Positions 1 to 64,000 of a DNA stretch of 64,000 nucleotides are shown here, one piece after another. The DNA is from Sphingomonas bisphenolicum. GTDB lineage: Bacteria; Pseudomonadota; Alphaproteobacteria; Sphingomonadales; Sphingomonadaceae. The stretch is from contig NZ_AP018818.1 of NCBI RefSeq assembly GCF_024349785.1, forward strand, positions 434,001 to 498,000, read 5' to 3'. The position numbers and the translations under genes are program-made. Positions within the stretch are counted from its first letter, which is position 1; every line of letters begins with the position of its first letter. The notes below the pieces were generated by a model, which saw only the letters and a list, made by a program, of their open reading frames with translations, was not told the origin of the DNA and made no database searches.

Positions 1-240
1 ACCGACGGTTACGGCGATTGCCGCGGCGGTCAGGATGAATATCCAACCATCCTGCCACTTGATGTAGATGAGTGTCCCCACCAACGCATAAAGAATGCCA
101 AAGCCTATGATCGGCGCAGTCATGGTGAAAAGGGTGGAGACCAGGTCGCGATAGACCGCATCAGGCAAAGCGGACACGGCTGCACGGCCGAACAAAGTCC
201 GCGCCGGTCGCCTGCCGCCCATCTTCCGCCTTCTCTCCAT
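1..240 (-). CDS. N-terminal part of an unidentified membrane protein (runs off left edge)
   Basis: Reading the minus strand from an ATG at 240 gives 80 open codons with no stop before the window edge. A basic N-terminus (MERRRKMGGRRPAR) is followed by two hydrophobic stretches at about residues 38-54 and 66-80, separated by a short loop (KWQDGW). This looks like the start of an inner-membrane protein whose sensory or catalytic part lies outside the window. A second ATG at 222 with an AG-rich stretch upstream is an alternative start. I do not recognise the family; membrane-anchored signalling enzymes of sphingomonads can begin this way, but that is only an impression. Confidence 0.55.
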   Translation of the reverse strand, partial: MERRRKMGGRRPARTLFGRAAVSALPDAVYRDLVSTLFTMTAPIIGFGILYALVGTLIYIKWQDGWIFILTAAAIAVTVG

Positions 241-353
241 CCCGCCCTTCTTCGACAGGAAAGTTAATAGTTCCCTATCTATACGACGAGACGAGGCCGG
301 CACCGGCCATAGAGGCAGCGATGCTTTCCGCCATCGGCGACCGACGGGCCGCG

Positions 354-848
354 TCAGGTTCCGGCGCGATGCATCGCTTCGGCCCGCAGCTTCAACGCCT
401 TTGCGGTATCGTTGAAAGCGCGCGTCACCCATGGTCCGCAAAACCGCATGACATGGATGCCATTGGGACCGGTGAAAGCATCGGTCGACTGGTAGCGGCA
501 GGAATCCGGCCCCAGCGGCGTAATCATCTGGTCGCGCCGCGCCGGATAGGGCCAGGCTTCCGTATCCGGCAATTCCCAGGACAGCAGCGCACCTGGCTCG
601 AACGCACAGATATATTCGCAATTGGGCGCCAGGCTGCCCGGGTCGGGATAATTCACCAAGCGCATATGGACCGCAGCGCCCATCTCCAGCGTCGATTGCG
701 CCCAGACACAAAAGGGGTTCCATTCGCCATAGCGCGGCATGTCGGTCAATATGTCCCACACCAGCATTGCCGGCGCCGCTATCTCCACCGGGTCGGATGC
801 CACCAGGATCGACGGATCATAAAGGGCAAAGGGATTGTAAGGCGGCAT
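354..848 (-). CDS. SRPBCC-family (START-like) protein
   Basis: This 164-residue protein has the usual length and pattern of the SRPBCC/polyketide-cyclase fold: an early I-A-A-P-A-x-x-V-W-x-I-L-T-D helix-strand (residues 23-36), R-Y-x-x-W-N-P-F, and a Trp-rich central sheet. The fold encloses a hydrophobic cavity and binds or isomerises lipophilic ligands; no catalytic residue can be assigned. The start is an ATG preceded by GGAGCAGG. The gene stands alone, but a steroid-type operator lies 50 bp upstream (899-928), so it probably belongs with the steroid genes at the other end of the window. A role as a steroid-binding or accessory protein is inference. Confidence 0.75.
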   Translation of the reverse strand: MPPYNPFALYDPSILVASDPVEIAAPAMLVWDILTDMPRYGEWNPFCVWAQSTLEMGAAVHMRLVNYPDPGSLAPNCEYICAFEPGALLSWELPDTEAWPYPARRDQMITPLGPDSCRYQSTDAFTGPNGIHVMRFCGPWVTRAFNDTAKALKLRAEAMHRAGT

Positions 849-898
849 CGTTTTCCTGCTCCGATTTTATGTCATTTTTTTATATTTTTCCTTTGATA

Positions 899-928
899 TA
901 CATATCATTTAGTTTCATCCAATACGCA
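899..928. promoter_or_regulatory. Steroid-type operator (arms 9 bp, 12-bp spacer)
   Basis: Arm TACATATCA at 899-907 and arm CAATACGCA at 920-928 are separated by 12 bp. The second arm read inverted is TGCGTATTG. It lies 50 bp upstream of the SRPBCC gene start at 848. The first arm is degenerate (7 of 9 matches to TGCGTATCA at 46935), but the spacing is the same as at 1185, 32036, 41288, 42393, 46935 and 63271. Confidence 0.55.
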
Positions 929-1184
929 TATTGAAAATATGTGCCGGATTCATGCATAGATCGAAACGACATTGCCGGCATCTGCGATTTCCCCGGTGGC
1001 AGGCGCCAGATGGGCGGCGCCACATGCTCGCTACCCCTGTCCGGTTCACAGGGCCGCGGATAGTCGATGCACGGCTCATGCCGCGGGTGCCCGGACGGGC
1101 ATATCCATGCAGGCGATCGGCATGATCTTGCGAACCTCATGAAAAGACGCATATATATGAATATATATTCATATTAATCAATAT

Positions 1185-1214
1185 TGCGTATTATAATGAT
1201 ATTTTTATCACGCA
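1185..1214. promoter_or_regulatory. Steroid-type operator upstream of the SDR at 1304
   Basis: Arm TGCGTATTA (1185-1193) and arm TATCACGCA (1206-1214) are separated by 12 bp in a very AT-rich promoter region, 89 bp before the SDR start. Between this site and the one at 899-928 lies about 250 bp of GC-rich DNA in which I see no gene; an isolated half-site ACGCA is present at 1147-1151. Confidence 0.65.
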
Positions 1215-1303
1215 TTATATCAATTAATTCTTGCGCACATCTTGGGCGATCGGCTAGGCAGCGCGATATCAAGGCCAAAGATGGCAGCGATGGGAGAGCG
1301 GAC

Positions 1304-2095
1304 ATGACGGGACGGATGCAGGGCAAGGTGGCGATCGTCACCGGTGGCGCGCGGGGCATGGGCGAGGCGACCTGCCGCCTTTTCGCCAGGGAGGGCGCGA
1401 TCGTCGTCGTCGCCGATCTGCTGGAGGCGGAAGGCGCCGCGCTGGCGGCCGACATCGGCGGGGATGCGATGTTCGCGCGGCTGAATGTCGCGGAGGAGGG
1501 TGACTGGATCGCGCTGGTTGATGCCGTTCTAGCGCGCCACGGCCGGGTCGATGCGCTGGTCAACAATGCCGGGGTCGCCGCCTTCGCGCCGCTGGAAGCG
1601 CTGGAGGTCGCGGATATCGACCGGGTGCTGGCGGTCAATGTGAAGGGACCAATGCTGGGCCTGAAACATGTCGGCCGGGCGATGCGGGAGGCCGGGCGCG
1701 GCGCGATCGTCAACATCGCATCGGTGGACGGCTTTCGCGGGGTCAATTCGCTGGGCCTCTACAGCAGCTCAAAATGGGCGGTGCGCGGCCTTACCAAGAC
1801 GGCGGCGCTGGAATTCGGCCCGCATGGCGTGCGCGTCAATTCGGTCCATCCCGGCGGCGTGGATACGGTCATGGGGAATCCGCAGGGCCAGCAGGGCGCC
1901 GAACGCAACGAAAGCTATGGCCGCGTACCGTTGCAGCGTATCGGCGAACCGGAAGAAATCGCCGCAGCCAGCCTGTTCCTCTGTTCCGACGAGGCCAGCT
2001 ATATCAGCGGGGCGGAACTGGCGGTCGATGGCGGCTGGGCCGCTGGCTATTATCACCATTTCCTGCCCGGCGCGCCGGCCGGCCTTTCGGCCTGA
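1304..2095 (+). CDS. Short-chain dehydrogenase/reductase (hydroxysteroid-dehydrogenase-like)
   Basis: A 263-residue classical SDR that oxidises or reduces a secondary alcohol/ketone with NAD(P). It shows the TGGARGMG cofactor loop near residue 13, the NNAG motif, the S...YSSSK catalytic pair and a C-terminal DGGWAAGYY. The ATG at 1304 follows GGGAGAG and begins the conserved first strand; the open frame reaches back to 1184 but without a start signal. It is closest in feel to 3-alpha/20-beta-hydroxysteroid dehydrogenases. The upstream operator at 1185-1214 is of the steroid type, which supports a hydroxysteroid substrate; terpene alcohols are possible because the terpenoid block starts next door. 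Confidence 0.85.
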   Translation: MTGRMQGKVAIVTGGARGMGEATCRLFAREGAIVVVADLLEAEGAALAADIGGDAMFARLNVAEEGDWIALVDAVLARHGRVDALVNNAGVAAFAPLEALEVADIDRVLAVNVKGPMLGLKHVGRAMREAGRGAIVNIASVDGFRGVNSLGLYSSSKWAVRGLTKTAALEFGPHGVRVNSVHPGGVDTVMGNPQGQQGAERNESYGRVPLQRIGEPEEIAAASLFLCSDEASYISGAELAVDGGWAAGYYHHFLPGAPAGLSA

Positions 2096-2174
2096 CCCAC
2101 CGCGCCCGACCATATCCTTGGGCGGCAGCTTTTCAACGCGGCCATTTGAAAGCCAGGTCAGATGGCCCTTTGGC

Positions 2175-2855
2175 TCATGCCGATGCGGTGCCCACCGAAG
2201 CCAATCGAAGCGGCATACACATGCTGCCGACGATCTGCTCCATCGTATCCTCCAACGCATCCGGAAAGGATTCGCCGAACGCGGCCTCATCGGTGCCATG
2301 ATGGCGCATGAGAATGTTGAGGAACATGAGACTGACGCTGATCAATCGCCGTTGCGCCACATAGGGCGGCAGATAATCGACCCGCTGCCGCATCAGCCGC
2401 AATGCCGCCGTCAGATTGGGCGGCTCCGACCCGCCAAAGTCGCCAAAGTCCGGCGATCGGCTCTGCAGCAGATATTGGCTCAGAAAACTCGCATAAGAAT
2501 GGTTGCCGTCCGCATCCTGCAGGTCGAGCTGGGGCAGGAGAATGATTTCGAGGATGGTCCGTGCGTCCTTCAGCGCACCCGTCATCCGGGCCCGGTCGAG
2601 CATCGCACCGCGCTCCGGCTCCATCTGCTCCATGCGATAGTCGAAGATGGCGCGAACCAGCCCCTCGCGCGAACCGAAATGATATTGCACGGCCGCATGA
2701 TTGCCCTGCCCCGCCTTGGTCGCAATCTCCCGCATCGAGGCGCCGTTGATGCCATTTTGCGCAAAAAGCTGCTCTCCCGCCAGGATTAGCCGCGTTTTGC
2801 CGTCAATCGCTTCGCTCACCGGCAGGACTTGCATTTCAATTTCCCGCTTCGCCAC
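2175..2855 (-). CDS. TetR/AcrR-family transcriptional regulator
   Basis: A 226-residue regulator with an N-terminal TetR DNA-binding domain: L-I-L-A-G-E-x-L-F-A-x-N-G, then SMREIATKAG and VQYHFGSREGLVRAIF (about residues 22-70). The long C-terminal helical part is the ligand-binding region. It begins with GTG at 2855 after AGGATATTGCA; an ATG at 2834 is an alternative. It is transcribed divergently from the diketocamphane-monooxygenase-like gene at 3164, and the palindrome CTAAT-N4-ATTAG sits between them at 3075-3088. It is therefore one of two local candidates for the repressor that binds this palindrome, comparable in role to CamR of Pseudomonas camphor clusters. Confidence 0.85.
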   Translation of the reverse strand: MAKREIEMQVLPVSEAIDGKTRLILAGEQLFAQNGINGASMREIATKAGQGNHAAVQYHFGSREGLVRAIFDYRMEQMEPERGAMLDRARMTGALKDARTILEIILLPQLDLQDADGNHSYASFLSQYLLQSRSPDFGDFGGSEPPNLTAALRLMRQRVDYLPPYVAQRRLISVSLMFLNILMRHHGTDEAAFGESFPDALEDTMEQIVGSMCMPLRLASVGTASA

Positions 2856-3074
2856 TGCAATATCCTAAAACAAGTGTAATATTTCTGCATCGCGATGGAT
2901 CGGCGCAACGCGCCACGAATCTGCCGGACAATTGGCATGAGGGCCAGAAAATATCAAGATCATCGCGATCTTCGAGGAAAGACGGATTTAACACGCCGTC
3001 ATTACCCGGCCGAAAATCGCGCTGCCCGTTCCGTGAATTTACACTTGACTTAAATCTGCCTTAGCGACTATTCC

Positions 3075-3088
3075 CTAATCGTCATTAG
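3075..3088. promoter_or_regulatory. Terpenoid-block operator CTAAT-N4-ATTAG
   Basis: The perfect 5-4-5 palindrome CTAATCGTCATTAG lies 75 bp before the monooxygenase start at 3164. Just upstream is a plausible promoter, TTGACT at 3045-3050 and CTATTC at 3068-3073 with a 17-bp spacer. The palindrome thus begins right after the -10 hexamer, a position where a TetR-type repressor would block RNA polymerase. The gap 2856-3163 contains no gene. Confidence 0.7.
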
Positions 3089-3163
3089 ACAGCCTGTGCC
3101 GGACCCGCGCCAAGACGGTCGAAAAATCGGCACGAAGCAATAGACGCTCAAGGAGAGACTCGC

Positions 3164-4303
3164 ATGGCGATGGAAACCGGCCTCATCTTTCACCCCTATA
3201 TGCGCCCCGGACGCACGGCCAGGCAGACGTTCGAATGGGGGGTGCAAAATAGCGTAGCTTGCGACAAAGCAGGCTTCACCTCGATGATGATCTCCGAACA
3301 TGCGTCGCAGATCTGGGAAAATATTCCCAATCCGGAACTGATCATGGCCGCAGCCGCGCTGCAGACCAGCCAGATCCGGTTCGCGCCGATGGCGCACATC
3401 CTGCCTCACCAGCATCCCACCAAGCTCGCCGTGATGATCGGCTGGCTGTCGCAAATCCTGGAGGGACGCTATTTTCTGGGAATCGGCGCAGGCGCCTATC
3501 CGCAGGCGTCCTACATGCACGGCATCAAGGATGCGGAACCGCAGATGCTCAACGAGATGGTCCGCGAGTCCTTGACCATCATGGAGAAGATCTGGAAGCG
3601 CGAGCCCTTCTTCTATGAGGGCAAATTCTGGGACGCGGGTTTCCCCGAGGAAGCGCCGGCCGAAACCGAAGATGACGAGCAGCATATGCTCGCGAATTTC
3701 GCGCCCTATAACGGCGCATTGCCGGAAATCGCGGTGACCGGATTCAGCGCCAACTCCCCGTCGATGAAGCTGGCCGGCGAGCGCAATTTCAAGCCGGTCT
3801 CGATCTTTTCGGGCCTGGACGCCCTCAAACGTCACTGGGAAATCTATTCCGAAGCCAATATCAAGGCCGGATTTACCCCCGATCGCCAGCGTCACGCGGT
3901 ATCGCAGACCGTGTTCTGCGCCGATACGGACGCGGAAGCCAAGCGGCTCGTCATGGAAGGCCCGATCGGCTACTGCTTCAACAAATATCTGATCCCGATC
4001 TGGCATCGCTTCGGCATGATGGATGGCTTCGCCAAGGATGCGGGGATTGATCCGGCCGATGCCGACCTCGAATTCCTGGTCGACAATGTGTTCGTCGTCG
4101 GTTCACCCGATACCGTGGTCGACAAGTTGAACACATTGTTCGAAGGATGCGGCGGCTGGGGCACGCTGCAGGTCGAATCCCACGATTATTATGATGACCC
4201 CGCCCCCTGGTGGAACTCGCTGGAACTGATCTCCAAGGAAGTCGCGCCGCGGGTCAAGCTGCCCGGCGCCGCAGCCGCCGCCGAGCGCACGGTAGCGGCC
4301 TGA
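3164..4303 (+). CDS. Luciferase-like FMN-dependent monooxygenase, diketocamphane monooxygenase-like (type II Baeyer-Villiger)
   Basis: A 379-residue LLM-class flavin enzyme. It would use FMNH2 from a separate flavin reductase to insert oxygen next to a ketone. Features matching diketocamphane monooxygenases, as I remember that family, are R-T-A-R-Q near the N-terminus, W-E-N-I-P-x-P-E, I-R-F-A-P-M-A-H-x-L-P, G-W-L-S-Q-I-L-E-G-R-Y-F-L-G, the E-S-L-x-I-M-E-K-I-W helix, A-G-E-R-N and the late SHD near residue 345. The ATG follows AAGGAGAGAC. A palindromic operator lies upstream and a strong hairpin follows the stop. The reduced flavin probably comes from the reductase at 11174-11665. The exact substrate is uncertain. 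Confidence 0.8.
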   Translation: MAMETGLIFHPYMRPGRTARQTFEWGVQNSVACDKAGFTSMMISEHASQIWENIPNPELIMAAAALQTSQIRFAPMAHILPHQHPTKLAVMIGWLSQILEGRYFLGIGAGAYPQASYMHGIKDAEPQMLNEMVRESLTIMEKIWKREPFFYEGKFWDAGFPEEAPAETEDDEQHMLANFAPYNGALPEIAVTGFSANSPSMKLAGERNFKPVSIFSGLDALKRHWEIYSEANIKAGFTPDRQRHAVSQTVFCADTDAEAKRLVMEGPIGYCFNKYLIPIWHRFGMMDGFAKDAGIDPADADLEFLVDNVFVVGSPDTVVDKLNTLFEGCGGWGTLQVESHDYYDDPAPWWNSLELISKEVAPRVKLPGAAAAAERTVAA

Positions 4304-4318
4304 AAGGCGGTAGCCATA

Positions 4319-4350
4319 GGGGCTGGGGGAATGAAAATCCCCCCAGCCCC
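4319..4350. terminator. Hairpin terminator between convergent genes
   Basis: GGGGCTGGGGG (4319-4329) pairs with a CCCCCC-AGCCCC stretch (4339-4350) across a short A-rich loop. It lies between the monooxygenase stop (4303) and the end of the convergent TetR gene (4361), so it can end transcription from both sides. There is no clear T-tract. Confidence 0.6.
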
Positions 4351-4360
4351 CATGCGCAGC

Positions 4361-4963
4361 TTACATGGCGCCGGGCCGGCTGCCGGCAAACCCGTGCAGC
4401 AACAGGTCCGCCGCCTGTTCCGCGATCTGGGCCGGTGCCAATTTCCCCGGCCGATACCAGGACGAGCAGGAATCCAGCATGGCGATCAGGAATTTCCTGA
4501 CGACGGTGGCATCCAGCGCTGCGCTGGCGCTGCCGTCCGCCTGCGCGGCGACGATGAGATCGCGCCAATAATTGTCGAAGCTGGAATAGGCCGCCAGCAC
4601 GCGTCGCCGCATCTCGTCCGGCAGATCTTCGAACACGCGGGCGACGGCGGAGGAATAATCGTCGCCTGACAACAGAAAGTCGATATGCGCCACGATGGCG
4701 GCCCTGAGGCGGACCATCGGCGCGGCATCCGGCCCCAATACCTCGACCCTGGCCACGATATGGCGGCTATTGCGGTAAATACCTTCCATCATCACCTGTT
4801 CGACCAGATGATCCTTGGAGGGGAAATGATGATAGATACTGGGCGCCAACATGCCGGCGCCCTTCGCTATTTCACTGAGCTTCGCGCCTGCCAGTCCCTT
4901 CTGCCGGAGCGCTGTCGCGGCGGAATCGAGAATGCGCGTTCGGCCATTATCTACGTGTGCCAT
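4361..4963 (-). CDS. TetR/AcrR-family transcriptional regulator
   Basis: A 200-residue TetR-type repressor with helix-turn-helix K-L-S-E-I-A-K-G-A-G-x-L-A-P-S-I-Y-H-H-F-P-S-K-D-H-L near residues 33-57 and a helical ligand domain ending in a long amphipathic helix. The ATG at 4963 follows AGGGAG; the TTG at 4978 that opens the longer frame has no ribosome site. It is the last gene after lyase and hydrolase genes transcribed from the divergent promoter near 8.0 kb (monooxygenase 7994, hydratase, lactonase, then this gene), so it is probably autoregulated through the palindrome at 8027-8040. It is a second candidate for the CTAAT-N4-ATTAG regulator. Confidence 0.85.
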   Translation of the reverse strand: MAHVDNGRTRILDSAATALRQKGLAGAKLSEIAKGAGMLAPSIYHHFPSKDHLVEQVMMEGIYRNSRHIVARVEVLGPDAAPMVRLRAAIVAHIDFLLSGDDYSSAVARVFEDLPDEMRRRVLAAYSSFDNYWRDLIVAAQADGSASAALDATVVRKFLIAMLDSCSSWYRPGKLAPAQIAEQAADLLLHGFAGSRPGAM

Positions 4964-5019
4964 AATCTCCCTTAGCAAAAATATAAGGGAATGACAGCCT
5001 TATGGGGAGCGGCCGCCCC

Positions 5020-5955
5020 CTAGCCGGCATAAGGCACGTTAGGGACGCCCGGTGCGGGCGGGTCCAGTATCTCGAACAGCCCGCCTGCAAGCGGTTGCCG
5101 GGCGAACGTTTCGGCAGAAAACCCTTGCGACCCGGTGATAAGAAACAGGCGGCCATGGCCGCTGCCGCCAAAAGCCGGACGCAGGCCGCGGCGCACCGGC
5201 AGCCGGCGCTCCTCAAGCAATGTCGCGTCCGGGGCGAAGCGCCGCAGCATCCAGCTTTCATAGAAGGCCATCCAGATACAGCCTTCGACATCCACCGCCA
5301 TGCCGTCGGGATAGCCGTCTTCCGGCTTGAAGTTCAGGAAGTCGCGGCGGTTCGACAGGATACCGTCGTCCGACACGTCATAGGCCCAACTGACCAGCGG
5401 CATGGAATCGTTCACATAGGCGGTCCGTCCGTCCGGGCTGAAGGCGGGACCGTTAGCCGTCACGATATTGCGTTCCTGCGTGCTGACGGCGCCATCGGCG
5501 TCCAGCCGATAGAGCTCGCCAGTATTGCGGACATCGAGCTTGCCGAGCGTGCTTTCCTTGTCGTCCACGGTCGTGCTTTCATCCCATTGGCTGGAATCGC
5601 ACGAGCCTGACCAGTAGCGTCCCATGCGATCGGTGACGCCGTCGTTCAGCCGGGCAATCGCGGGATTGGGAATCGGATGGATGAACGGCGCGTAGATCTG
5701 CCTGTGGGGATCGACATGGGCAAAGCCGTCGGCGCAGGAGGCGACGAAGCCTCCACTGGCCCGAGGCGCGATCGCACTGATCCAGGCCGGCGCATCCCAA
5801 CGCCCCGTCCGGCCGCTGTCGAGATGAAACCAGTTGATGCTGGGCGCTTCGATATCGACCCAGTAGATGCAGCCGTCCCGATCGTCCCAGACCGTGCTCT
5901 CGCCCAATATCGCCTTGGCGTCCCACAGGCACCGCCAGCCTTCGCCTTCCATCAT
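5020..5955 (-). CDS. SMP-30/gluconolactonase-family lactone hydrolase
   Basis: A 311-residue six-bladed beta-propeller of the SMP-30/LRE family, which hydrolyses lactones using one divalent metal. Visible family marks are the metal glutamate in L-G-E-S-T-V-W-D (Glu19), the N-D-G-V-T-D-x-x-G-R-Y-W blade at about residue 104, N-G-P-A-F-S-P-D-G, and Y-P-D-G-M-A-V-D with its metal aspartate near 218. It is 19 bp downstream of an enoyl-CoA hydratase in an operon led by a luciferase-like monooxygenase. Baeyer-Villiger enzymes make lactones, so hydrolysis of the ring-expanded product is a natural job; that assignment is inference. Confidence 0.8.
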   Translation of the reverse strand: MMEGEGWRCLWDAKAILGESTVWDDRDGCIYWVDIEAPSINWFHLDSGRTGRWDAPAWISAIAPRASGGFVASCADGFAHVDPHRQIYAPFIHPIPNPAIARLNDGVTDRMGRYWSGSCDSSQWDESTTVDDKESTLGKLDVRNTGELYRLDADGAVSTQERNIVTANGPAFSPDGRTAYVNDSMPLVSWAYDVSDDGILSNRRDFLNFKPEDGYPDGMAVDVEGCIWMAFYESWMLRRFAPDATLLEERRLPVRRGLRPAFGGSGHGRLFLITGSQGFSAETFARQPLAGGLFEILDPPAPGVPNVPYAG

Positions 5956-5974
5956 CGCCCGTTCCTATCCGTTG

Positions 5975-6826
5975 TCACAGTTTGATTATCGGATCGCCAA
6001 AGGGTTCGTCGCGCTGGCGCACTGCTTCCTTCAGTCCTTCGCTGCGCACCGTCTCGTTGAACCGCGTGCGGCTGGCGGCCAGATGCCCGCGCGCGTCCAT
6101 CTCGGCCGACATGCGCTGCAATGTCCGGGCGCCCATCAATTCCAGGCCGATGTTGACGATCCGCTTGTTGGCGCTCAGCAGGTCGGCGTCGATCAGGGCG
6201 AGGCGGGCTGCGAGCGCCGCCACCTCCGCGTCGAGCTGGTCGGCAGGGACTGCTTTCAGCACCAGCCCGATTTGCGCCGCATCCACGCCCCGGATCGAAT
6301 CTCCGGTCAGCAGCAGCCGCTTGGCCCATTGCGGACCCACCAGATACAGCCACATATGGCTGGGAAGGGAGCCCTGGGAGCGGGCCGGCGGAAAGCCGAA
6401 CAAGGCGTCATCGGCACAAATCACCATGTCGCATAACAGCGCAAGATCGGTCCCGCCCGCCAGGCAACGGCCATGGATTTGCGCGATGACCGGCTTGTGC
6501 ATGTCGAAGAGCGCCATCCGCAGCCGCTGCGCCTTTTCCTGGTGCCAGCTATCATCGTCGAATTTCGCACGCCCGCGCCTGTGATCGACCTGTCCCGGTA
6601 TCGGCTGATCATATTTCTGAAGGTCGTAGCCGGAACAGAAATCCGGCCCCGCCGCCTTCAGTACGACGGCGTGCACGCGATTATCTTCGTCGGCCTCCCA
6701 CAACAGAGCGCTGAGCCGCTCCTGCAACGGCTCGCTCAGGGCATTGCGCTTTTCCGGCCGATTGAGCGTGATCCACGCCGTTCCATCCCGGATTTCGTAA
6801 AGCAGTTGCTGCGCTACATCTTCCAT
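5975..6826 (-). CDS. Enoyl-CoA hydratase/isomerase (crotonase) family protein
   Basis: A 283-residue crotonase-fold enzyme acting on acyl-CoA esters. It has T-L-N-R-P-E-K-R-N-A-L-S at the N-terminus, F-C-S-G-Y-D-L for the first oxyanion strand, and the I-H-G-R-C-L-A-G-G-T-D-L-A-L-L-C-D loop for the second. The usual catalytic glutamates are hard to place: the A-G-G-T-D segment and the P-P-A-R-S-Q-G region differ from standard hydratases, so it may catalyse isomerisation or C-C cleavage. I place the start at 6826, eight bases after GAGAGG; an ATG at 6832 is also possible. It lies between a luciferase-like monooxygenase and the lactonase. Confidence 0.75.
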   Translation of the reverse strand: MEDVAQQLLYEIRDGTAWITLNRPEKRNALSEPLQERLSALLWEADEDNRVHAVVLKAAGPDFCSGYDLQKYDQPIPGQVDHRRGRAKFDDDSWHQEKAQRLRMALFDMHKPVIAQIHGRCLAGGTDLALLCDMVICADDALFGFPPARSQGSLPSHMWLYLVGPQWAKRLLLTGDSIRGVDAAQIGLVLKAVPADQLDAEVAALAARLALIDADLLSANKRIVNIGLELMGARTLQRMSAEMDARGHLAASRTRFNETVRSEGLKEAVRQRDEPFGDPIIKL

Positions 6827-6884
6827 GTGCATCCTCTCTCATTCCCGCAGCGGCGTCTTGCGCGCCGTGGCGGACAGTAACAGC

Positions 6885-7994
6885 TCAGGCCACCGTTTGC
6901 AGCGGGGTGGGCGACACGGCCGGGGCGGAAACGTCTATGGCCTTGAGGTGCGGCAGCACTTTACGGGCGAAAAGCTCGTAATTGTCCCGGCCGACGTCGA
7001 ACGGCATGTCCCCGAACTGGGTGTAGATGATGAAGCTGCCGACATCGAAGCGCTCGACCATAGCCTTCAGTTTTTCCACGACTTCTTCCGGGCGTCCCCA
7101 TATCTGGAGATCAGCCAGAAAGTTGTTGAACTTGTCGATACCATGTTTCTCGACGCTGTTGGCCAGGGCGCCGTAATATTCATAGCCTTCTATCTTCTCG
7201 AACTCCTTGTTCCCGAACTGATAGAAGGACGAGGTCGATCGGGCATATTCGACCAGATATTTGTCGCGCATTTCCTGCGCCTTGGCGGCATCCTCGTTCA
7301 CCGCGACGAACGCCACGACCACGGGCTTGGGCGCCGGACGCCCCTGCATGGCGAAGAAGCGATCGCGATAGCTGGCCACATCTTCGGCGACGCGGTCCCA
7401 GGGCTTCTGGGCAATGATCATCAGGCCGACATCCAGATTGGCCATCAGCTTGACCGATTCCGGCGACACCGCCGATGCGAATACCCGGCCGCGATAGCTG
7501 GCATAAGGCCGCGGCCGCAGTTCGACGCGCGGCTGCTGCAGATATTTGCCGTCATATTCCATGACCCCGGTTTCCAGCGCATCCAGCAGCGCCTCGGCAT
7601 ATTCGCGGAACCGGTGACGCGCTTCGCCCATCGGCACCTGGAACCCGTCAAACTCGCCCTTGCCCAGCCCCCGGCCGATCCCCAGGATGGCGCGACCTTC
7701 GGATAACTGGTCCAGCAGAAGGAAGCTTTCGGCGATGCGGACCGGATTCTGCCAGGGCAGCACGGTCACCGTCGTGCCCAGCTTGATCCGACTGGTCTTG
7801 GCGGCCACCCAGGACAGGAACTGGGGCACGTTGGGCGTCATCATGTAGCCGGTGAAATGATGCTCCGGCGTCCAGACGGAGTCAAAGCCGCGGTCTTCGG
7901 CTCCGGCGGCAAGCGCCAGCTCGTGCCTGAATACCTCGATATCGCTGACCTGGTCCTTCAGATTTTGGAACGTCAGCCCCAGACCCACATCCAT
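6885..7994 (-). CDS. Luciferase-like (LLM class) flavin-dependent oxidoreductase
   Basis: A 369-residue bacterial-luciferase-type TIM barrel. It shows D-S-V-W-T-P-E-H-H-F near residue 40, R-I-K-L-G-T-T-V-T-V-L-P-W-Q-N-P-V-R-I-A-E, D-Q-L-S-E-G-R-A-I-L-G-I-G-R-G, and a late G-R-P-E-E-V-V-E-K-L element. The ATG at 7994 follows GGAGG by seven bases. It needs FMNH2 from a reductase. It is only distantly like the monooxygenase at 3164, so the two probably act at different steps. It leads the operon with the crotonase, lactonase and TetR genes, under the palindrome at 8027-8040. The substrate is unknown. Confidence 0.8.
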   Translation of the reverse strand: MDVGLGLTFQNLKDQVSDIEVFRHELALAAGAEDRGFDSVWTPEHHFTGYMMTPNVPQFLSWVAAKTSRIKLGTTVTVLPWQNPVRIAESFLLLDQLSEGRAILGIGRGLGKGEFDGFQVPMGEARHRFREYAEALLDALETGVMEYDGKYLQQPRVELRPRPYASYRGRVFASAVSPESVKLMANLDVGLMIIAQKPWDRVAEDVASYRDRFFAMQGRPAPKPVVVAFVAVNEDAAKAQEMRDKYLVEYARSTSSFYQFGNKEFEKIEGYEYYGALANSVEKHGIDKFNNFLADLQIWGRPEEVVEKLKAMVERFDVGSFIIYTQFGDMPFDVGRDNYELFARKVLPHLKAIDVSAPAVSPTPLQTVA

Positions 7995-8026
7995 AAATGC
8001 CTCCAAAATATTCCATCTAAGTTAGA

Positions 8027-8040
8027 CTAATCAAAATTAG
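8027..8040. promoter_or_regulatory. Terpenoid-block operator CTAAT-N4-ATTAG
   Basis: The perfect palindrome CTAATCAAAATTAG is 32 bp upstream of the minus-strand monooxygenase start at 7994. The region 7995-8283 is a divergent promoter region without a gene and is AT-rich around 8120-8170. Confidence 0.7.
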
Positions 8041-8252
8041 GTTGCTTTGGCAAGCCCTCGATCGAAACTTTAGCCTGGAACCGACCATACGGTCCGACGT
8101 CAGGCCCTATGATCAAATTCTTTCAAAAGATTTATATCTTTTTATATCAGTTATTTATTAGAATTAACGCCGATTTTCGACGGATGAATGTCTGCGCGCG
8201 TGCGCAATTGAAATGGGAACCATGCTTGACGCAAACCGACGCAGACGGCATA

Positions 8253-8266
8253 TTAATTGATATTAG
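8253..8266. promoter_or_regulatory. Probable terpenoid-block operator (9 of 10 arm bases)
   Basis: TTAATTGATATTAG matches the CTAAT-N4-ATTAG palindrome except for its first base. It ends 17 bp before the GTG start of the CoA ligase, overlapping the expected transcript leader, where a bound repressor would act as a road-block. Confidence 0.5.
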
Positions 8267-8283
8267 GTAGAGGAGATGCCCCG

Positions 8284-9969
8284 GTGATCGAGGCCATAGC
8301 AGAACGGCGGCGGGCGATGTCCGATCGGCACCCCGTGTGGGAAGAGACGACGCTGGACGCCTATCTGGCGCACGCGCAGCGCCATTTCGCTGCGAAGCCC
8401 CTCGTCATCACCGATGCCGAAACGCTCGATTATGCCACGGTCCACATGCAGGCGGAGCGGTTCGCCGCAGCACTGTCCGCGCTTGGCATCTCCCGTGGCG
8501 ACCGGGTCGGGCTGCTGCTGGCCAATTATCCGGTTACGGTATCGCTGATGTTCGCGATCTGGCGGGCAGGCGGAGTCGCCGTGGCGATCAATACCCTCTA
8601 TGCCCCCAGGGATCTGGAATATGCCGTTCGGGAAGCCGGCTGCAATTTCCTCATCAGCATGGCGCGCTTCGGGTCGCGCCGCTACGATCTGGAGCTCGAC
8701 GCCCAGGCGCCGGGCTGGCGGAGTGGCGCGTGCGCCGCCTTACCGGAATTGCGCGGCGGGCTGGTCTATGACGCAGAAGCCCCACAGGAGTTTCTCGCCG
8801 CCCTGCCCGTTGGCGCTTTGCCGGCAAAGGGCGCCGAACCACATGATCCGGCCGTCATCATGTTCACGTCAGGCACCACCGGATCACCGAAAGGGGTCAT
8901 GCAGACCCATGACAATCTGTTGCGGGCGGCCTATGCCGGCGCTTATCATCAGGCCTTCGAAGAGGGGCGGCGCGCCGTATTCTCGCTGCCGCTCTATCAT
9001 GGCTTCGGCCTGGTCGTCGGCCTGCTGTCGGGCATGATCGTCGGGGGATCGATCGTCCCCCTGCTCCGTTTCGATGCCGATGCGCTGCTGACGGCGACGG
9101 AACGCCATCGCGCCACCTATCTGATGGGCGTGCCCACCATGACGATCGCGATGATGGAGCAGGCGAAAGTCAAATCCTACGACCTCGGCTCGCTCACCGC
9201 CGTCCACAGCGCGGCGGCGCCGACCCCAAGCTGGGTGTGGCGGGACATACAGGAGACATTGGGATGCCGCGAAATTTTCACCAGCTACGGCCAGACCGAA
9301 GCGACGGCGACGATCGTCTGCACCCAGCCGGGTGATCCGATCGACATCGTTGCCGAGACGCAGGGCTGCATCGTGCAGGCGGGCGTCGCCGGTATCGCGG
9401 AGCAGGACGGCCGTATCTGCGAGTTCAAGACCATCGATCCCGTCACCGGAGCCGATCTGCCACCGGGCGTCGCGGGCGAGCTCTGCACGCGCGGTCCGAT
9501 GAACAGCCTGGGCTATTTTCGCCGACCGGAAGACACGGCAAAGCTGTTTCTGCCCGGCGGCTGGCTGCGCACGGGCGATCTGGGACAGTTCCGGCCGGAC
9601 GGCAACCTGTTCCTGACCGGACGATCGAAGGAATTGTACAAGAGCCGCGGCGAGCTGGTGTCGCCAAAGGAACTGGAGCAGCTCGTCACCACCCATCCCG
9701 CGATCGGCCAGGCCTTCTTCATCGGGATGCCGGACGATCGCTGGGGCGAGTGTGGCTGCGCGTGGATCGTCCGCATCGAAGGCCAGGCCGTGTCAAAGGA
9801 CGACATCCTGGCCTGGCTGAAGCCGCAGGTCGCCGGATACAAGCTACCGCGCGACATCTGGTTCATCGCGGAGGGGGACTTGCCAAAAACCGGCACGGGC
9901 AAGGTCCAGAAGAATGTTTTGAAAGAGATGGCGCTGGCCCATCTCGCCGCACAACGGGGCGCGGCCTGA
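8284..9969 (+). CDS. AMP-forming acyl-CoA synthetase (CoA ligase)
   Basis: A 561-residue member of the adenylate-forming family that activates a carboxylic acid with ATP and CoA. The P-loop V-I-M-F-T-S-G-T-T-G-S-P-K-G is at about residues 191-204, followed by S-Y-G-Q-T-E-A, then the W-L-R-T-G-D-L hinge and the C-terminal K-T-G-T-G-K-V-Q-K-N lysine. The start is a GTG at 8284 eight bases after AGAGGAG; the TTG at 8257 lacks such a site. Together with the two crotonases and the thiolase it provides entry into beta-oxidation. By position it may play the part that CamF has in camphor breakdown, but the acid is not known. Confidence 0.88.
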   Translation: MIEAIAERRRAMSDRHPVWEETTLDAYLAHAQRHFAAKPLVITDAETLDYATVHMQAERFAAALSALGISRGDRVGLLLANYPVTVSLMFAIWRAGGVAVAINTLYAPRDLEYAVREAGCNFLISMARFGSRRYDLELDAQAPGWRSGACAALPELRGGLVYDAEAPQEFLAALPVGALPAKGAEPHDPAVIMFTSGTTGSPKGVMQTHDNLLRAAYAGAYHQAFEEGRRAVFSLPLYHGFGLVVGLLSGMIVGGSIVPLLRFDADALLTATERHRATYLMGVPTMTIAMMEQAKVKSYDLGSLTAVHSAAAPTPSWVWRDIQETLGCREIFTSYGQTEATATIVCTQPGDPIDIVAETQGCIVQAGVAGIAEQDGRICEFKTIDPVTGADLPPGVAGELCTRGPMNSLGYFRRPEDTAKLFLPGGWLRTGDLGQFRPDGNLFLTGRSKELYKSRGELVSPKELEQLVTTHPAIGQAFFIGMPDDRWGECGCAWIVRIEGQAVSKDDILAWLKPQVAGYKLPRDIWFIAEGDLPKTGTGKVQKNVLKEMALAHLAAQRGAA

Positions 9970-10000
9970 ACGCGCCGCCAGAATATGGAAAGACGGATCG

Positions 10001-11137
10001 ATGAGTAGCGAAGGCATTTCGTCCATAGAGGACATCATTCAGGACGCGATAAACGGGCTGCCCTATATTCTGGTCGATGCCGACGATCGCGAGAATGAAG
10101 GCGACGTCATCATCCCCGCCCAGTTCGCGACACCGCGCCAGATCAACTTCATGGCCAAACATGCGCGTGGCCTGATCTGCCTGGCGATGACCAAATCACG
10201 GGCCGATCAGCTCAAACTGCCGCCCATGGCCGTCAACAACCAGTCGGGGCACGGCACCGCCTTCACCATATCGATCGAGGCGCGCGAAGGCGTCACCACC
10301 GGCATTTCCGCGCAGGACCGCGCACACACCATCGCCGTGGCGGTCGATCCGACCAAAACCCCGTCGGACATCGTGTCGCCGGGGCATGTCTTCCCGCTGA
10401 CCGCGCGCGACGGCGGCGTGCTGGTGCGGGCCGGCCATACCGAGGCAGCCGTGGACATCTCCCGCCTTGCCGGGCTGACCCCGGCCGGGGTCATCTGCGA
10501 AGTCATGAATGACGATGGCAGCATGGCGCGCCTGCCCGAACTGCTCGTCTTCGCCCAGGAACATGGGTTGAAGGTAGGCACGATCGCCGACCTGATCGCC
10601 CACCGGCGACGGTTCGAAAAGCTGGTCGAACGGGTCGCGAGCGCGCCTTTCCACAGTTTTTACGGTGGCGACCTGACCATCCATGTCTATCGCAATCTGG
10701 TGGATGGCGGCGAGCATGTCGCCTTGGTCAAGGGCGAGGTCCGGCCGGACCGCGATACGCTGGTCCGCGTGCATCAGGTCGATATCGCGACGGACATGCT
10801 CGGATGGTCCCAGGCGCATCCCGACTATGTGCCGCAAGCGCTCAAGGCGATTGCCGCGCACGAGGGTCAGGCAGTCGCGGTGTTCGTGCGCGATCCCAGC
10901 CCGGACTCCATCTCGAAGCGGATCGAGGGCGGGCGCAAAAGCTATCATGAGACCCATGCCACGCGCGATTATGGCATAGGCGCGCAGATATTGCTGGACC
11001 TGGGCGTACGGCAGATGACGTTGCTGACATCGAGCAAAGCGAAGCTGGCTGCGCTCGAAGGGTTTGGCCTGACGGTGGTCGATCGAATGCCTCTGCGCGA
11101 TACCGACGACGCGACCGCGCACATAGTGGCCGATTGA
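10001..11137 (+). CDS. ribB: 3,4-dihydroxy-2-butanone-4-phosphate synthase with degenerate GTP cyclohydrolase II domain (RibB/RibBA-type)
   Basis: A 378-residue two-domain protein. The N-terminal half is DHBP synthase, with the D-D-R-E-N-E-G-D metal/acid motif near residue 29, H-A-R-G-L-I-C-L and the G-H-V-F-P-L/A-G-H-T-E-A-A elements. It makes the four-carbon precursor of riboflavin. The C-terminal half resembles GTP cyclohydrolase II, but the zinc-binding cysteine cluster is absent (the region reads V-R-V-H-Q-V-D), so cyclohydrolase activity is unlikely. It lies 31 bp after the CoA ligase in the same operon. A flavin-precursor gene amid FMN- and FAD-dependent monooxygenases suggests induced flavin supply. 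Confidence 0.85.
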
Positions 11138-11141
11138 AACG

Positions 11142-11163
11142 GAGGGCGGCTTTCGTCGCCCTC
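11142..11163. terminator. Weak hairpin between convergent ribB and flavin reductase genes
   Basis: GAGGGCG (11142-11148) pairs with CGCCCTC (11157-11163) around an eight-base loop. It sits in the 36-bp gap between the convergent stops at 11137 and 11174. The stem is short and there is no T-run. Confidence 0.4.
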
Positions 11164-11173
11164 GCTCGCAGCG

Positions 11174-11665
11174 TCACAACAGAGGCGAAACTTTCCCATA
11201 TCGGCCCTTGTGGAACAACAAGGGCGCGCCGGGATGGTGGATATCGAGGGCATGGACTTCGCCGACGGCGATATAATGATCGCCGGCCTCGTGGATCGCA
11301 TGGAAGGAACAGTCGATCCAGGCCAGAGCGCCGTCCAATATCGGTGCGCCACGCGCCGACAGATGATGCGGCACCCCGTCAAATTTGGCCGGGTCTTTGG
11401 ACGCCAGCGTCCGGCAAAGGCCCTCCTGATCGTCGGCCAGCACATTCACGCAAAATCCGCCGCAGGCTTCTATCTTGGGCCAACTGGATGACGCCTTGTC
11501 CGGGAAGAAGGCGACCAAAGGCGGATCGAGCGACACGGACGTGAACGACCCGACGATCATCGCGGCAGGCGTCCCGTCCCGCTGCGTCGCGGTAATGGCG
11601 CACACGCCGGTCGGATAATGGCCCAATATCTGCCGGAAAGTGGCGGCGTCGGCGACTATGGACAT
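11174..11665 (-). CDS. Flavin reductase family protein (FMN reductase component)
   Basis: A 163-residue flavin-reductase-like split-barrel protein, which transfers electrons from NAD(P)H to FMN or FAD. It has the typical F-R-Q-I-L-G-H-Y-P-T-G-V-C-A-I-T-A start, A-A-M-I-V-G-S-F-T-S-V-S-L-D-P-P-L-V in the middle, and H-Y-I-A-V-G-E-V near the end. The ATG at 11665 follows GAAGAAGAG and lies 8 bp after the P450 stop, so the two are co-transcribed. In Pseudomonas camphor degradation a separate reductase (Fred) feeds the diketocamphane monooxygenases; this is the best local counterpart. It is not expected to reduce the P450 directly. Confidence 0.85.
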   Translation of the reverse strand: MSIVADAATFRQILGHYPTGVCAITATQRDGTPAAMIVGSFTSVSLDPPLVAFFPDKASSSWPKIEACGGFCVNVLADDQEGLCRTLASKDPAKFDGVPHHLSARGAPILDGALAWIDCSFHAIHEAGDHYIAVGEVHALDIHHPGAPLLFHKGRYGKVSPLL

Positions 11666-11673
11666 GCTCTTCT

Positions 11674-12927
11674 TCAAACCTTCCAGACCAGCGGGATATT
11701 TTCGACGGCCGATACGATTCCTGCATGATAGACGGGCGCCGCGCCTTCCTCCAGAGCAAAATGCGGAATGCGGGCCAGCCATTCCTGCAACATGACCAGC
11801 ACTTCCATGCGCGCCAGATGCATACCCGCACAACGATGCGGCCCCTGCGCGAACGTCGAATGCGCGACGTTGCGGCGGGACAGATCGACCTTCATGGGGT
11901 CGTCATGCTGGCTATCGTCCAGGCCGTGCAACGCCGTGGGCAGCAGGATCAGATCGCCCGCCCTGAGCTGCGTACCGTAATATTCCATATCCTCCACCAC
12001 ATAGCGCGCATCGGATACGACGGCGAAGCGACGGAACATCTCTTCCACGCCGCGCTGAAGTTTCATCGGATCGGCGATCATCTCCTCGACCGTCTCGGGA
12101 TGGCGGGCGAGGTAGATCATCATGAAGCTGAGGAAGTTGACGACGGTATCGAGCCCGCCCAGCAACAGCAGCGAGACGAGGCCGAGCATCTTGTCCTCGG
12201 GCATCGGCGCACCGTTGATTTCGCTGTTCACCATCTGCGTGATGAGGTCGGTGCCCGTGCCGCCGCGCCGCTGCGCGATGATGGGCGCCACATAGGCGAA
12301 GAAGCCCGCATTCGCCTCTCGCAAGGATCGCCCCTGTTCTTCGGGCGTATTCCCGGACGGACGGGTCATTTCCTTGGCCAGCGCATTAAGACCTGCGGCA
12401 TCCTCCATCGGCAGGCCAGCAAGCGCCAGGAAGACCTTGACCGGGAAGATGTTGGCGAAATCCCTGGCGAAGTCGCAATGGCCCTGTGCTGCAAACCCCT
12501 CGATCAGGTCGATCGCGACGGCCCGCACATCGCTTTCGACCTTGCGAATCTGGGCCAGGTTCAGCCCCTTGTCGATCGCCTTGCGATAGGGCGTATGTTC
12601 GGGCGGGTCCATCTTGGTAGGGACCATGTCATAGGCCTCGCCGGCTTCGCGCGGCACCCAGATGACCCGGCTCGAAAAACGGTCGGGACTGCGATAGATT
12701 TCATCGATCAGCGTGCCGCGCGTCGCGATCCAGTGACCGCCGGTAAAAGGCGTCCAGACCAGCGGTGGGGTGTCGGGCTGCTGCACCTTCTTCCAGGCTT
12801 CATGCACGCCCTCCTCGATGCCATCCAGATCGTAGATGTCGATGTCGCGCACCAGTGGCGCGGGCACATAATCGGGAATTGGCATCCGGTGCTTGGCGGA
12901 TGGCGGGGCGATCGTGTCGACGGTCAT
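11674..12927 (-). CDS. camC: Cytochrome P450, CYP101 (P450cam-like) family
   Basis: A 417-residue soluble P450 (P450cam is about 415). Heme ligand Cys366 lies in [10 protein letters not shown]; the I-helix pair is Asp260-Thr261 in [12 protein letters not shown]; the K-helix E-x-x-R is 296-299. Segments [23 protein letters not shown] and P-L-V-W near the C-terminus are those I recall from P450cam. Tyr99 matches the P450cam tyrosine that hydrogen-bonds the camphor ketone, while its Phe87 is Trp90 here. It probably hydroxylates a bicyclic ketone. The alcohol dehydrogenase is upstream and the flavin reductase downstream. No ferredoxin or ferredoxin reductase is in the window. Confidence 0.88.
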
Positions 12928-12939
12928 GCCGGCGTCCTT

Positions 12940-14022
12940 TCAGCTGATGGTGGGATCGATGACGGCCTTGGTGGCGACGCCATTTTTTGTGACGGTAAGG
13001 GCCTCAGCCGCCTGGCCGATGCCGAAGCGATGGCTGACCAGTGCGGCAAGCGGCACCTGGTTCTGCACCCGCGCCGCAAACTGCATCCCTTGATAATAGT
13101 TTTTGGGGGCCGGGAAGGAGGCGCCGCCGATGGTCAGGTTTTTCAGCGTCAGGTCGCGCGGGGAGATGGGTTGCGTGCCGATCGCACCCCACAGGCCCAA
13201 TATGATGTAGCGGCTATGGATGCCGCTGATGTCCACGCCCTCCGGGAAGGCGGGCAGCGCACCCGCCGCCTCTATGACGATGTCCGGCCCCTGTTTGCCG
13301 ATCCGGTCGTAGATCATGCGCTTGCGCTCGTCGGGCGCCAGGCTGAGCGATACGGTCGCAGTCGCGCCCAATGTCATGGCCGCCTCCAGACGGGCTTGTG
13401 CGCCGTCGATGACGATGATCTCGCGCGCGCCGGCCTGCGCCGCGACGAGGACGGCGGACAGGCCGACCGGCCCCGCGCCCTGGACGACCACCGAATCGCC
13501 GAAGCGAACCGGCCCGCAACGGTCGAACCCCCGCAGGACGGTTGGCAGCGCACAGCCGAGCGCCGCGATCGCTTCAGGCTGCGCGCCGTCGGGCAGGCGA
13601 TAGAAAGGCATGTTGTTGGGCAGCCATGCATAGTCGGCATAACTGCCCCAGTTGGGCTTGGCGGCATCCTCGAAATATTGGCTGTTCTCGCATGGCGTCT
13701 GCTCCAGCACGGTGCAGGAATAGCAGCGATGGCACAGCGCGATCGGCGACCAGATGACCAGATCGCCGGCCTTGACGGGGACGCCCGCATAATCGGTGGA
13801 GACGCCGGCGCCCAACTGGGTGATCTCACCGACGCCTTCATGTCCCAGAATGATCGGGAAGGGCATCTCGCCAGCTTCGCCGGTCAGGATATGAACGTCG
13901 CTGCCGCATACGCCACCCAATATCGTACGAACGAGCGCGCCGCCCGGTTCGGGCGCATGGACTTCGACATCCCATGTTTCGAGTCGGTTCTTTTCAACGA
14001 GCACTGCGGCTTTGCCGTACAT
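12940..14022 (-). CDS. camD: Zinc-dependent medium-chain alcohol dehydrogenase (5-exo-hydroxycamphor-dehydrogenase-like)
   Basis: A 360-residue MDR enzyme. The catalytic zinc ligands are Cys39 and His61-Glu62 (G-H-E-G-V-G-E); structural zinc is bound by Cys97, Cys100, Cys103 and Cys111. The Rossmann loop reads G-A-G-P-V-G-L-S and an aspartate after the second strand (V-I-D-G) predicts NAD. It is first in the operon, 12 bp before the P450, so it should oxidise the alcohol that the P450 makes, as CamD does after P450cam. The CamD assignment rests on this context plus equal length; the dehydrogenase family is certain. Confidence 0.8.
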   Translation of the reverse strand: MYGKAAVLVEKNRLETWDVEVHAPEPGGALVRTILGGVCGSDVHILTGEAGEMPFPIILGHEGVGEITQLGAGVSTDYAGVPVKAGDLVIWSPIALCHRCYSCTVLEQTPCENSQYFEDAAKPNWGSYADYAWLPNNMPFYRLPDGAQPEAIAALGCALPTVLRGFDRCGPVRFGDSVVVQGAGPVGLSAVLVAAQAGAREIIVIDGAQARLEAAMTLGATATVSLSLAPDERKRMIYDRIGKQGPDIVIEAAGALPAFPEGVDISGIHSRYIILGLWGAIGTQPISPRDLTLKNLTIGGASFPAPKNYYQGMQFAARVQNQVPLAALVSHRFGIGQAAEALTVTKNGVATKAVIDPTIS

Positions 14023-14112
14023 GGCCTATCCTCTCGATAACGACCCGATTTTGTCCCGCCATCTCGCTATGACGGCGTCCGCCCGGCTTGCTCAAGCCTG
14101 CGATATATCAAA

Positions 14113-14126
14113 CTAATCGTAATTAG
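14113..14126. promoter_or_regulatory. Terpenoid-block operator CTAAT-N4-ATTAG
   Basis: The perfect palindrome CTAATCGTAATTAG lies 90 bp upstream of the minus-strand alcohol dehydrogenase start at 14022. The gap 14023-14362 is a divergent promoter region with AT-rich stretches at 14190-14240 and no gene. Confidence 0.7.
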
Positions 14127-14315
14127 ATAAACTATGCAACAGCAAATTCTTTCGACACATCACGGCTTGGGCATATCCAGAATGTAGTGGCAGGCATAAT
14201 AAATTTATATCTCTGTTTTTATTGATTTAAATATATGATCTTGTTCAGCATCATGCGCGGAGAAAGGGAGCGACATGCAGGTGGTCCTTGACTTTCCGGT
14301 CACGTGGCGTTTTGT

Positions 14316-14329
14316 ATAACGAAAATTAG
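14316..14329. promoter_or_regulatory. Weak terpenoid-block operator
   Basis: ATAACGAAAATTAG has one perfect arm (ATTAG at 14325-14329) and a 3-of-5 partner. It is 33 bp upstream of the SDR at 14363 and may serve the plus-strand operon. Confidence 0.35.
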
Positions 14330-14362
14330 GTTAACGCCAAACGGCTGAGCATAGGAGAGAAT

Positions 14363-15109
14363 ATGGGTCGCCTCACGGGAAAAACCGCCATCATCACGGG
14401 CGCGGCGCGCGGCATGGGGGCGTCACACGCCCGCCTGTTCGTGCAGGAGGGCGCCAACGTCATCCTGACCGATCGCAATGTCGAAGGCGGCGAAGCGCTG
14501 GCCGCCGAGCTTGGCGAAGCGGCGACGTTCGTCGTCCATGACGTCACCCAGCCGGAATCATGGAACGATGTCATCGCGGCCGCCGTGAACAGCCATGGCA
14601 CGATCGACATTCTGGTCAACAATGCCGGCATATTGGGGCCGATGGCGACCACCGTCGACCTGACCGAAGACGGCTATGATCAGGTGTGCGCGATCAACCA
14701 GCATTCCGTCTTCTACGGCATGAAGGCGGTGCTGCCGGTGATGGTCAAAGCCGGACGCGGGTCCATCGTCAACATATCCTCGATCGCGGGAATGGCCGCG
14801 AACTACGGCTTCCCCAGCCTGGCCTATGTCGCGAGCAAATTCGCGGTGCGCGGCATGACCAAGGCGACGGCGATGGAATATGGGAAACATAATATCCGGG
14901 TGAATTCCGTCCATCCCGGCTTCATCCAGACGCCGATGATGGTCGAGGCGACCGATGAGGTCGGCGGTGAAGCGCTTGCCCAGATTCCGCTGGGTCGCAT
15001 CGCCGAGCCGATCGAGGTTTCGAACCTCGTCCTGTTCCTGGCCTCCGATGAATCCTCTTACATCACCGGGTCCGAACATCTCGTCGATGCCGGCATGTTG
15101 GCGCATTGA
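14363..15109 (+). CDS. Short-chain dehydrogenase/reductase
   Basis: A 248-residue classical SDR: T-G-A-A-R-G-M-G at residues 12-19, acidic T-D-R after strand two (NAD preference), N-N-A-G, S-S...Y-V-A-S-K catalytic residues and L-V-D-A-G at the end. The ATG follows AGGAGAG. It heads a plus-strand operon with a crotonase and a second SDR, under the divergent control region shared with the P450 operon. Oxidation of a terpene alcohol such as borneol to the ketone is a reasonable hypothesis, since sphingomonad borneol dehydrogenases are SDRs; a later hydroxyacyl step is equally possible. Confidence 0.85.
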   Translation: MGRLTGKTAIITGAARGMGASHARLFVQEGANVILTDRNVEGGEALAAELGEAATFVVHDVTQPESWNDVIAAAVNSHGTIDILVNNAGILGPMATTVDLTEDGYDQVCAINQHSVFYGMKAVLPVMVKAGRGSIVNISSIAGMAANYGFPSLAYVASKFAVRGMTKATAMEYGKHNIRVNSVHPGFIQTPMMVEATDEVGGEALAQIPLGRIAEPIEVSNLVLFLASDESSYITGSEHLVDAGMLAH

Positions 15110-15131
15110 GCGCCGGACGGAGCCAAAGCTC

Positions 15132-15902
15132 ATGGCATCGATCGCATTTGAGGTCCGGGGAAAGCTGGCCGAGGTTCGCCTCAATCGGCCTGCGGCCCTC
15201 AACGCGATCGATGCGGAGATGGACGCAGCGTTGGCCCGTGCATGGGCGCGGATCGACAGCGATCCTGATATTCAGCTCGCGGTTCTTACAGGTGCAGGCG
15301 ACCGGGCCTTTTGCGCAGGCGCCGATATCTCGAACCCGCCCGCGGGAGAAGACGGGCGTTCTTTCGGCGGCGGGCTGACTGGCATCGGCGGCCGGCTGAT
15401 ACCGTTGCAGAAACCATTGATTGCAGCGGTCCACGGCCATGTCCTTGGCCTTGGCTTCGAACTGGCGATGTGCGCCGATATCCTGATTGCAGCGGACGAT
15501 ACCCAATTCCGCTTGCCAGAAGCGCGGGCGGGATTCATCGACCATTGCGGGGTCGTGCATCGCGCCATCCGTCAACTGCCCCACCATGTCGCGTTGGCGA
15601 TGATCATGGCGAGTGAACCGCTCGATGCCGCCCGCGCCCTGCAATTCGGCCTGGTCAATGAGACCGCGCCGATGGCCGATCTTGCGGCCGCGACCGAACG
15701 GTGGAGCGAGAAGCTCCTCGCCTGCGCACCCCTGGTATCCCAGGGCGGCAAGCAAGCCGCTATGTTGGGTCTGGAACATGGGCTGAGGGACGCGCTCGAA
15801 CGACGCTATCCGCTCATCGATGCCTATGCCGCGACGGAAGATTGCGTCGAAGCCGCTTCGGCCTGGAAGGAAAAGCGCGTGCCGAGGTGGCGGGGCCGGT
15901 GA
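15132..15902 (+). CDS. Enoyl-CoA hydratase/isomerase family protein
   Basis: A 256-residue crotonase. It shows [12 protein letters not shown] near residue 17, F-C-A-G-A-D-I-S for the first oxyanion strand, and [16 protein letters not shown] for the second, followed by F-R-L-P-E-A. One catalytic glutamate position is kept in F-E-L, the other less clearly. The open frame extends to 14955, overlapping the previous SDR, but the conserved region starts at ATG 15132. It lies 22 bp after the SDR stop. It is likely a beta-oxidation hydratase for the ring-opened terpenoid acid. Confidence 0.82.
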
Positions 15903-16002
15903 CGCGCGCGAGTCGATGCGCGGCGCCCCTCCCCTGGTCGCGGACATAGCCCCGATGGAAAATCCGTTGCAGCGCTGCTGCTTGAAGAAAGGTGCTACTC
16001 AT

Positions 16003-16773
16003 ATGGAACTGCACGACAAGAAGATCATCGTGACCGGCGCGGCGCAGGGCATCGGGGCATCCGCCCTTCGCGCCTATGTCGCAGCCGGCGCGCAGGTCGT
16101 CGCGATGGACATCGACGTGACGCAGGGGGAGGCGATCGCCGCCAGCGCAACCGCCAAAGGGCCAGGCGCCGCTTTCTTCATCAGATGTGACGTAGGCGAT
16201 CGCGCGGAAGTCGACGCCGCTTTCGATGCGGCCGCAGCGCGACTGGGGGGCCTTGATGTGCTGGCCCATATCGCGGGCGTCCATCGCCATGCCCCCACGC
16301 ATGACGTCCCTGACGAGACGCTGGCCTGGCTTTTCAACGTCAATGTGAACGGCACCATCTATACCAATGGCGCCGCCTATCGGCACATGCCGCAAGGTGG
16401 CTCGATCATCAATTTCGGGTCGGAATCCGGCCTGACCGCCGAAATCAACAATGCCGTCTATGGCGCATCCAAGGCGGCGGTCCACGCCTGGACCCGCAGC
16501 GTCGCGCGCGAATGGGGCAAAAGGAACATTCGCATGAATGCGGTGCTGCCCTATATAGTGACGCCGATGTACGCGCGCTTTCGCGACGCCTTGTCCCCGG
16601 AAGACCTGGCCGCCCATGACAAGGCGACCGCCGAGCAAATCCCGCTGGGCGGGAAATTCGGTGATGCCGACACGGATCTGGCCCCGGTGCTGCTGTTCCT
16701 GGCCAGCGATGGCGCCCGCTTCATCACCGGGCAACTCATCCCGGTCGATGGCGGACTGATATCCGTTCGGTAA
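16003..16773 (+). CDS. Short-chain dehydrogenase/reductase
   Basis: A 256-residue SDR with T-G-A-A-Q-G-I-G near residue 11, M-D-I-D after strand two, H-I-A-G in place of the usual NNAG, catalytic S...Y-G-A-S-K and V-D-G-G at the C-terminus. The ATG at 16003 follows GAAGAAAGG at a slightly long distance and begins the first strand. It is the third gene of the plus-strand operon, so a 3-hydroxyacyl-CoA or ring-alcohol dehydrogenase is plausible. It converges on the thiolase 36 bp away. Confidence 0.82.
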
Positions 16774-16809
16774 TCCCGGCGGGGATCGACAGGCGCGCTA
16801 CCGGACGGG

Positions 16810-17991
16810 CTATGCCATGCGCTCTACCACCATGGCGATGCCCTGTCCGCCGCCGATACACATGGTGATCAAGCCGTAGCGGCCCTTGATGCGCTCCAGT
16901 TCGTAGATCGCCTTGACGGTCAATATCGCGCCGGTCGCGCCGACCGGATGACCCAGAGCCACGCCAGACCCGTTCGGATTGACCTTCGCCGGATCGAATT
17001 TCAGGACTTTGGCGACGGCGCAGGCCTGGGCCGCGAAGGCTTCGTTCGATTCGATCACATCCATCTGGTCGAGGGTAAGACCCGCCCGCTCAAGCGCGAT
17101 GGGAACGGCCTTGACCGGGCCGATGCCCATGCGGTCCGGCTGCACGCCGGCATGACCCCATGCGACGATCCGGGCCAGCGGTTTCAGATTTCCCGCGTCC
17201 ACGGCCGCCTGCGACGCGAGAACCAGGGCAGCAGCACCGTCGTTGATCCCCGAAGCATTGCCGGCGGTTACGGTACCGTCCGCCTTGAAGGCGGGCTTCA
17301 GACCGGCAAGCTGTTCCGCGCTGGCATCCGCGCGAACATGCTCGTCGGTGTCGAACAGCCTCGTCCCTTTCCGATCCTTGACCGTGATCGGCAGGATTTG
17401 CGACGAAAAGCGTCCTTCGCGCTGGGCACGGGTCGCCCGGTAGTGGCTTTCGACGGCCAGGCGATCCTGATCCTCGCGCGAGATGGCATGATCTGCGGCC
17501 ACATTTTCAGCAGTCACGCCCATATGCATGCCTTCGAACGGGTCGCTCAACACCGCGATCAGGGCATCGACCATCTTGACGTCGCCCATCTTCTGCCCGA
17601 ACCGGGCCGCGGCGACATGGTGCGGGGACCGGGTCATCGATTCCGCGCCACCGGCGACAGCGAAATCGCATTCACCCAGGGCCAGCATCTGCGCGGCGGA
17701 GATGATTGCCTGGACACCCGAACCGCATAGCCGGTTCAGCGTGAGGGCGGGCGCCTCGATCGGAACGCCGGCTTCGACCGCAGCCACCCGCGCCAGATAG
17801 GCGTCCTTGGGTTCGCTGGGGATGACGTTGCCCATGACGACATGGCCGATCTGATCGGCCGCGACACCGGACCGTGCGATCGCTTCGGCTATGACCGCGG
17901 CGCCCAGTTTCGCGGGCGGATAATCCTTCAGGCTGCCGCCAAAGTCGCCTATCGCAGTACGAACGCCCGCCAGAATATATACAGGTGTCAT
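16810..17991 (-). CDS. Acetyl-CoA C-acyltransferase (thiolase)
   Basis: A 393-residue thiolase that cleaves 3-ketoacyl-CoA with CoA. The acylated cysteine is Cys89 in N-R-L-C-G-S-G; the C-terminal G-H-P-V-G-A-T-G-A carries the histidine and C-I-G-G-G-Q-G the second cysteine, so the active site is complete. The ATG follows AAGGAG. It lies 121 bp downstream of the Baeyer-Villiger gene on the same strand and ends beta-oxidation in this block. Degradative rather than biosynthetic use is inferred from context. Confidence 0.9.
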   Translation of the reverse strand: MTPVYILAGVRTAIGDFGGSLKDYPPAKLGAAVIAEAIARSGVAADQIGHVVMGNVIPSEPKDAYLARVAAVEAGVPIEAPALTLNRLCGSGVQAIISAAQMLALGECDFAVAGGAESMTRSPHHVAAARFGQKMGDVKMVDALIAVLSDPFEGMHMGVTAENVAADHAISREDQDRLAVESHYRATRAQREGRFSSQILPITVKDRKGTRLFDTDEHVRADASAEQLAGLKPAFKADGTVTAGNASGINDGAAALVLASQAAVDAGNLKPLARIVAWGHAGVQPDRMGIGPVKAVPIALERAGLTLDQMDVIESNEAFAAQACAVAKVLKFDPAKVNPNGSGVALGHPVGATGAILTVKAIYELERIKGRYGLITMCIGGGQGIAMVVERMA

Positions 17992-18112
17992 AAGCGCTCC
18001 TTAAACTGGGTAACGAGATACAGGCGGCGAACATCATGTGATCGGTGGTGTCCGCTATGGCCGCGTGGATAGCCGTCGATGCCGCATATGCGCAAGCCGC
18101 AACCGGCCCGCA

Positions 18113-19747
18113 TCATGCAAGTTCGAAACCCTCATAGCCGCTATAGGCGACCTCCTCGCAACGCTTGCGATATTCCGGGCCACCACCGACATAGACGAGG
18201 GTGCGACGCACGGTGGTGCCATCCGGCTTGTGCGTCACCTTCACCCACCAGGCATTGGTGTCGGCCATCAGCGTCCTGGCAAAGTCCGCATAGACCGCGT
18301 CGGTCCACTGTTTTTCGGCTGCCTGCGAGGGCTGCGAACGGCTATAGTTGCCAGCCTTCATATAGCATAGCATCTGCGTGACCCATTCGGCCTGCAGCGC
18401 GCCGCACACCCCGACATTGCAAAAGGCCGAACCATTGTGCGGGCCGACCAGCGTATAGAAATTTGGAAATCCGCGAGCCTGGAGCCCCAGATAGGTGGAA
18501 GGGCCATCGGCCCAGGCGTCGACCAGACGCAGGCCGTCCTGACCACGGATATCGATCCGGTCGAGCGATCCGGTTATGCCATCGAATCCGGTCGCAAAGA
18601 TGACGACGTCCAGATCATAGATCTGGCCGTCGATCTTTGCGCCGCGTGCGACGAACTCGTCGATGGGCGTCGTCTTTATGTCGACCAGATGGACGTTGGA
18701 CTGGTTGTAGCTTTCATAATAGTTGGTTTCCATGGGCACGCGCTTCGCACCGAATGGATGGTCGACCGGAATGAGCTTTTCGGCCACTTCCGGATCATTG
18801 ACCCGCTGCCTGATCTTGTCGGCGACAAAATCCGCCAATATCTTGTTCGATTCCTTGCTCAGCAACAGGTCGCGAAAGCTGCTCAGCCAGATGCCATAGC
18901 CGGGACGATCATAAAGCATTTCAAAAAATGCGCTTCGCTCCTTTTCCGGGACTTCGGATGTTTTGCGCGTATCGCGATGATAGGGGAAGGCGGTGGGCGT
19001 CGTCTTCACATATTCGAGTATGGTGGGGAAACGCGATTTGATGAGATCCATTTCCGCGTCGCTCAGAGCCGAATTGCCAAGCGGCGTGCACCAGTTGGGC
19101 GTGCGCTGGAAAACGAACAGATCCTGTGCCGTTTCCGCGACGATGGGAATGATCTGGACGCCGGTGGCGCCGGTGCCGATCACGCCGACGCGCTTGCCGG
19201 TAAAGTCGATATCCCTTGGCTTCCCTTCCGCGTCTGTCGGCCAGCGCGACGAATGGAAGGCTTCGCCCCGGAACAGGTCCAGCCCCTTATAATAGGGCAT
19301 GCTGGATGCCGACAGCGGACCGGTGGCCGATATCAGATAGCGGCAGGTCAGATCGGTGCCGTCGTCCAGCCGGACATTCCAGACATTGGTCTCGTCGTCA
19401 TAGTGCGCGGCCAAGACCTTCGTCTTGAACTTGTAGAACCGACGGATGTCCATCTTGTCGGCCGCAGCATTGACGTAACGCAGCATTTCGGGCTGGCCTG
19501 CGAAATTCTCGCTCCATCGCCATTCGGGCATGATGCCCTTGAGCGCGAAATAGCCATAGGCGTAGCTTTCCGTATCCAGTCGGCATCCCGGATAGCGGTT
19601 CCAGTACCAGGTACCGCCGACATCTCCGGCGGCATCGACACCCAATACGCTCATCCCATTCTGGTCGAGCAGATAGGTTTGATAGATGCCGGTGATGCCC
19701 GCACCGATCACGACCGCGTCATAATCGGGATTGCTGATAGTCGGCAT
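18113..19747 (-). CDS. camG: Type I Baeyer-Villiger monooxygenase, OTEMO-like
   Basis: A 544-residue FAD/NADPH monooxygenase. The two Rossmann motifs (G-A-G-I-T-G at 15-20; G-T-G-A-T-G near 190) flank the type I fingerprint F-R-G-x-x-x-H-x-x-x-W-P at 159-170. Length and many segments (W-Y-W-N-R-Y-P-G-C-R-L-D, F-Q-R-T-P-N-W-C-T-P-L-G, G-P-H-N-G-S) match my memory of 2-oxo-delta3-4,5,5-trimethylcyclopentenylacetyl-CoA monooxygenase (545 residues), the second ring-opening enzyme of camphor breakdown. The ATG at 19747 follows CAGGAAAATCACAGGAC; the frame upstream to 19840 overlaps a hairpin. It produces a lactone, hydrolysed spontaneously or by the lactonase at 5020. Confidence 0.85.
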   Translation of the reverse strand: MPTISNPDYDAVVIGAGITGIYQTYLLDQNGMSVLGVDAAGDVGGTWYWNRYPGCRLDTESYAYGYFALKGIMPEWRWSENFAGQPEMLRYVNAAADKMDIRRFYKFKTKVLAAHYDDETNVWNVRLDDGTDLTCRYLISATGPLSASSMPYYKGLDLFRGEAFHSSRWPTDAEGKPRDIDFTGKRVGVIGTGATGVQIIPIVAETAQDLFVFQRTPNWCTPLGNSALSDAEMDLIKSRFPTILEYVKTTPTAFPYHRDTRKTSEVPEKERSAFFEMLYDRPGYGIWLSSFRDLLLSKESNKILADFVADKIRQRVNDPEVAEKLIPVDHPFGAKRVPMETNYYESYNQSNVHLVDIKTTPIDEFVARGAKIDGQIYDLDVVIFATGFDGITGSLDRIDIRGQDGLRLVDAWADGPSTYLGLQARGFPNFYTLVGPHNGSAFCNVGVCGALQAEWVTQMLCYMKAGNYSRSQPSQAAEKQWTDAVYADFARTLMADTNAWWVKVTHKPDGTTVRRTLVYVGGGPEYRKRCEEVAYSGYEGFELA

Positions 19748-19824
19748 GTCCTGTGATTTTCCTGGCGCGAGGGTTGATGGGACGTCGCCGACCGATATGC
19801 GATGGGTGCCTGGACATGGGAGAT

Positions 19825-19855
19825 GGAGGGCAGGGACCATTTCCCCCTGCCCTCC
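19825..19855 (-). terminator. Hairpin downstream of TonB receptor gene
   Basis: GGAGGGCAGGG (19825-19835) pairs with CCCTGCCCTCC (19845-19855), an 11-bp perfect stem with a nine-base loop. It follows the receptor stop at 19867 and precedes the monooxygenase start at 19747, so it probably lowers read-through into the monooxygenase gene rather than ending an operon completely. Confidence 0.6.
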
Positions 19856-19866
19856 AAGATGCGATT

Positions 19867-22221
19867 TCAGAAGCGGTAGGTCACTTCCGCGCCGAACGTC
19901 TGGGGCTCACCCCAGATCGCCGTATTGAAACCGCCGCTGCCGCCTTCGACATAACCCGAATTATAGTAGAATTCGTCGAGCAGGTTCTTGGCATAAGCCG
20001 CGACCGAGAATTTACTGCCCATAACATCGTTCCAGCTCAGCCGGACATCGACGGTTGCATAGCCGGGCAATTTGGTGCGGGGCGTGATCGAGCCTTCATT
20101 GTTGGAGAAATGGGTGGACGTCTGGCCGAACACGTCAGTGCGCAGTTTTACCTTACCGATGTCTTCCGACAGCGGCATGGTGATCTCGGCAAAGACCGAA
20201 CCTGCCCATTTGGGCGCGTCCGAATAGGTATCGAACGGAATGATCGGCCCGCCCAGCGGCGCGAGATCAACGATGTTCTGGGTGAACTTCGCATCGGTAT
20301 AGGCGCCCGATATGCCCAGTTCCAGCCAATCGCTCGGCTTGATGTTCGCGTCGAATTCCACGCCCTGGATGCGCTTTTCGGGCACGTTGACGGTGAAGGC
20401 CGACGGGCCTGCGCCCAGATCGACGAACAGGGAATGCTGGGCGTGTTTCACGATCTGGCGGTAGAGGGCCAGATTGATCCGTGTCGGCATCGACCCCAGA
20501 TAGTCGTTGAACTTGTAGCCCAGTTCGAAGTCGTAGGTGTTTTCGTTGCCGAAGAAGTTGGCATTGTTGAACGGACCGACCGCACCATTGAAACCGCCGG
20601 CGCGGAAGCTGCCACGCTGGGCGAAATAGACCATGTTGCCGGAATTGATCTGATACTGGATATTGAACGTCCAGCTTGGATCATGGAGCTTGGCTTCCTG
20701 TTTGAGAGGCGTGGAGCCGCTGAGATTGAACAGACTTCCCGCCTTCTGGCGAAGGCTCACCGTTTCCCAGCTATAGCGTCCGCCAGCCGTCACGCTCAGC
20801 TTGTCGGTCACAGCATAGGTCAACTGGCCGAATACCGCTTTCGACTCATTCCCGACTTGATAATTATAGGCGATGTCCGCGAGCGGCGTCGGCAGTTCCG
20901 CGCCGACGATGACAGGAATATATTCCTGCTTGGTGGTGTCGGAGTAGAACACGCCGAGGATATATTCAAGACCGCCGGTTTTACCCTGCAACTGCAGCTC
21001 ATTGGAAATCCGCTCGGTCTTGAACACTTCGCCACCGGGAGGGCCGTTGCCGAGACCGGAGCGATTATAGAGGCTCAATGAACCGAAGGGCGAACCTGTC
21101 AGAATGCCCGGCGTGCGCGCGAAGGCATCTGCATAGTTGAAGATGTTCTTGAGCACGACGTCGTCGCCGATTTCCGCCTCGACGGTGTTGGTGATGAACG
21201 CGGTGTGCGCCTTGTGGGGCAGGTCGTAGCTGAGCCAGACCTTATAGGGGTTGGCCTGCTGCCATGCCAGATAGCCCGCCACCGCGCCTGGCCATGTGCC
21301 GTCGCCCCGCGGCCCATCGCCGATCAGCGGCGCGAAGGGACTGTTCGTCCCATACAGCGTGTCGAGCGTGCTGTTGAGGACATAGCCATTATTGACCTCG
21401 CCCACCTTATGATAGGAATAGAGGCCGCCCGCGCCTTCCGAGCCGCCGAAATCGCTATATTGCGCGACGGTCGTCATCTTGAAACCATCCCGCGGCTCGA
21501 GCACGACCGTGATACGACCGGACAGAGAATCGGTATCGCCCAGCGTATTGCCGGTCTTGATATTGCGAATATAACCGTCCTGCTTGTTATAGTCGCCGGC
21601 GACACGGACCTTGATGATATCGGAAACAGGAATGTCCACAGCGCCCTGAACCTGGATATAGTTGCGCTGCCCTCCCTTGACGGTCAGGAAGCCGCCGAAG
21701 TCATCACCAGGCTTGGTGGTTTCGTACAATATTGCGCCTCCGGTCGCATTGCGACCAAACAGCGTTCCTTGCGGCCCCTTGAGCACCTGCACGGAACTAA
21801 AGTCGAAAAAGGCCGTCGACGTGTTGCCTTCGGTTGCCGGCGCTTCGTTGATATAAGTGAGAACGGCGGGGCTTGAGCCGGAAAATGGGTCGAGCGTCTG
21901 GCCACGCAGCGTGAAGTTGAGCTGGTTGGAATTCTGGCCGCTCTTGACCACCAGGCCGGGGACCAGAGCCGCAAGGTCCTGCTCGCTGGCCACGTTGCGC
22001 GACTGAAGCGTATCGGCATTGAACGCCGAGACCGCGACCGGAACCTTGGACAGGGATTGTTCCCGCCGTTGCGCGGTGACGACGATGTCGGCCGGGGACG
22101 CGATTTTTTCGTTGCTCTGACCTTCGTCCCCTGCCCCCGGGGCATCCTGGCCAAATGCAGGCACCGCAGCCAACAGCCCTATAGTGGCAATGCCGCAAGC
22201 CAATTGTCGCTTACCATTCAT
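19867..22221 (-). CDS. TonB-dependent outer-membrane receptor
   Basis: A 784-residue receptor with a signal peptide (hydrophobic residues 7-24, cleavage near A-F-G-Q-D), a plug starting at D-I-V-V-T-A-Q-R-R-E-Q-S (a TonB-box-like stretch), V-L-K-G-P-Q-G-T-L-F-G-R-N-A-T-G-G-A typical of this family, and a C-terminal Phe (T-Y-R-F) closing the 22-strand barrel. It imports a ligand across the outer membrane using TonB energy. A CTAAC-N4-ATTAG site is 51 bp upstream, placing it in the terpenoid regulon; it probably handles the hydrophobic substrate of that pathway. Confidence 0.9.
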   Translation of the reverse strand: MNGKRQLACGIATIGLLAAVPAFGQDAPGAGDEGQSNEKIASPADIVVTAQRREQSLSKVPVAVSAFNADTLQSRNVASEQDLAALVPGLVVKSGQNSNQLNFTLRGQTLDPFSGSSPAVLTYINEAPATEGNTSTAFFDFSSVQVLKGPQGTLFGRNATGGAILYETTKPGDDFGGFLTVKGGQRNYIQVQGAVDIPVSDIIKVRVAGDYNKQDGYIRNIKTGNTLGDTDSLSGRITVVLEPRDGFKMTTVAQYSDFGGSEGAGGLYSYHKVGEVNNGYVLNSTLDTLYGTNSPFAPLIGDGPRGDGTWPGAVAGYLAWQQANPYKVWLSYDLPHKAHTAFITNTVEAEIGDDVVLKNIFNYADAFARTPGILTGSPFGSLSLYNRSGLGNGPPGGEVFKTERISNELQLQGKTGGLEYILGVFYSDTTKQEYIPVIVGAELPTPLADIAYNYQVGNESKAVFGQLTYAVTDKLSVTAGGRYSWETVSLRQKAGSLFNLSGSTPLKQEAKLHDPSWTFNIQYQINSGNMVYFAQRGSFRAGGFNGAVGPFNNANFFGNENTYDFELGYKFNDYLGSMPTRINLALYRQIVKHAQHSLFVDLGAGPSAFTVNVPEKRIQGVEFDANIKPSDWLELGISGAYTDAKFTQNIVDLAPLGGPIIPFDTYSDAPKWAGSVFAEITMPLSEDIGKVKLRTDVFGQTSTHFSNNEGSITPRTKLPGYATVDVRLSWNDVMGSKFSVAAYAKNLLDEFYYNSGYVEGGSGGFNTAIWGEPQTFGAEVTYRF

Positions 22222-23030
22222 GACGCTCTCCCATTTTGCCGTGCCCGTCCAGGCATCTTTGAGAACCTCAAACTAACTTTGATTAGGCAAATGTCAACCG
22301 GCAAGCGTGGCCAGCGGCGGTTTATGCACGCAAATGGGAAAGTACGGGCCGTCCGCTACACTGATATCTATATTTTATCGTTTTTTAACAGATATTTATA
22401 GAATTATCATTTCCAGTAAATCCTTCTTTGATTTTCGAACGAGCGAGGATTTCCGCATACCCACATGTCTTGCAAAACAAATATAAATTAGGTTGTATTG
22501 AGAGGAGTCGTCGGGGGCTGCGCCGGCTTCACGGCGGAGTGCAAGGGCAAGAGCATCAGATGCCTGTCCGGCGAGATGGCGTTGCGACGGATCCGATAGC
22601 CGCTTCCGCTCGGCCGCGTCCGCGGCCAGACCCTGCTGCGGATCGAACATAGCTTGGCGATTCTCGCCCGATGGTCCGGCCCCACCTGACGACAGGCCCA
22701 AGGCAGCGCAAGCGGGCGCGCGTCGGCGATGCCTCAATGGGGCGAGGCCACTCATCACCCCATCCTCGCCTTCCGAGCAGAAGGACTGGTCATGGCGCCG
22801 CGGCGCTATTTGCTGCTGAAATTTATGTCGCCCGCATCTGCAAGCGCCGGATCGATGTAAACCGCCCCATACCATTGCCCATCGGGATCAGGCGCCTAGC
22901 CCGCTGCAAGCCTCTGGAGCAGGATCATCACAAACACGCCAGTGGCGCAGCCAAGCAGGAAACTGGGCGAGTCACGCATGGTGAAGCGGATGACGCGCGG
23001 GCCGGGTCGCGATCTCCATGACCGCGCCGG
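22222..23030. other. Gene-poor gap of about 800 bp
   Basis: The first 70 bp hold the receptor promoter and the operator at 22273. A second palindrome-like site (CAAAT-N4-ATTAG) is at 22478-22491, without an obvious gene behind it. Open frames such as 22396-22875 (minus) are Arg/Ala-rich and match nothing I know. A 27-codon frame at 22896-22979 (minus) encodes a short hydrophobic peptide (F-L-L-G-C-A-T-G-V-F-V-M-I-L-L) with no ribosome site; it may be the tail of a decayed membrane gene. I cannot support a gene here. Confidence 0.5.
22273..22286. promoter_or_regulatory. Terpenoid-block operator (one mismatch)
   Basis: CTAACTTTGATTAG has one arm base different from CTAAT-N4-ATTAG. It lies 51 bp upstream of the TonB receptor start at 22221 and ties the receptor to the left block. 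Confidence 0.6.
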
Positions 23031-23897
23031 TCAGGCGACGATCGCGGGATGGGCTATGCGCGGATCGCCCAGCATCGCCCGATAGGATGGCGGGGTACGC
23101 CCGCCGCTTTCGGTGATGCCGTAGCGCGCGGCGATTTCGGCGGTGATGAAGGTCTGGCCGTTGAGTGCATCGCGGTCCGGATCGTCATGGATCGCCGCAA
23201 TCACCCGCCCGTTAAACTCGGGCGTTTCAGCGTCCGCCATGAATTTTGCATATTGGTCTGGATGATCGGACAGGGTCTGGGCGCTGCGCTCGGTCAGCAG
23301 CGGCCCCATCCATAGCGCGACCGCGGTGACGCCGGTGTCGCGGAAATCCACGCCCATGTCGGCGGCAAATTTGTCCACGCCCGCCTTCTGCGCGCCATAG
23401 GCCGCGCCATGCATATAGCAGACCGAGCCGAAGGAGGAGGTGAAGGCGATCAGTCCGCTGTTCGCCGGCACCATCATCCGCGCCGCGTGCCAGCTCGCCA
23501 GATAATGGGAGCGCAGCCCGACATCGAGAATGCCGACCAGATCGGTCGATTTTTCCCAGAAAGGGCCAGGCTTGACGAGGTCGTCGTGCAGCGCCGCGAC
23601 GTTGTTGACGAGGATGTCGAGGCGGCCGCTTTCCTGCGCGACGCGATCGAACAGCGCGGCGATCGCGGCGGCATCGCCATGATCGACCTGCACCGCCCTG
23701 CCCTCGCCCCCGGCCGCATCCACCTGCGCAGCCGTCGCGCCGATCGTGCCGGGCAAGGGCGCCTGCCCGTCGCGCACGGTGCGGCCGGTCACATACACGC
23801 GATAGCCCGCCCCCCCCAATGCCACTGCGATCCCGCGGCCCGCACCCCGGCTGGCGCCGGTGACGATCGCCACCGGACGTTCACTCCGTTCCATCAT
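23031..23897 (-). CDS. SDR family oxidoreductase, DHRS1-like
   Basis: A 288-residue SDR longer than the classical type, with T-G-A-S-R-G-A-G-R-G-I at 14-24 and Y-V-T-G-R-T, a basic residue suggesting NADP. It also has N-N-V-A, S-S-F-G and Y-G-A-Q-K, followed by a tail ending P-S-Y-R-A-M-L-G-D-P. The same tail and layout occur in the SDR at 40362-41234, so the two are paralogs. It lies 8 bp downstream of the Rieske oxygenase gene in a two-gene unit. The start ATG follows GGAGAGC. A keto or hydroxy group on the steroid nucleus is the likely target; the position is unknown. Confidence 0.8.
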   Translation of the reverse strand: MMERSERPVAIVTGASRGAGRGIAVALGGAGYRVYVTGRTVRDGQAPLPGTIGATAAQVDAAGGEGRAVQVDHGDAAAIAALFDRVAQESGRLDILVNNVAALHDDLVKPGPFWEKSTDLVGILDVGLRSHYLASWHAARMMVPANSGLIAFTSSFGSVCYMHGAAYGAQKAGVDKFAADMGVDFRDTGVTAVALWMGPLLTERSAQTLSDHPDQYAKFMADAETPEFNGRVIAAIHDDPDRDALNGQTFITAEIAARYGITESGGRTPPSYRAMLGDPRIAHPAIVA

Positions 23898-23905
23898 GCT
23901 CTCCT

Positions 23906-24985
23906 TCAGGCCGCGGCGCTGGACTTGCGCTTGTCGAGCGTCACATAGAGGCCGTTGGTGCGCTTGTGCGCGTCCGGCGCCTGGTCGCGCGGGTTGTAGA
24001 ATTGCTTGTACCAGAGGCGAACCTTGCCATAGGGGCCGTCATTGGGAACCACCAACGGGTTGAGGCAGGCGCGCTTGTTCTGCCAGATTTCCACATCCTG
24101 CGCGAAGGCGAGACGGCTGCCCTCCTGATATTCCAGCGCGGCTGCGCGCAGATCGTCGGTGATCGGCGCGGAGCCGTCATTCACCTGCACCATCAACCCG
24201 TGCCAGACGCGGATCTTGCCATCCTCGATCGGGGTATGGGTGATCATGATGAAGCTGTTGAACGCACCCTCCATCTCCGACTGCAGGATCGACGGACCGG
24301 CATACCAGGTATCGAGGGTCAGCACGTCCTCGGGATTGAGTGTCAATGTCCGATGTCCGGCGGCATAATATTGATGAACGACATGGTCCTTGAACTCATT
24401 GGCGAAGTAGACGAAGTCCTTGGCGCCATGGATCGGGACAAAATGGCCATAGTCGGCCATATTGTCGACCACTTCGATCGGGTGGATGTCGAGGTCGCCC
24501 ATATAGTCGACCTTCCAATGGACCCAGCCGGGCTGGTCCCAATGGCCGCCAAAGTCAGGCAGATCGAAATCGGGCTCCAGCCCTTCGGGATCATGCCACA
24601 GCCACAATATGCCCGCGCGCTCGATCACCGGAAAGCTTTTGAGCTTCGCCGCCTTGGGCACGAAGTCGGAATAGGGGATATGGTTGCACTGGCCATCGGG
24701 GCCGTAGCGCCAGCCGTGGAAAGGGCAGCGGATCGATTCGCCCTCCACCTGCTCGCCGTCGCGCACGATATAGCTGGTCGTGTTCTTCGCCAGATGCGCG
24801 CCCATATGCGGGCAATAGGCCTCCACCACATAGGGCTGGCCGCTTTGCCCGCGATACAGGACCAGATCCTGCCCGAAATAGCGGATCGCGCTGGGCGTCG
24901 ATGACGCCTCCGCGCTTTCGCCGATCATGAACCAGCCGCGTGGGAAGTCATATTCACCCAGACGATAATCCGACGACGTAGCCAT
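23906..24985 (-). CDS. Rieske non-heme iron oxygenase, KshA-like
   Basis: A 359-residue oxygenase component. The Rieske [2Fe-2S] ligands are Cys58-x-His60 and Cys87-x-x-His90; the mononuclear iron motif is D-x-x-H-x-x-x-x-H with His181 and His186. The layout (C-P-H-M-G-A-H-L, R-C-P-F-H-G-W-R-Y) is that of 3-ketosteroid 9-alpha-hydroxylase oxygenases and related cholesterol-desaturase-like enzymes. The ATG at 24985 follows GAGAGGATATATAT. No reductase (KshB) is adjacent. A second KshA-like protein is at 36695; which of them attacks C9 and which another carbon cannot be told from sequence alone. Confidence 0.85.
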   Translation of the reverse strand: MATSSDYRLGEYDFPRGWFMIGESAEASSTPSAIRYFGQDLVLYRGQSGQPYVVEAYCPHMGAHLAKNTTSYIVRDGEQVEGESIRCPFHGWRYGPDGQCNHIPYSDFVPKAAKLKSFPVIERAGILWLWHDPEGLEPDFDLPDFGGHWDQPGWVHWKVDYMGDLDIHPIEVVDNMADYGHFVPIHGAKDFVYFANEFKDHVVHQYYAAGHRTLTLNPEDVLTLDTWYAGPSILQSEMEGAFNSFIMITHTPIEDGKIRVWHGLMVQVNDGSAPITDDLRAAALEYQEGSRLAFAQDVEIWQNKRACLNPLVVPNDGPYGKVRLWYKQFYNPRDQAPDAHKRTNGLYVTLDKRKSSAAA

Positions 24986-25062
24986 ATATATATCCTCTCG
25001 CTCCGCATCCTGTAGCACGGATGGTCCCCGCACGCCATAGCGAATGGCGCGTCATCGTCGCC

Positions 25063-25126
25063 ATATCCGCAATCATTCTACGCAAAGTACAATTATAAAT
25101 TCAATATAGTTATTGATTGCGGATAT
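25063..25126. promoter_or_regulatory. 13-bp perfect inverted repeat in divergent promoter region
   Basis: ATATCCGCAATCA (25063-25075) and TGATTGCGGATAT (25114-25126) are perfect inverted copies 38 bp apart, between the Rieske gene (start 24985) and the SDR operon (start 25225). Each contains a half-site like TGCGGA seen in the operator at 32036, but pointing outwards. An additional ACGCA half-site is at 25080-25084. This may be a looping or two-dimer version of the steroid operator. Confidence 0.5.
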
Positions 25127-25224
25127 AATTGCCGGATATGTCCTGCGTCAACCCGACAGGGAAATGCCCTGCGACAACCGAACGGGCGAGAACCCCGCGG
25201 ACCCGGCAGGAAAAGGAGAGAGAG

Positions 25225-26013
25225 ATGCTGCTGCAAGACAAGGTGGTGATCGTCAGTGGCGTAGGCCCTGGCATGGGGCAGGCGCTCGCACGGATCGCAG
25301 CGGCCGAAGGCGCCAGCGTCATACTTGCGGCCCGCAACGCGGCGTTCCTGGAGCAGGTTCGCGCCGACATCGTGGCTGACGGTGGCCAGGCCATCGCCGT
25401 CGCCTGCGACGTCGCCGACGCGGCCCAGTGCACCGCGCTGGCCGAACGCGCCGCAGCGGCCTTTGGCGGCCGTGTCGATGGGCTGGTAAACAGCGCTTAT
25501 TATCATGGCGACTGGAGCTTCATCGCCAATGCCGATCCCGCCGACATGGCCAAGGCGTTCGACGTCAATTGTCTGGGCGCGCTGCGGCTGACGCAGGCCT
25601 GCACCCCCTATTTGCGCGACGGCGGCGCGGTGGTGAACGTGTCCACCATGGCGACGGTGCGCCCCTTTGGCGGCGAGCATGGCATGGAGATGGGTTATGC
25701 GGTGGCGAAGGGCGCGCTCAATACGCTGACCAAATATATGGCGAGCGACCTTGGCCGCGTCGGCATCCGGGTCAATACCTGCCGCATGGGCTGGATCCAT
25801 GGCGCACCGGTGGAGCAGCATATCCAGACGCAGGTCGATGCGGGGCAAGCGCGCGACGCAGTGGTCGCGGGGATCACGCGCGACATCCCGATCGGCATCA
25901 TTCCGCCGGAGGACGATTGCGCGCGCGCGGTGCTGATGATGATTTCCGACTATGCGCGGGTCGTCAGCGGCGCGACGCTCGACGTCAATGGCGGCCACTG
26001 GATGGCGCCGTGA
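25225..26013 (+). CDS. SDR family oxidoreductase
   Basis: A 262-residue SDR with an unusual cofactor loop S-G-V-G-P-G-M-G and V-N-S-A-Y-Y in place of the NNAG motif, but with catalytic S...Y-A-V-A-K kept. The end reads D-V-N-G-G-H-W-M. The ATG at 25225 follows AAAAGGAGAGAG. Its stop overlaps the GTG start of the next SDR by four bases, so the two are translationally coupled. In a steroid cluster it is a candidate hydroxysteroid dehydrogenase; the odd motifs set it apart from the other SDRs here. Confidence 0.82.
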   Translation: MLLQDKVVIVSGVGPGMGQALARIAAAEGASVILAARNAAFLEQVRADIVADGGQAIAVACDVADAAQCTALAERAAAAFGGRVDGLVNSAYYHGDWSFIANADPADMAKAFDVNCLGALRLTQACTPYLRDGGAVVNVSTMATVRPFGGEHGMEMGYAVAKGALNTLTKYMASDLGRVGIRVNTCRMGWIHGAPVEQHIQTQVDAGQARDAVVAGITRDIPIGIIPPEDDCARAVLMMISDYARVVSGATLDVNGGHWMAP

Positions 26014-26762
26014 CCCCGCGCTTCGCCGGCAAGTCCGCGATCGTGACCGGGGCGGCGTCCGGGATCGGCCTGGCGGTCGCCAAGCGGCTGGCGGCGGAGG
26101 GCGCGCAGGTGGTGATCGGCGACCGCAATGTCGAGGGATTGGAAGCGGCCGCGCATGACATCGGCAACGCGGCTACTGCTGTCGCACTCGATGTCGCGGA
26201 TGCAGCGTCCTGCCGGGCGATGGTCGACCGGGCGGTGGCGCTGAACGGCGGGCTGGACGTGCTGTGCAATATCGCCGGCATATTGGATTTCGGCCGGCTG
26301 GCGGACGTGGACGAAGGCCGCTGGGACCGGGTGATCGCGATCAATTTGAGCGGCGTCTATCATATGGCGCGCGCGGCGATGCCGCATCTGGTCGAGCGGC
26401 GCGGGACGATCGTCAACATGGCGTCGGCGGCGGGTCTGGTCGGCGTGCCGTTCAACGCGGCCTATAGCGCGTCGAAACATGGCGTTATCGGCCTGACCAA
26501 GGCGCTGGCGCTGGAATTTTCGAAGGAAGGCGTGCGGGTCAACGCCGTCTGCCCCACCGGGGTCAAGACGCCGATGGTCGCGCAGGCGTCCCGTGCGGAC
26601 ATCGACTGGTCGATGGTGATGCGCGCCGCGCCCTGGCTGGACGACGGCGCGCTGTGCGACCCGGAGGATATTGCCGATGCCGTCGCCTTCCTTGCGTCGC
26701 ACGAGGCGAAACGGATCACCGGCACGGCGCTGGCCGTCGATGGCGGCCAGACCGCCGGCTAA
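26010..26762 (+). CDS. Short-chain dehydrogenase/reductase
   Basis: A 250-residue classical SDR: T-G-A-A-S-G-I-G near residue 13, G-D-R-N after strand two, N-I-A-G in place of the standard NNAG, S-A...Y-S-A-S-K and A-V-D-G-G-Q. I place the start at GTG 26010, which overlaps the TGA of the previous gene (GTGA); the open frame reaching back to 25428 is antisense-like within that gene. Two coupled SDRs suggest successive oxidation of two hydroxyls or epimerisation of one through a ketone. Confidence 0.82.
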   Translation: MTPRFAGKSAIVTGAASGIGLAVAKRLAAEGAQVVIGDRNVEGLEAAAHDIGNAATAVALDVADAASCRAMVDRAVALNGGLDVLCNIAGILDFGRLADVDEGRWDRVIAINLSGVYHMARAAMPHLVERRGTIVNMASAAGLVGVPFNAAYSASKHGVIGLTKALALEFSKEGVRVNAVCPTGVKTPMVAQASRADIDWSMVMRAAPWLDDGALCDPEDIADAVAFLASHEAKRITGTALAVDGGQTAG

Positions 26763-26790
26763 ACCCAAGATGAGTCAGGAGAAGACGGAA

Positions 26791-27966
26791 ATGGCCACGC
26801 AACCCGAAGATATTGCTACGCCGCCTCTCGACCGCGAGACGCTGTTGCAGCGGGCGCGCGACCGGGCACAGCTGGCGGACTTTGGCGACCTGTGGTTCCT
26901 GGAGCCGATGGACCAGTTGATTGCCGCGTCCAACCGCGAAGGGCGCCTGACCGCCGACGGCCATGCCGCGCAAACCGAATCGATCGTCAAGGGCCTGACC
27001 AGCCGGCTACGCATGGTGGAGGACATCAGGCGCCATCCCGAAATACTGGACGAACAAGTCGAGGTCGCGGGCATCATATTGGGCCTGCCGCGCACCGGCA
27101 GCACCATTTTCCAGCGCCTGCTCGCCAGCGCGCCGGGAATGACCGGCATCCGCTGGTATGAAGCGCAGAATTTCGCGCCCTTCCCCGGCGAGGAACGCGG
27201 CCATCCGGTCGAGCGGCGCGCCTATGCGCAGGCGATGATCGACGGCTGGCTGCAAGTCGCGCCGGAACTGGCGTCGATCCATCCGCTCGATCCCGACGCG
27301 CCGGACGAGGAGATACTGATCCTGGGCCAGATGTTCGTCAGCACCATGGTGGAGGCGATGAACTTCGTGCCGGACTTCGCGGGGTGGCTGAACGGTTATG
27401 ACCAGTCAAAGGGCCATGCGGACCTCAAGACGATCCTGCAATATCTGCAATGGCAGGATCCCGCCCGGCGCAGCCGGAAATGGATACTCAAAAGCCCGTC
27501 CAACCTGCCCTATGCGGAGATCGCGGCGGCGGCCTTTCCCGACGCCCTGCTCATCATGACGCATCGCGATCCGGTGCAGACCGTGCCATCCTATGTCTCG
27601 ATGCAGGCCGCGCTCTACAAGTTGAGTGCGACCGTCAGCGACCATGAGGTCGGCGCCTTCTGGTTCCCGCGGCTGGTCGACTGGATGCAGCGGTTCGAGG
27701 CGGCGCGGGCGCGGATCGGCGAGCATCGCTTCATCGACATCGATTACCGGCAGGTCGCGCGCGAACCGCTGGCGCAGGCCGAGCGGGTGTTGTCGCGCAT
27801 GGGCATCGCCGTCGATGCCGGCATGGAAACGGTGCTGAACGAGTTTCTCGCGGGGAACAAGCGCGAGCAACGGCCGACGCACGATTATGCGCCGGAGCGT
27901 TTCGGCCTGGACGAAGAGGCGATCAAGCGCGCCTTCGCCGCCTATCGGACGCGCTATATCGGCTGA
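26791..27966 (+). CDS. Sulfotransferase family protein
   Basis: A 391-residue PAPS-dependent sulfotransferase-like protein. The 5'-phosphosulfate loop G-L-P-R-T-G-S-T is at 98-105, and the 3'-phosphate region includes K-S-P-S-N-L and H-R-D-P-V-Q-T-V-P-S. It would move a sulfuryl group from PAPS to a hydroxyl. The start ATG at 26791 follows AGGAGAAGACGG; an ATG at 26770 lies before that site. It is third in the operon with two SDRs. Its stop overlaps the end of the convergent SDR by 13 bp. Steroid sulfation in a catabolic operon is unexpected; the family also includes proteins of unknown chemistry. Confidence 0.8.
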   Translation: MATQPEDIATPPLDRETLLQRARDRAQLADFGDLWFLEPMDQLIAASNREGRLTADGHAAQTESIVKGLTSRLRMVEDIRRHPEILDEQVEVAGIILGLPRTGSTIFQRLLASAPGMTGIRWYEAQNFAPFPGEERGHPVERRAYAQAMIDGWLQVAPELASIHPLDPDAPDEEILILGQMFVSTMVEAMNFVPDFAGWLNGYDQSKGHADLKTILQYLQWQDPARRSRKWILKSPSNLPYAEIAAAAFPDALLIMTHRDPVQTVPSYVSMQAALYKLSATVSDHEVGAFWFPRLVDWMQRFEAARARIGEHRFIDIDYRQVAREPLAQAERVLSRMGIAVDAGMETVLNEFLAGNKREQRPTHDYAPERFGLDEEAIKRAFAAYRTRYIG

Positions 27967-28787
27967 AGCCCGTCCAGTCCGCGCACCGGCACCTGCAACC
28001 GTTCCAGCAGGGGCAGGCTACGCACGATATGCCCTGTCCATTCGGCAGCGGGGCGATGGCAGAGCTGCAGTGCGGCTTCCGCCATCGCCTCGACCGGCTC
28101 GATATGGTCGCGCGCATCCCAGCCGCCCATCGCCATCGCCCCTTCGCTGGCGACCGCACCGACAGGAGCCAGCGCATTGACCGCGATCTTCTCACGCGAC
28201 AATTCCACCGCCCAGCCGGCGGTCAACCGGTCGAGCGCAGCCTTGGTCGTGCCATAGAGCGTCGCATGGCCATCGCGGTTGAAGCGGACATAGCGATCGT
28301 CGGGGTCGTAGGGCGCAGGCGGTGGCCGGTCAGCGGTGGCGCTGGAGATGTTGCAGATCCAGCCTTCGCCCTGCGTCCGGAAATGCGGCAGGGCCTGCTG
28401 CGACAAGGCTTGCGGGGCATGAACATTCATCTGGAAGGCGAGATCGACATGGCGGGATTGCGCTTCCCAGATCGGCAGGAAGCGCGACCAGGCGGCGTTG
28501 TTGACCAGAATGTCGAGCCTGCCGAAATGCGCAACCGTTGCCGGCACGATGCGGGCGCGGTCGACAGGGTCGGCCAGATTGGCGGCGATCATCAGGCATT
28601 GGCCGCCGGCAGACCGGATACGCTCCGCCGTTTCCGTCAGCGATCCCGCGAGGGGGCCGCCTGGCTCTACGGTGCGCGCGACGATTGCGACCGCGGCTCC
28701 TTCGGCCGCGAATCTGCGCGCGATGGCGGCGCCGATGCCGCGACTGGCGCCGGTGACGACGGCGACGCGACCTTCCAGCAATTTCAT
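27954..28787 (-). CDS. Short-chain dehydrogenase/reductase
   Basis: A 277-residue SDR with T-G-A-S-R-G-I-G near residue 13, N-N-A-A-W, catalytic S-S...Y-G-T-T-K, and an insertion of about 20 residues (P-P-A-P-Y-D-P-D-D-R-Y) just before the catalytic Tyr, which classical members lack. The ATG at 28787 follows GGGAGAGG and overlaps the preceding thioesterase stop by four bases. It is the last gene of the acyl-CoA dehydrogenase operon, so a 3-hydroxyacyl-CoA dehydrogenase is plausible. Confidence 0.8.
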   Translation of the reverse strand: MKLLEGRVAVVTGASRGIGAAIARRFAAEGAAVAIVARTVEPGGPLAGSLTETAERIRSAGGQCLMIAANLADPVDRARIVPATVAHFGRLDILVNNAAWSRFLPIWEAQSRHVDLAFQMNVHAPQALSQQALPHFRTQGEGWICNISSATADRPPPAPYDPDDRYVRFNRDGHATLYGTTKAALDRLTAGWAVELSREKIAVNALAPVGAVASEGAMAMGGWDARDHIEPVEAMAEAALQLCHRPAAEWTGHIVRSLPLLERLQVPVRGLDGLQPI

Positions 28788-29176
28788 CGACCTCTCCCCT
28801 GATCCAGTAGCAAATGCATCCGGCCGGTGGCGATCGGCCTGTCCCGGCCCGCCTGCCAGCAGATCGCATCGGCATTCACGACATGCCGCCCCACGCGGCT
28901 GAGCCGAGCCTGCGCAAATGTCTCGACCATCAATCCGCCGCGCAGGAAGTCGAAGCTGATGTTGATCGGCTTGGGCCGGGGACCATCGCTGTCCCGTTCC
29001 TGCGTGATCGCCTCCAGACAGGCCAGTTCCAGCAGACTGGCGATGACGCCGCCATAAAGGAAGCCCTGCCGCCCTTCCAGTTGCGTCGTAGCGGGCATCA
29101 TCAGGCCGACCGTGCCCGGTTCCGAGGCGATGCTGGCGATGCCCAGCATCCGCGCATAAGGCGTGTCGGCGATCAT
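28784..29176 (-). CDS. PaaI/hotdog-fold thioesterase
   Basis: A 130-residue hotdog protein with the PaaI-type pattern L-Y-G-G-V-I-A-S-L-L-E-L-A-C near residue 40 and I-N-I-S-F-D-F-L-R-G for the following strand, ending in T-G-R-M-H-L. Hotdog thioesterases hydrolyse acyl-CoA esters. It overlaps both neighbours by four bases (start in the upstream thioesterase, end in the SDR), implying tight coupling. It may release stalled steroid-CoA intermediates; alternatively the fold may act as a hydratase. Confidence 0.78.
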   Translation of the reverse strand: MIADTPYARMLGIASIASEPGTVGLMMPATTQLEGRQGFLYGGVIASLLELACLEAITQERDSDGPRPKPINISFDFLRGGLMVETFAQARLSRVGRHVVNADAICWQAGRDRPIATGRMHLLLDQGRGR

Positions 29177-29598
29177 GGCGCATCCGTGAAGAAGAAGCTG
29201 GCGGTGGCGAAGGCGATCGGGCTGGCGGGATCGCCGTCATGCACGTCGCAGCGGGTGAAGGCGACCTTGCGCGTCACATGATGGCAGGTGGCACGCGCAT
29301 ACAGGGTCTGCCCGGCCTTGGCGGGACGCAGATAGTCGATGTGCAGGTCCAGCGTCGCCATGCCGCGCCATTGCCGGGTCCGTGCGATGATCGCCGCGCC
29401 CGCCGCCGCATCGACCAGCGATATGACCGGCCCCGACGCCACCAACCCGGCATCGGGATCGATCAGGAAGCCGGGGGCGAAGGGGCAGGCCAGCTCGGCC
29501 CAGTCCGGCCCATTATCGACGGTGTAGATGCCCAGCAGGGCGTGATGCCCGCGCGGCGGCAGGTTTTTCAGCCGCTCGAACGGGTCATCCTCCTCCAC
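29173..29598 (-). CDS. PaaI/hotdog-fold thioesterase
   Basis: A 141-residue hotdog protein: G-P-V-I-S-L-V-D-A-A-A-G-A-A-I near residue 57 occupies the place of the catalytic helix (Asp in V-D-A), then T-L-D-L-H-I-D-Y-L-R-P-A and the C-terminal A-T-A-S-F-F-F. It is only distantly like the neighbour at 28784, so the pair may form a heteromer or act on different esters. It is 3 bp downstream of the acyl-CoA dehydrogenase gene. Confidence 0.78.
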   Translation of the reverse strand: MEEDDPFERLKNLPPRGHHALLGIYTVDNGPDWAELACPFAPGFLIDPDAGLVASGPVISLVDAAAGAAIIARTRQWRGMATLDLHIDYLRPAKAGQTLYARATCHHVTRKVAFTRCDVHDGDPASPIAFATASFFFTDAP

Positions 29599-29601
29599 CG
29601 C

Positions 29602-30780
29602 TCAGGCCGCTCCGCGGGGTTCGCGGGGCAGGCCCAGGCCGCGTTCCGCGATCAGGTTGCGCTGAATCTGGTTGGTGCCGCCATAGATGGTGTCGGATCG
29701 CGAGAAGAGGAACAGATTGGGCAGCGTATCCCACTCATAATCCGCCTGATCGCCGATCTCGCCGCCCTGGCCCAGAACGTCCATCGCCAGTTCACCCAGA
29801 TTGCGGCGCCAGCTCGCCCACTGGATCTTGTAGGTCAGCGCCGCGCCGTCGATCTTGCTATGGTCGGTCTGCGACAGCATCCGCAACGCGCCATAGCGCA
29901 TCAGACGCAGGCCGATTTCCGCTTTGGCGATCCGCTGGCGGATGAGCGGGTCATTGGCGGCGCCATTGGCCTTGGCGGCCGCGATGATCTCGTCCAGTTC
30001 GTTGCGGAAGCCCATTTGCTGGCCCAGCGTCGAAACGCCACGCTCGAACGCGAGCAGCCCCATGGCAATGCGCCATCCGTCGCCCTCCGCGCCGATCAGG
30101 CTGTCCGCCGGACAGCGTGCATCGGTGAAGAAGGTCTCGTTAAACTCGGCATCGCCGTTGATCTGGCGGATGCCGCGTATGTCGATGCCGGGCTGGTCGA
30201 TCGGCATCATCAGGAAGGTCAGGCCTTTCGGTCCCTGCGACCCCTCCCGGGTGCGGGTAATGACGAAAATCCAGTCGGAAATATGCGCCAGGCTGGTCCA
30301 TATCTTCTGGCCGTTGACGACCCATTCGTCGCCTTCCAGCCGCGCCTTGGTGCGCACGCTGGCGAGGTCCGACCCCGCATTGGGTTCGGAAAAGCCTTGG
30401 CAAAAAATGGTCCTGCCTGCCGCGATGTCGGGCAGGAAGCGTTGCTTTTGTTCCTGCGTGCCGAAGGTCAGGATCGTCGGCCCGGCCAGTTCGATGCCGA
30501 TATGGTTGACCCGGCCCGGCACGCCGGCGCGGGCATATTCTTCTGCGAAGATCACCTGTTGCGCCAGCGTCGCGTCGCGCCCGCCCCATTCGACCGGCCA
30601 GCCGATGCAGGACCAGCGATGGGCGGCCAGTTGCCGTTCCCATTCCTTGCGCCGTTCGGGGCTGCCGGTCAGCTTCGTGACGCCCTTGATGTCGCGAAAT
30701 TCGCCGGCCATCTGGCCGTTCAGCCAGTCGGCGCATTCCTGCCGGAACAGTTCGTCGGCGGGAGAAAAACCCAGTTTCAT
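29602..30780 (-). CDS. Acyl-CoA dehydrogenase, alpha-type subunit of a heteromeric pair
   Basis: A 392-residue acyl-CoA dehydrogenase with F-C-Q-G-F-S-E-P-N-A-G-S-D-L-A (FAD/substrate strand, near 125) and W-V-V-N-G-Q-K-I-W-T-S. The C-terminal element reads I-Y-G-G-T-N-Q-I-Q-R-N, where classical enzymes have Y-E-G-T with the catalytic Glu. It overlaps the partner subunit by four bases. Steroid degraders use alpha2-beta2 dehydrogenases built from two such different chains to desaturate side-chain or ring-fragment CoA thioesters. I infer the same here; the exact acyl-CoA is unknown. Confidence 0.85.
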   Translation of the reverse strand: MKLGFSPADELFRQECADWLNGQMAGEFRDIKGVTKLTGSPERRKEWERQLAAHRWSCIGWPVEWGGRDATLAQQVIFAEEYARAGVPGRVNHIGIELAGPTILTFGTQEQKQRFLPDIAAGRTIFCQGFSEPNAGSDLASVRTKARLEGDEWVVNGQKIWTSLAHISDWIFVITRTREGSQGPKGLTFLMMPIDQPGIDIRGIRQINGDAEFNETFFTDARCPADSLIGAEGDGWRIAMGLLAFERGVSTLGQQMGFRNELDEIIAAAKANGAANDPLIRQRIAKAEIGLRLMRYGALRMLSQTDHSKIDGAALTYKIQWASWRRNLGELAMDVLGQGGEIGDQADYEWDTLPNLFLFSRSDTIYGGTNQIQRNLIAERGLGLPREPRGAA

Positions 30781-31835
30781 GCTGCTTCTCCCAGGATCAT
30801 CGTGGCGATCGCTTCGCGGTGCCCATTGCCATTGCCCAGCATCGTCTGGAGCGACCGGGCGCGCTTGAAGAAGAGATGCGCGTCATGTTCCCAGGTGAAG
30901 CCGATACCGCCATGGAGCTGGATCATGTCCCCGGCGCAGCGGAAATAGGTGTCGGCGCCGAAGCTCTTGGCCGCGTGGATCGCAAGGGGCGCGTCGTCCG
31001 CGCCCTCGTCGACCGCGCAGGCCACCCAGTAGACGGCCGATCGGGCCTGCTCGATCTCAATCATCATGTCGGCGAGGCGATGCTTATAGGCCTGGAAGGA
31101 ACCGATCTGGCGGCCGAACTGCACCCGCTCTTGCGCATAGGCGACGGTCCGGTCGAGGCACGCCTGCGCGCCGCCCAAGGCTTCGGCGGCAATGGCGATG
31201 CAGGCGGCGCGATGCGCGGCGATAAGCGCCGCAGCCGGATCGGGCAACGCTTCGCCCGGCGCGTCGGTCAGCACGATATGGGCCATCGGGCGGGTCTGGT
31301 CCATGCTGGTCTGGGCCGTGACGGCGACGCCCGGCGCATCGGCGCGCACGATCCAAGCCCGTTGCCCGTCCGTGACCAGAAACAGGTCAGCGCTGGCGCC
31401 ATGGGTGACGAAGCGCGAACCGCCGGTCAACCGGTCACCAGCCGCATTGAGAGTCCCATCAGCAAGATGCCCCGCTATCTGATCCCCCGACAGCAGGGCG
31501 GGAAGCCATGTCGTGCGCTGGGCATCGCTGCCGCCGGCGGCGATCGCCTGCCCCGCCTGCACCAGGCTGCCCAGCATGGGTAGCGCCGCGACCTGCGCAC
31601 CGGCCGCTTCCGCGACGATCGCCAGTTCGACCATTCCCAGCCCTGCACCGCCCGCGCTTTCCGGCAGCCCGATGCCCGACAATCCCAGTTCCTGGCAGAA
31701 GGCCCGCCACAGCGCGCGATCGATGCCGTCGCCCGCCATCGCCTGGCGCGTGCGCGCGCTGGTCGCATGTTCCGTGAAGAAGGCGCGCGCCGTCTCCGCG
31801 ATCATCTGCTGTTCGTCGGTAAATGCGAATTCCAT
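30777..31835 (-). CDS. Acyl-CoA dehydrogenase, beta-type subunit of a heteromeric pair
   Basis: A 352-residue, shortened acyl-CoA dehydrogenase. The N-terminal helices are normal (F-T-D-E-Q-Q-M-I-A-E-T-A-R-A-F-F), but the middle strand lacks the usual S-E-P-x-x-G-S-D flavin loop. The C-terminal part has Q-F-G-R-Q-I-G-S-F-Q-A-Y-K-H and L-H-G-G-I-G-F-T-W-E-H-D. Such chains pair with a full-length partner, here the downstream gene overlapping by four bases. It is first in the five-gene operon; its promoter region (31836-32082) holds the operator at 32036. Confidence 0.85.
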   Translation of the reverse strand: MEFAFTDEQQMIAETARAFFTEHATSARTRQAMAGDGIDRALWRAFCQELGLSGIGLPESAGGAGLGMVELAIVAEAAGAQVAALPMLGSLVQAGQAIAAGGSDAQRTTWLPALLSGDQIAGHLADGTLNAAGDRLTGGSRFVTHGASADLFLVTDGQRAWIVRADAPGVAVTAQTSMDQTRPMAHIVLTDAPGEALPDPAAALIAAHRAACIAIAAEALGGAQACLDRTVAYAQERVQFGRQIGSFQAYKHRLADMMIEIEQARSAVYWVACAVDEGADDAPLAIHAAKSFGADTYFRCAGDMIQLHGGIGFTWEHDAHLFFKRARSLQTMLGNGNGHREAIATMILGEAA

Positions 31836-32035
31836 TGCAGGCCGCCCTCAAAATCCCGTGGGGGAGCATGGCGGCACACGCCGCATTGCTTGCAGCGCAT
31901 GACCGGACATGATGATGAGCCGCCTCTGGGGCCGGACGCATCCGCTCCTATCGCTGGCGGGCCTTGGCAATATTCGCCGAAGCTCCCGCCTTCCATTCTG
32001 CTATATCATGCAGATTTGGGTTTCAAGCGTCGATT

Positions 32036-32065
32036 TGCGGAATATTACAAATAATTATTTCCGAA
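32036..32065. promoter_or_regulatory. Steroid-type operator variant upstream of acyl-CoA dehydrogenase operon
   Basis: Arms TGCGGAATA (32036-32044) and ATTTCCGAA (32057-32065), 12-bp spacer. Both arms share the change to CGGAA, so they match each other (TTCGGAAAT inverted) better than the consensus. The site is 200 bp upstream of the start at 31835, further than at the other genes. Confidence 0.5.
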
Positions 32066-32082
32066 TATCGATGCAGTCAACT

Positions 32083-32568
32083 TTAGTCGGCGTTTGCGCT
32101 CGCGCCATCGGTGATCCGCACGACGCGGTTGCTGAACTTTACCGTCCTGACCGCGAGCGAAGTTTCGATATGATAGACGCCGTCCATCGCAAGGATCTGC
32201 CCCGACGTCACGGTATGGAACCTGTCCAGATCGTCGTACAGGCAGGTCGCCATGATGTTGAACGGCCCCAGCATGATCATGACCGACTGAACCATCGGGA
32301 TATGCGCGATGTCGCGCGCGATCTGGCGGACATGGCCGGCTTCGGCCTGGACCGCTACGAAACCGATATTGGTGGCCTTTTCCAGCTTGAGACTGGTGAG
32401 CGCGGTAAAAGCGATCAGGCGATCCTGCTGCAACCGCTTGATCCGGCCCCGGATCGTGCCTTCATTGACGCCCAGGTCGCTCGCGATCTTGCGGTTGGAG
32501 ACGCGCGCGTCCTGCGCCAATATGTCGATCAACTGATGATCGAGATCGTCGAGATCGGGCCGGTTCAT
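32083..32568 (-). CDS. Lrp/AsnC-family transcriptional regulator
   Basis: A 161-residue Lrp/AsnC protein: winged helix L-D-H-Q-L-I-D-I-L-A-Q-D-A-R-V-S-N-R-K-I-A-S-D-L-G-V-N-E-G-T-I-R-G-R-I-K-R-L at 8-45, then the RAM effector/oligomerisation domain. It is the last gene of the nine-gene operon starting at 41234 and overlaps the previous Lrp gene by four bases. Its closest relative in the window is 54725-55216. Lrp proteins form dimers and octamers that wrap DNA with sites spaced by helical turns; it may read the steroid operator, which has arms two turns apart. Confidence 0.88.
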   Translation of the reverse strand: MNRPDLDDLDHQLIDILAQDARVSNRKIASDLGVNEGTIRGRIKRLQQDRLIAFTALTSLKLEKATNIGFVAVQAEAGHVRQIARDIAHIPMVQSVMIMLGPFNIMATCLYDDLDRFHTVTSGQILAMDGVYHIETSLAVRTVKFSNRVVRITDGASANAD

Positions 32569-33044
32569 GAAAGCCTCCGGCTGTCGATCGGGGCGGTGTC
32601 GAGGCCATATTTGACGATGTCGAGGCCGATCGCAGGGGTCATGGCGCGCACGCCGGGCACCTTGGCCAGCTTGTCGGTGATAAGCGGCGACAGTTCGTCC
32701 ATGTCCCGCAAGGTGAGGAGCAGGCTGATTTCATAGCGGCCAGTGACCAGATGGGCGGCAAACACCTCGCGATGAGCGGCCAGTTCCTCGGCGACGTCGA
32801 GCGCGGGACGGCCGCTGACCTCTACCGCCAGATGGATGAGGACATGATAACCATGGACCGCGAAATCGGAAACGGCGACGACGCGGAGCATCCCTGCATC
32901 CTCCATCCGTCGGATGCGCGTGGACACGGTGGAGGCGATCAGGCTGAGGGTCTCGGCGATCTGCTGGTTGGTCGCCCGGCCGTTATGTCGCAGATATTCG
33001 ACAATCTTGCGGTCCGTTTCGTCAAACGCGAAAACCTCACTCAT
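32565..33044 (-). CDS. Lrp/AsnC-family transcriptional regulator
   Basis: A 159-residue Lrp/AsnC regulator, with D-R-K-I-V-E-Y-L-R-H-N-G-R-A-T-N-Q-Q-I-A-E-T-L-S as its winged helix and V-S-T-R-I-R-R-M-E-D as recognition region, followed by a RAM domain. It is more like 55213-55695 than like its immediate neighbour, so the two-gene module was probably duplicated as a unit. Overlap of four bases with the next Lrp gene suggests coupled synthesis and perhaps hetero-oligomers. Confidence 0.88.
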   Translation of the reverse strand: MSEVFAFDETDRKIVEYLRHNGRATNQQIAETLSLIASTVSTRIRRMEDAGMLRVVAVSDFAVHGYHVLIHLAVEVSGRPALDVAEELAAHREVFAAHLVTGRYEISLLLTLRDMDELSPLITDKLAKVPGVRAMTPAIGLDIVKYGLDTAPIDSRRLS

Positions 33045-33053
33045 AGGATTGCT

Positions 33054-34376
33054 CTATCCCCTTTCCTGCTCCGGTCTTGCCAGCAAAGGGTCGGCAGGTC
33101 GAATCGAAACCGCGTGGTGCAGCATCGTCCGATCCCGCTCTACGCGGGCGCCCGCGGCCCAGCCTAGCAGCGCGGAGAGGAAGCCGAAGGGGATGATGAA
33201 CGACAGCGCCATGCGCAGCGCCGCGGCGTCATGCCCCAGCATCTGGCTGAGCGCCCCCGTCGCCCAAGGGCCGACGAAGAAGCCGAGCAGGGTCGTGACG
33301 GCGAGGAACAGCGCGGTCGATGCAGCGCGGATGCGCGGCGGCAGCATATATTGCAGGGTCGCCATGAAGCCCACAGACCAACCACCCCCCAAAAGTCCGG
33401 CCGGGATGGCGGCAAGGCGCGCCATGTCGAAGCTGCCCGCCCAAGTCGCCGCCATGATAGCGCAGGTCGCCGCCCCCAGCGCCAAGGCGGACAGGCGCGA
33501 GGGCCAGACCATGCTGCGCCGCGCCAGGCGATCGGACAGCGCGCCGAAGAGCAGCATGCCGACCAGCCCGGACAGGCCGAAATTGAGCGCGAAGGTCATC
33601 TTCACCGCCACCGGATCAAGCGCGAAGCCGCGGGTGAGCAGTTCCGGGCCCCAATAGCCGAAGGACACGCCCGACAGCACACCGAAGCCGAAAGCGAACA
33701 TCATGCACAGATAGGCCGGGCTGCGGATCAGGCTGCGGATCAACTGGCCGAACGGCACGGCGTCAATCGGTGCAGCGCCGCCGGCCGGACCGCGGCGCGG
33801 CTCGCGGATCACGGCGAGCGCGGCAAAGCCTAGCAGCACGCCCACAGCGCCGATGCTGTAGAAGGCCATGCGCCAGTCATGATGCGCGGCGATCGCCGGA
33901 CCGCCCGCCTGCCCGCCGATCTGGCCGATATAGGCGGCAAGGCCGAGGATCGCGAACGCCAGGCCACGCCGTTCGGGCCGGAAATAATCCGACAGCAGCG
34001 AATAGGCGGGTGCGACGAACGCCGCCTCTCCCACGCCCACCGCGATCCGCGCCAGCGTCAGGCCGACCGGGCCGGCAGCAAGGCCGGTGCCGATGGTGGC
34101 GATGCTCCACAGCACGCAGCCCGCCGCGATGATCTGGACGCGGGAAGTGCGGTCCGCCAGCCGCGCGAACGGGACGCCGAGGACGACATAGAGAAAGACG
34201 AAGGCCGGCCCCATCAACATGCCGACCATGGCGTCGCCGATGCCGAACTCCGCCTTGATCGGCCCGATCAGCCCGGTGATCAGATAGCGGTCGGCATAGT
34301 TGACGATATAGATGAGCAGCAGCGTTACGAGGACGAGCCACGGATTGGATGTTCTCTGGACGGGGGCGTCAGTCAC
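33054..34376 (-). CDS. MFS transporter (spinster-like)
   Basis: A 440-residue transporter with about twelve hydrophobic segments. The first helix ends N-Y-A-D-R-Y-L-I, and the loop between helices two and three carries G-V-P-F-A-R-L-A-D-R-T-S-R, the MFS motif A region. G-E-A-A-F-V-A-P-A-Y-S-L-L-S-D-Y-F matches spinster-type carriers. The start is taken as GTG 34376, overlapping the previous SDR by eight bases; the frame further upstream lies inside that gene. In this operon it probably moves the steroid or a product across the inner membrane. Confidence 0.85.
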   Translation of the reverse strand: MTDAPVQRTSNPWLVLVTLLLIYIVNYADRYLITGLIGPIKAEFGIGDAMVGMLMGPAFVFLYVVLGVPFARLADRTSRVQIIAAGCVLWSIATIGTGLAAGPVGLTLARIAVGVGEAAFVAPAYSLLSDYFRPERRGLAFAILGLAAYIGQIGGQAGGPAIAAHHDWRMAFYSIGAVGVLLGFAALAVIREPRRGPAGGAAPIDAVPFGQLIRSLIRSPAYLCMMFAFGFGVLSGVSFGYWGPELLTRGFALDPVAVKMTFALNFGLSGLVGMLLFGALSDRLARRSMVWPSRLSALALGAATCAIMAATWAGSFDMARLAAIPAGLLGGGWSVGFMATLQYMLPPRIRAASTALFLAVTTLLGFFVGPWATGALSQMLGHDAAALRMALSFIIPFGFLSALLGWAAGARVERDRTMLHHAVSIRPADPLLARPEQERG

Positions 34377-35130
34377 GCAGCAGTGACCCGCCATTGACGT
34401 GCCAGAGCTGACCATTGACCCATTCGCCATCGTCGGACGCGAGGAAGGCGACCGCGCCGGCAATATCGTCCGGCTGGCCCAGCCGCCGGTGCGGCAGGTT
34501 GTCCAGCATCGATGCGACATAATCGTCGGTCAGATGCTGGGCCACCGCTTCGGTCAGGACGACGCCGGGGCAGATGCCGTTGGCGCGGATGCCCTGCTTG
34601 CCATATTTGCGCGCGACATGACGTACCAGCGCGTGCAGCGCATTCTTGGTCATGGGATAGGCGACCTGCAACGGGTTGCCGGAAATCGCCGCGCCCGAAG
34701 AGGTGTAGATCATGGTGCCGCCGCCGCGTTCGATCAGTATCGGCAGGGCGGCCTGCGTCGCCAGGAAATGGCTCTTGGCGTTGATGGCGAAGGAACGGTC
34801 AAGCACCGCTTCGCTGCAATTAAGTATGTCGATATCGCCTTCTGTCCCACCCGCAAGATTACTGTGGTAGAAATCAAGGCGGCCAAATTCGGCCAGCGCT
34901 GCTTCGACGATAGCGGCCTGCGATGTTGCTTTGGTCCCGTCGAGCGCCACGCCGATCGCCTTGCCACCTTCCGCGCAGATGATGCGGGCGGTTTCCGCCG
35001 CCCAGTCGCTCTCGATGTCGCCGATCACCACCGACGCGCCTTCGGCCGCCAGCCGCCGCGCCGTCGCAGCGCCGATGCCACGTCCGCCGCCCGCAACAAT
35101 TCCTGTTTTCCCCGCCAATCCGCGCATCAT
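34369..35130 (-). CDS. Short-chain dehydrogenase/reductase
   Basis: A 253-residue SDR: A-G-G-G-R-G-I-G at 11-18, G-D-I-E after strand two, the usual N-N-A-G replaced by S-N-L-A-G, catalytic S-S-G...Y-P-M-T-K and H-V-N-G-G-S at the end. The double ATG at 35130/35127 follows GGAGATA; the frame to 35172 overlaps the amidase. It lies between the amidase and the transporter in the nine-gene operon. The altered active-site region suggests an unusual substrate, but the Tyr-Lys pair is intact. Confidence 0.82.
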   Translation of the reverse strand: MMRGLAGKTGIVAGGGRGIGAATARRLAAEGASVVIGDIESDWAAETARIICAEGGKAIGVALDGTKATSQAAIVEAALAEFGRLDFYHSNLAGGTEGDIDILNCSEAVLDRSFAINAKSHFLATQAALPILIERGGGTMIYTSSGAAISGNPLQVAYPMTKNALHALVRHVARKYGKQGIRANGICPGVVLTEAVAQHLTDDYVASMLDNLPHRRLGQPDDIAGAVAFLASDDGEWVNGQLWHVNGGSLLRD

Positions 35131-35144
35131 TATCTCCAGATATC

Positions 35145-36650
35145 TTATGGTGCCGGACGCCGGTCTTTCCACGGCGCGGCCTTTTCCAGCTGCCCCGCCA
35201 GACGGAACAGGGTTGCCTCGTCGCCATAGCGCCCCATGAACATGACGCCGACCGGCAAGCCATTCTTGGCCATGCCCAGCGGCACCGACATGGCTGGCTG
35301 ACCGGTCATGTTGGCAATCTGGGTGAAGGGCGAGAAGGCCGCGGTCCGCTGTCCCCAGGCCATAAAATCAACATCGGGGGTCAGGTTGATCCGGCCCAGC
35401 TCCAGCGGCGGCGCCGCCAGCGTGGGGGACAGGATCACATCATACCGCGCCATGAACTGCGCCATTATGACGGCGGCGGTTTGCAGCGTATTGTTCGCCC
35501 GCGCGAAGTCCATGCCGGTCGTTTTTTGCCCATAGCCGACAAAGCCCAGCGTGATCGGCTCCAGAACGTCCGGCCCGATCGCGATCCCGGTTGCCTTGGC
35601 GCGGTCCAGCATATCGGCGGCCACGGACGCGCCGACCAAAACGAAGCTCGCCGCGCCGATCGCCGCGACATCCAGTTTCGGCGCTGCTTCCTCCACATGA
35701 TGGCCGAGCGTTTCGCACAGGCGCGCGGCCCGGCGGGTGGCTTCGATACAGTCCGGATCGACCGGCGCGCCCGACGGGGCATTGAGCATCAGCGCGATAC
35801 GCAGGCGGCCGGGTGCCTTGCCGACCTGCGACAGGAAGCTCTCGGCCGGGGTCGGCGCTGCATAGCGCCCCCCCGGTTCCGGACCTTGGGTCGCGTCGAG
35901 GATCGCTGCGGAATCGCGCACGCTGCGGGTGATGGCGTGATGCACCGACAGCCCGCCCCAGCCTTCGGTGCGGGGCGGCCCCATCGGCACCCGGCCGCGA
36001 CTGGGCTTAAGGCCGAACAGGCCACAACAGGAAGCCGGGATGCGGATCGACCCGCCGCCGTCCGTCGCATGGGCCGCGGGCAGCACGCCCGCCGCCACCG
36101 CCGCCGCCGCGCCGCCCGACGATCCGCCGGTGATATGGGCGGGGTTCCACGGATTGCGCGTGTCGCCGGTCAGTTTGTTTTCGGTCGTACCGGTGAGCCC
36201 GAGTTCGGGCACGGTCGTCTTGCCGAAGATGACGAAGCCCGCCGCCTCGATCCGGCGCACCAGTTCGGACGTGATGTCGGGCTTGTAGCCTCTGAAAAAG
36301 CGGCTGCCATTTTCGGTCGCCAGGCCGGCGATATAGGTGTTGAGATCCTTGAGCAGCCAGGGCACGCCGCTGAACGGTCCCTGCGGCAATCCCTTGGCGA
36401 TCGCCGCGTGGCCATAGTCATAATGTTTCTGCGCCAGGAAGTTGAAGCGCGGATTGAGCGCCTCCGCGCGGCCGATCGCCGCGTCCAGCAATTCGGTCGC
36501 CGAAACCTGCTTGCGGCGGACGAGGTCGGCCAGCCCCATCGCGTCATGGGTGTCGAGCGGGCCGGAGGACAAAGCGGCCGCCCGGGCCGTTCCCGCCAGG
36601 CCGGCTAACGCCGTGGCGCCCGCCATGGCTTCGCGCCGTGTCATATCCAT
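35145..36650 (-). CDS. Amidase-signature hydrolase with Tat signal
   Basis: A 501-residue amidase-signature enzyme with the Ser-Ser-Lys triad: Lys101 (W-L-L-K-D), Ser177/178 in G-G-S-S-G-G and Ser201 in D-G-G-G-S-I-R-I-P-A-S. The N-terminus T-R-R-E-A-M-A-G-A-T-A-L-A-G-L-A-G-T-A is a twin-arginine signal, so the enzyme probably works in the periplasm. The ATG at 36650 follows GGAGAGG. It lies next to a Rieske oxygenase. It could split amide-conjugated bile acids or an amide formed on the side chain; the location fits processing of incoming conjugates. Confidence 0.82.
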   Translation of the reverse strand: MDMTRREAMAGATALAGLAGTARAAALSSGPLDTHDAMGLADLVRRKQVSATELLDAAIGRAEALNPRFNFLAQKHYDYGHAAIAKGLPQGPFSGVPWLLKDLNTYIAGLATENGSRFFRGYKPDITSELVRRIEAAGFVIFGKTTVPELGLTGTTENKLTGDTRNPWNPAHITGGSSGGAAAAVAAGVLPAAHATDGGGSIRIPASCCGLFGLKPSRGRVPMGPPRTEGWGGLSVHHAITRSVRDSAAILDATQGPEPGGRYAAPTPAESFLSQVGKAPGRLRIALMLNAPSGAPVDPDCIEATRRAARLCETLGHHVEEAAPKLDVAAIGAASFVLVGASVAADMLDRAKATGIAIGPDVLEPITLGFVGYGQKTTGMDFARANNTLQTAAVIMAQFMARYDVILSPTLAAPPLELGRINLTPDVDFMAWGQRTAAFSPFTQIANMTGQPAMSVPLGMAKNGLPVGVMFMGRYGDEATLFRLAGQLEKAAPWKDRRPAP

Positions 36651-36694
36651 GCGAACCTCTCCTGCCCTTATCATTGTAATCGGCTTGATGGATG

Positions 36695-37801
36695 TCAGTC
36701 AGCGCTCTGATCGATATAATAGCGCTGATAATATTTGCGGAATTGCGGGATCGGGCCGTCACCGTCGCAGATGATCGGATTGGGTTCGAACTTCTGCCGG
36801 TCCCACACCACCTTGTCCTGATCGAACTGCTTGCAGATGTCGCGGATGATCGCCTTGGCGACGCCGGCCCGCTCGCCCTCCGCCTGCGCCTTGGGCTGGG
36901 TGAAGCAGAAGCGGACATGGACATGGTCCAGTTCGACCGGGGCCAGGCAGGCCATCAGCAGCGTCTCCGAAATGCCGGTGAAGCGCGTCCAGCTTTGCCC
37001 CGGCCCCATCGTGTCGTAACTGATAAGGCCATCGACCTCGCCCCAGGGCGTGCCCATCTTCGCCTTCACGTCCGCGCCCCGGCCCCATTCGCCCCAGCGC
37101 AATTCGCCCAGCGGCACATTGGCAGTGCCATGGATGAAGCGGAAATGCGCAACGTCGACGCCATTTTCGGCCATGTTCTGGATCGATCCCCAGACATTCC
37201 ATTCATGCACGTCGAAATCGGTCCATTCGGGGTCGGTCGCTTCGGGCAGGATCGCGACGTCGAACAGGGGCGCGACGTCCTGCGGATGATACCAGGCCCA
37301 GATCCAGCGGTTCGCTTCGGTGATGTGCCAGTTGCGGGTGCATTTGCGCTTCACCTGGGGCGGGATATTGCGGGCATAGGGTACGTCCTTCACTACCGCC
37401 TCGTCCCCGTCATAACGCCAGGCGTGGAAAGGACATTCGAGCAGATTGCCATGCACCTTGCCACCATGGCCCATATGGGCGCCCAGATGCTTGCAATAGG
37501 CGTCGAGCATACGGACCTGGCCGTCTTCGCCGCGCCAGATCGCCAGATCCTGCGAGAAATAGCGCAGCGGCTTGACCTCACCTGCCGCGAGGTCAGACGA
37601 CAGCAGCAGCGGATACCAGCCGAAGGGGATGCCGATATCGAGATTGCGCTCCGCAATCGAAGCGCGACCCTCCACTTCCGCCAGGCGCCAGTCGCTCAGA
37701 TCCTGGCCGCGCAGCTTTTCGAGGACTTGCCAGACGGCAACAGGCGGGGTGCGCGCATCGGTGGCCTTGGTGGCGGCGGTGTCGGTATTGGTTTGGGACA
37801 T
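36695..37801 (-). CDS. Rieske non-heme iron oxygenase, KshA-like
   Basis: A 368-residue oxygenase with Rieske ligands Cys103-x-His105 and Cys123-x-x-His126. The iron site has Asp216 followed by His219 and His224 (H-x-x-x-x-H-G), with Asn209 upstream. It is close in layout to KshA and to cholesterol-desaturase-type Rieske enzymes and differs clearly from the protein at 23906. The start is taken as ATG 37801 after GCGAGG; an ATG at 37819 would overlap the amidohydrolase stop. No reductase gene is nearby. As part of the amidase/CoA-ligase operon it may act on the side chain rather than at C9. Confidence 0.83.
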   Translation of the reverse strand: MSQTNTDTAATKATDARTPPVAVWQVLEKLRGQDLSDWRLAEVEGRASIAERNLDIGIPFGWYPLLLSSDLAAGEVKPLRYFSQDLAIWRGEDGQVRMLDAYCKHLGAHMGHGGKVHGNLLECPFHAWRYDGDEAVVKDVPYARNIPPQVKRKCTRNWHITEANRWIWAWYHPQDVAPLFDVAILPEATDPEWTDFDVHEWNVWGSIQNMAENGVDVAHFRFIHGTANVPLGELRWGEWGRGADVKAKMGTPWGEVDGLISYDTMGPGQSWTRFTGISETLLMACLAPVELDHVHVRFCFTQPKAQAEGERAGVAKAIIRDICKQFDQDKVVWDRQKFEPNPIICDGDGPIPQFRKYYQRYYIDQSAD

Positions 37802-37815
37802 GGGAACCTCGCGGA

Positions 37816-38685
37816 TCATTGCAGGTCGAAGACCTTGCGCGCGTTTTCACGCAGGAATTTGGGCCAGACATCGTCCTTGAACGGGACATTTTCCATATCG
37901 CTGAAGATACGGTCCAGGCTGAGACCCATCGGAAAATAGCCGGCATAGATGATCTTGTCAGCGCCGCGCGTATTGGCGTAGTCGATGATCGCCTTGGGAT
38001 AATGTTTGGGTGCGAAGGCGCTGGTCGAATAATAAAGGTTGGGCCATTTCAGCATCAACTTGACCGCCAGCGCCTCCCACGGCTCAGCGCCGTGGCGCAT
38101 GACGACTTTAAGGTCGGGGAAAAACCAGCAGACTTCGTCCAGATGCTCGACCTTCTGCGTTTCCATCGGGATGCGCGGACCGGGGATGCCGGCATTGAGC
38201 AGAACCGGCAGGCCCAGTTCCGCAGCACAAGCGTAGAGCGGGAACATATATTTATGGTTGATCGCCACCTGCGGCAACGTGCCGGCCGGGAAGATGCTGA
38301 TCGCGGACAGGCCGACCTCGCCATGAATGCGCTTGATGCGGCGTATTTCCTCCATCCCGTTATTGGGGTCGCAGGGCAGGTCGAAGAAGAAGCGGTCGCC
38401 GAACATCTCCTTGGCGCGATAGGACGTCGCATTGTCGTTCCAGCCGACCAGCGCCTTGTCGATATTGTGCCGGTCCATCTGCTCGACGGTCCAGGAGACA
38501 AAATCGTCGGTCTTGCCGGTCTGCGGAATGTCCTTGAACATATATTGCGCTGGCATGGCGAATTGCTGGAGCGTCTGCTGATCCTTGATCAGCGGGCGGA
38601 AGGGGGCGAACCATGCGGAACGGTCCTCGGCCTCCGGTATGCCCAACATGCAGTCAATGATCTTGATATCCTTGGGAAACCCCAT
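37816..38685 (-). CDS. Amidohydrolase-2 family protein with degenerate metal site
   Basis: A 289-residue TIM-barrel protein of the amidohydrolase-2 family, seen from V-V-M-R-H-G-A-E-P-W-E-A-L, the N-L-Y-Y-S-T-S-A strand and the terminal helix layout. The N-terminal H-x-H metal motif is missing (the strand reads I-I-D-C-M-L-G-I-P) and the late G-S-D-x-P aspartate position reads A-G-Y-F-P. So it may bind no metal, or a different one. The ATG at 38685 follows AGGAGAG. It is tightly packed between the CoA ligase and the Rieske oxygenase. A lyase or binding role is possible. Confidence 0.75.
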   Translation of the reverse strand: MGFPKDIKIIDCMLGIPEAEDRSAWFAPFRPLIKDQQTLQQFAMPAQYMFKDIPQTGKTDDFVSWTVEQMDRHNIDKALVGWNDNATSYRAKEMFGDRFFFDLPCDPNNGMEEIRRIKRIHGEVGLSAISIFPAGTLPQVAINHKYMFPLYACAAELGLPVLLNAGIPGPRIPMETQKVEHLDEVCWFFPDLKVVMRHGAEPWEALAVKLMLKWPNLYYSTSAFAPKHYPKAIIDYANTRGADKIIYAGYFPMGLSLDRIFSDMENVPFKDDVWPKFLRENARKVFDLQ

Positions 38686-38699
38686 GGAAACTCTCCTGT

Positions 38700-40349
38700 T
38701 CAATAGTTCGCGACCAGTTGCGGCCACAGCGCCCGAAGCGCGATCTTGTCGATTTTTTCGGCATGGTTGCGCGGCAGGGGTGCGCGCGAAAAGGCGACAT
38801 GGGCGGGCGCTTTGTAGGGCGCGAGCCGCCCGGCGACCCAATCGATGATGGCGCGTTCGTCCAGGCCATCGGCCTGCACGACGGCGACCAGCGCCTCGCC
38901 CAGGCGATCATCCGCAATGCCGAAGGTCGCGCATTCGGTGATTTGCGGCATTTCGCTCAGCACCCGCTCGACTTCGGCGCAGTAGATATTTTCGCCGCCG
39001 GAGATGACCATATCCTTCGCCCGGTCAACGATGAAGATATAGCCATCCTCATCCTGATAGCCGATGTCGCCGGTGCGCAACCAGCCGTCGGGCGTAAAGC
39101 TCTTGGCGGTATCGTCCGGCCGGTTCCAGTAGCCGCGCATGACCATGGCGCTGCGCACCACGATCTCGCCGGTTGCATGGGGACCGCAGATTGCGCCGTC
39201 CGCCCCTTCGATCCGCAGATCGACCAGCGGCAGCACCCGGCCAGCCGAAGCGCGCGCGCGCAGGAAATCCGCGCCCACCGCCTGGGCGATCGCGCCCGAC
39301 GTTTCGGTCATGCCATAGCCCACGCCCATCAGCGCATGGGGGCAGAGCGCCCGCACCTCCTCCAGCAGGTTGAGGGGCAGCGCCTGCCCGCCCGACCCGA
39401 TATTGCGCACAGAGCTGAGATCCGCATCGGTCAGCCGCGCGCGATTGACCATGTCCCACAACATGGTCGGCACGGTGGCCAGTTGCGTCACCCGTTCGCG
39501 GGCGATCAGGGCGACGGCTTCCTCCGCATTCCAGCGGCGCATGATGACGATCTTGCCGCCCGACAGGAAGGGCGCGAGGAAGCCGGCGCCCAGCCCGGAA
39601 ATATGGAAGAGCGGCGAGACGAGCAGGCTCGCCTGCGGCGGCATCTGCGCCGTCAGCGCCTCCACCGACAGGCCATGGTCGCGCGCCATATTGTGCAGCA
39701 CCATCGTGCCGGTAAGCTGGGTGCCCAGCAGGCCCGTGATCAGGCTGCGATGCGATAGCACCGCGCCCTTGACACGCCCGGTGGTGCCGGAGGTGAAGAG
39801 AATGGCGCAGGGATCGTCATGGTCAGCGGTCATGCCGTCTACGAAGGGGACGTCCGCAGCCGCGAGCGGCGCGATCAGGTCCAGCAGACGGCCCTGATAG
39901 CCCGCGTCACGCAGCGCGGCGGCGCGTTCGCTATCGGCCAGCACGAGGGCCGGCGTCACTTCGTCCACCATCGCGCGCGCTTCCGCCGCCGAGCCGCGGC
40001 TGTTGAGCAGAACCGCAACCCCGCCCAGCCGGATGACGGCAAGAAACGCCACGATCCATTCCGCCCGGTTGCGCATGGCAATGGCGACGCGGTCGCCGCG
40101 CCGGATGTCCAGATGCCCCGCCAGCCGGTCGCGCCAGGCGAAGATGTCCGCGAAACTCAGCCGGCGTTCCCTGCCCGCCTCGTCAAAGTCGACGATACAG
40201 GGCCGGTCGCCAAAGCCGCGCGCCTTTTCGATGAGCTGGTTGAGATCGGACGGCGCGTGGGCAAAAAAGCGCAGTCCGTCCTGTTCGGCGATCTCGAACG
40301 GGGTGCCGGATGCGGTGACTGCCGCGAAAATGGGGTCGATCTTGCTCAT
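38700..40349 (-). CDS. AMP-forming acyl-CoA synthetase
   Basis: A 549-residue adenylate-forming ligase. The P-loop is A-I-L-F-T-S-G-T-T-G-R-V-K-G near residue 183; G-Y-G-M-T-E-T is the second motif; W-L-R-T-G-D-I-G-Y-Q-D-E-D-G-Y the hinge. The final lysine region is less typical (R-N-H-A-E-K-I-D-K) but keeps a Lys. It is 12 bp from the SDR upstream and 14 bp from the amidohydrolase downstream. It probably activates a steroid side-chain acid such as a bile acid C24 carboxylate, or a ring-degradation acid; sequence does not decide between them. Confidence 0.87.
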   Translation of the reverse strand: MSKIDPIFAAVTASGTPFEIAEQDGLRFFAHAPSDLNQLIEKARGFGDRPCIVDFDEAGRERRLSFADIFAWRDRLAGHLDIRRGDRVAIAMRNRAEWIVAFLAVIRLGGVAVLLNSRGSAAEARAMVDEVTPALVLADSERAAALRDAGYQGRLLDLIAPLAAADVPFVDGMTADHDDPCAILFTSGTTGRVKGAVLSHRSLITGLLGTQLTGTMVLHNMARDHGLSVEALTAQMPPQASLLVSPLFHISGLGAGFLAPFLSGGKIVIMRRWNAEEAVALIARERVTQLATVPTMLWDMVNRARLTDADLSSVRNIGSGGQALPLNLLEEVRALCPHALMGVGYGMTETSGAIAQAVGADFLRARASAGRVLPLVDLRIEGADGAICGPHATGEIVVRSAMVMRGYWNRPDDTAKSFTPDGWLRTGDIGYQDEDGYIFIVDRAKDMVISGGENIYCAEVERVLSEMPQITECATFGIADDRLGEALVAVVQADGLDERAIIDWVAGRLAPYKAPAHVAFSRAPLPRNHAEKIDKIALRALWPQLVANY

Positions 40350-40361
40350 GGCGTTCCCGGA

Positions 40362-41234
40362 TCAGTAAACGGCTGCAGGGTTTTTGGGCCGGGGACTGCC
40401 CAGCATCTCGCGATAGGAAGGGCGGTCGTTGCCGCGATCCTGCACGCCCAGTTGGCGCCCGATTTCCGCGCCGATCAATGTCTGGCCGGACAAGGCCTCC
40501 CGATCCGGCGCGCAGTCGATCGCGTCGATGATATGCGCGGTGAATTGCGGATTTTCCGCACTTTCGATGAAGTCGGCATATTGTTCGGGATTGGTGTCGC
40601 GCGCGATCAGCGACCGTTCGGTAACCAGTGGCCCCATCCAGATCGACACCGCGATCACGCCGGTTCCGCGCAGATCATGCTCCATGTCATGGGCGAATTT
40701 GTCCACGCCCGCCTTTTGCGCGCCATAGGCCGGGCCGTGCATGTAGCAACTGCCGCCAAAGGACGAACCAAAGGCGATCACGCCGCGCCCCTGCGGCACC
40801 ATCAGCCGCGCCGCGTGCCAGCTTGCCACATAGGCGGAGCGAAGACCGACATCGAGGATGCGAACCGCGTCCAGATCCTTTTCCCAAAAGGGCTTTTTCT
40901 CGATCAGTTGGTCGTGGATGAAGGTCGCGTTGTTCACCAATATGTCGAGCCGCCCCGCTTCCGCCGCAATCCGGTCGAACAGCCCTGCGACCTGGGCATC
41001 GTCGCCATGGTCGCAGACCAGCGGAATGCCCCGGCCGCCGGCCGCATCGACCGCCGCCGCAGTTTCCGCCACGGTGCCAGGCAGCACGGATCCGTCCCAG
41101 CCCCGCGCATTCCCGACATGCATCGTGCGGCCGGTCACATAGACGGTATAGCCCAATTCGCCGAAACCGACCGCGATGCCACGGCCTGCTCCCCGACTGG
41201 CTCCGGTGACCAGGGCCACCTTGCTGTCCGGCAT
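40362..41234 (-). CDS. SDR family oxidoreductase, DHRS1-like
   Basis: A 290-residue SDR, paralog of 23031-23897. It shares T-G-A-S-R-G-A-G-R-G-I, Y-V-T-G-R-T, the W-H-A-A-R helix, S-S-F-G, Y-G-A-Q-K-A-G-V-D-K and the tail R-P-S-Y-R-E-M-L-G. NNAG is N-N-A-T here. It is the first gene of the nine-gene operon, 53 bp downstream of the operator at 41288. Each paralog sits beside a KshA-like gene set, so they may act on the products of the two oxygenases. Confidence 0.82.
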   Translation of the reverse strand: MPDSKVALVTGASRGAGRGIAVGFGELGYTVYVTGRTMHVGNARGWDGSVLPGTVAETAAAVDAAGGRGIPLVCDHGDDAQVAGLFDRIAAEAGRLDILVNNATFIHDQLIEKKPFWEKDLDAVRILDVGLRSAYVASWHAARLMVPQGRGVIAFGSSFGGSCYMHGPAYGAQKAGVDKFAHDMEHDLRGTGVIAVSIWMGPLVTERSLIARDTNPEQYADFIESAENPQFTAHIIDAIDCAPDREALSGQTLIGAEIGRQLGVQDRGNDRPSYREMLGSPRPKNPAAVY

Positions 41235-41287
41235 CCCACTTCCCTCGATTCGTCGTTTTTGTCCTGACCCAACTCTATCCCTCTATT

Positions 41288-41317
41288 CGCGTAATTCAAC
41301 AATTATATTCTTACGCA
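41288..41317. promoter_or_regulatory. Steroid-type operator in divergent promoter region
   Basis: Arms CGCGTAATT (41288-41296) and TCTTACGCA (41309-41317), 12-bp spacer. It is 53 bp from the nine-gene operon start (41234) and 217 bp from the divergent SDR (41535). The 300-bp gap 41235-41534 holds no gene and is AT-rich; further degenerate half-sites lie at 41354-41362 and 41381-41407. Confidence 0.6.
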
Positions 41318-41534
41318 TATCCAGATTTGACAGATTGCCCGCGCGATCGCCGAATTTCCGCATATACATACGATTTTCTGGGCGTATTGATAGTTATTCG
41401 ACACGCACTCAGGCGCTATATTCGTATTTTTATGATTTACAAATTCCGCATTATGCTCACATATCGCCGTTGAGACGTCGTCCTGAAACGCAAATGCGCA
41501 AGGCGACCTTCGACACATGGAGAGGTGATGGCGA

Positions 41535-42308
41535 ATGACCGATGATTTTAAAGGGCGCATTGCCGTCATCACCGGCGGCAGCGATGGCATCGGCCTGGCG
41601 ACGGCCGCACTGTTGGCGCGGCGCGGCGCACAGGTAGTGATTTGCGGGCGACGGCAAGAGTTACTTGATCGCGCGCGTAGCCAGATCGACGCGGAGGGGG
41701 GGCAGATCGAAGCGATTCGGCTCGACGTCACCGATAATGTCGCCCTCACCGCGATGATCGAGATGGTAGCCGCGCGCCATGGCCGGCTCGACATGCTGGT
41801 GAATAACGCGATGTCGACCCATTATGCGCCTATCAGCCGATTGACGCTGGACCATTGGCGCAAGGACTTCGCGGTCAACGCCGATGCCGTCTTCGTCAGC
41901 ACCAAGGCAGCGATGCAGGTGATGGCGACGACGGGCAAGGGCGCGATCGTCAACATCGCCTCCACCTGCGGCATCCGCGCCACCGTCAACATGGCGAGCT
42001 ATTCGGCGTCCAAAGCGGCGCTGATCCATTTCACGGCCGTTGCCGCGATGGAAGGCGCGCCGTTGGGAATCCGCGTCAACGCCATCATTCCCGGTCAGGT
42101 GCAGACCGCAGGCACCGAGGCGTTCACCGCGCGCGCGCCCGAAGTCGCGACGCGAACGACCGAGGCCATTCCGATGCGGCGCGGCGGCCAGCCCGAGGAA
42201 TTGGCGCAGGCGATCGCGTTCATGCTGTCCGATGCGGCGAGCTATATCACCGGCACCGCGCTGCCGGTGGACGGCGGCAAGGCGGCCCAACTTTACATGC
42301 CGGCCTAA
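41535..42308 (+). CDS. Short-chain dehydrogenase/reductase
   Basis: A 257-residue classical SDR with T-G-G-S-D-G-I-G near residue 13, C-G-R-R after strand two (NADP preference), N-N-A-M, catalytic S-T...Y-S-A-S-K and P-V-D-G-G-K. The ATG follows GGAGAGG with a longer gap (GTGATGGCGA). It is a single gene divergent from the nine-gene operon, followed at 160 bp by the TonB receptor. A hydroxysteroid dehydrogenase role is likely from context. Confidence 0.83.
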   Translation: MTDDFKGRIAVITGGSDGIGLATAALLARRGAQVVICGRRQELLDRARSQIDAEGGQIEAIRLDVTDNVALTAMIEMVAARHGRLDMLVNNAMSTHYAPISRLTLDHWRKDFAVNADAVFVSTKAAMQVMATTGKGAIVNIASTCGIRATVNMASYSASKAALIHFTAVAAMEGAPLGIRVNAIIPGQVQTAGTEAFTARAPEVATRTTEAIPMRRGGQPEELAQAIAFMLSDAASYITGTALPVDGGKAAQLYMPA

Positions 42309-42392
42309 AGGATCTGGATAAGGGCAGAAAGCGGAATTTTTGGCCTCATATTATGCCGATACGCGCGATCCAGCGTCGCTCAATATCATTTT

Positions 42393-42422
42393 TGCGTAAT
42401 TTATATTGACATCAATTACGCA
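42393..42422. promoter_or_regulatory. Steroid-type operator, perfect 9-bp arms
   Basis: TGCGTAATT (42393-42401) and AATTACGCA (42414-42422) are perfect inverted copies with a 12-bp AT-rich spacer that includes TTGACA (42406-42411 region). The site ends 46 bp before the TonB receptor start. It is the best-matching member of the family and a good seed for a motif search. Confidence 0.75.
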
Positions 42423-42468
42423 TATGTTCATTTCTAGGCTAAGAAAACAAGTGATGGGGAGATATGGG

Positions 42469-45012
42469 ATGCCCAAAGGCTACGCACATGCGGCGCTTCA
42501 ACTGTTGCTCGGCGCGAGCAGCCTGGCGATCGCGGGTCAGGCGATCGCACAGAGTGCCGCCGAACCATCAGCCCCCGGTCTCGACGAGATCGTGGTGACG
42601 GCACAGAAGCGCGCGCAGAATCTGCAGGATGTGCCGATCGCGATCAGCGCCATCGGCGCGGAGAAGATCGAGCAACTGGGCATCAAGGATTCGCGCGACC
42701 TGAGCGGCCTTGCCCCGAACGTCGTCATCACCCAGGGCACGGTCAGCAACAGCGCCGCGGTCTTTTCCATGCGCGGCATCTCCAACGGCGGCAGCGAGAG
42801 CTTCGGCGTGGATGCGGCCAACGGCCTTTATGTCGATGGCGTCTATATTGCACGCGGCGGCGCCATGGGCCTGTCCGTCATGGATGTCGAGCGGGTGGAA
42901 GTGCTGCGCGGTCCGCAGGGCACGCTGTTCGGCCGCAACACCACCGGCGGCGCGATCCATTTCATCTCCCGCGCGCCGTCCTCGACCTTCCGGCTGAAGG
43001 CGGAAGCGGGCTATGGCAATTTCAATGCGTGGAACGGCAAGATCGTAGTCGATCCGGGTGCAATCGCCGGCATCTCGACCAGCTTCGCCTACAGCCATAG
43101 CGAGCGCGACGGGCTGGTCGACAATATCCTGCAGCCCAGCGATTCCAAAGATCCCGGCGCCCGCAAGTCGGACGCGATCCGGGCCGCGGCTCGCATCGAC
43201 CTGGGCGGCACCGGCAGCATCCAATATATGTTCGACTGGAGCCGGATCAGCGGCACACCCCTCCCCTTCATCCTGACCAATGTGTCGAACGGCGCGGCTC
43301 GCCCGCCAGTCATCGTCAACGGTCAGCCGGTGGTGCAGACGCAGCAGGCGCCAGTCGCCCAATATCTGGCGGGCGCGACATTCGCCAATCCGGCCTGCGC
43401 AGCGCTGGCAGCGCCTTCGCGCACTTACCGGCATGAAGTGTGCAACAACGTCCTCAGCCATGCGCTCGACAAGAGTTGGGGCCATAATCTGCAGGTCCAG
43501 AACGATTTCGATGCCTTCAAGGTCAAATCGACCACCGGCTATCGCTTCTGGAACAGCGACACGCTGACCGATCTGGACGGCATCGGCGCGTTCAGCGGTC
43601 CGGCTTTCTCCAACGCAACTCTGTTCAACGGGATGCCTGCGTCGCTGCTGCAGTTCATCCCGTCGATCCCGGCCGCAGCCCGGCCTTTCATCGCCGCCGC
43701 CGCCGTGCCGAGCATTACGCAAGACCTGTTCGACATCGACAATCATCGCCGGCACAAGCAGTTCAGCCAGGAAATCGAGATTTCCGGCGACACAAGCACG
43801 CTCGACTGGGTCGTGGGCGGTTTCTACTTCTGGGAGAAGGGGTCAGAAGACGGTTTCCAGAATAGCGGCTTCATCCTCGACACAAACAGCATCTTCCTTG
43901 CCAATTTCGGGCCATTGGGGCCGGCCTTCGCCGCCGCCAACCCGGCGCGCTACCGCATGGTGCAGACCCGCGCGCGCCTGGCCTATACCACATCGGCGGA
44001 AAGCACGGCCGTCTATGGTCAGTTCACTTTCTATCCGGGTGGACGGGACAGCGGCCTGCGCCTGACCGCCGGCGGCCGCTACACCTGGGACGCCAAGCGC
44101 ATGTTGCGCGTCCAGAATGGTGCAGCGCCGCTGGCGGTGCCGGAAGCGGGCGATGCCAAATTCAGCAAGTTCACCTGGAACCTGATGGCGGGCTATGACG
44201 TGGCCGACGGTATCAATCTCTACGCCCGCGCCGCCACCGGCTATCGTTCGGGCGGCTTCAATTCGCAAGACCCGGCGATCACCGGCACCAACCAGCTTGG
44301 CAGCTTCAAGCCGGAAAAGGTGACATCCTACGAAATCGGATTGAAGAGCGAATTGTTCGACCGCCGCCTTCGCTTCAACGTCGCTGCCTATCATAATATC
44401 TATGACGATCTGGCCGTCCTAGGCCCGGTGACCAATGCACCGGTGGGCACCTTCGCCACCCGGATCATCAATGCCGGCAAGGTCGTCTATAATGGCGTCG
44501 AGGTCGAAACCCAGGCGATATTGAGCGATAATTTCTCGCTCGACGGCAGCATCGGCTATATCGACATCAAATATAAGGAATTCCTGGCCGGTCAGTCGCC
44601 GACACCCGGCGCACCGCCGGTCAATATCGCATCGGTCGTGACACCCGGCTTTACGTCGCCGCTAACCGCAAACGCGGCGCTGAATGCCCAATTTCCGCTC
44701 AACTGGGGCAATGCCACGCTCCGCGGGCGCATCGGCTATACCCACGAAGACGGCAAATATAATTTCAGCAGCTCGATCGGGTCGCCCTTCAATGAACAGA
44801 TCAAGGGCGATGCCATCGACTTGGTCGACGTCCAGATTGGCATCGACGGCATTCCGCTGGGCAATGCGGCCGGCGAGGTCAAGCTCTGGGTCAAGAACCT
44901 GACCAATGCCAAGGATTTCGTGCGCAGCATCGATTATGGGCAGCTGGGCTTTGCCGGCGGCTATTATGCCGAACCGCGCACCTATGGCGTCACCATCGGC
45001 GCCAAATTCTGA
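42469..45012 (+). CDS. TonB-dependent outer-membrane receptor
   Basis: An 847-residue receptor. The signal peptide covers A-L-Q-L-L-L-G-A-S-S-L-A-I-A-G-Q-A-I-A-Q, then D-E-I-V-V-T-A-Q-K-R-A-Q-N starts the plug, with V-L-R-G-P-Q-G-T-L-F-G-R-N-T-T-G-G and a C-terminal Phe. I place the start at ATG 42469 after GGGGAG; the frame back to 42406 crosses the operator. It has the steroid operator upstream and a strong terminator behind, so it is a single-gene unit for uptake of the steroid or bile acid. Confidence 0.92.
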   Translation: MPKGYAHAALQLLLGASSLAIAGQAIAQSAAEPSAPGLDEIVVTAQKRAQNLQDVPIAISAIGAEKIEQLGIKDSRDLSGLAPNVVITQGTVSNSAAVFSMRGISNGGSESFGVDAANGLYVDGVYIARGGAMGLSVMDVERVEVLRGPQGTLFGRNTTGGAIHFISRAPSSTFRLKAEAGYGNFNAWNGKIVVDPGAIAGISTSFAYSHSERDGLVDNILQPSDSKDPGARKSDAIRAAARIDLGGTGSIQYMFDWSRISGTPLPFILTNVSNGAARPPVIVNGQPVVQTQQAPVAQYLAGATFANPACAALAAPSRTYRHEVCNNVLSHALDKSWGHNLQVQNDFDAFKVKSTTGYRFWNSDTLTDLDGIGAFSGPAFSNATLFNGMPASLLQFIPSIPAAARPFIAAAAVPSITQDLFDIDNHRRHKQFSQEIEISGDTSTLDWVVGGFYFWEKGSEDGFQNSGFILDTNSIFLANFGPLGPAFAAANPARYRMVQTRARLAYTTSAESTAVYGQFTFYPGGRDSGLRLTAGGRYTWDAKRMLRVQNGAAPLAVPEAGDAKFSKFTWNLMAGYDVADGINLYARAATGYRSGGFNSQDPAITGTNQLGSFKPEKVTSYEIGLKSELFDRRLRFNVAAYHNIYDDLAVLGPVTNAPVGTFATRIINAGKVVYNGVEVETQAILSDNFSLDGSIGYIDIKYKEFLAGQSPTPGAPPVNIASVVTPGFTSPLTANAALNAQFPLNWGNATLRGRIGYTHEDGKYNFSSSIGSPFNEQIKGDAIDLVDVQIGIDGIPLGNAAGEVKLWVKNLTNAKDFVRSIDYGQLGFAGGYYAEPRTYGVTIGAKF

Positions 45013-45046
45013 TCGCCTGATCTACGCCACCCTCCCGGCGTAAAAT

Positions 45047-45072
45047 GCCCCGCTTCCGACAGGAAGCGGGGC
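45047..45072 (+). terminator. Strong intrinsic terminator
   Basis: An 11-bp perfect stem, GCCCCGCTTCC (45047-45057) with GGAAGCGGGGC (45062-45072), four-base loop, followed by TTTCTTT. It ends the TonB receptor transcript. A second hairpin (GGCCGGG at 45097-45103 with CCCGGCC at 45116-45122) faces the convergent KstD gene. Confidence 0.85.
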
Positions 45073-45129
45073 TTTCTTTGCTTTGGATCGCCTGATGGCC
45101 GGGAGAGATCTTCCCCCCGGCCTTCCTCG

Positions 45130-46818
45130 TCAGTTGTTGCCGCCCGTCATATGCCGGGCCGCGATGTAACCGAAGGTCATGGCCGGGCCGATGGTCACGC
45201 CTGCCCCCGGATAGCTTTCGCCCATGGCGGAGGCCGCGTTGTTGCCAACCGCATAGAGGCCCGCAATCGGTGCGCCGGCCTCATCCAGCACCTGCGCCGT
45301 CGCATTGGTGCGCAGGCCGCCATTGGTGCCGATGTCACCCGGATAGATCGGGATGGCATAGAAGGGGCCCTGATCGATCGGTCGCAGGCAGGGGTTGGGC
45401 ACCTGGCGCGGATCGCCATACATTTTGTCATAGGCAGCCTCACCGCGATGGAAATCGGGATCTTCGCCGCGGCCGGCATTGTCGTTGAAGCGCGTGACCG
45501 TCGACGCGAGGGCCGCGGGGTCGACGCCCATCTGCCCCGCCAATGCCTCGATCGTCGCGCCCTTCTTGAGGATGCGACGCACCGCGCCGCGATGCAGCCA
45601 GTCGGGGATAAGCGGATAGAGCGGCCCCATCGGGAATTGATGGCGATAGCGATGGTCGAACACCATCCAGCTCGGCCCGGCGTCGCCATGCGCCGCCTGT
45701 CGCCGCGCCATCTGCTGGCCCACAATATGATAGGAAGCCGCTTCGTTGAGATAGCGATCGCCTTTCTGGTTTACCATGATGCAACCCGGCAGCGCCCGTT
45801 CGATCGTGCAAAGCCGCCCTCTATCCTCGCCGGGCACGTAGAAGACCGGCGCGGCCCAGGCCGACTGCATATTCATCGTGTCCGCGCCGATCGCCTGGCC
45901 GGCGACGATGCTGTCGCCGGTGTTGCTGGTGACGCCGCCCGAATATTGCGCAATGGAATAGAGCGGCGCATTGGTCTCCCGCATCGCCTGATTCTTGTCG
46001 AAGCCGCCGGCGGCCAGCACCACCCCCTTGCGCACGGCGATGCGATAGGGCTTGCCGTCGCGCTGGATGACCGCCCCAACGATCCGATCGCCGTCGCGCA
46101 CCAGTTCCTTGAGCGGCGCGTCGAGCCAGAGCGGCACGCCCCGCCGGTCGAGCGCCATGCGCAGGCCGCCGGTCAGGGCGTTGCCGAGCGTCAGCCGCCG
46201 GTCCTTGCGTGACGTGAACCGGAAGGGCCAGTCGAGCCAGTAGCGCGCCATGCTGAAAGTCAGATTCTGCATCCAGCCCTTGGCGCGATAGAGCAATTGG
46301 TAGGTTTCGGTGAAATGCCAGTTGAGATAGCCGAACAGGCTGGCGGCCGGCGACGGAAAGCGCTGGGTGCGGATCGCCGCGCCCAAGGGCTTGCCATCCA
46401 GCGGCATGGGCAGATGGGTGCGATAGCCTGTCGGCGATCCGCCCGGATTTTCGGCATGATAGTCGGGATAGGGGAAAGCCATATATTGGACCGGCGTGTT
46501 GGCCATCAACCAGCGCAGCATCGGCGCGGCATTGTCCACATAGGCGCGGATATTGGCATCGGGCACATTGTCGGCGGACAGGCCGCGGACATAGGTGAAG
46601 GCGTCGTCCAGATCATCCTCAAAACCCGCCGCCTTCGCCACATCGCTGCCCGGAATCCAGATGCCCGCGCCCGATGTGGCGGAAGTGCCGCCCCACAGCG
46701 CCGCTTTTTCCACGATCAGCACGTCCGCCCGGTCGGCAGCGGCGACGAGCGCGGAGAGCATTCCGCCAGCCCCCGAACCCACCACGAGGATATCGACTTG
46801 CTTGTCCCAATTGCTCAT
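45130..46818 (-). CDS. kstD: 3-ketosteroid delta-1-dehydrogenase-like FAD-dependent oxidoreductase
   Basis: A 562-residue flavoprotein of the KstD/fumarate-reductase type, introducing a C1-C2 double bond into 3-ketosteroids. The FAD motif G-S-G-A-G-G is at 14-19, followed by V-E-K and G-G-T-S-A-T-S-G-A-G-I-W-I-P. The C-terminal region G-G-L-R-T-N, G-L-Y-A-V-G-N-N, Y-P-G-A-G-V-T-I-G-P-A is typical. The ATG at 46818 follows GAGACGGACAGG. It is divergent from an SDR with the operator at 46935 between. A substrate other than a 3-ketosteroid is possible within this family, but the meta-cleavage genes nearby favour KstD. Confidence 0.83.
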   Translation of the reverse strand: MSNWDKQVDILVVGSGAGGMLSALVAAADRADVLIVEKAALWGGTSATSGAGIWIPGSDVAKAAGFEDDLDDAFTYVRGLSADNVPDANIRAYVDNAAPMLRWLMANTPVQYMAFPYPDYHAENPGGSPTGYRTHLPMPLDGKPLGAAIRTQRFPSPAASLFGYLNWHFTETYQLLYRAKGWMQNLTFSMARYWLDWPFRFTSRKDRRLTLGNALTGGLRMALDRRGVPLWLDAPLKELVRDGDRIVGAVIQRDGKPYRIAVRKGVVLAAGGFDKNQAMRETNAPLYSIAQYSGGVTSNTGDSIVAGQAIGADTMNMQSAWAAPVFYVPGEDRGRLCTIERALPGCIMVNQKGDRYLNEAASYHIVGQQMARRQAAHGDAGPSWMVFDHRYRHQFPMGPLYPLIPDWLHRGAVRRILKKGATIEALAGQMGVDPAALASTVTRFNDNAGRGEDPDFHRGEAAYDKMYGDPRQVPNPCLRPIDQGPFYAIPIYPGDIGTNGGLRTNATAQVLDEAGAPIAGLYAVGNNAASAMGESYPGAGVTIGPAMTFGYIAARHMTGGNN

Positions 46819-46934
46819 GCCTGTCCGTCTCACATCAGGGCGTGGAATCGGAAGTCGCAAGCATTCAGCCCACAAACCACCCTCTCCACAAAATTAGCGC
46901 ATATAGCGACTTATATTGCCATAAAGTCAATATT

Positions 46935-46964
46935 TGCGTATCATATAGCCATATAAACTACGAT
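46935..46964. promoter_or_regulatory. Steroid-type operator between KstD and SDR genes
   Basis: Arms TGCGTATCA (46935-46943) and AACTACGAT (46956-46964), 12-bp spacer. It ends 26 bp before the SDR start (46991) and is 116 bp from the KstD start (46818), so it can serve both promoters. Confidence 0.6.
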
Positions 46965-46990
46965 GAATCCAAGAGAGGCGAGGCGCGCGC

Positions 46991-47746
46991 ATGTTGCAAG
47001 GCAAGGTTGCACTGATTACCGGAGCGGGGCAAGGGATCGGTCAAGGCATCGCCCTTGCCCTGGCGAGCGAGGGCGTCGATATCATCCTGGCCGGGCGGAC
47101 GCTGGAGAAGCTGGCGCAAACGGCTCAGCTTGTGGCGGAACGCGGCGCGCGCGCGCTGCCGATCGCCTGCAACGTCAAGTCCGCTGACGATCTCGCCGCG
47201 GCGGTGGATCTGGCGGTACGCGATCTTGGCGGCATCGACATCCTCGTCAACAATGCGCAGGAGGTGCCGCTCGGCCCACTGGTGGATGTATCGGACGATG
47301 CTTTCATGGCGGGATTTGAATCCGGACCGCTGGCCTCCTTCCGGCTGATGAAGCTGGCGCGTCCCCATATGGTGGCGCGCGGCGGCGGCACCATTTTCAA
47401 CTTCACCTCGTCGGCCGGCATCCGCTGGGACATGGCGACCTACGGCGCCTATGGCGCGGTCAAGCAGGCGACACGCGCGCTGACCCGCGCGGCGGCATCG
47501 GAATGGGGGCGCGACAATATCCGCGTCCTCACTATCGCCCCCCATGCTGAATCCCCCGGCCTCAAAGGGTGGATGGAACATAACCCGGAGGAGGCCGAAG
47601 CCTTTTTCCGCACAATCCCGCTGGGCCGGGTCGGGCGGCTGGAGCAGGATATCGGCCGTGCGATCGTGGCGTTGTGCGGCAGCGACCTTGCCTATCTGAC
47701 CGGCGCCACCATCCCGCTGGATGGCGGCCAGGCGAATTTCGGCTGA
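46991..47746 (+). CDS. Short-chain dehydrogenase/reductase
   Basis: A 251-residue SDR: T-G-A-G-Q-G-I-G near residue 12, G-R-T after strand two, N-N-A-Q, catalytic S-S...Y-G-A-V-K and L-D-G-G-Q. The ATG follows GAGGCGAGG. Eleven bases after its stop begins the EthD-domain gene, so they form one transcript. A hydroxysteroid dehydrogenase is likely, possibly making the 3-keto group that KstD needs. Confidence 0.84.
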   Translation: MLQGKVALITGAGQGIGQGIALALASEGVDIILAGRTLEKLAQTAQLVAERGARALPIACNVKSADDLAAAVDLAVRDLGGIDILVNNAQEVPLGPLVDVSDDAFMAGFESGPLASFRLMKLARPHMVARGGGTIFNFTSSAGIRWDMATYGAYGAVKQATRALTRAAASEWGRDNIRVLTIAPHAESPGLKGWMEHNPEEAEAFFRTIPLGRVGRLEQDIGRAIVALCGSDLAYLTGATIPLDGGQANFG

Positions 47747-47757
47747 GGAGCGATGCG

Positions 47758-48471
47758 ATGGAAAAATTGATCTGCGCCCTCTGGGCCCCCGAGGGCGAAA
47801 CGCGCGCGGCCTATGGCGCCTATCTGGTGGAGCATCTGCCCGGCGCGCTCGCGGCGGCAGGCGGCCTTGGCATCCGGCTCAATATCCGGGATGCGCGGGT
47901 CGAACCGGCGACCGCGCTCGTCCAGCAATGGCAGGCCCCGCAACAGGATGCGATCGTGCAATTCTGGCTACCCTCCGCCAATGCGCGGTTTCGCGGCGCG
48001 ATCGACGCCGTGCTGGCCGCACATAGCGGGCGTTTCGCGGCATGGCTGGTCGCGGAATCGACCATCATCGCCAACAGCGCGTATCCACCGGAAGCGGGTC
48101 GGGCCTGTGCGGGCTGGAGCCAGGCGAGCTTCATCAGCTTCCGGCCAGACATGGACCGGGCGGAAGCGATCGCCCATTGGCACGGCCATCATACGCGAGT
48201 GGCGATCGAAACGCAGGCGAATTTCGAATATGTCCAGAACATCATCGTCCGGCCGCTGACTCCCGACGCGCCTGCCTATGACGCCTTTGTCGAGGAATGT
48301 TTTTCGGACGCGGCGATGACAGATCCCCATGCTTTCTTCGATGCGGTCGGCAACGAGGCCAAATTCGCGCAAAATCTCAGCGCGATGATGGAAAGCTGCG
48401 CTGGCTTCATCGATTTCAGCCGGATCGACGTCATCCCCACCAGCCAGTTCGACTTCGCCGGACGGGATTGA
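47758..48471 (+). CDS. EthD-domain (dimeric alpha/beta barrel) protein
   Basis: A 237-residue protein made of two similar ferredoxin-like halves of about 115 residues. The second half carries the EthD-type pattern: S-F-I-S-F-R-P-D-M near 126, then H-W-H-G-H-H-T-R-V-A, then the F-E-Y-V-Q-N strand and V-E-E-C-F-S-D. EthD-like proteins are small accessory or isomerase/decarboxylase-like enzymes of ring degradation; the histidine-rich W-H-G-H-H segment might be catalytic. The ATG follows GAGGAGCG. I cannot name its reaction. Confidence 0.7.
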   Translation: MEKLICALWAPEGETRAAYGAYLVEHLPGALAAAGGLGIRLNIRDARVEPATALVQQWQAPQQDAIVQFWLPSANARFRGAIDAVLAAHSGRFAAWLVAESTIIANSAYPPEAGRACAGWSQASFISFRPDMDRAEAIAHWHGHHTRVAIETQANFEYVQNIIVRPLTPDAPAYDAFVEECFSDAAMTDPHAFFDAVGNEAKFAQNLSAMMESCAGFIDFSRIDVIPTSQFDFAGRD

Positions 48472-48477
48472 ATGGAG

Positions 48478-48501
48478 GAGGCGGGCGTTGCAGCCCGCCT
48501 C
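48478..48501. terminator. Hairpin between convergent EthD and SDR genes
   Basis: GAGGCGGGC (48478-48486) pairs with GCCCGCCTC (48493-48501), six-base loop, in the 36-bp gap between stops at 48471 and 48508. No long T-run follows, but the 9-bp GC-rich stem is strong on both strands. Confidence 0.65.
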
Positions 48502-48507
48502 GCCCCG

Positions 48508-49263
48508 TCAGACCGCGGTCGCGCCGCCGTCCACGACCATCGGATGCCCGGTCACGAAGCTGGCAGCGCCCGAACAGAGCCAGACGACCGCCTCGGCCAC
48601 TTCCTCCGCCTGCCCCATCCGCCCCATGGGCGTCATGGAATCCAGCAACTGGCGCATATCCTCCTTGGCGACCAGCGGCGCGGTCATCGGCGTGACGATC
48701 ACGCCGGGACATACGGCATTGACGCGAATGCCGGCCTTCGCCCAGCGCAGCGCGCCATGGCGGGTCAGGCCGACGACACCATGTTTGGACGCGACATAGG
48801 CGGGCTGGCTGGGATTGCCGACGAGGCCGTTGATCGAAGCCGTATTGACGATCGCGCCGCCGCCCTGCGTCAGCATGACCTCCGCCTCTTCGCGCATACA
48901 TAGCATGACGCCGGTCAAATTGATGCCGATCGCCCGGCCCCACACGGCTTCGTCATATTCGTCCGCCGCGATATTGGTGATGCCGGCGTTGTTGAAGGCG
49001 CAATCGAGGCGACCGAAATGGTGGACCGCGGCGGCGACCATCGCCTTCACCTGCGCGCTGTCGCTCACATCGCAATGCTGGAAGGCGGCCTTGCCACCCT
49101 GCGCCTCGATGAGGGCCACCGTTGCACGGCCGCCCTCGTCATTCACGTCGCTGACCAGCACTGACGCGCCCGACCGCGCAAAGGCCAGCGCGGCGGCGCG
49201 GCCAATGCCGCCGCCCGCACCCGTGACCAGCGCCACCTTGCCCTGAAGGCCATAATCGATCAT
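48508..49263 (-). CDS. Short-chain dehydrogenase/reductase
   Basis: A 251-residue classical SDR: T-G-A-G-G-G-I-G near residue 15, S-D-V-N after strand two (NAD), N-N-A-G, catalytic A-S...Y-V-A-S-K and V-V-D-G-G-A. The ATG at 49263 follows AAGGAGAGACG; the longer frame to 49410 overlaps the upstream gene. It is last in the operon 50589->48508 with an NTF2-fold protein and another SDR. The combination dehydrogenase-dehydratase-dehydrogenase suggests removal of a ring hydroxyl group. Confidence 0.85.
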   Translation of the reverse strand: MIDYGLQGKVALVTGAGGGIGRAAALAFARSGASVLVSDVNDEGGRATVALIEAQGGKAAFQHCDVSDSAQVKAMVAAAVHHFGRLDCAFNNAGITNIAADEYDEAVWGRAIGINLTGVMLCMREEAEVMLTQGGGAIVNTASINGLVGNPSQPAYVASKHGVVGLTRHGALRWAKAGIRVNAVCPGVIVTPMTAPLVAKEDMRQLLDSMTPMGRMGQAEEVAEAVVWLCSGAASFVTGHPMVVDGGATAV

Positions 49264-49286
49264 TCGTCTCTCCTTGTCTTTACAGA

Positions 49287-49808
49287 TCAGGCGGCGGCAT
49301 CGGCCGGCTGGGCCGGAACTTCGCCCCATAGGATGTAGCGCGATGCGCCATCGGCTCCGATTTCCTCCGAAAGGCAGGATGTGACCCGGCTGACCGATTC
49401 CGCGATCCACCAGCGCCCGTCCCGCTTGCGATAGACATCCTCATATTCCACCGCGAGGCGCGTGACCGACCGGGTCGACAGCAGGATGGTGCGGAAGTTC
49501 AACGACCATAGCCCGCGCGCTTCGCTATCGCTTATCAGGCTGATGTCCGCATTGGTGGCGTGATGAATGTCGTAGACGCCGCCCTGACAGGCCATCTGCT
49601 CGAAGATGCTAACGAAATCCTCGCGATCGGTGAAGACCGGAAAATTCTGATAGGCGATCCGCACCTTGCCCGGCAGAAAGGCGTCGCGCACGCCATCCAC
49701 CAGCTTGAGATCGCACGCCCGCAGATAGCGCGCCTTCAACTGGCGGATGGCCTGCATATCTTCCAGCGCCGCGATGCGCGCTACGAGTTGTTCCAGATCG
49801 ACCGACAT
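49287..49808 (-). CDS. NTF2-fold (SnoaL-like) protein, BaiE-like candidate hydroxysteroid dehydratase
   Basis: A 173-residue NTF2-like cone. The N-terminal helix has L-K-A-R-Y-L-R-A-C-D with Tyr28 and Asp33 five residues apart, and Y-D-I-H-H-A-T-N places His82/His83 later. In the bile acid 7-alpha-dehydratase BaiE the catalytic residues are Tyr30, Asp35 and His83, the same spacing. So this protein could remove a hydroxyl group from a 3-keto-4-ene steroid. The ATG follows GCAGGAGAG. It lies between two SDR genes. The family is broad, and non-steroid members share the Tyr-Asp pair. Confidence 0.75.
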   Translation of the reverse strand: MSVDLEQLVARIAALEDMQAIRQLKARYLRACDLKLVDGVRDAFLPGKVRIAYQNFPVFTDREDFVSIFEQMACQGGVYDIHHATNADISLISDSEARGLWSLNFRTILLSTRSVTRLAVEYEDVYRKRDGRWWIAESVSRVTSCLSEEIGADGASRYILWGEVPAQPADAAA

Positions 49809-49824
49809 TCTTACTCTCCTGCTG

Positions 49825-50589
49825 TCAGCCCTGCCGGGCGTCCTGCTTCACGATTTCCAGGAATAGCGGCCGCTCGCCGCCGCCATGCACCTCCAGCCGC
49901 GCGCCGCTGATATAAGCGGCCGCGGGTGAGGCAAGGAAGACGACGGCGTCGGCCACATCCTGCCCCCGCCCCATGCGGCCGAGCGGCAGCGAGGCGGCGA
50001 TCCGTTGCTGCGCGGCGTCGCTGCCATAAGTCATAGCCGACTGTTCGGTTTCAATGAGGCCGACGATGATCGCGTTGACGCGCACGTCCGGCCCCCATTC
50101 CTGCGCCAGGCTGGTCGTCAGGCTGACCAGCCCCGCCTTCGCTGCGCCATAGATGGCCGTGTCGGGAGATGGCCGCACCGCCGACACACTGGCAATATTG
50201 ACGATCGATCCCCGCTCCGCGCGCAAATGTGGATAGGCGGCCTGCGACACATGCAGCGGGGCCAGCAGGTTGAGTTGCAGGATGCGTTCGGAAAAGCGCG
50301 CGCTCGCGTTCGCCGCCTCCGCCTGCGGCGAACCGCCGGCATTGTTGACGACCAGGTCCAGCCGACCATGACGGGCCGCCACGGCATCGACCCACGCCTG
50401 GACGGCTGGCTGCTCGCGAATGTCACAGGCATCGAACTCTGCCTCTCGCCCATCGACCGCGATCGGCGCGTCGGGCGGGGCGCGTCCGCAGGTCGCGACC
50501 CGATAGCCGTCCGCCAGCAACCGCCGCACGATCGCCGCGCCGATGCCGCGCGTCCCGCCCGTCACGATCGCAACCCTTGCCTGTCCCAC
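49825..50589 (-). CDS. Short-chain dehydrogenase/reductase
   Basis: A 254-residue SDR with T-G-G-T-R-G-I-G near residue 10, C-G-R-A after strand two (NADP), N-N-A-G-G, catalytic A-S...Y-G-A-A-K and a tail H-G-G-G-E-R instead of D-G-G. It starts with GTG at 50589 after GGGAGAGG. It is first in a three-gene operon divergent from the second NTF2-fold gene, with a weak operator at 50621. A hydroxysteroid dehydrogenase acting before the dehydratase is a fair guess. Confidence 0.84.
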   Translation of the reverse strand: MGQARVAIVTGGTRGIGAAIVRRLLADGYRVATCGRAPPDAPIAVDGREAEFDACDIREQPAVQAWVDAVAARHGRLDLVVNNAGGSPQAEAANASARFSERILQLNLLAPLHVSQAAYPHLRAERGSIVNIASVSAVRPSPDTAIYGAAKAGLVSLTTSLAQEWGPDVRVNAIIVGLIETEQSAMTYGSDAAQQRIAASLPLGRMGRGQDVADAVVFLASPAAAYISGARLEVHGGGERPLFLEIVKQDARQG

Positions 50590-50620
50590 GCTTAGCCTCT
50601 CCCATGCCCCGCCCGATCAA

Positions 50621-50651
50621 GGCGCATCATATTTCCGTGACATAATACGCA
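50621..50651. promoter_or_regulatory. Weak steroid-type operator (13-bp spacer)
   Basis: Arm GGCGCATCA (50621-50629) and arm TAATACGCA (50643-50651) resemble the operator family, but the spacer is 13 bp and the first arm has two mismatches. A separate half-site TGCGTTTTA at 50685-50693 lies just before the NTF2-fold gene at 50711. The region separates divergent genes. Confidence 0.4.
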
Positions 50652-50710
50652 TATATGGTATGTTTGAAAGATATATAATAGATTTGCGTTTTATAATCGG
50701 CGAGGAACCC

Positions 50711-51244
50711 ATGGCATACACGCTTCAGCAGCTCAGCGATATGGAGGATATCCGAACGCTCAAACATCGTTATTTCCGGGGTATCGACACCGCCGATATG
50801 GGCTTGCTGGCGTCGCTGTTCACCGACGATATCAGCGTGGATTATCGCGGCGGCACCTATCGCGCGCGGCTGTCGGGCCGGGACAATATGCTCGCCTTCC
50901 TGGCCAACAGTTTCCATTCGGGCGTGATGGCGATGCATCATGGCCATATGCCCGAAATTACCCTGACCGGCGACGATGAGGCCGAGGGCATATGGTATCT
51001 GGAAGACATCTTCATCGATGTCGAAAACGCGCTGCATACGGTGGGCACCGCCATCTATCGCGACCGGTATAGGCGCGAAGCCGGAAGCTGGCATATCGCA
51101 AGCACCGAATATGACCGGGTGATCGAAATGGTGTCGCCGCTTGATCCCAGGCAGCAGATCACCGCGCATCATCTGGCCAGCGCCGGCCGCAAGCCGGCCG
51201 AACGCAGCGACATCAGCCATCTGATCGAATGGGAAGCAGCCTGA
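50711..51244 (+). CDS. NTF2-fold (SnoaL-like) protein, BaiE/Hsh2-like candidate 7-alpha-hydroxysteroid dehydratase
   Basis: A 177-residue NTF2-like protein. H-R-Y-F-R-G-I-D gives Tyr21 and Asp26, and A-M-H-H-G-H-M-P-E-I gives His76/His79, followed by G-I-W-Y-L-E-D. The M-H-x-G-H-x-P-E-I and W-Y-L-E-D stretches match my memory of the bile acid 7-alpha-dehydratase BaiE, and the Tyr-Asp spacing equals BaiE Tyr30-Asp35. A sphingomonad homolog (Hsh2) acts in bile-acid degradation through delta-4,6 intermediates. The ATG follows GAGGAACCC. It is followed at 90 bp by a TonB receptor. Confidence 0.78.
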   Translation: MAYTLQQLSDMEDIRTLKHRYFRGIDTADMGLLASLFTDDISVDYRGGTYRARLSGRDNMLAFLANSFHSGVMAMHHGHMPEITLTGDDEAEGIWYLEDIFIDVENALHTVGTAIYRDRYRREAGSWHIASTEYDRVIEMVSPLDPRQQITAHHLASAGRKPAERSDISHLIEWEAA

Positions 51245-51334
51245 CTGCATGACGACCCAGGCGACGCCCATGGCGCGGACTTCGGTCGCCCGCCCAGCCG
51301 CCTGGCAACATAGAAAAATAATTGGGGGAGAATT

Positions 51335-53578
51335 ATGAAGAAGATCGCTTTGCCCATAGCAGCCATGGCGTCCCTGCTCGCGCCTGCCGCGCTGGCACAA
51401 TCCGGCACGCGCGCCGCCGACGACGGCGCCCAAACCAGCGACGACATCGTCGTGACCGCCCGCCGCCGCGAGGAGCGGCTGCAGGATGTGCCGATCGCGG
51501 TCAGCGCCGTCGATGCCGCCGCGCTGAACAGCCGCGGCCTCGACAATGTGACACAGGTCAGCCAGATCGCGCCCAATATCCAGTTCACGCCGGGCCAGGG
51601 CGGCAATAGCGGCGGCATCGCTCCCTTCATCCGGGGCGTGGGCGAAAACGACTTCATCATCACCTCCGACCCGGCGGTCGGCGTCTATATCGACGGAGTC
51701 TATGTCGCCCGCACCTTCGGCGCGATGACGGAATTGCTGGGGATCGACCGGATCGAGGTGCTGCGGGGGCCGCAAGGCACGCTGTTCGGCAAGAATACGG
51801 TCGGCGGGGCGATCAACATCGTCTCGTCGGTTCCCGGCCAGGAGCAGCGGGTCGAAACGGACCTGCGCTACGGCTCCTTCAATACGGTGCGGGCGCGGGC
51901 CTATGCCGAAACGCCCCTGTCCGACAGCTGGTCGCTGGGCGTGGCGGCGCTAGGCGAATTTGGCGAGGGCTGGCAGAAAATCCCCTCGGGCGACAATCTG
52001 GGCAACCGCAATGTCGTCGGCGGCAAGCTGGCGCTACATTATAGGGGCGCGACGATCGATGCGCTTCTGCAGGCCGATGGATTGCGCCGCCGCCAGCATA
52101 GCGCGCCCCACAGCATGGTCGCCTTCACCCCCACCTTCCTGTCCGGGCTGCAATCCGCTTTCATCGCGCCCTGCTGCACCGTACCCGGCGATATCGACCG
52201 GACGGACAGCACCGCCGCGCTCAACAAGGATGAAACCGACGCCTTCAACAGCTCCCTGACTCTGACCGCCGATGTGGGGCCCGCGACCCTGAAGTCGATC
52301 ACCGCCTATCGCCATGTCGACGCCCTGTTCGGGCGCGACGGCGACGCATCGTCCACCGTCAATTATGCAGGCGACATTCATGACGAACAGGCCCGCCAGA
52401 TCAGCCAGGAACTCCAATTGTCGCTCGACCTGGGCGGCCGTGGCGCGCTGCTGCTGGGCGCGTTCGCCTATCGGGAGAAGACGCGCGACAATACCCGGCT
52501 GGTCGTGGCGGACGGGCTCTATCCCCGGCTGATCGCCGCCGGTTTCGACCCGGCGCTCGCGACCGCGCTCGATTTCAACATTGATTTCCGCAACCGGCAG
52601 CGGACCGACAATCTGGCGCTGTTCGCCAACGGCAATTATGAGATATTGGACAATCTCTCGCTGGAACTGGGCGCGCGCTACACCTGGGAGAAGAAACGCT
52701 TCACCCAGTCGGCGATGCGCATCTACGCCAACCAGCCACTATTGGCGGGCACACCCAGCTACACGCTGGAAAAGAGCTGGGACGCTTTCACGCCCCGCGC
52801 GTCGCTGTCCTACAAGGTCAGGCCGAACCTGCTGACCTACGCCTCCTTCTCGAAGGGCTTCCGGTCCGGCGGCTTCAACGGGCGGCCCACCTCGCTGGAA
52901 GAGATCGGCTCCTATGATCCCGAACATCTGACCGCCTATGAGGCCGGGATCAAGGCCGGATTCGGCCGGATCGCCACCATCAACCTGGCGGTGTTCCGCA
53001 ACGCCTATCGCGACCAGCAAATCCTAGTATCGACGGTCAGTCCGACTTCCGGCCTGCTCGTGGTCCGTAACGAAAATGCCGGGCGCTCGCGTATTCAGGG
53101 CATAGAGCTGGAGGGCAATTTCCGGGTATCGCGCCACTTCACGCTGACCAGTGCGCTCGGCCTGCTTGACGCCAAATATCTGAGCTATATGTCCGTCATC
53201 AACGGCGTGCCGACCGACGTCAGCAACCGCAGCCTGAAGCAGGCGCCGGATATCACCGCCAATGCCAGCGCCGTCTATCAAACCGCCCTGAGCGAGGGGC
53301 TGGACGGCCTGATTCGCGTCGATGTCGCCTATAAAAGCGCGGTGTTCGTTGACGCCGAAAATACGGCGCTGCTGCGCCAGCCCGATCATGCCATCGTCAA
53401 TGCCAGCGCGGAACTGCGGCTAAGCGATCGCGGCCTGTCTCTGAGGGCGGGGGTCGACAACCTCACCAACCGGCGGATCATCACCGCAGGCTATGACGCC
53501 AGCACCAGCTTCGGCTTTACCGAAGCCTATTATTCGCCGCCGCGCCGCTACAGCCTCACCCTTGCCTGGCGGCGCTGA
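51335..53578 (+). CDS. TonB-dependent outer-membrane receptor
   Basis: A 747-residue receptor: signal peptide I-A-L-P-I-A-A-M-A-S-L-L-A-P-A-A-L-A-Q, plug start D-D-I-V-V-T-A-R-R-R-E-E-R-L-Q-D, V-L-R-G-P-Q-G-T-L-F-G-K-N-T-V-G-G-A, and a barrel ending in L-A-W-R-R rather than the usual aromatic residue, which is slightly odd for outer-membrane insertion. The ATG follows GGGGGAGAATT. It lies between the dehydratase-like gene and a LuxR-type regulator on the same strand, suggesting uptake of the dehydratase substrate or a relative. Confidence 0.9.
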   Translation: MKKIALPIAAMASLLAPAALAQSGTRAADDGAQTSDDIVVTARRREERLQDVPIAVSAVDAAALNSRGLDNVTQVSQIAPNIQFTPGQGGNSGGIAPFIRGVGENDFIITSDPAVGVYIDGVYVARTFGAMTELLGIDRIEVLRGPQGTLFGKNTVGGAINIVSSVPGQEQRVETDLRYGSFNTVRARAYAETPLSDSWSLGVAALGEFGEGWQKIPSGDNLGNRNVVGGKLALHYRGATIDALLQADGLRRRQHSAPHSMVAFTPTFLSGLQSAFIAPCCTVPGDIDRTDSTAALNKDETDAFNSSLTLTADVGPATLKSITAYRHVDALFGRDGDASSTVNYAGDIHDEQARQISQELQLSLDLGGRGALLLGAFAYREKTRDNTRLVVADGLYPRLIAAGFDPALATALDFNIDFRNRQRTDNLALFANGNYEILDNLSLELGARYTWEKKRFTQSAMRIYANQPLLAGTPSYTLEKSWDAFTPRASLSYKVRPNLLTYASFSKGFRSGGFNGRPTSLEEIGSYDPEHLTAYEAGIKAGFGRIATINLAVFRNAYRDQQILVSTVSPTSGLLVVRNENAGRSRIQGIELEGNFRVSRHFTLTSALGLLDAKYLSYMSVINGVPTDVSNRSLKQAPDITANASAVYQTALSEGLDGLIRVDVAYKSAVFVDAENTALLRQPDHAIVNASAELRLSDRGLSLRAGVDNLTNRRIITAGYDASTSFGFTEAYYSPPRRYSLTLAWRR

Positions 53579-53645
53579 TCGCGCTTGCGCTCCGGGGCGC
53601 TTGGTTCGATATCGGAAGGAGAATGGACAAGAGGATCAGCCAAGG

Positions 53646-54719
53646 GTGGCCGACACAGATGCCTCCGCTCTTCCGAATTTGCTCCTGGGGCTGTATGGCG
53701 GGCTGACCCGCGATCCGCCCTGGGAGGGCTTTCTGGAGGATCTGGCCGCCGCCGCGCAAGCGAGCTTCGCCACGCTGATCATCGCCACCGGCCGAACCGG
53801 AATCGACGCCCTGGTGACGCCGGGGGTCGATCCGGTCCGCGCCGGCGAATATGAAAGCCTGTCCGACGCCGACCCCTTCGTCGATCTGCCAGAGGGACAG
53901 GTCATGTCCTATCAGGATTTCGTCAGCCATGTGCCGTCCCGCTTCAAGGACTGGATGGATAGCACCGGGTCCGCCCAAATATTGGGTGTAGACCTGCAAG
54001 CACCGTCCGGCGCGTCCTTCCGCCTGCGCATCACACGCTATCAGAATCTGCCGGATTTCAGTGAGCGGGAAAGTGCGCTGATCGCCAGCCTGGTGCCGCA
54101 TCTGCGGGTCGCACTGGAATTGCATGCCCGGCTGACGACGACGCAGGCCGAACGGCAAATCTTCAGCAGCGCGATGGCCGGGCTGGCCGTCGCGACATTG
54201 GTGCTGGGTCGCGATGGCCGGATCATGCGCCGCAACGCCACGGCGGAGCGCCTGCTGCGCGAGGGGATAGTCATCATGGAACGACAGGGGCGACTGGAGC
54301 CGCAAGCCGGCGCCGGCGTGACGATGCTCGCCCGCCTCCTGGCATCCCCGCCGCCGCCGGGCGAAGAAACCGCTTTCGACATGGCCGCGCCGGATGGATC
54401 ATCGCTGCGCGGGCGCGCCCTGTCCTTGCCCATATCCGCTTATGGCGACGGCGCCTTCATCGCCCTGTTCCTGAGCGACCCGAACCGCTCCGACAGACTC
54501 GATCCCGCGACGCTGCGTCATCGCTTCCAACTGACACCCGCCGAAGCCGCGCTGGCAGTCCAACTGGCCAGAGGTATATCACTGATAGACGCCTCACAAC
54601 GGCTCGATATCGCCCACAACACGGCGCGGGCGCATTTGCGGGCGATCTTCGCCAAGACCGGTACGCATCGTCAGGCCGAACTGGTGCATATGATACGAAC
54701 GGCCGCCGCCAGCGCCTGA
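53646..54719 (+). CDS. LuxR-type helix-turn-helix transcriptional regulator
   Basis: A 357-residue regulator. A C-terminal LuxR-type HTH is seen in F-Q-L-T-P-A-E-A-A-L-A-V-Q-L-A-R-G, D-A-S-Q-R-L-D-I-A-H-N-T-A-R-A-H-L-R-A-I-F-A-K-T, at about 295-345. The N-terminal 150 residues resemble a sensor domain seen in such proteins, followed by a PAS-like middle part (V-A-T-L-V-L-G-R-D-G-R-I-M-R-R-N-A-T-A-E). The likely start is GTG 53646 ten bases after GAGGA; the frame reaches back into the receptor gene. It may sense a pathway compound and activate nearby genes; no operator for it is visible. Confidence 0.8.
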   Translation: MADTDASALPNLLLGLYGGLTRDPPWEGFLEDLAAAAQASFATLIIATGRTGIDALVTPGVDPVRAGEYESLSDADPFVDLPEGQVMSYQDFVSHVPSRFKDWMDSTGSAQILGVDLQAPSGASFRLRITRYQNLPDFSERESALIASLVPHLRVALELHARLTTTQAERQIFSSAMAGLAVATLVLGRDGRIMRRNATAERLLREGIVIMERQGRLEPQAGAGVTMLARLLASPPPPGEETAFDMAAPDGSSLRGRALSLPISAYGDGAFIALFLSDPNRSDRLDPATLRHRFQLTPAEAALAVQLARGISLIDASQRLDIAHNTARAHLRAIFAKTGTHRQAELVHMIRTAAASA

Positions 54720-54724
54720 CCGGA

Positions 54725-55216
54725 TCAGTCGTCCGCCGTCATGCGCGTAATCTTGGCGATGCCTGCCTCATATTTGAGGTTGTGGACGGAGATGGAGGTT
54801 TCGACCCGCTGCACGCCCGGCATCGGCCGGATGCGATCGATGATGAGGTCGTTGAGCTGCTCGATATTGGTGAACAGGCCCATCGCCAGCAGGCTGTAAC
54901 GGCCGAGCAGCACCACGACGCATGTGATTTCGGGAATATCAGACAGAGCGCGAGCGAGGTCGGACACATGCGAGGGGTCGGCATCGATCCCCATCATGCA
55001 GAGATTGGGCGACCCGGCCATGCGGAAGTCGGTGACCACGGTGAACTGGATCAGCCCTTCATTCTGCAACCGCTTGATCCGGGTGCGGATCGTGCCTTCG
55101 GTCACGCCCAGTTCGGCGGCGATGGCGCGATTGGAGATGCGGGCGTCCTGCGCCAGCTTGTCGACGATACCCTGATCGAGCTTGTCCAGGCGTTCCCAGG
55201 TCGGGCGTTCGGTCAT
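54725..55216 (-). CDS. Lrp/AsnC-family transcriptional regulator
   Basis: A 163-residue Lrp/AsnC protein with winged helix L-D-Q-G-I-V-D-K-L-A-Q-D-A-R-I-S-N-R-A-I-A-A-E-L-G-V-T-E-G-T-I-R-T-R-I-K-R-L and a RAM domain. It is the paralog of 32083-32568. It overlaps the upstream Lrp gene by four bases and converges on the LuxR-type gene with only five bases between their ends. Confidence 0.88.
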   Translation of the reverse strand: MTERPTWERLDKLDQGIVDKLAQDARISNRAIAAELGVTEGTIRTRIKRLQNEGLIQFTVVTDFRMAGSPNLCMMGIDADPSHVSDLARALSDIPEITCVVVLLGRYSLLAMGLFTNIEQLNDLIIDRIRPMPGVQRVETSISVHNLKYEAGIAKITRMTADD

Positions 55217-55695
55217 AGCGGCACCACGTTGAATTCGAATTTCACAATGTCCACCGCGATGCCGGACGTGATGTGCACGACCCCGTCGATACCGGCGATA
55301 TGATCGAACAGAAGCTGCTGCACCTCCGAAAAATCATGCAACGCCACCAGCAGTTCGAGATCATGATCGCCATTCATGATGTTGACGCTGAGCACCTCCG
55401 GGAATTTGGCGAGATCGCGACCGACATCCGGGATGCTGCGCCCCTGCACCTTCACGCCCAGCGCGATGATGACATTATAGCCATGGGCGGCGAAGTCTGT
55501 GACCGCCACGACGCGCATGACCCGCGCCTCTTCCATCTTCTGCAAGCGGGCGGACACGGTGGCGGCGGTAACGGACAGGCGCTCGGCGATTTCCTGGTTC
55601 GTCGCCCGACCATTGGTCCGCAATATGTCGATGATATTGGTGTCCAGACCGTCCAACGTCGGCGGCGTACCGTTTCGCCCGCTTCTGATCTGCAT
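55213..55695 (-). CDS. Lrp/AsnC-family transcriptional regulator
   Basis: A 160-residue Lrp/AsnC protein, paralog of 32565-33044 (shared N-G-R-A-T-N-Q-x-I-A-E, R-V-V-A-V-x-D-F-A-x-H-G-Y, I-V-K-x-x-x). The ATG at 55695 follows GGGAGGCGGG; a GTG at 55701 is close by. It leads a two-gene regulator unit whose upstream region (55696-56127) holds several TGCGTA half-sites and an 18-bp palindrome, which points to autoregulation or control by another protein. Confidence 0.88.
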   Translation of the reverse strand: MQIRSGRNGTPPTLDGLDTNIIDILRTNGRATNQEIAERLSVTAATVSARLQKMEEARVMRVVAVTDFAAHGYNVIIALGVKVQGRSIPDVGRDLAKFPEVLSVNIMNGDHDLELLVALHDFSEVQQLLFDHIAGIDGVVHITSGIAVDIVKFEFNVVPL

Positions 55696-55845
55696 TCTCA
55701 CCCGCCTCCCACTATGCCGTAGCGTTCCATAGCGCGTGGATTTGCGGAGGGCCAGTCACTATGGACCAGCCGAAAATCGCTGCCCGAACCATTGCCGCAG
55801 CGCATCGCCACCTGCTGCCCCGGAGGCATGGAAAACCCTGAAATC

Positions 55846-55934
55846 TGCGTATCACGCAACAATAAACTGTCCCTGAAAGCCATTATTTGCGTAATAAATG
55901 CACCTAATCAAAACGAGAATCAATGCATTGATTC
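55846..55934. promoter_or_regulatory. Control region of the second Lrp pair: half-sites and 18-bp perfect palindrome
   Basis: TGCGTATCA (55846-55854), the overlapping inverted TATCACGCA (55850-55858) and TGCGTAATA (55888-55896) are steroid-operator half-sites without correctly spaced partners. A CTAATCAAAA stretch at 55904 is identical over ten bases to the terpenoid operator at 8027. GAATCAATG-CATTGATTC at 55917-55934 is a perfect 18-bp palindrome. The rest of 55696-56127 shows no gene. Confidence 0.55.
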
Positions 55935-56127
55935 AAGCAAATATCGACCATTCGATCCGGCCCCCGACATGCCGGGCACGGCCCGATAAGGCCGGTGGCT
56001 GACGCACTCCTCTACCGCTTTTGCTGCATTAGGCGGCTGGTCAACATGCAGGGTCGACGGACTCTGGCCGCCGAAAAATTGTCGGAATGGCGCGCGACAC
56101 TGAGCCTTGCGCCATCCGGCGGGACGG

Positions 56128-57069
56128 TCAGGCGGTTTCGCTCGAATACAAGGCCTTGCGCAACGCAGCGCAGGCGTCGCGCTTCATCTGCCGGGCCAGA
56201 GCGGTATCGGGCATCACGTCGAATCCATGATAGGCGCCCGGATAGACGTGCATTTCCGTGGCTACGCCCGCCTCGATCAGGCGACGGGCATAATCCATGT
56301 CCTCGACCAGAAACAGATCGAGCGCGCCGACCGCGATGAAGGCGGGTGGCAGGCCGGTCAGGTCCTGCGCGCGAGCGGGCGCAGCATAGGGAGAGACGTC
56401 GGCCGATCCCGGCTCCTGCCCCAGCAACGAACGCCAGCCGAAGGCGTTGGCCTGCGGCGTCCAGACGAAGGCGCCGAGATGATCGGGGAGCCGCGTGATG
56501 CAGGTACGGTCGTCCAGCATGGGATAAATGAGATTCTGGTGCGCGATGGCCGGGCCGCCCCGATCGCGGGCCAGGAGCGCAAGCGCCGCGGCAAGCCCCC
56601 CGCCCGCGCTTTCGCCGCGAATGGCGATGCGCGCGGGATCGACGCCCAGACCGGTTGCGCTTTCATGCAGCCAGCGGAGCGCAGCATAGCAATCCTCGAC
56701 CGCGCCCGGCGCGACGGTTTCAGGCGCAAGACGATAGTCGACCGAGACGATGATCGCCGCGACCGACGCCGCCATTTCTATATTCGCCAGATGATTGGTA
56801 CGGACCGACCCCACCACATAGCCGCCACCATGCACATGCAGGATCGCCGGAAGCGGTCCGGTCGCACCATCCGGCGTATAGATCCTGACCGACGGACCAT
56901 CCGCCAGACGCTCTTCACGCCAGATGACGCCACTATTGTCCGGCTCCGGTGCCGTCGCCGACATCTGATCCATGCCTGCGCGGATCGCAGGAAGGCTGTC
57001 ATTCGTCAGATCCAGCGGCGGCATGAAGTCCAGCCCCGGCAGCAGAGATGGATCGATCAGGTCACGCAT
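56128..57069 (-). CDS. Alpha/beta hydrolase of the hormone-sensitive lipase family
   Basis: A 313-residue esterase. The oxyanion motif H-G-G-G is at 80-83, the nucleophile Ser154 in G-E-S-A-G-G, and the late H-G-F-D carries the histidine with V-G-A-L-D-L giving the aspartate. It would hydrolyse a carboxyl ester. It is the last gene of the meta-cleavage operon, 3 bp after the TIM-barrel protein. In a steroid pathway it could open a lactone or remove an acyl group; the substrate is unknown. Confidence 0.85.
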   Translation of the reverse strand: MRDLIDPSLLPGLDFMPPLDLTNDSLPAIRAGMDQMSATAPEPDNSGVIWREERLADGPSVRIYTPDGATGPLPAILHVHGGGYVVGSVRTNHLANIEMAASVAAIIVSVDYRLAPETVAPGAVEDCYAALRWLHESATGLGVDPARIAIRGESAGGGLAAALALLARDRGGPAIAHQNLIYPMLDDRTCITRLPDHLGAFVWTPQANAFGWRSLLGQEPGSADVSPYAAPARAQDLTGLPPAFIAVGALDLFLVEDMDYARRLIEAGVATEMHVYPGAYHGFDVMPDTALARQMKRDACAALRKALYSSETA

Positions 57070-57072
57070 GTC

Positions 57073-57891
57073 TCATACTCTCCGATTATCTTTTATCATC
57101 ATGGCCTTGGTTGCCGCCACAGCACCACGCGCGCGCTCCAGCGCGGGGACGCCGGCCGCCATCGCCGCCTGCTGCGGCGCTTCCACGCTGATCGGAATAT
57201 CGCGGTGGAGCGCAGTTAGGAAGGCCGGAATATCGAAATGCCCTTCGCCAGGCAGTTGCCGTTGCAGGCCCGCTTCCCATTCGATGCGGTCGGCCGACAG
57301 GGTCGCCGGCCCGTCGCTGATCTGCGCCATGCGGATGTGCGGCACCGCCAGCAAGGCCATGCTGCTGCCGGCCTCCCCACCCCGCATGATATGGAGCAGA
57401 TCGACCGTGACGCCGACATCGTCGCGGCCCAGCCGCTCGACCGTGGCGAGCGCGTCAGCGAGAGTTCGTATCTGTGAAGGAGGATAGAATTCGATAGCAA
57501 GACCAATGCTATATTGTCCGGCTAGGTCGGCCAGTTCGCTCAAACGATCGATCTGGCGCGCGAGATCGCGGTCGTAGCAAAGGACATTAGCCAACCGCCC
57601 GCCCAGTTCGGCGGCCACCGCCAGCGCAGGCTCGAAATCCGCGACCACGGTGCGGCGCGCCAAGGTGAAGGGGTAGACGAGATCGACCGTCAATCCGCCC
57701 GCGGCCAGCGCCGCGCGGGTGGCGCGACGCTCGGCCGCGTCGGTGACGAGGTCGTAGTCGGGCATGGCGGGCAATACCGCCATCGAACGCAGGAACGGGC
57801 AAATGCCCGAACAACCCGTCGCGGCGGCGATGTCTGCCAGCCGCGACGGGGTCGTGTCGGTTACGCTGATATGGTCGAGCGACAGCTGCAT
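57073..57891 (-). CDS. Sugar-phosphate isomerase/epimerase-like TIM-barrel protein
   Basis: A 272-residue protein of the AP-endonuclease-2/xylose-isomerase-like TIM barrel. Possible metal ligands are Glu in A-I-E-F-Y-P near 153, Asp in V-D-L-L-H-I near 186, and the late E-A-P. The family includes epimerases, isomerases and dehydratases of small oxygenated compounds. It lies between the aldolase and the esterase in the meta-cleavage operon and has no fixed role in known A-ring pathways. It may process an aldolase-related product. Confidence 0.72.
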   Translation of the reverse strand: MQLSLDHISVTDTTPSRLADIAAATGCSGICPFLRSMAVLPAMPDYDLVTDAAERRATRAALAAGGLTVDLVYPFTLARRTVVADFEPALAVAAELGGRLANVLCYDRDLARQIDRLSELADLAGQYSIGLAIEFYPPSQIRTLADALATVERLGRDDVGVTVDLLHIMRGGEAGSSMALLAVPHIRMAQISDGPATLSADRIEWEAGLQRQLPGEGHFDIPAFLTALHRDIPISVEAPQQAAMAAGVPALERARGAVAATKAMMIKDNRRV

Positions 57892-57901
57892 GGCCGATCG
57901 A

Positions 57902-58951
57902 TCAGCCGACTGCTTCGCGCGCCTTCACCATGTCAAGCGCGACGTCGACGATCATGTCCTCCTGTCCGCCGACCATCTTGCGCCGGCCCAGTTCGACCAA
58001 AATGGTGCGGGTGTCGAGACCATAGGTTTCGGCTGCCTTTTCCGCGTGACGCAGGAAACTGGAATAGACCCCCGCATAGCCAAGCGCCAGGGTTTCGCGA
58101 TCGACCCGCACCGGGCGGTCCTGCAATGGGCGGACGAGATCTTCGGCCGCGTCCATCAGCATCATGACGTCGCAGCCATGGTTCCAGCCCTTGCGATCGG
58201 CGGCGGCGACGAACACTTCGAGCGGCGCATTCCCCGCGCCCGCACCCATGCCGGTCAGCGATGCGTCGATGCGCACCGCGCCGCCCTGCGCCGCGACGAT
58301 CGAGTTGGCGACGCCCAGCGCAAGATTGTGATGGGCGTGCATGCCGCGCTGGGTTTCGGGCTTGAGGACGCGATCATAGGCTTCGAGCCGGGCCGTCACC
58401 CCGTCCATGTCGAGCGCACCGCCGCTGTCGGTCACATAGACGCATTGCGCGCCATAGCTTTCCATCAACGCCGCCTGCTGCGCGAGCTTTTCCGGCTCGA
58501 TCATATGGCTCATCATCAGGAAGCCGGCGACGTCCATGCCCAGGTCGCGGGCGATGCCGATATGCTGCTTGGACACATCGGCTTCGGTGCAATGGGTCGC
58601 CACGCGGACCGATCGCACGCCGATATCATAGGCGCGGCGCAGCTCATCGACCGTGCCAACGCCCGGCAGAATAAGGGTGGTCAGGACCGATCGGGTCAGC
58701 ACAGAGGCGACTGCCTCCAGCCATTCCCAGTCGGTATGCGCGCCGAAACCATAGTTGAAGCTGGCGCCGTTGAGGCCATCGCCATGGGCGACCTCGATCG
58801 CGTCCACGCCCGCCTCGTCCAGCGCCTTGGCGATCGCCATCACATGGTCGATGCCATACATGTGACGGATGGCGTGCATCCCGTCGCGCAGGGTGACGTC
58901 CTGAATGTAGAGTTTGTCGCCGGCTTCGACGTTGAACTTGGTGCTGCTCAT
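57902..58951 (-). CDS. hsaF: 4-hydroxy-2-oxovalerate/oxohexanoate aldolase
   Basis: A 349-residue DmpG/HsaF-type aldolase. [10 protein letters not shown] at 15-24 gives the metal Asp and nearby His; H-A-H-H-N near 208 gives two further metal ligands. It cleaves 4-hydroxy-2-oxoacids to pyruvate and an aldehyde, which is channelled to the partner dehydrogenase. It overlaps that partner gene (58948-59895) by four bases, matching the known physical complex. In steroid A-ring breakdown the aldehyde is propanal. Confidence 0.93.
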
Positions 58952-59895
58952 GCCGCCACCTTCTTGCCTTCGAGGATACGCTGCGCGAGCAGCTCGCCGG
59001 TCGCCTTTGCGGCCGCGGTCATGATGTCGAGATTGCCCGAATAGCTGGGCAAATAGTCCCCCGCACCTTCGACTTCGAGCAGGATCATCGTCTTGATGCC
59101 GGTGAACTCGCCGCGACCGGGAATTTTGAGCTTGTTGTTGTCGCCGAAGCGTTCGAACTGCACTTCCTGCTTCAGACGATAGCCCGGCACATAGGCCTGC
59201 ACCTTCTTCACCATCGTCTCGACCGACGCACGGATGGCGTCTTCGTCGGCGCCTTCGGACAGGGTGAAGACCGTATCGCGCATGATCATCGGCGGTTCGG
59301 CGGGGTTGAGGATGATGATCGCCTTGCCCTGCGCCGCGCCGCCGACCTTTTCGATCGCGCCGGCGGTGGTGCGGGTGAACTCGTCGATATTGGCCCGTGT
59401 GCCGGGCCCGGCGGAGCGCGAAGACACCGACGCGACGATCTCGGCATAATGGACGGTTGCGACCTGGCTGACGGCGGCGACCATCGGGATCGTCGCCTGA
59501 CCGCCGCAGGTCACCATGTTGACGTTGGGCTGATCCAGATTGGCGTCGCCATTGACCGTGGGGATCGTATAGGGGCCGATCGCCGCAGGGGTAAGGTCCA
59601 CCACCTGCTTACCGTCGGCACGCAGGGCGGCGTCATGGACCTTATGCGCATAGGCGCTGGTCGCGTCGAACACGATCCCTATGTCGGAATAGGCTTCCAT
59701 CTTCTGGAGGCCGTCCAGCCCTTCATGGGTGGTGGCCACGCCGCGTTCGCGGGCCATGGCCAGACCTTCGGACGCCTCGTCGATGCCGACGACCGCCACC
59801 AACTCCATATTTTGCGGATATTTGACCATCTTGATCATCAGGTCGGTGCCTATATTGCCCGAACCGATGATCGCTGCCTTGACCTTGTCCGTCAT
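58948..59895 (-). CDS. hsaG: Acylating acetaldehyde/propanal dehydrogenase
   Basis: A 315-residue DmpF/HsaG-type dehydrogenase converting acetaldehyde or propanal to acyl-CoA with NAD and CoA. The Rossmann motif G-S-G-N-I-G is at 11-16 and catalytic Cys130 is in V-T-C-G-G-Q-A. The gene is coupled to the aldolase. The start ATG follows GGAGGTTTC. All key residues are intact. Confidence 0.93.
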
Positions 59896-59907
59896 GAAAC
59901 CTCCACT

Positions 59908-60693
59908 TTAAACGAAGCGCGCAGTGCAGGCGCCCACGCCATGCAACTGCATTTCAAATATGTCGCCGGCCTTCGCCGGTTCCAGCGGCACCAGGCTGCC
60001 CGACAGGATCACGTCGCCAGCCTCCAGCGTCACGCCATAGGCACCCAATGTATTGGCCAGCCACGCAACGGCCTCGGCGGGCGAGCCCTGCACCGCATGG
60101 CCATAGCCTTCAGAGAGCGGCTGGCCGTTCTTGGTCACGGTGACGTGGAGGTTGGGCAGGTCGTGGTCACGCGGATCGGCGCGCGCGTCACCCAGCACAT
60201 AGACGCCGCAGGACGCATTGTCGGCGATGGTATCGACGATGCCGATCTTCCAGTTTTCGATCCGGCTGTCGACGATCTCGAAACAGGGAATGATCGCTTC
60301 GGTTGCCGCAATGACCTGCGCTGCGGTGACGCCCGGCCCTTTGAGACTGTCCTTCAGGATGAAGCCGATCTCTGCCTCGGCGCGTGGCTGGATAAGGCCA
60401 TTCGCCTTGACGTCGATATCACCTTCCACATGCATTCTGTCGGTCAGGAAACCGAAGTCGGGCTGATGCACCCCCAGCATGTCTTGTACCGCCTTCGACG
60501 TCACGCCGATCTTCTTGCCAACGACCCGTTCGCCATCAGCCTTGCGCTTTTCCAGCGCGCCCAGCGAGATGGCATAGGCATCGTCGATCGTCAGGTCCGG
60601 AAACCGGCTCATCAACGGCGGGACGGCGCGTTCTTCCCGCAAGGCGCGATAGAGTTCATGGGCAAGGCCGTCGTTCAGGCTAGTGTCGCTCAC
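59908..60693 (-). CDS. hsaE: 2-hydroxypenta/hexa-2,4-dienoate hydratase
   Basis: A 261-residue hydratase of the FAH-like fold (MhpD/HsaE). The metal site includes E-A-E-I-G-F-I near 107 and C-F-E-I-V-D-S-R near 135. It adds water to the dienoate released by the meta-cleavage hydrolase, giving the aldolase substrate. Its start overlaps the flavin reductase stop by four bases. The acceptance of a C6 rather than C5 dienoate is inferred from the surrounding steroid genes. Confidence 0.9.
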   Translation of the reverse strand: MSDTSLNDGLAHELYRALREERAVPPLMSRFPDLTIDDAYAISLGALEKRKADGERVVGKKIGVTSKAVQDMLGVHQPDFGFLTDRMHVEGDIDVKANGLIQPRAEAEIGFILKDSLKGPGVTAAQVIAATEAIIPCFEIVDSRIENWKIGIVDTIADNASCGVYVLGDARADPRDHDLPNLHVTVTKNGQPLSEGYGHAVQGSPAEAVAWLANTLGAYGVTLEAGDVILSGSLVPLEPAKAGDIFEMQLHGVGACTARFV

Positions 60694-61190
60694 AGATAGG
60701 CTCCGTCCTGATAGATGAGGGGATCGACGGTTTCGCCGAGACGCACAGCGTCCACGCGCGCCACCACGATGCTATGGGTGCCAAAGGGCGTCATGCTGAA
60801 GATCGTGCAGGCGAGATTCGCCTGCGCTTCGTCCAGCATCGGCAGGTCGTGGTGATCCGGCACCCAGCGGCCGACGGCAAAGCGCGCCTCTTGCGCCATA
60901 GCGCCGCCGAACGCGACCGACACCTCGCGCTGATGGCGCGAGAGGATGTTGATGCTGATGGGGCAGCCTGGGGCGAGGCAGGGATGAATGCCCGTCGACT
61001 GGCCGACGCAGACCAGTATCGCCGGCGGATCGACGGTCAGCGAAGTGATGGAGGTCGCCGCCATGCCGACGGGACCGTGCGCGCCCTTCGCCGCGACGAT
61101 CGCCACGCCGGACGCCAGACGTCGCATCGCGCCGCGAAAATCCTGCGCGACATCCACCGGACGGCGCACAGTCATGGCGGCACTAGCCAT
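60690..61190 (-). CDS. hsaB: Flavin reductase component of the phenolic secosteroid monooxygenase (HsaB-like)
   Basis: A 166-residue flavin reductase: F-R-G-A-M-R-R-L-A-S-G-V-A-I-V-A near 20, G-M-A-A-T-S-I-T-S-L-T-V-D-P-P-A-I-L-V near 45, and H-S-I-V-V-A-R-V. It would supply reduced flavin to the HsaA-type oxygenase encoded two genes upstream. I take ATG 61190, overlapping the hydrolase stop; an ATG at 61175 is possible too. It is distinct from the flavin reductase of the terpenoid block. Confidence 0.85.
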   Translation of the reverse strand: MASAAMTVRRPVDVAQDFRGAMRRLASGVAIVAAKGAHGPVGMAATSITSLTVDPPAILVCVGQSTGIHPCLAPGCPISINILSRHQREVSVAFGGAMAQEARFAVGRWVPDHHDLPMLDEAQANLACTIFSMTPFGTHSIVVARVDAVRLGETVDPLIYQDGAYL

Positions 61191-61998
61191 GGAGGAATTC
61201 GAGCGCATAGCGATTAAACTCTGCGGCCCGCTCCACCTGCACCCAATGACCGACCTTGTTGAACGTCACGCAGCGCACGTCGGGGCACGCCTCGAAAAAG
61301 AGTGTGATGCCCTCCAGCGGCATGAAGCGCTCATTATAGCCCCAGAAGAGCAGGATCGGCATGGTGAGTTCGCCCAGGCGCGGCGCCAGATTGGGCGTAC
61401 GCATCCGCATGATCACATCCTTGGGCTGGGTGCGAGCGACGGCGAAGCGTTCTTTAACCAGGTCATCCGTGACATGGACGGGATCATGAACCAGATTGGT
61501 TATCAATCGACGCTGTTCATCTTCGTTGAAATCGGGACCGCCAAAGGAACTGACCATGCCGGCGATACCCGGCATCTTGAAATAGTCCTCGCGCTCATGA
61601 ATGCAGCCCGGCGCCATCAGGATCAGGCGGTCGACAAAGGCCGGATGGTCGAGCGCCATCTGGATCGCGATACCGCCGCCCAGGGAGTTGCCGACCAATA
61701 TCGCCTTGTCCACGCCATGGGCGACAAGCGCTTCATAGAGGGTGTCGGTGAAAAGTTGCAGCGTATAGTCGATATCTTCGGGCTTGGACGACGCGCCATA
61801 GCCGATCAGGTCAGGCAGGATGACGCGAAATCCGGCGTCTGCGAAGGCCTGCACATTCTGCCGGAAATTGGACTGGCCCGATGCACCCGGTCCGCTGCCA
61901 TGGATGAAGACCAGCGCGGGGCCGGCACCCACTTCGGCCAGCATAATGTCATGGCCGCCCGCCACGCGATGCGTGCGGCAGCTGATGTCATGCGTCAT
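61183..61998 (-). CDS. hsaD: Meta-cleavage-product hydrolase (HsaD-like)
   Basis: A 271-residue alpha/beta hydrolase of the C-C bond hydrolase group. H-G-S-G-P-G-A-S-G at 33-41 forms the oxyanion hole, nucleophile Ser105 is in G-N-S-L-G-G, and V-G-H-W-V-Q near 250 holds the catalytic histidine. It hydrolyses the ring-cleavage product of the extradiol dioxygenase into a dienoate and the remaining bicyclic acid. It lies 10 bp downstream of hsaA. Confidence 0.9.
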   Translation of the reverse strand: MTHDISCRTHRVAGGHDIMLAEVGAGPALVFIHGSGPGASGQSNFRQNVQAFADAGFRVILPDLIGYGASSKPEDIDYTLQLFTDTLYEALVAHGVDKAILVGNSLGGGIAIQMALDHPAFVDRLILMAPGCIHEREDYFKMPGIAGMVSSFGGPDFNEDEQRRLITNLVHDPVHVTDDLVKERFAVARTQPKDVIMRMRTPNLAPRLGELTMPILLFWGYNERFMPLEGITLFFEACPDVRCVTFNKVGHWVQVERAAEFNRYALEFLHG

Positions 61999-62008
61999 AT
62001 GATGCTCC

Positions 62009-63241
62009 TCAGACGAAGGTGAAGGCCGGCGCTTCGCCGAGCATGGTGCCGACTACGTCACCGATGCGGTTGGCGGGATCGTTGGCGACATGCGCGCGGG
62101 CGGCATGAAGGTCGAGCCAGGGCTGGAGGATCGGACTGGACATGTAGACGGCCCGGCCGCCGAGCAGTTTCACCATGTCGTCGGCCAGGTCCGCCAGACG
62201 GCGCACGACGCTGGCCGACTGATAGGCGAACAGCGCGCGGCGCTGCATCGGAATGGCCTCGTCGCGTTCGGCATAGCCGATCAGCTCGTCGAAGGTCGCG
62301 CGATGGGTCAGCTCCATCTCGTCGGTTTCGGCAATGGCGCGGGCGATGGCAGCGTGCAGGTTCGGATCAGCCTTGGACGCCTTGCCGGTGTTGGTGGATA
62401 TCCGGCTCTGCATGATCTCGATCGCCGCCTGGATGGCGGCGCGCATACCACCGAAAGCAGCGGTGGAAACGGAGCGCGTGAACAATTGCGCCCAGGGCAT
62501 ACGATAGAGCGGGCCGTCATTGGCCTCCTGTCCCGGATTCTTGCAGGCGAAGCCATCGGCAGCACGATGGGTACGATATTCGGGGACGAACACCCGCTCC
62601 ACGAGGATGTCGAAACTGCCTGTACCCTGCAGCCCGAACGTATCCCATGTCCCTTCGATCACCTGATAGTCCGAGCGCGGCAACAGGAAGGTGCGCATGT
62701 CAGGCGGGCCGCCATCGGTGTCGAAATTGATCGCGCCCAGAAGCACCCAGCCGCAATGGCTCGAGCCCGAGGAAAAGCCCCAGCGCCCCGACAGGTAGAA
62801 ACCGCCTTCCGCTTTCTCCACCTTGCCCACCGGCTGATAGGTGGAGGACACCAGCATGTCAGGATCGTCGCCCCAGACATCTTGCTGCGCCCGGTCGTCG
62901 AACAACGCCAGTTCATAAGGATGACAGCCCAGCACGCCGTAGATCCAGCCAGTCGACATGCAGCCTTCGGCCAGCGCCTTCTGCACGTCGAAGAAGACAT
63001 TGGGATGCATCTCGTAACCGCCATGACGGCGCGGCTGGAGGATACGGAAGAATCCCGCCTCGGTCATTTCCGCCACCGTTTCGCGCGGTACGTCATTGGC
63101 CGCCGTGCAGCCGCGCGCGCGGCTTTTCAGCAGGGGAATCATGGCTCGCGCCCTTTCGACCAGCGCCTCGGCGGACGGCGCAAGCGCTTCGCCATTTCCC
63201 GTCGATCGATTTGCTGCTGCCGCGGTCATCCTCGTCTCCAT
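62009..63241 (-). CDS. hsaA: Flavin-dependent phenolic secosteroid monooxygenase, oxygenase component (HsaA-like)
   Basis: A 410-residue oxygenase with acyl-CoA-dehydrogenase fold. Instead of an acyl-CoA dehydrogenase it is the two-component monooxygenase type: G-F-F-R-I-L-Q-P-R-R-H-G-G-Y-E, S-T-G-W-I-Y-G-V-L-G-C-H, G-R-W-G-F-S-S-G-S-S-H-C-G-W-V, and a tail G-E-A-P-A-F-T. It hydroxylates the aromatised A-ring of the 9,10-secosteroid to a catechol, using reduced flavin from HsaB. The ATG at 63241 follows GGAGACTTTGG. It leads the eight-gene operon, divergent from hsaC, with the operator at 63271 between. Confidence 0.88.
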   Translation of the reverse strand: METRMTAAAANRSTGNGEALAPSAEALVERARAMIPLLKSRARGCTAANDVPRETVAEMTEAGFFRILQPRRHGGYEMHPNVFFDVQKALAEGCMSTGWIYGVLGCHPYELALFDDRAQQDVWGDDPDMLVSSTYQPVGKVEKAEGGFYLSGRWGFSSGSSHCGWVLLGAINFDTDGGPPDMRTFLLPRSDYQVIEGTWDTFGLQGTGSFDILVERVFVPEYRTHRAADGFACKNPGQEANDGPLYRMPWAQLFTRSVSTAAFGGMRAAIQAAIEIMQSRISTNTGKASKADPNLHAAIARAIAETDEMELTHRATFDELIGYAERDEAIPMQRRALFAYQSASVVRRLADLADDMVKLLGGRAVYMSSPILQPWLDLHAARAHVANDPANRIGDVVGTMLGEAPAFTFV

Positions 63242-63270
63242 CCAAAGTCTCCTGGACCATTTTGGCTATA

Positions 63271-63300
63271 TGCGTAGTTTATATAAATTTAAAATACGCA
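63271..63300. promoter_or_regulatory. Steroid-type operator between hsaA and hsaC
   Basis: Arms TGCGTAGTT (63271-63279) and AAATACGCA (63292-63300), 12-bp spacer, 29 bp before the hsaA start. Further TGCG half-sites at 63437-63463 (TGCGTATTA, TGCGATTCA, TGCGG) lie nearer the hsaC start at 63505. Confidence 0.7.
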
Positions 63301-63504
63301 AAATGTCAAGCACAGGAGGGGTTGCACATTCTGCGCGATGCATATAGGCATATTTACAACGAATTGCCATTGTTTCGTTGCAAATCGCGGAAAATGACAT
63401 GCATCACAAGCATGTTCGTGATCCAAAATATGGAATTGCGTATTATAATGCGATTCATGCGGCGACATTGGAATGATGCAGGACGATAGGATGAGGCGGC
63501 AGGA

Positions 63505-64000
63505 ATGGCTGTAATTTCGCTGGGCTATGTGATGATCGAGGCGCGTGACCTGAACGACTGGCGCGCCTTCGCCTGCGATATTGCGGGCCTGATGCCGACA
63601 ACGGCGTCGCGGGACGATGTCGCCCTGTTCCGCATGGACGATCGTCCATTCCGTCTCTGGGTACAGAAGGGCGCGCGCAACGCGTTTATCGCACCGGGAT
63701 GGGAGTGTGCGAGTCGCGAGGATTTCGATGCACTTCTGGCCAGACTGGAAGCGGCAGGGCGGCCGGTCGAACGCGCCGACATCATGGAAGCGCGCGCGCG
63801 GCAGGTCTATGAACTGGCGCGGTCATCGGACCCTGCCGGCAACGCGATGGAAATCTTCTACGGCCGGTTCGTGGATTACGCTCCCTTCGTCTCGCCCGCG
63901 GGCGTCAGCGGCTTCGTGACCGGCGACAATGGCGACATGGGCCTTGGCCATGTCGTGCTCACCGCCCCCAATTTCGCGGAAACGCACAATTTCTACAAAG
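63505..64000 (+). CDS. hsaC: Extradiol ring-cleavage dioxygenase, N-terminal part (HsaC-like; runs off right edge)
   Basis: An open frame from ATG 63505 (after GGCAGGA) stays open for 165 codons to the window end. It reads as a type I extradiol dioxygenase: first vicinal-oxygen-chelate module from G-Y-V-M-I-E-A-R-D-L-x-D-W near residue 7 to D-P-A-G-N-A-M-E-I-F-Y-G near 109-120. The second module begins at G-L-G-H-V-V-L, where His149 would be the first iron ligand. The remaining ligands lie outside the window. It would cleave the catechol made by HsaAB, and it is divergent from that operon. Confidence 0.87.
   Translation, partial: MAVISLGYVMIEARDLNDWRAFACDIAGLMPTTASRDDVALFRMDDRPFRLWVQKGARNAFIAPGWECASREDFDALLARLEAAGRPVERADIMEARARQVYELARSSDPAGNAMEIFYGRFVDYAPFVSPAGVSGFVTGDNGDMGLGHVVLTAPNFAETHNFYK

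Follow-up and report, generated by a model that had tools for sequence, protein, structure and literature searches.

The steroid-type gene cluster of Sphingomonas bisphenolicum carries a distinct operator family, the 30 bp mirror-image dyad TGCGTA-N18-TACGCA, whose spacing is fixed, which is conserved before orthologous genes and which is co-inherited and linked with tandem pairs of Lrp/AsnC proteins, here termed A and B. From the comparison of sequences it is likely that this dyad is the steroid-catabolism operator bound by the tandem A–B proteins, which would act as a mixed oligomer and repress until a metabolite relieves them. Coordinates refer to the window, the whole stretch of 64,000 nucleotides that was analysed, unless C1 or C2 is given.

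Results

A preliminary description of this DNA had claimed that operators of a distinct family, 9-bp arms separated by a constant 12-bp spacer, occur at eight places. Inspection of the sequence of each place revealed the dyad roughly as claimed in all eight, and the family is supported by genome-wide enrichment, a spacing control and conserved orthologous promoters. The two arms at fixed distance thus stand, and their dimensions had to be redrawn: the fixed element is a pair of hexamers 18 bp apart, and the ‘12-bp spacer’ and the ‘21 bp, two helical turns’ arose because 9-bp arms had been counted, the centres of the informative hexamers being 24 bp apart. In the distinct sites compared, 33 from the genus and 38 from other genera, the information is concentrated in W-TGCGTA-D, and the inner bases are AT-rich and of low specificity, which is lowest outside the genus. 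A TWWATAT preference inside the arms, hinted at by the genus sites, was dropped as a set of inner contacts since outside the genus the 38 sites have hardly more in common than AT-richness. A search for structured RNA gave no Rfam match at the gathering threshold.

With at most one mismatch, spacing 18 gave eight matches in 184 kb of the genome and each of 40 other spacings none or one; enrichment over background holds genome-wide at this stringency. These eight places are the total of the whole 5.2-Mb genome and lie in two regions, C2:435-518 kb and C1:1880-1914 kb. The place at C1:1880259 falls within a predicted gene, has a GC-richer core and is probably a chance match. If two mismatches are allowed, the window has seven matches, a number reached by none of 100 dinucleotide shuffles (mean 1.61, largest 6), and in the intergenic set (6.7 kb in 29 gaps, from purpose-made gene calling) seven were observed compared to a mean of 0.20 and a maximum of 2 in 300 base shuffles. 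Over the whole genome the same threshold yields 59 places versus 138 for a reversed-pattern control, and two-mismatch places therefore mean little without context. A matrix trained on other genomes recovers the sites in this genome. When exact hexamer dyads were counted without bias in 28 A–B loci, TGCGTA/N18 came second with eight loci, CATCCG/N1 being first with nine; at N18 and up to one mismatch 60 permuted hexamers had a mean of 0.27 loci, one of them reaching six, compared to 16 for TGCGTA.

The places listed in the preliminary description are of uneven quality. Two are exact. One (42393..42422) lies upstream of a TonB receptor gene (42469-45012, +) and has TTGACA at its centre, the other (63271..63300) overlaps the presumed promoter of hsaA (62009..63142, −), which encodes acyl-CoA dehydrogenase domains and whose name we take from the preliminary description; TTGACA at 63304..63309 (−), 3 bp before the dyad, is by similarity the presumed −35 element. 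One mismatch is found at 1185..1214, centred about 105 bp upstream of an SDR gene (1304-2095, +), and at 41288..41317, upstream of a run of nine genes (32083..41234, −) for a CoA ligase, an amidase, SDRs, an MFS protein and others that ends with Lrp pair 1 and, judging from the gene gaps, would be co-transcribed. Two mismatches occur at 899..928 (matrix score 17.8), an operator-like dyad between ORFs 354-848 (−) and 321-896 (+) and the SDR gene at 1304-2095, and at 46935..46964, between a KstD-like gene (45130-46818, −) and an SDR gene (46991-47746, +), a site conserved in genome G044. The dyad at 32036..32065, directly behind pair 1 and upstream of an acyl-CoA dehydrogenase gene (30777-31835, −), is weak, with more than two mismatches and a score of 14.4 from the matrix that was built solely from other genomes; genome G036 has an exact site at the equivalent place. 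At 50621..50651, between an SDR gene (49825-50565, −) and a SnoaL-like gene (50711-51244, +), the dyad is present as described but its spacing is 19 and not the family standard of 18; in G044 the equivalent intergenic stretch carries a site of spacing 18 with two mismatches. Sites absent from the earlier list are 41421..41450 (two mismatches, upstream of the SDR gene 41535-42308, +), C2:518282, C1:1906260 and C1:1913719, and weaker ones are found at C1:1893800 and C1:1894067.

Conservation in orthologous promoters was found within the genus and in other genera. All 15 hsaA-bearing genomes of the genus have an exact site before an hsaA gene, and in other genera a site with at most two mismatches is present at 25 of 26 hsaA promoters. 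Sites are missing before a third hsaA copy in G010, within 400 bp of hsaA in G469 and directly before hsaA in G147. Among 94 genomes of the genus, hsaA (at least 80% identity) and the A protein occur in the same 15.

The window encodes two tandem A-then-B pairs of full-length Lrp/AsnC proteins, pair 1 at 32083-33044 (B1 32083..32568, A1 32565..33044, both −) and pair 2 at 54725-55695 (B2 54725..55216, A2 55213..55695, both −). All four proteins have an AsnC-type HTH and an AsnC_trans_reg (RAM) domain above the Pfam cut-offs. Solved relatives that match along nearly the full length are PH0140 (E ~1e-18 and ~1e-16) and PH1519 (FL11; ~1e-15 and ~1e-12). In the phylogenetic tree all B proteins separate from all A proteins with a support of 1.000.

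Among 396 genomes of the order, an exact site is present in 26 of the 33 A-bearing genomes (seven are without one) and in 15 of the 363 others (Fisher 5.5e-24), and with the own genus removed in 22 of 29 and 15 of 352 (3.8e-20), both values being overstated as the genomes are related. Of the 46 exact sites in the A-bearing genomes, 29 are no more than 50 kb away from an A gene. Outside the genus the site adjoins the pair in 16 of 28 A–B loci, other spacings giving 0–1. Of 80 named A loci, with 3–5.5 kb covered per locus, 42 have a site with at most one mismatch at spacing 18 (other spacings 0–5) and 38 have none, and in 29 of the 80 a site stands directly behind the pair, as at 32036. Of 13 loci with pair 2, from Sphingobium and a Sphingomonadaceae bin, 12 are without a site of up to one mismatch (3–5.5 kb each). 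The data do not support autoregulation of pair 2, as the region upstream of it in 12 genomes has no consistent full site and in several of them a TACGCA-type half-site. Strain ES2-1 has an exact site whose end lies 15 bp before two tandem Lrp genes, a divergent A–B with 38% and 36% identity to A1 and B1. For the 15 genomes having the site only, the neighbourhoods covered were those of G069, G075, G314, G403, G177 and G195, plus G304. The exact sites of G069 and G075 adjoin the same kind of toxin-like ORF, presumably of BrnT type, and the site neighbours in G314, G403, G177 and G195 are unrelated to genes of the window region save for one 44% match in G403; the exact sites of these six genomes are taken as chance matches. 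Inheritance of the A–B pairs and of hsaA coincides almost perfectly, so that no genome of this collection separates tracking of the pair from tracking of the steroid genes.

Discussion

As the site follows the neighbouring Lrp pair across many genera, this pair probably represents the pathway's missing switch. The mixed A/B oligomer would grip both TGCGTA arms via identical subunits, with the AT-rich core bent between the two. In the absence of substrate it would sit on core promoters, i.e. the spacer and presumed −10 of hsaA and the TTGACA of the TonB promoters, and block RNA polymerase; binding of a steroid-derived metabolite, perhaps a CoA thioester, to the RAM domains would then relieve the block. 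Since pair 1 ends a gene run with an operator at its start, it is probably autoregulated.

A and B stand in tandem, A before B, in 78 of 80 loci. This speaks against a reading, which we hold for a real, if lesser, possibility, that only one pair, or one protein as homo-oligomer, recognizes the site and that the partner serves in ligand sensing or modulation. G044, G124 and G126 keep the site with pair-2-type matches only, and ES2-1 also has a lone A gene. Moreover, the recognition helix is more conserved in B, where it is the best-conserved 14-residue stretch (0.96, mean 0.69), than in A, where it reaches 0.85 (mean 0.71) and the most conserved stretch (0.89) lies behind the helix. The helix is thus conserved above average in both proteins, with an arginine, R50, invariant in ten aligned A proteins, as in Lrp/AsnC transcription regulators, and this speaks for the A–B pair as reader.

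The promoter geometry makes repression by the A–B oligomer the most likely mode, and a steroid metabolite would relieve it. Before hsaA, all 15 genomes of the genus as well as G209, G473 and G304 have a TTGAC element 3 bp ahead of the dyad, which therefore covers the spacer and the presumed −10, and in TonB promoters TTGACA lies in the dyad centre. This speaks against activation from the same site by the same pair, in which the assembly would bend promoter DNA and recruit polymerase with ligand. We consider that unlikely, even if Lrp proteins can activate or repress, as stated in the account of FL11 (PMC2995911), and the centres of several sites lie some 100 bp ahead of start codons, which would fit activation if the leaders are short.

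Less probable still is that another regulator inherited with the steroid clusters reads the site and the Lrp pairs are regulon members or neighbours: as hsaA and A–B are inherited jointly, the same distribution would be expected of every regulator linked as closely to the pathway, and relatives (E ≤1e-20) of the LuxR protein at 53646-54719, whose sole domain found is a C-terminal GerE, occur in 22 of 33 hsaA-bearing and none of ten other genomes, but they are missing in 11 hsaA-bearing genomes, ten of which have an exact site, relatives of the TetR protein at 2175-2855 occur in just five of the 33, and 20-kb segments of other genera, in which only relatives of window-region genes are visible, show no recurring third regulator. 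Both proteins were thus rejected as readers. The preliminary description had named no regulator and had put forward the Lrp and LuxR proteins for footprinting; of these the comparison favours the Lrp pairs and goes against LuxR.

Regulatory mechanisms in bile-acid-degrading Proteobacteria are called ‘still largely unknown’ in a passage of a review (PMC8399759), the description of a sphingomonad testosterone cluster reports that no nearby regulator was found (PMC6895838), and two contiguous Lrp/AsnC genes of Chol11 are mentioned, in the passage concerned without site or test (PMC12882949). In the open-licence literature searched we found no paper linking the TGCGTA-N18-TACGCA site with Lrp. Operator, regulon and regulator pair can now be tested jointly, e.g. 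in Novosphingobium aromaticivorans DSM 12444 or Sphingobium sp. Chol11. Tentatively, and as an idea that could well turn out otherwise, A and B might work as Lrp regulator only together, as an obligate hetero-oligomer. The two genes would then encode a steroid sensor that has a 30-bp operator of its own and responds to a steroid-CoA intermediate and not to an amino acid, and this unit might be an ancient master switch for the 9,10-seco breakdown of steroids in Alphaproteobacteria (Sphingomonadales, Kordiimonadaceae, Nitrospirillum, probably others).

Several known systems resemble parts of this arrangement. KstR and KstR2 are TetR repressors of actinobacterial sterol catabolism, described in the relevant passages as controlling side-chain and ring degradation and as relieved by intermediates (PMC8399759, PMC6678751). 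Regulon-wide repression relieved by pathway intermediates is what we propose here as well, although the protein family differs. The KstR operator has a different sequence from TGCGTA-N18-TACGCA. Two TetR proteins of the window were compared with the NCBIfam KstR model: the one at 4361-4963 scored 19.1 bits versus a cut-off of 280, and for the one at 2175-2855 KstR was not among seven NCBIfam hits. For the TetR protein EdcR (oestrogen) of Caenibius tardaugens, the section on its steroid cluster, also from a sphingomonad, proposes a palindromic operator overlapping the −10 (PMC8700777); the EdcR-type operator TnnCnnTACnAnTnGTAnnGnnA has no match in the window at up to two mismatches. TesR/TeiR of Comamonas testosteroni is of LuxR type, and the cluster in the window has a LuxR-type gene too, but in hsaA-bearing genomes the window LuxR is not constant, as described above.

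Closest are the Lrp/AsnC regulators (FL11, LrpA, E. coli Lrp), which share the HTH and RAM domains; here, in contrast, two diverged paralogues stand in tandem in a steroid-cluster context. The FL11 co-crystal site is given as 13 bp (PMC2995911), whereas the dyad spans 30 bp with an 18-bp spacer and does not reduce to one palindrome of some 13 bp. Pairing of subunits with an Lrp fold has a precedent in the sirohaem decarboxylase AhbA/AhbB, presented as a heterodimer of two Lrp/AsnC-like paralogues (PMC4145669). Unlike this enzyme of haem synthesis, A and B have steroid-type neighbour genes and a well-conserved DNA-recognition helix, and they would exemplify full-length Lrp paralogues of which two are retained together as a unit.

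Results and Discussion

All eight dyads that the preliminary description had placed in the window, starting at 899, 1185, 32036, 41288, 42393, 46935, 50621 and 63271, are present in the sequence as described, and the element conserved among them is TGCGTA-N18-TACGCA. In 184 kb of the source genome, comprising the window and six further 20-kb stretches, pairs of arms with at most one mismatch occur eight times at spacing 18; none of the other 40 spacings between 0 and 40 gives more than one. With up to two mismatches the window holds seven matches (mean of 100 shuffles 1.61, maximum 6), and for its intergenic sequence alone seven stand against 0.20 expected from shuffles. Throughout the 5.2-Mb genome we found three exact and five one-mismatch places, every one of them in C2:435–518 kb (the window plus 20 kb beyond) or in C1:1880–1914 kb. 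At up to one mismatch the proposed operator family is enriched genome-wide; the one among the eight that sits within a predicted gene is probably a chance match. At two mismatches the genome gives 59 places versus 138 for the reversed control, so that weak sites require context. The second cluster carrying the same operators (C1:1893800–1913748, on the large replicon) encodes TonB receptors, a GMC oxidoreductase and a P450; elsewhere in the genus, several of its genes have relatives adjoining the hsa cluster.

A scoring matrix trained solely on sites from other genomes and then run on the same 184 kb returned 13 places scoring above 12, and its reversed control returned two (12.5 and 12.3). 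At this cut-off it recovered every site of the preliminary description except 50621, whose arms are 19 bp apart; in the compared genome G044 the corresponding promoter region has a spacing-18 site, and the site at 46935 is kept there as well.

Conservation in orthologous promoters, which the preliminary description had made a test of its operator, was seen for the gene at 62009–63142, which we take to be hsaA following that description; the predicted domains of its product are compatible with this name. Matches to hsaA occur in 18 of 94 genomes of the genus, and all 15 in which the identity is at least 80% carry at least one hsaA copy preceded by an exact dyad, the third copy of G010 lacking one. 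In the alignment of these promoters TTGAC[A/G/T] precedes the left arm by 3 bp, and the dyad encloses a TATAT-like presumed -10 element. Among the 44–46% paralogues of hsaA in the 15 genomes, five have sites scoring 15–26 and a sixth one of 12.3; no site was found at the three such paralogues in genomes without hsaA.

Outside the genus, 26 of 29 hsaA-bearing genomes entered the main promoter count, and the best site within 400 bp of hsaA has no mismatch in three, one in 17 and two in five of them, G469 having no site with up to two mismatches in this range. Other spacings from 10 to 26 give one mismatch in at most one of the 26. Two of the three exact sites (G304, G299) lie farther upstream than the others. 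Of the three remaining genomes (G178, G147, G395), G178 has a one-mismatch site in front of hsaA, and G147 has none with up to two mismatches immediately before it. Sites are also retained in the TonB, SDR 48508 and GMC promoters, the TTGAC element preceding the dyad by 6 or 0 bp in the latter two and sitting centrally in it in most of seven TonB promoters compared (exception G375).

Upstream of hsaA a second block (63318–63370) is conserved in 15/15 genomes of the genus, with GGCAATTCGTT, CCTATA[A/T]GCA and a AATGNGCAA-like element and internal variation in one or two of them; it may serve as promoter for the divergent gene or as the site of another regulator. A conserved TACGCA-type half-site at 63432–63444, which in some genomes is accompanied by a weak second arm, is found near this divergent gene, which starts at about 63505 and is presumably hsaC-like.

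The window encodes Lrp/AsnC proteins in two tandem pairs of overlapping genes, A followed by B, at 32083–33044 and 54725–55695, both on the minus strand. Within the genus, protein A (E ≤1e-25) and hsaA occur in the identical 15 genomes, and G044, G124 and G126 carry the type of the second pair alone and retain the site. Across the order (396 genomes), A (E ≤1e-30) occurs in 33 and an exact site in 41: 26 have both, seven only A, 15 only the site and 348 neither, which becomes 22, 7, 15 and 337 if the own genus (15 genomes) is left out. The A-bearing genomes hold 46 exact sites, 29 of them no more than 50 kb and eight no more than 2 kb from an A gene. Neighbourhoods were inspected for seven of the 15 site-only genomes: in G304 a divergent pair (39% and 41%) adjoins the sites, in G069 and G075 the neighbour is unrelated, and in four others the stretch around the site has neither an Lrp pair nor a steroid cluster. 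hsaA (E ≤1e-120) is likewise found in 33 of the 396 genomes, namely the A set minus G073 plus G304, and in G073 the Lrp pair adjoins an hsaA-like gene (42%).

Two further observations concern other genes. Relatives of the LuxR-type gene at 53646–54719 occur in 22 of 33 hsaA-bearing genomes versus none of 10 others, and its product is perhaps an accessory steroid regulator. In two genomes of another family (stretches L023 and L024, position 1501) an exact AT-rich dyad adjoins a small ORF that, we assume, resembles a BrnT-type toxin.

Across 36 loci, A was detected in 36 and B in 35 by script, the missing B of G044 being visible in a direct view of the locus, and the tree splits the A and B proteins completely (support 1.000). 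In the named loci analysed, the 80 best out of 368, A precedes B in 78, a spacing-18 site with at most one mismatch is present in 42 (0–5 at any other spacing between 10 and 26) and such a site lies directly behind the pair in 29; this position holds the weak site 32036 in the window and an exact site in G036. These best 80 include Sphingobium, Sphingomonas, Novosphingobium, Croceicoccus estronivorus, a Kordiimonadaceae bin, Nitrospirillum, Azospirillum, Caulobacter, Acidocella and gammaproteobacterial bins. In each of the two Nitrospirillum strains the pair is accompanied by two exact sites; none was found in the stretch around it in Azospirillum, Acidocella and C. estronivorus. In other genera, 28 A-B loci from 27 of 29 A-bearing genomes were compared, and 16 of these loci have a site within 3.4 kb. 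On plasmid pNL2 of N. aromaticivorans an A-B pair lies in a cluster with a two-mismatch site in front of the pair and one-mismatch sites upstream of two genes for acyl-CoA dehydrogenases (70% and 39% to hsaA).

No stretch of B is better conserved than the recognition helix; in A the conservation of this helix is above average, yet that of the stretch behind it is higher. This makes it slightly less probable, though still likely, that the A-B pair reads the operator of a steroid-catabolism regulon. According to earlier papers, how Proteobacteria regulate these genes is largely unknown or is understood mainly for TesR/TeiR and HsdR (PMC8399759, PMC6678751, PMC6895838); a paper on strain Chol11 names two contiguous Lrp/AsnC genes and mentions amino-acid metabolism (PMC12882949).

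As the dyad overlaps the presumed core promoter, the candidate regulator would probably act as a repressor. With an AT-rich core and 24 bp from one hexamer centre to the other, the dyad could be bent and held by two subunits within a larger Lrp assembly; DNA bending and wrapping are described for the Lrp family (PMC2995911). Some A-B pairs are probably autoregulated, since the nine-gene run (32083–41234, minus strand) starts at site 41288 and ends with the first pair, and since in strain ES2-1 15 bp separate an exact site from the divergent tandem A-B pair that follows it. We also infer a heteromer and a ligand for the A-B regulator. Besides its pair, ES2-1 has a lone A-type Lrp gene (L324, 19956–20486; 63% to A of the first pair) followed by a flavin reductase gene, and in G147, from another family, hsaA lies next to two tandem Lrp pairs contained within 8 kb (L238, 6961–7871 and 13355–14273).
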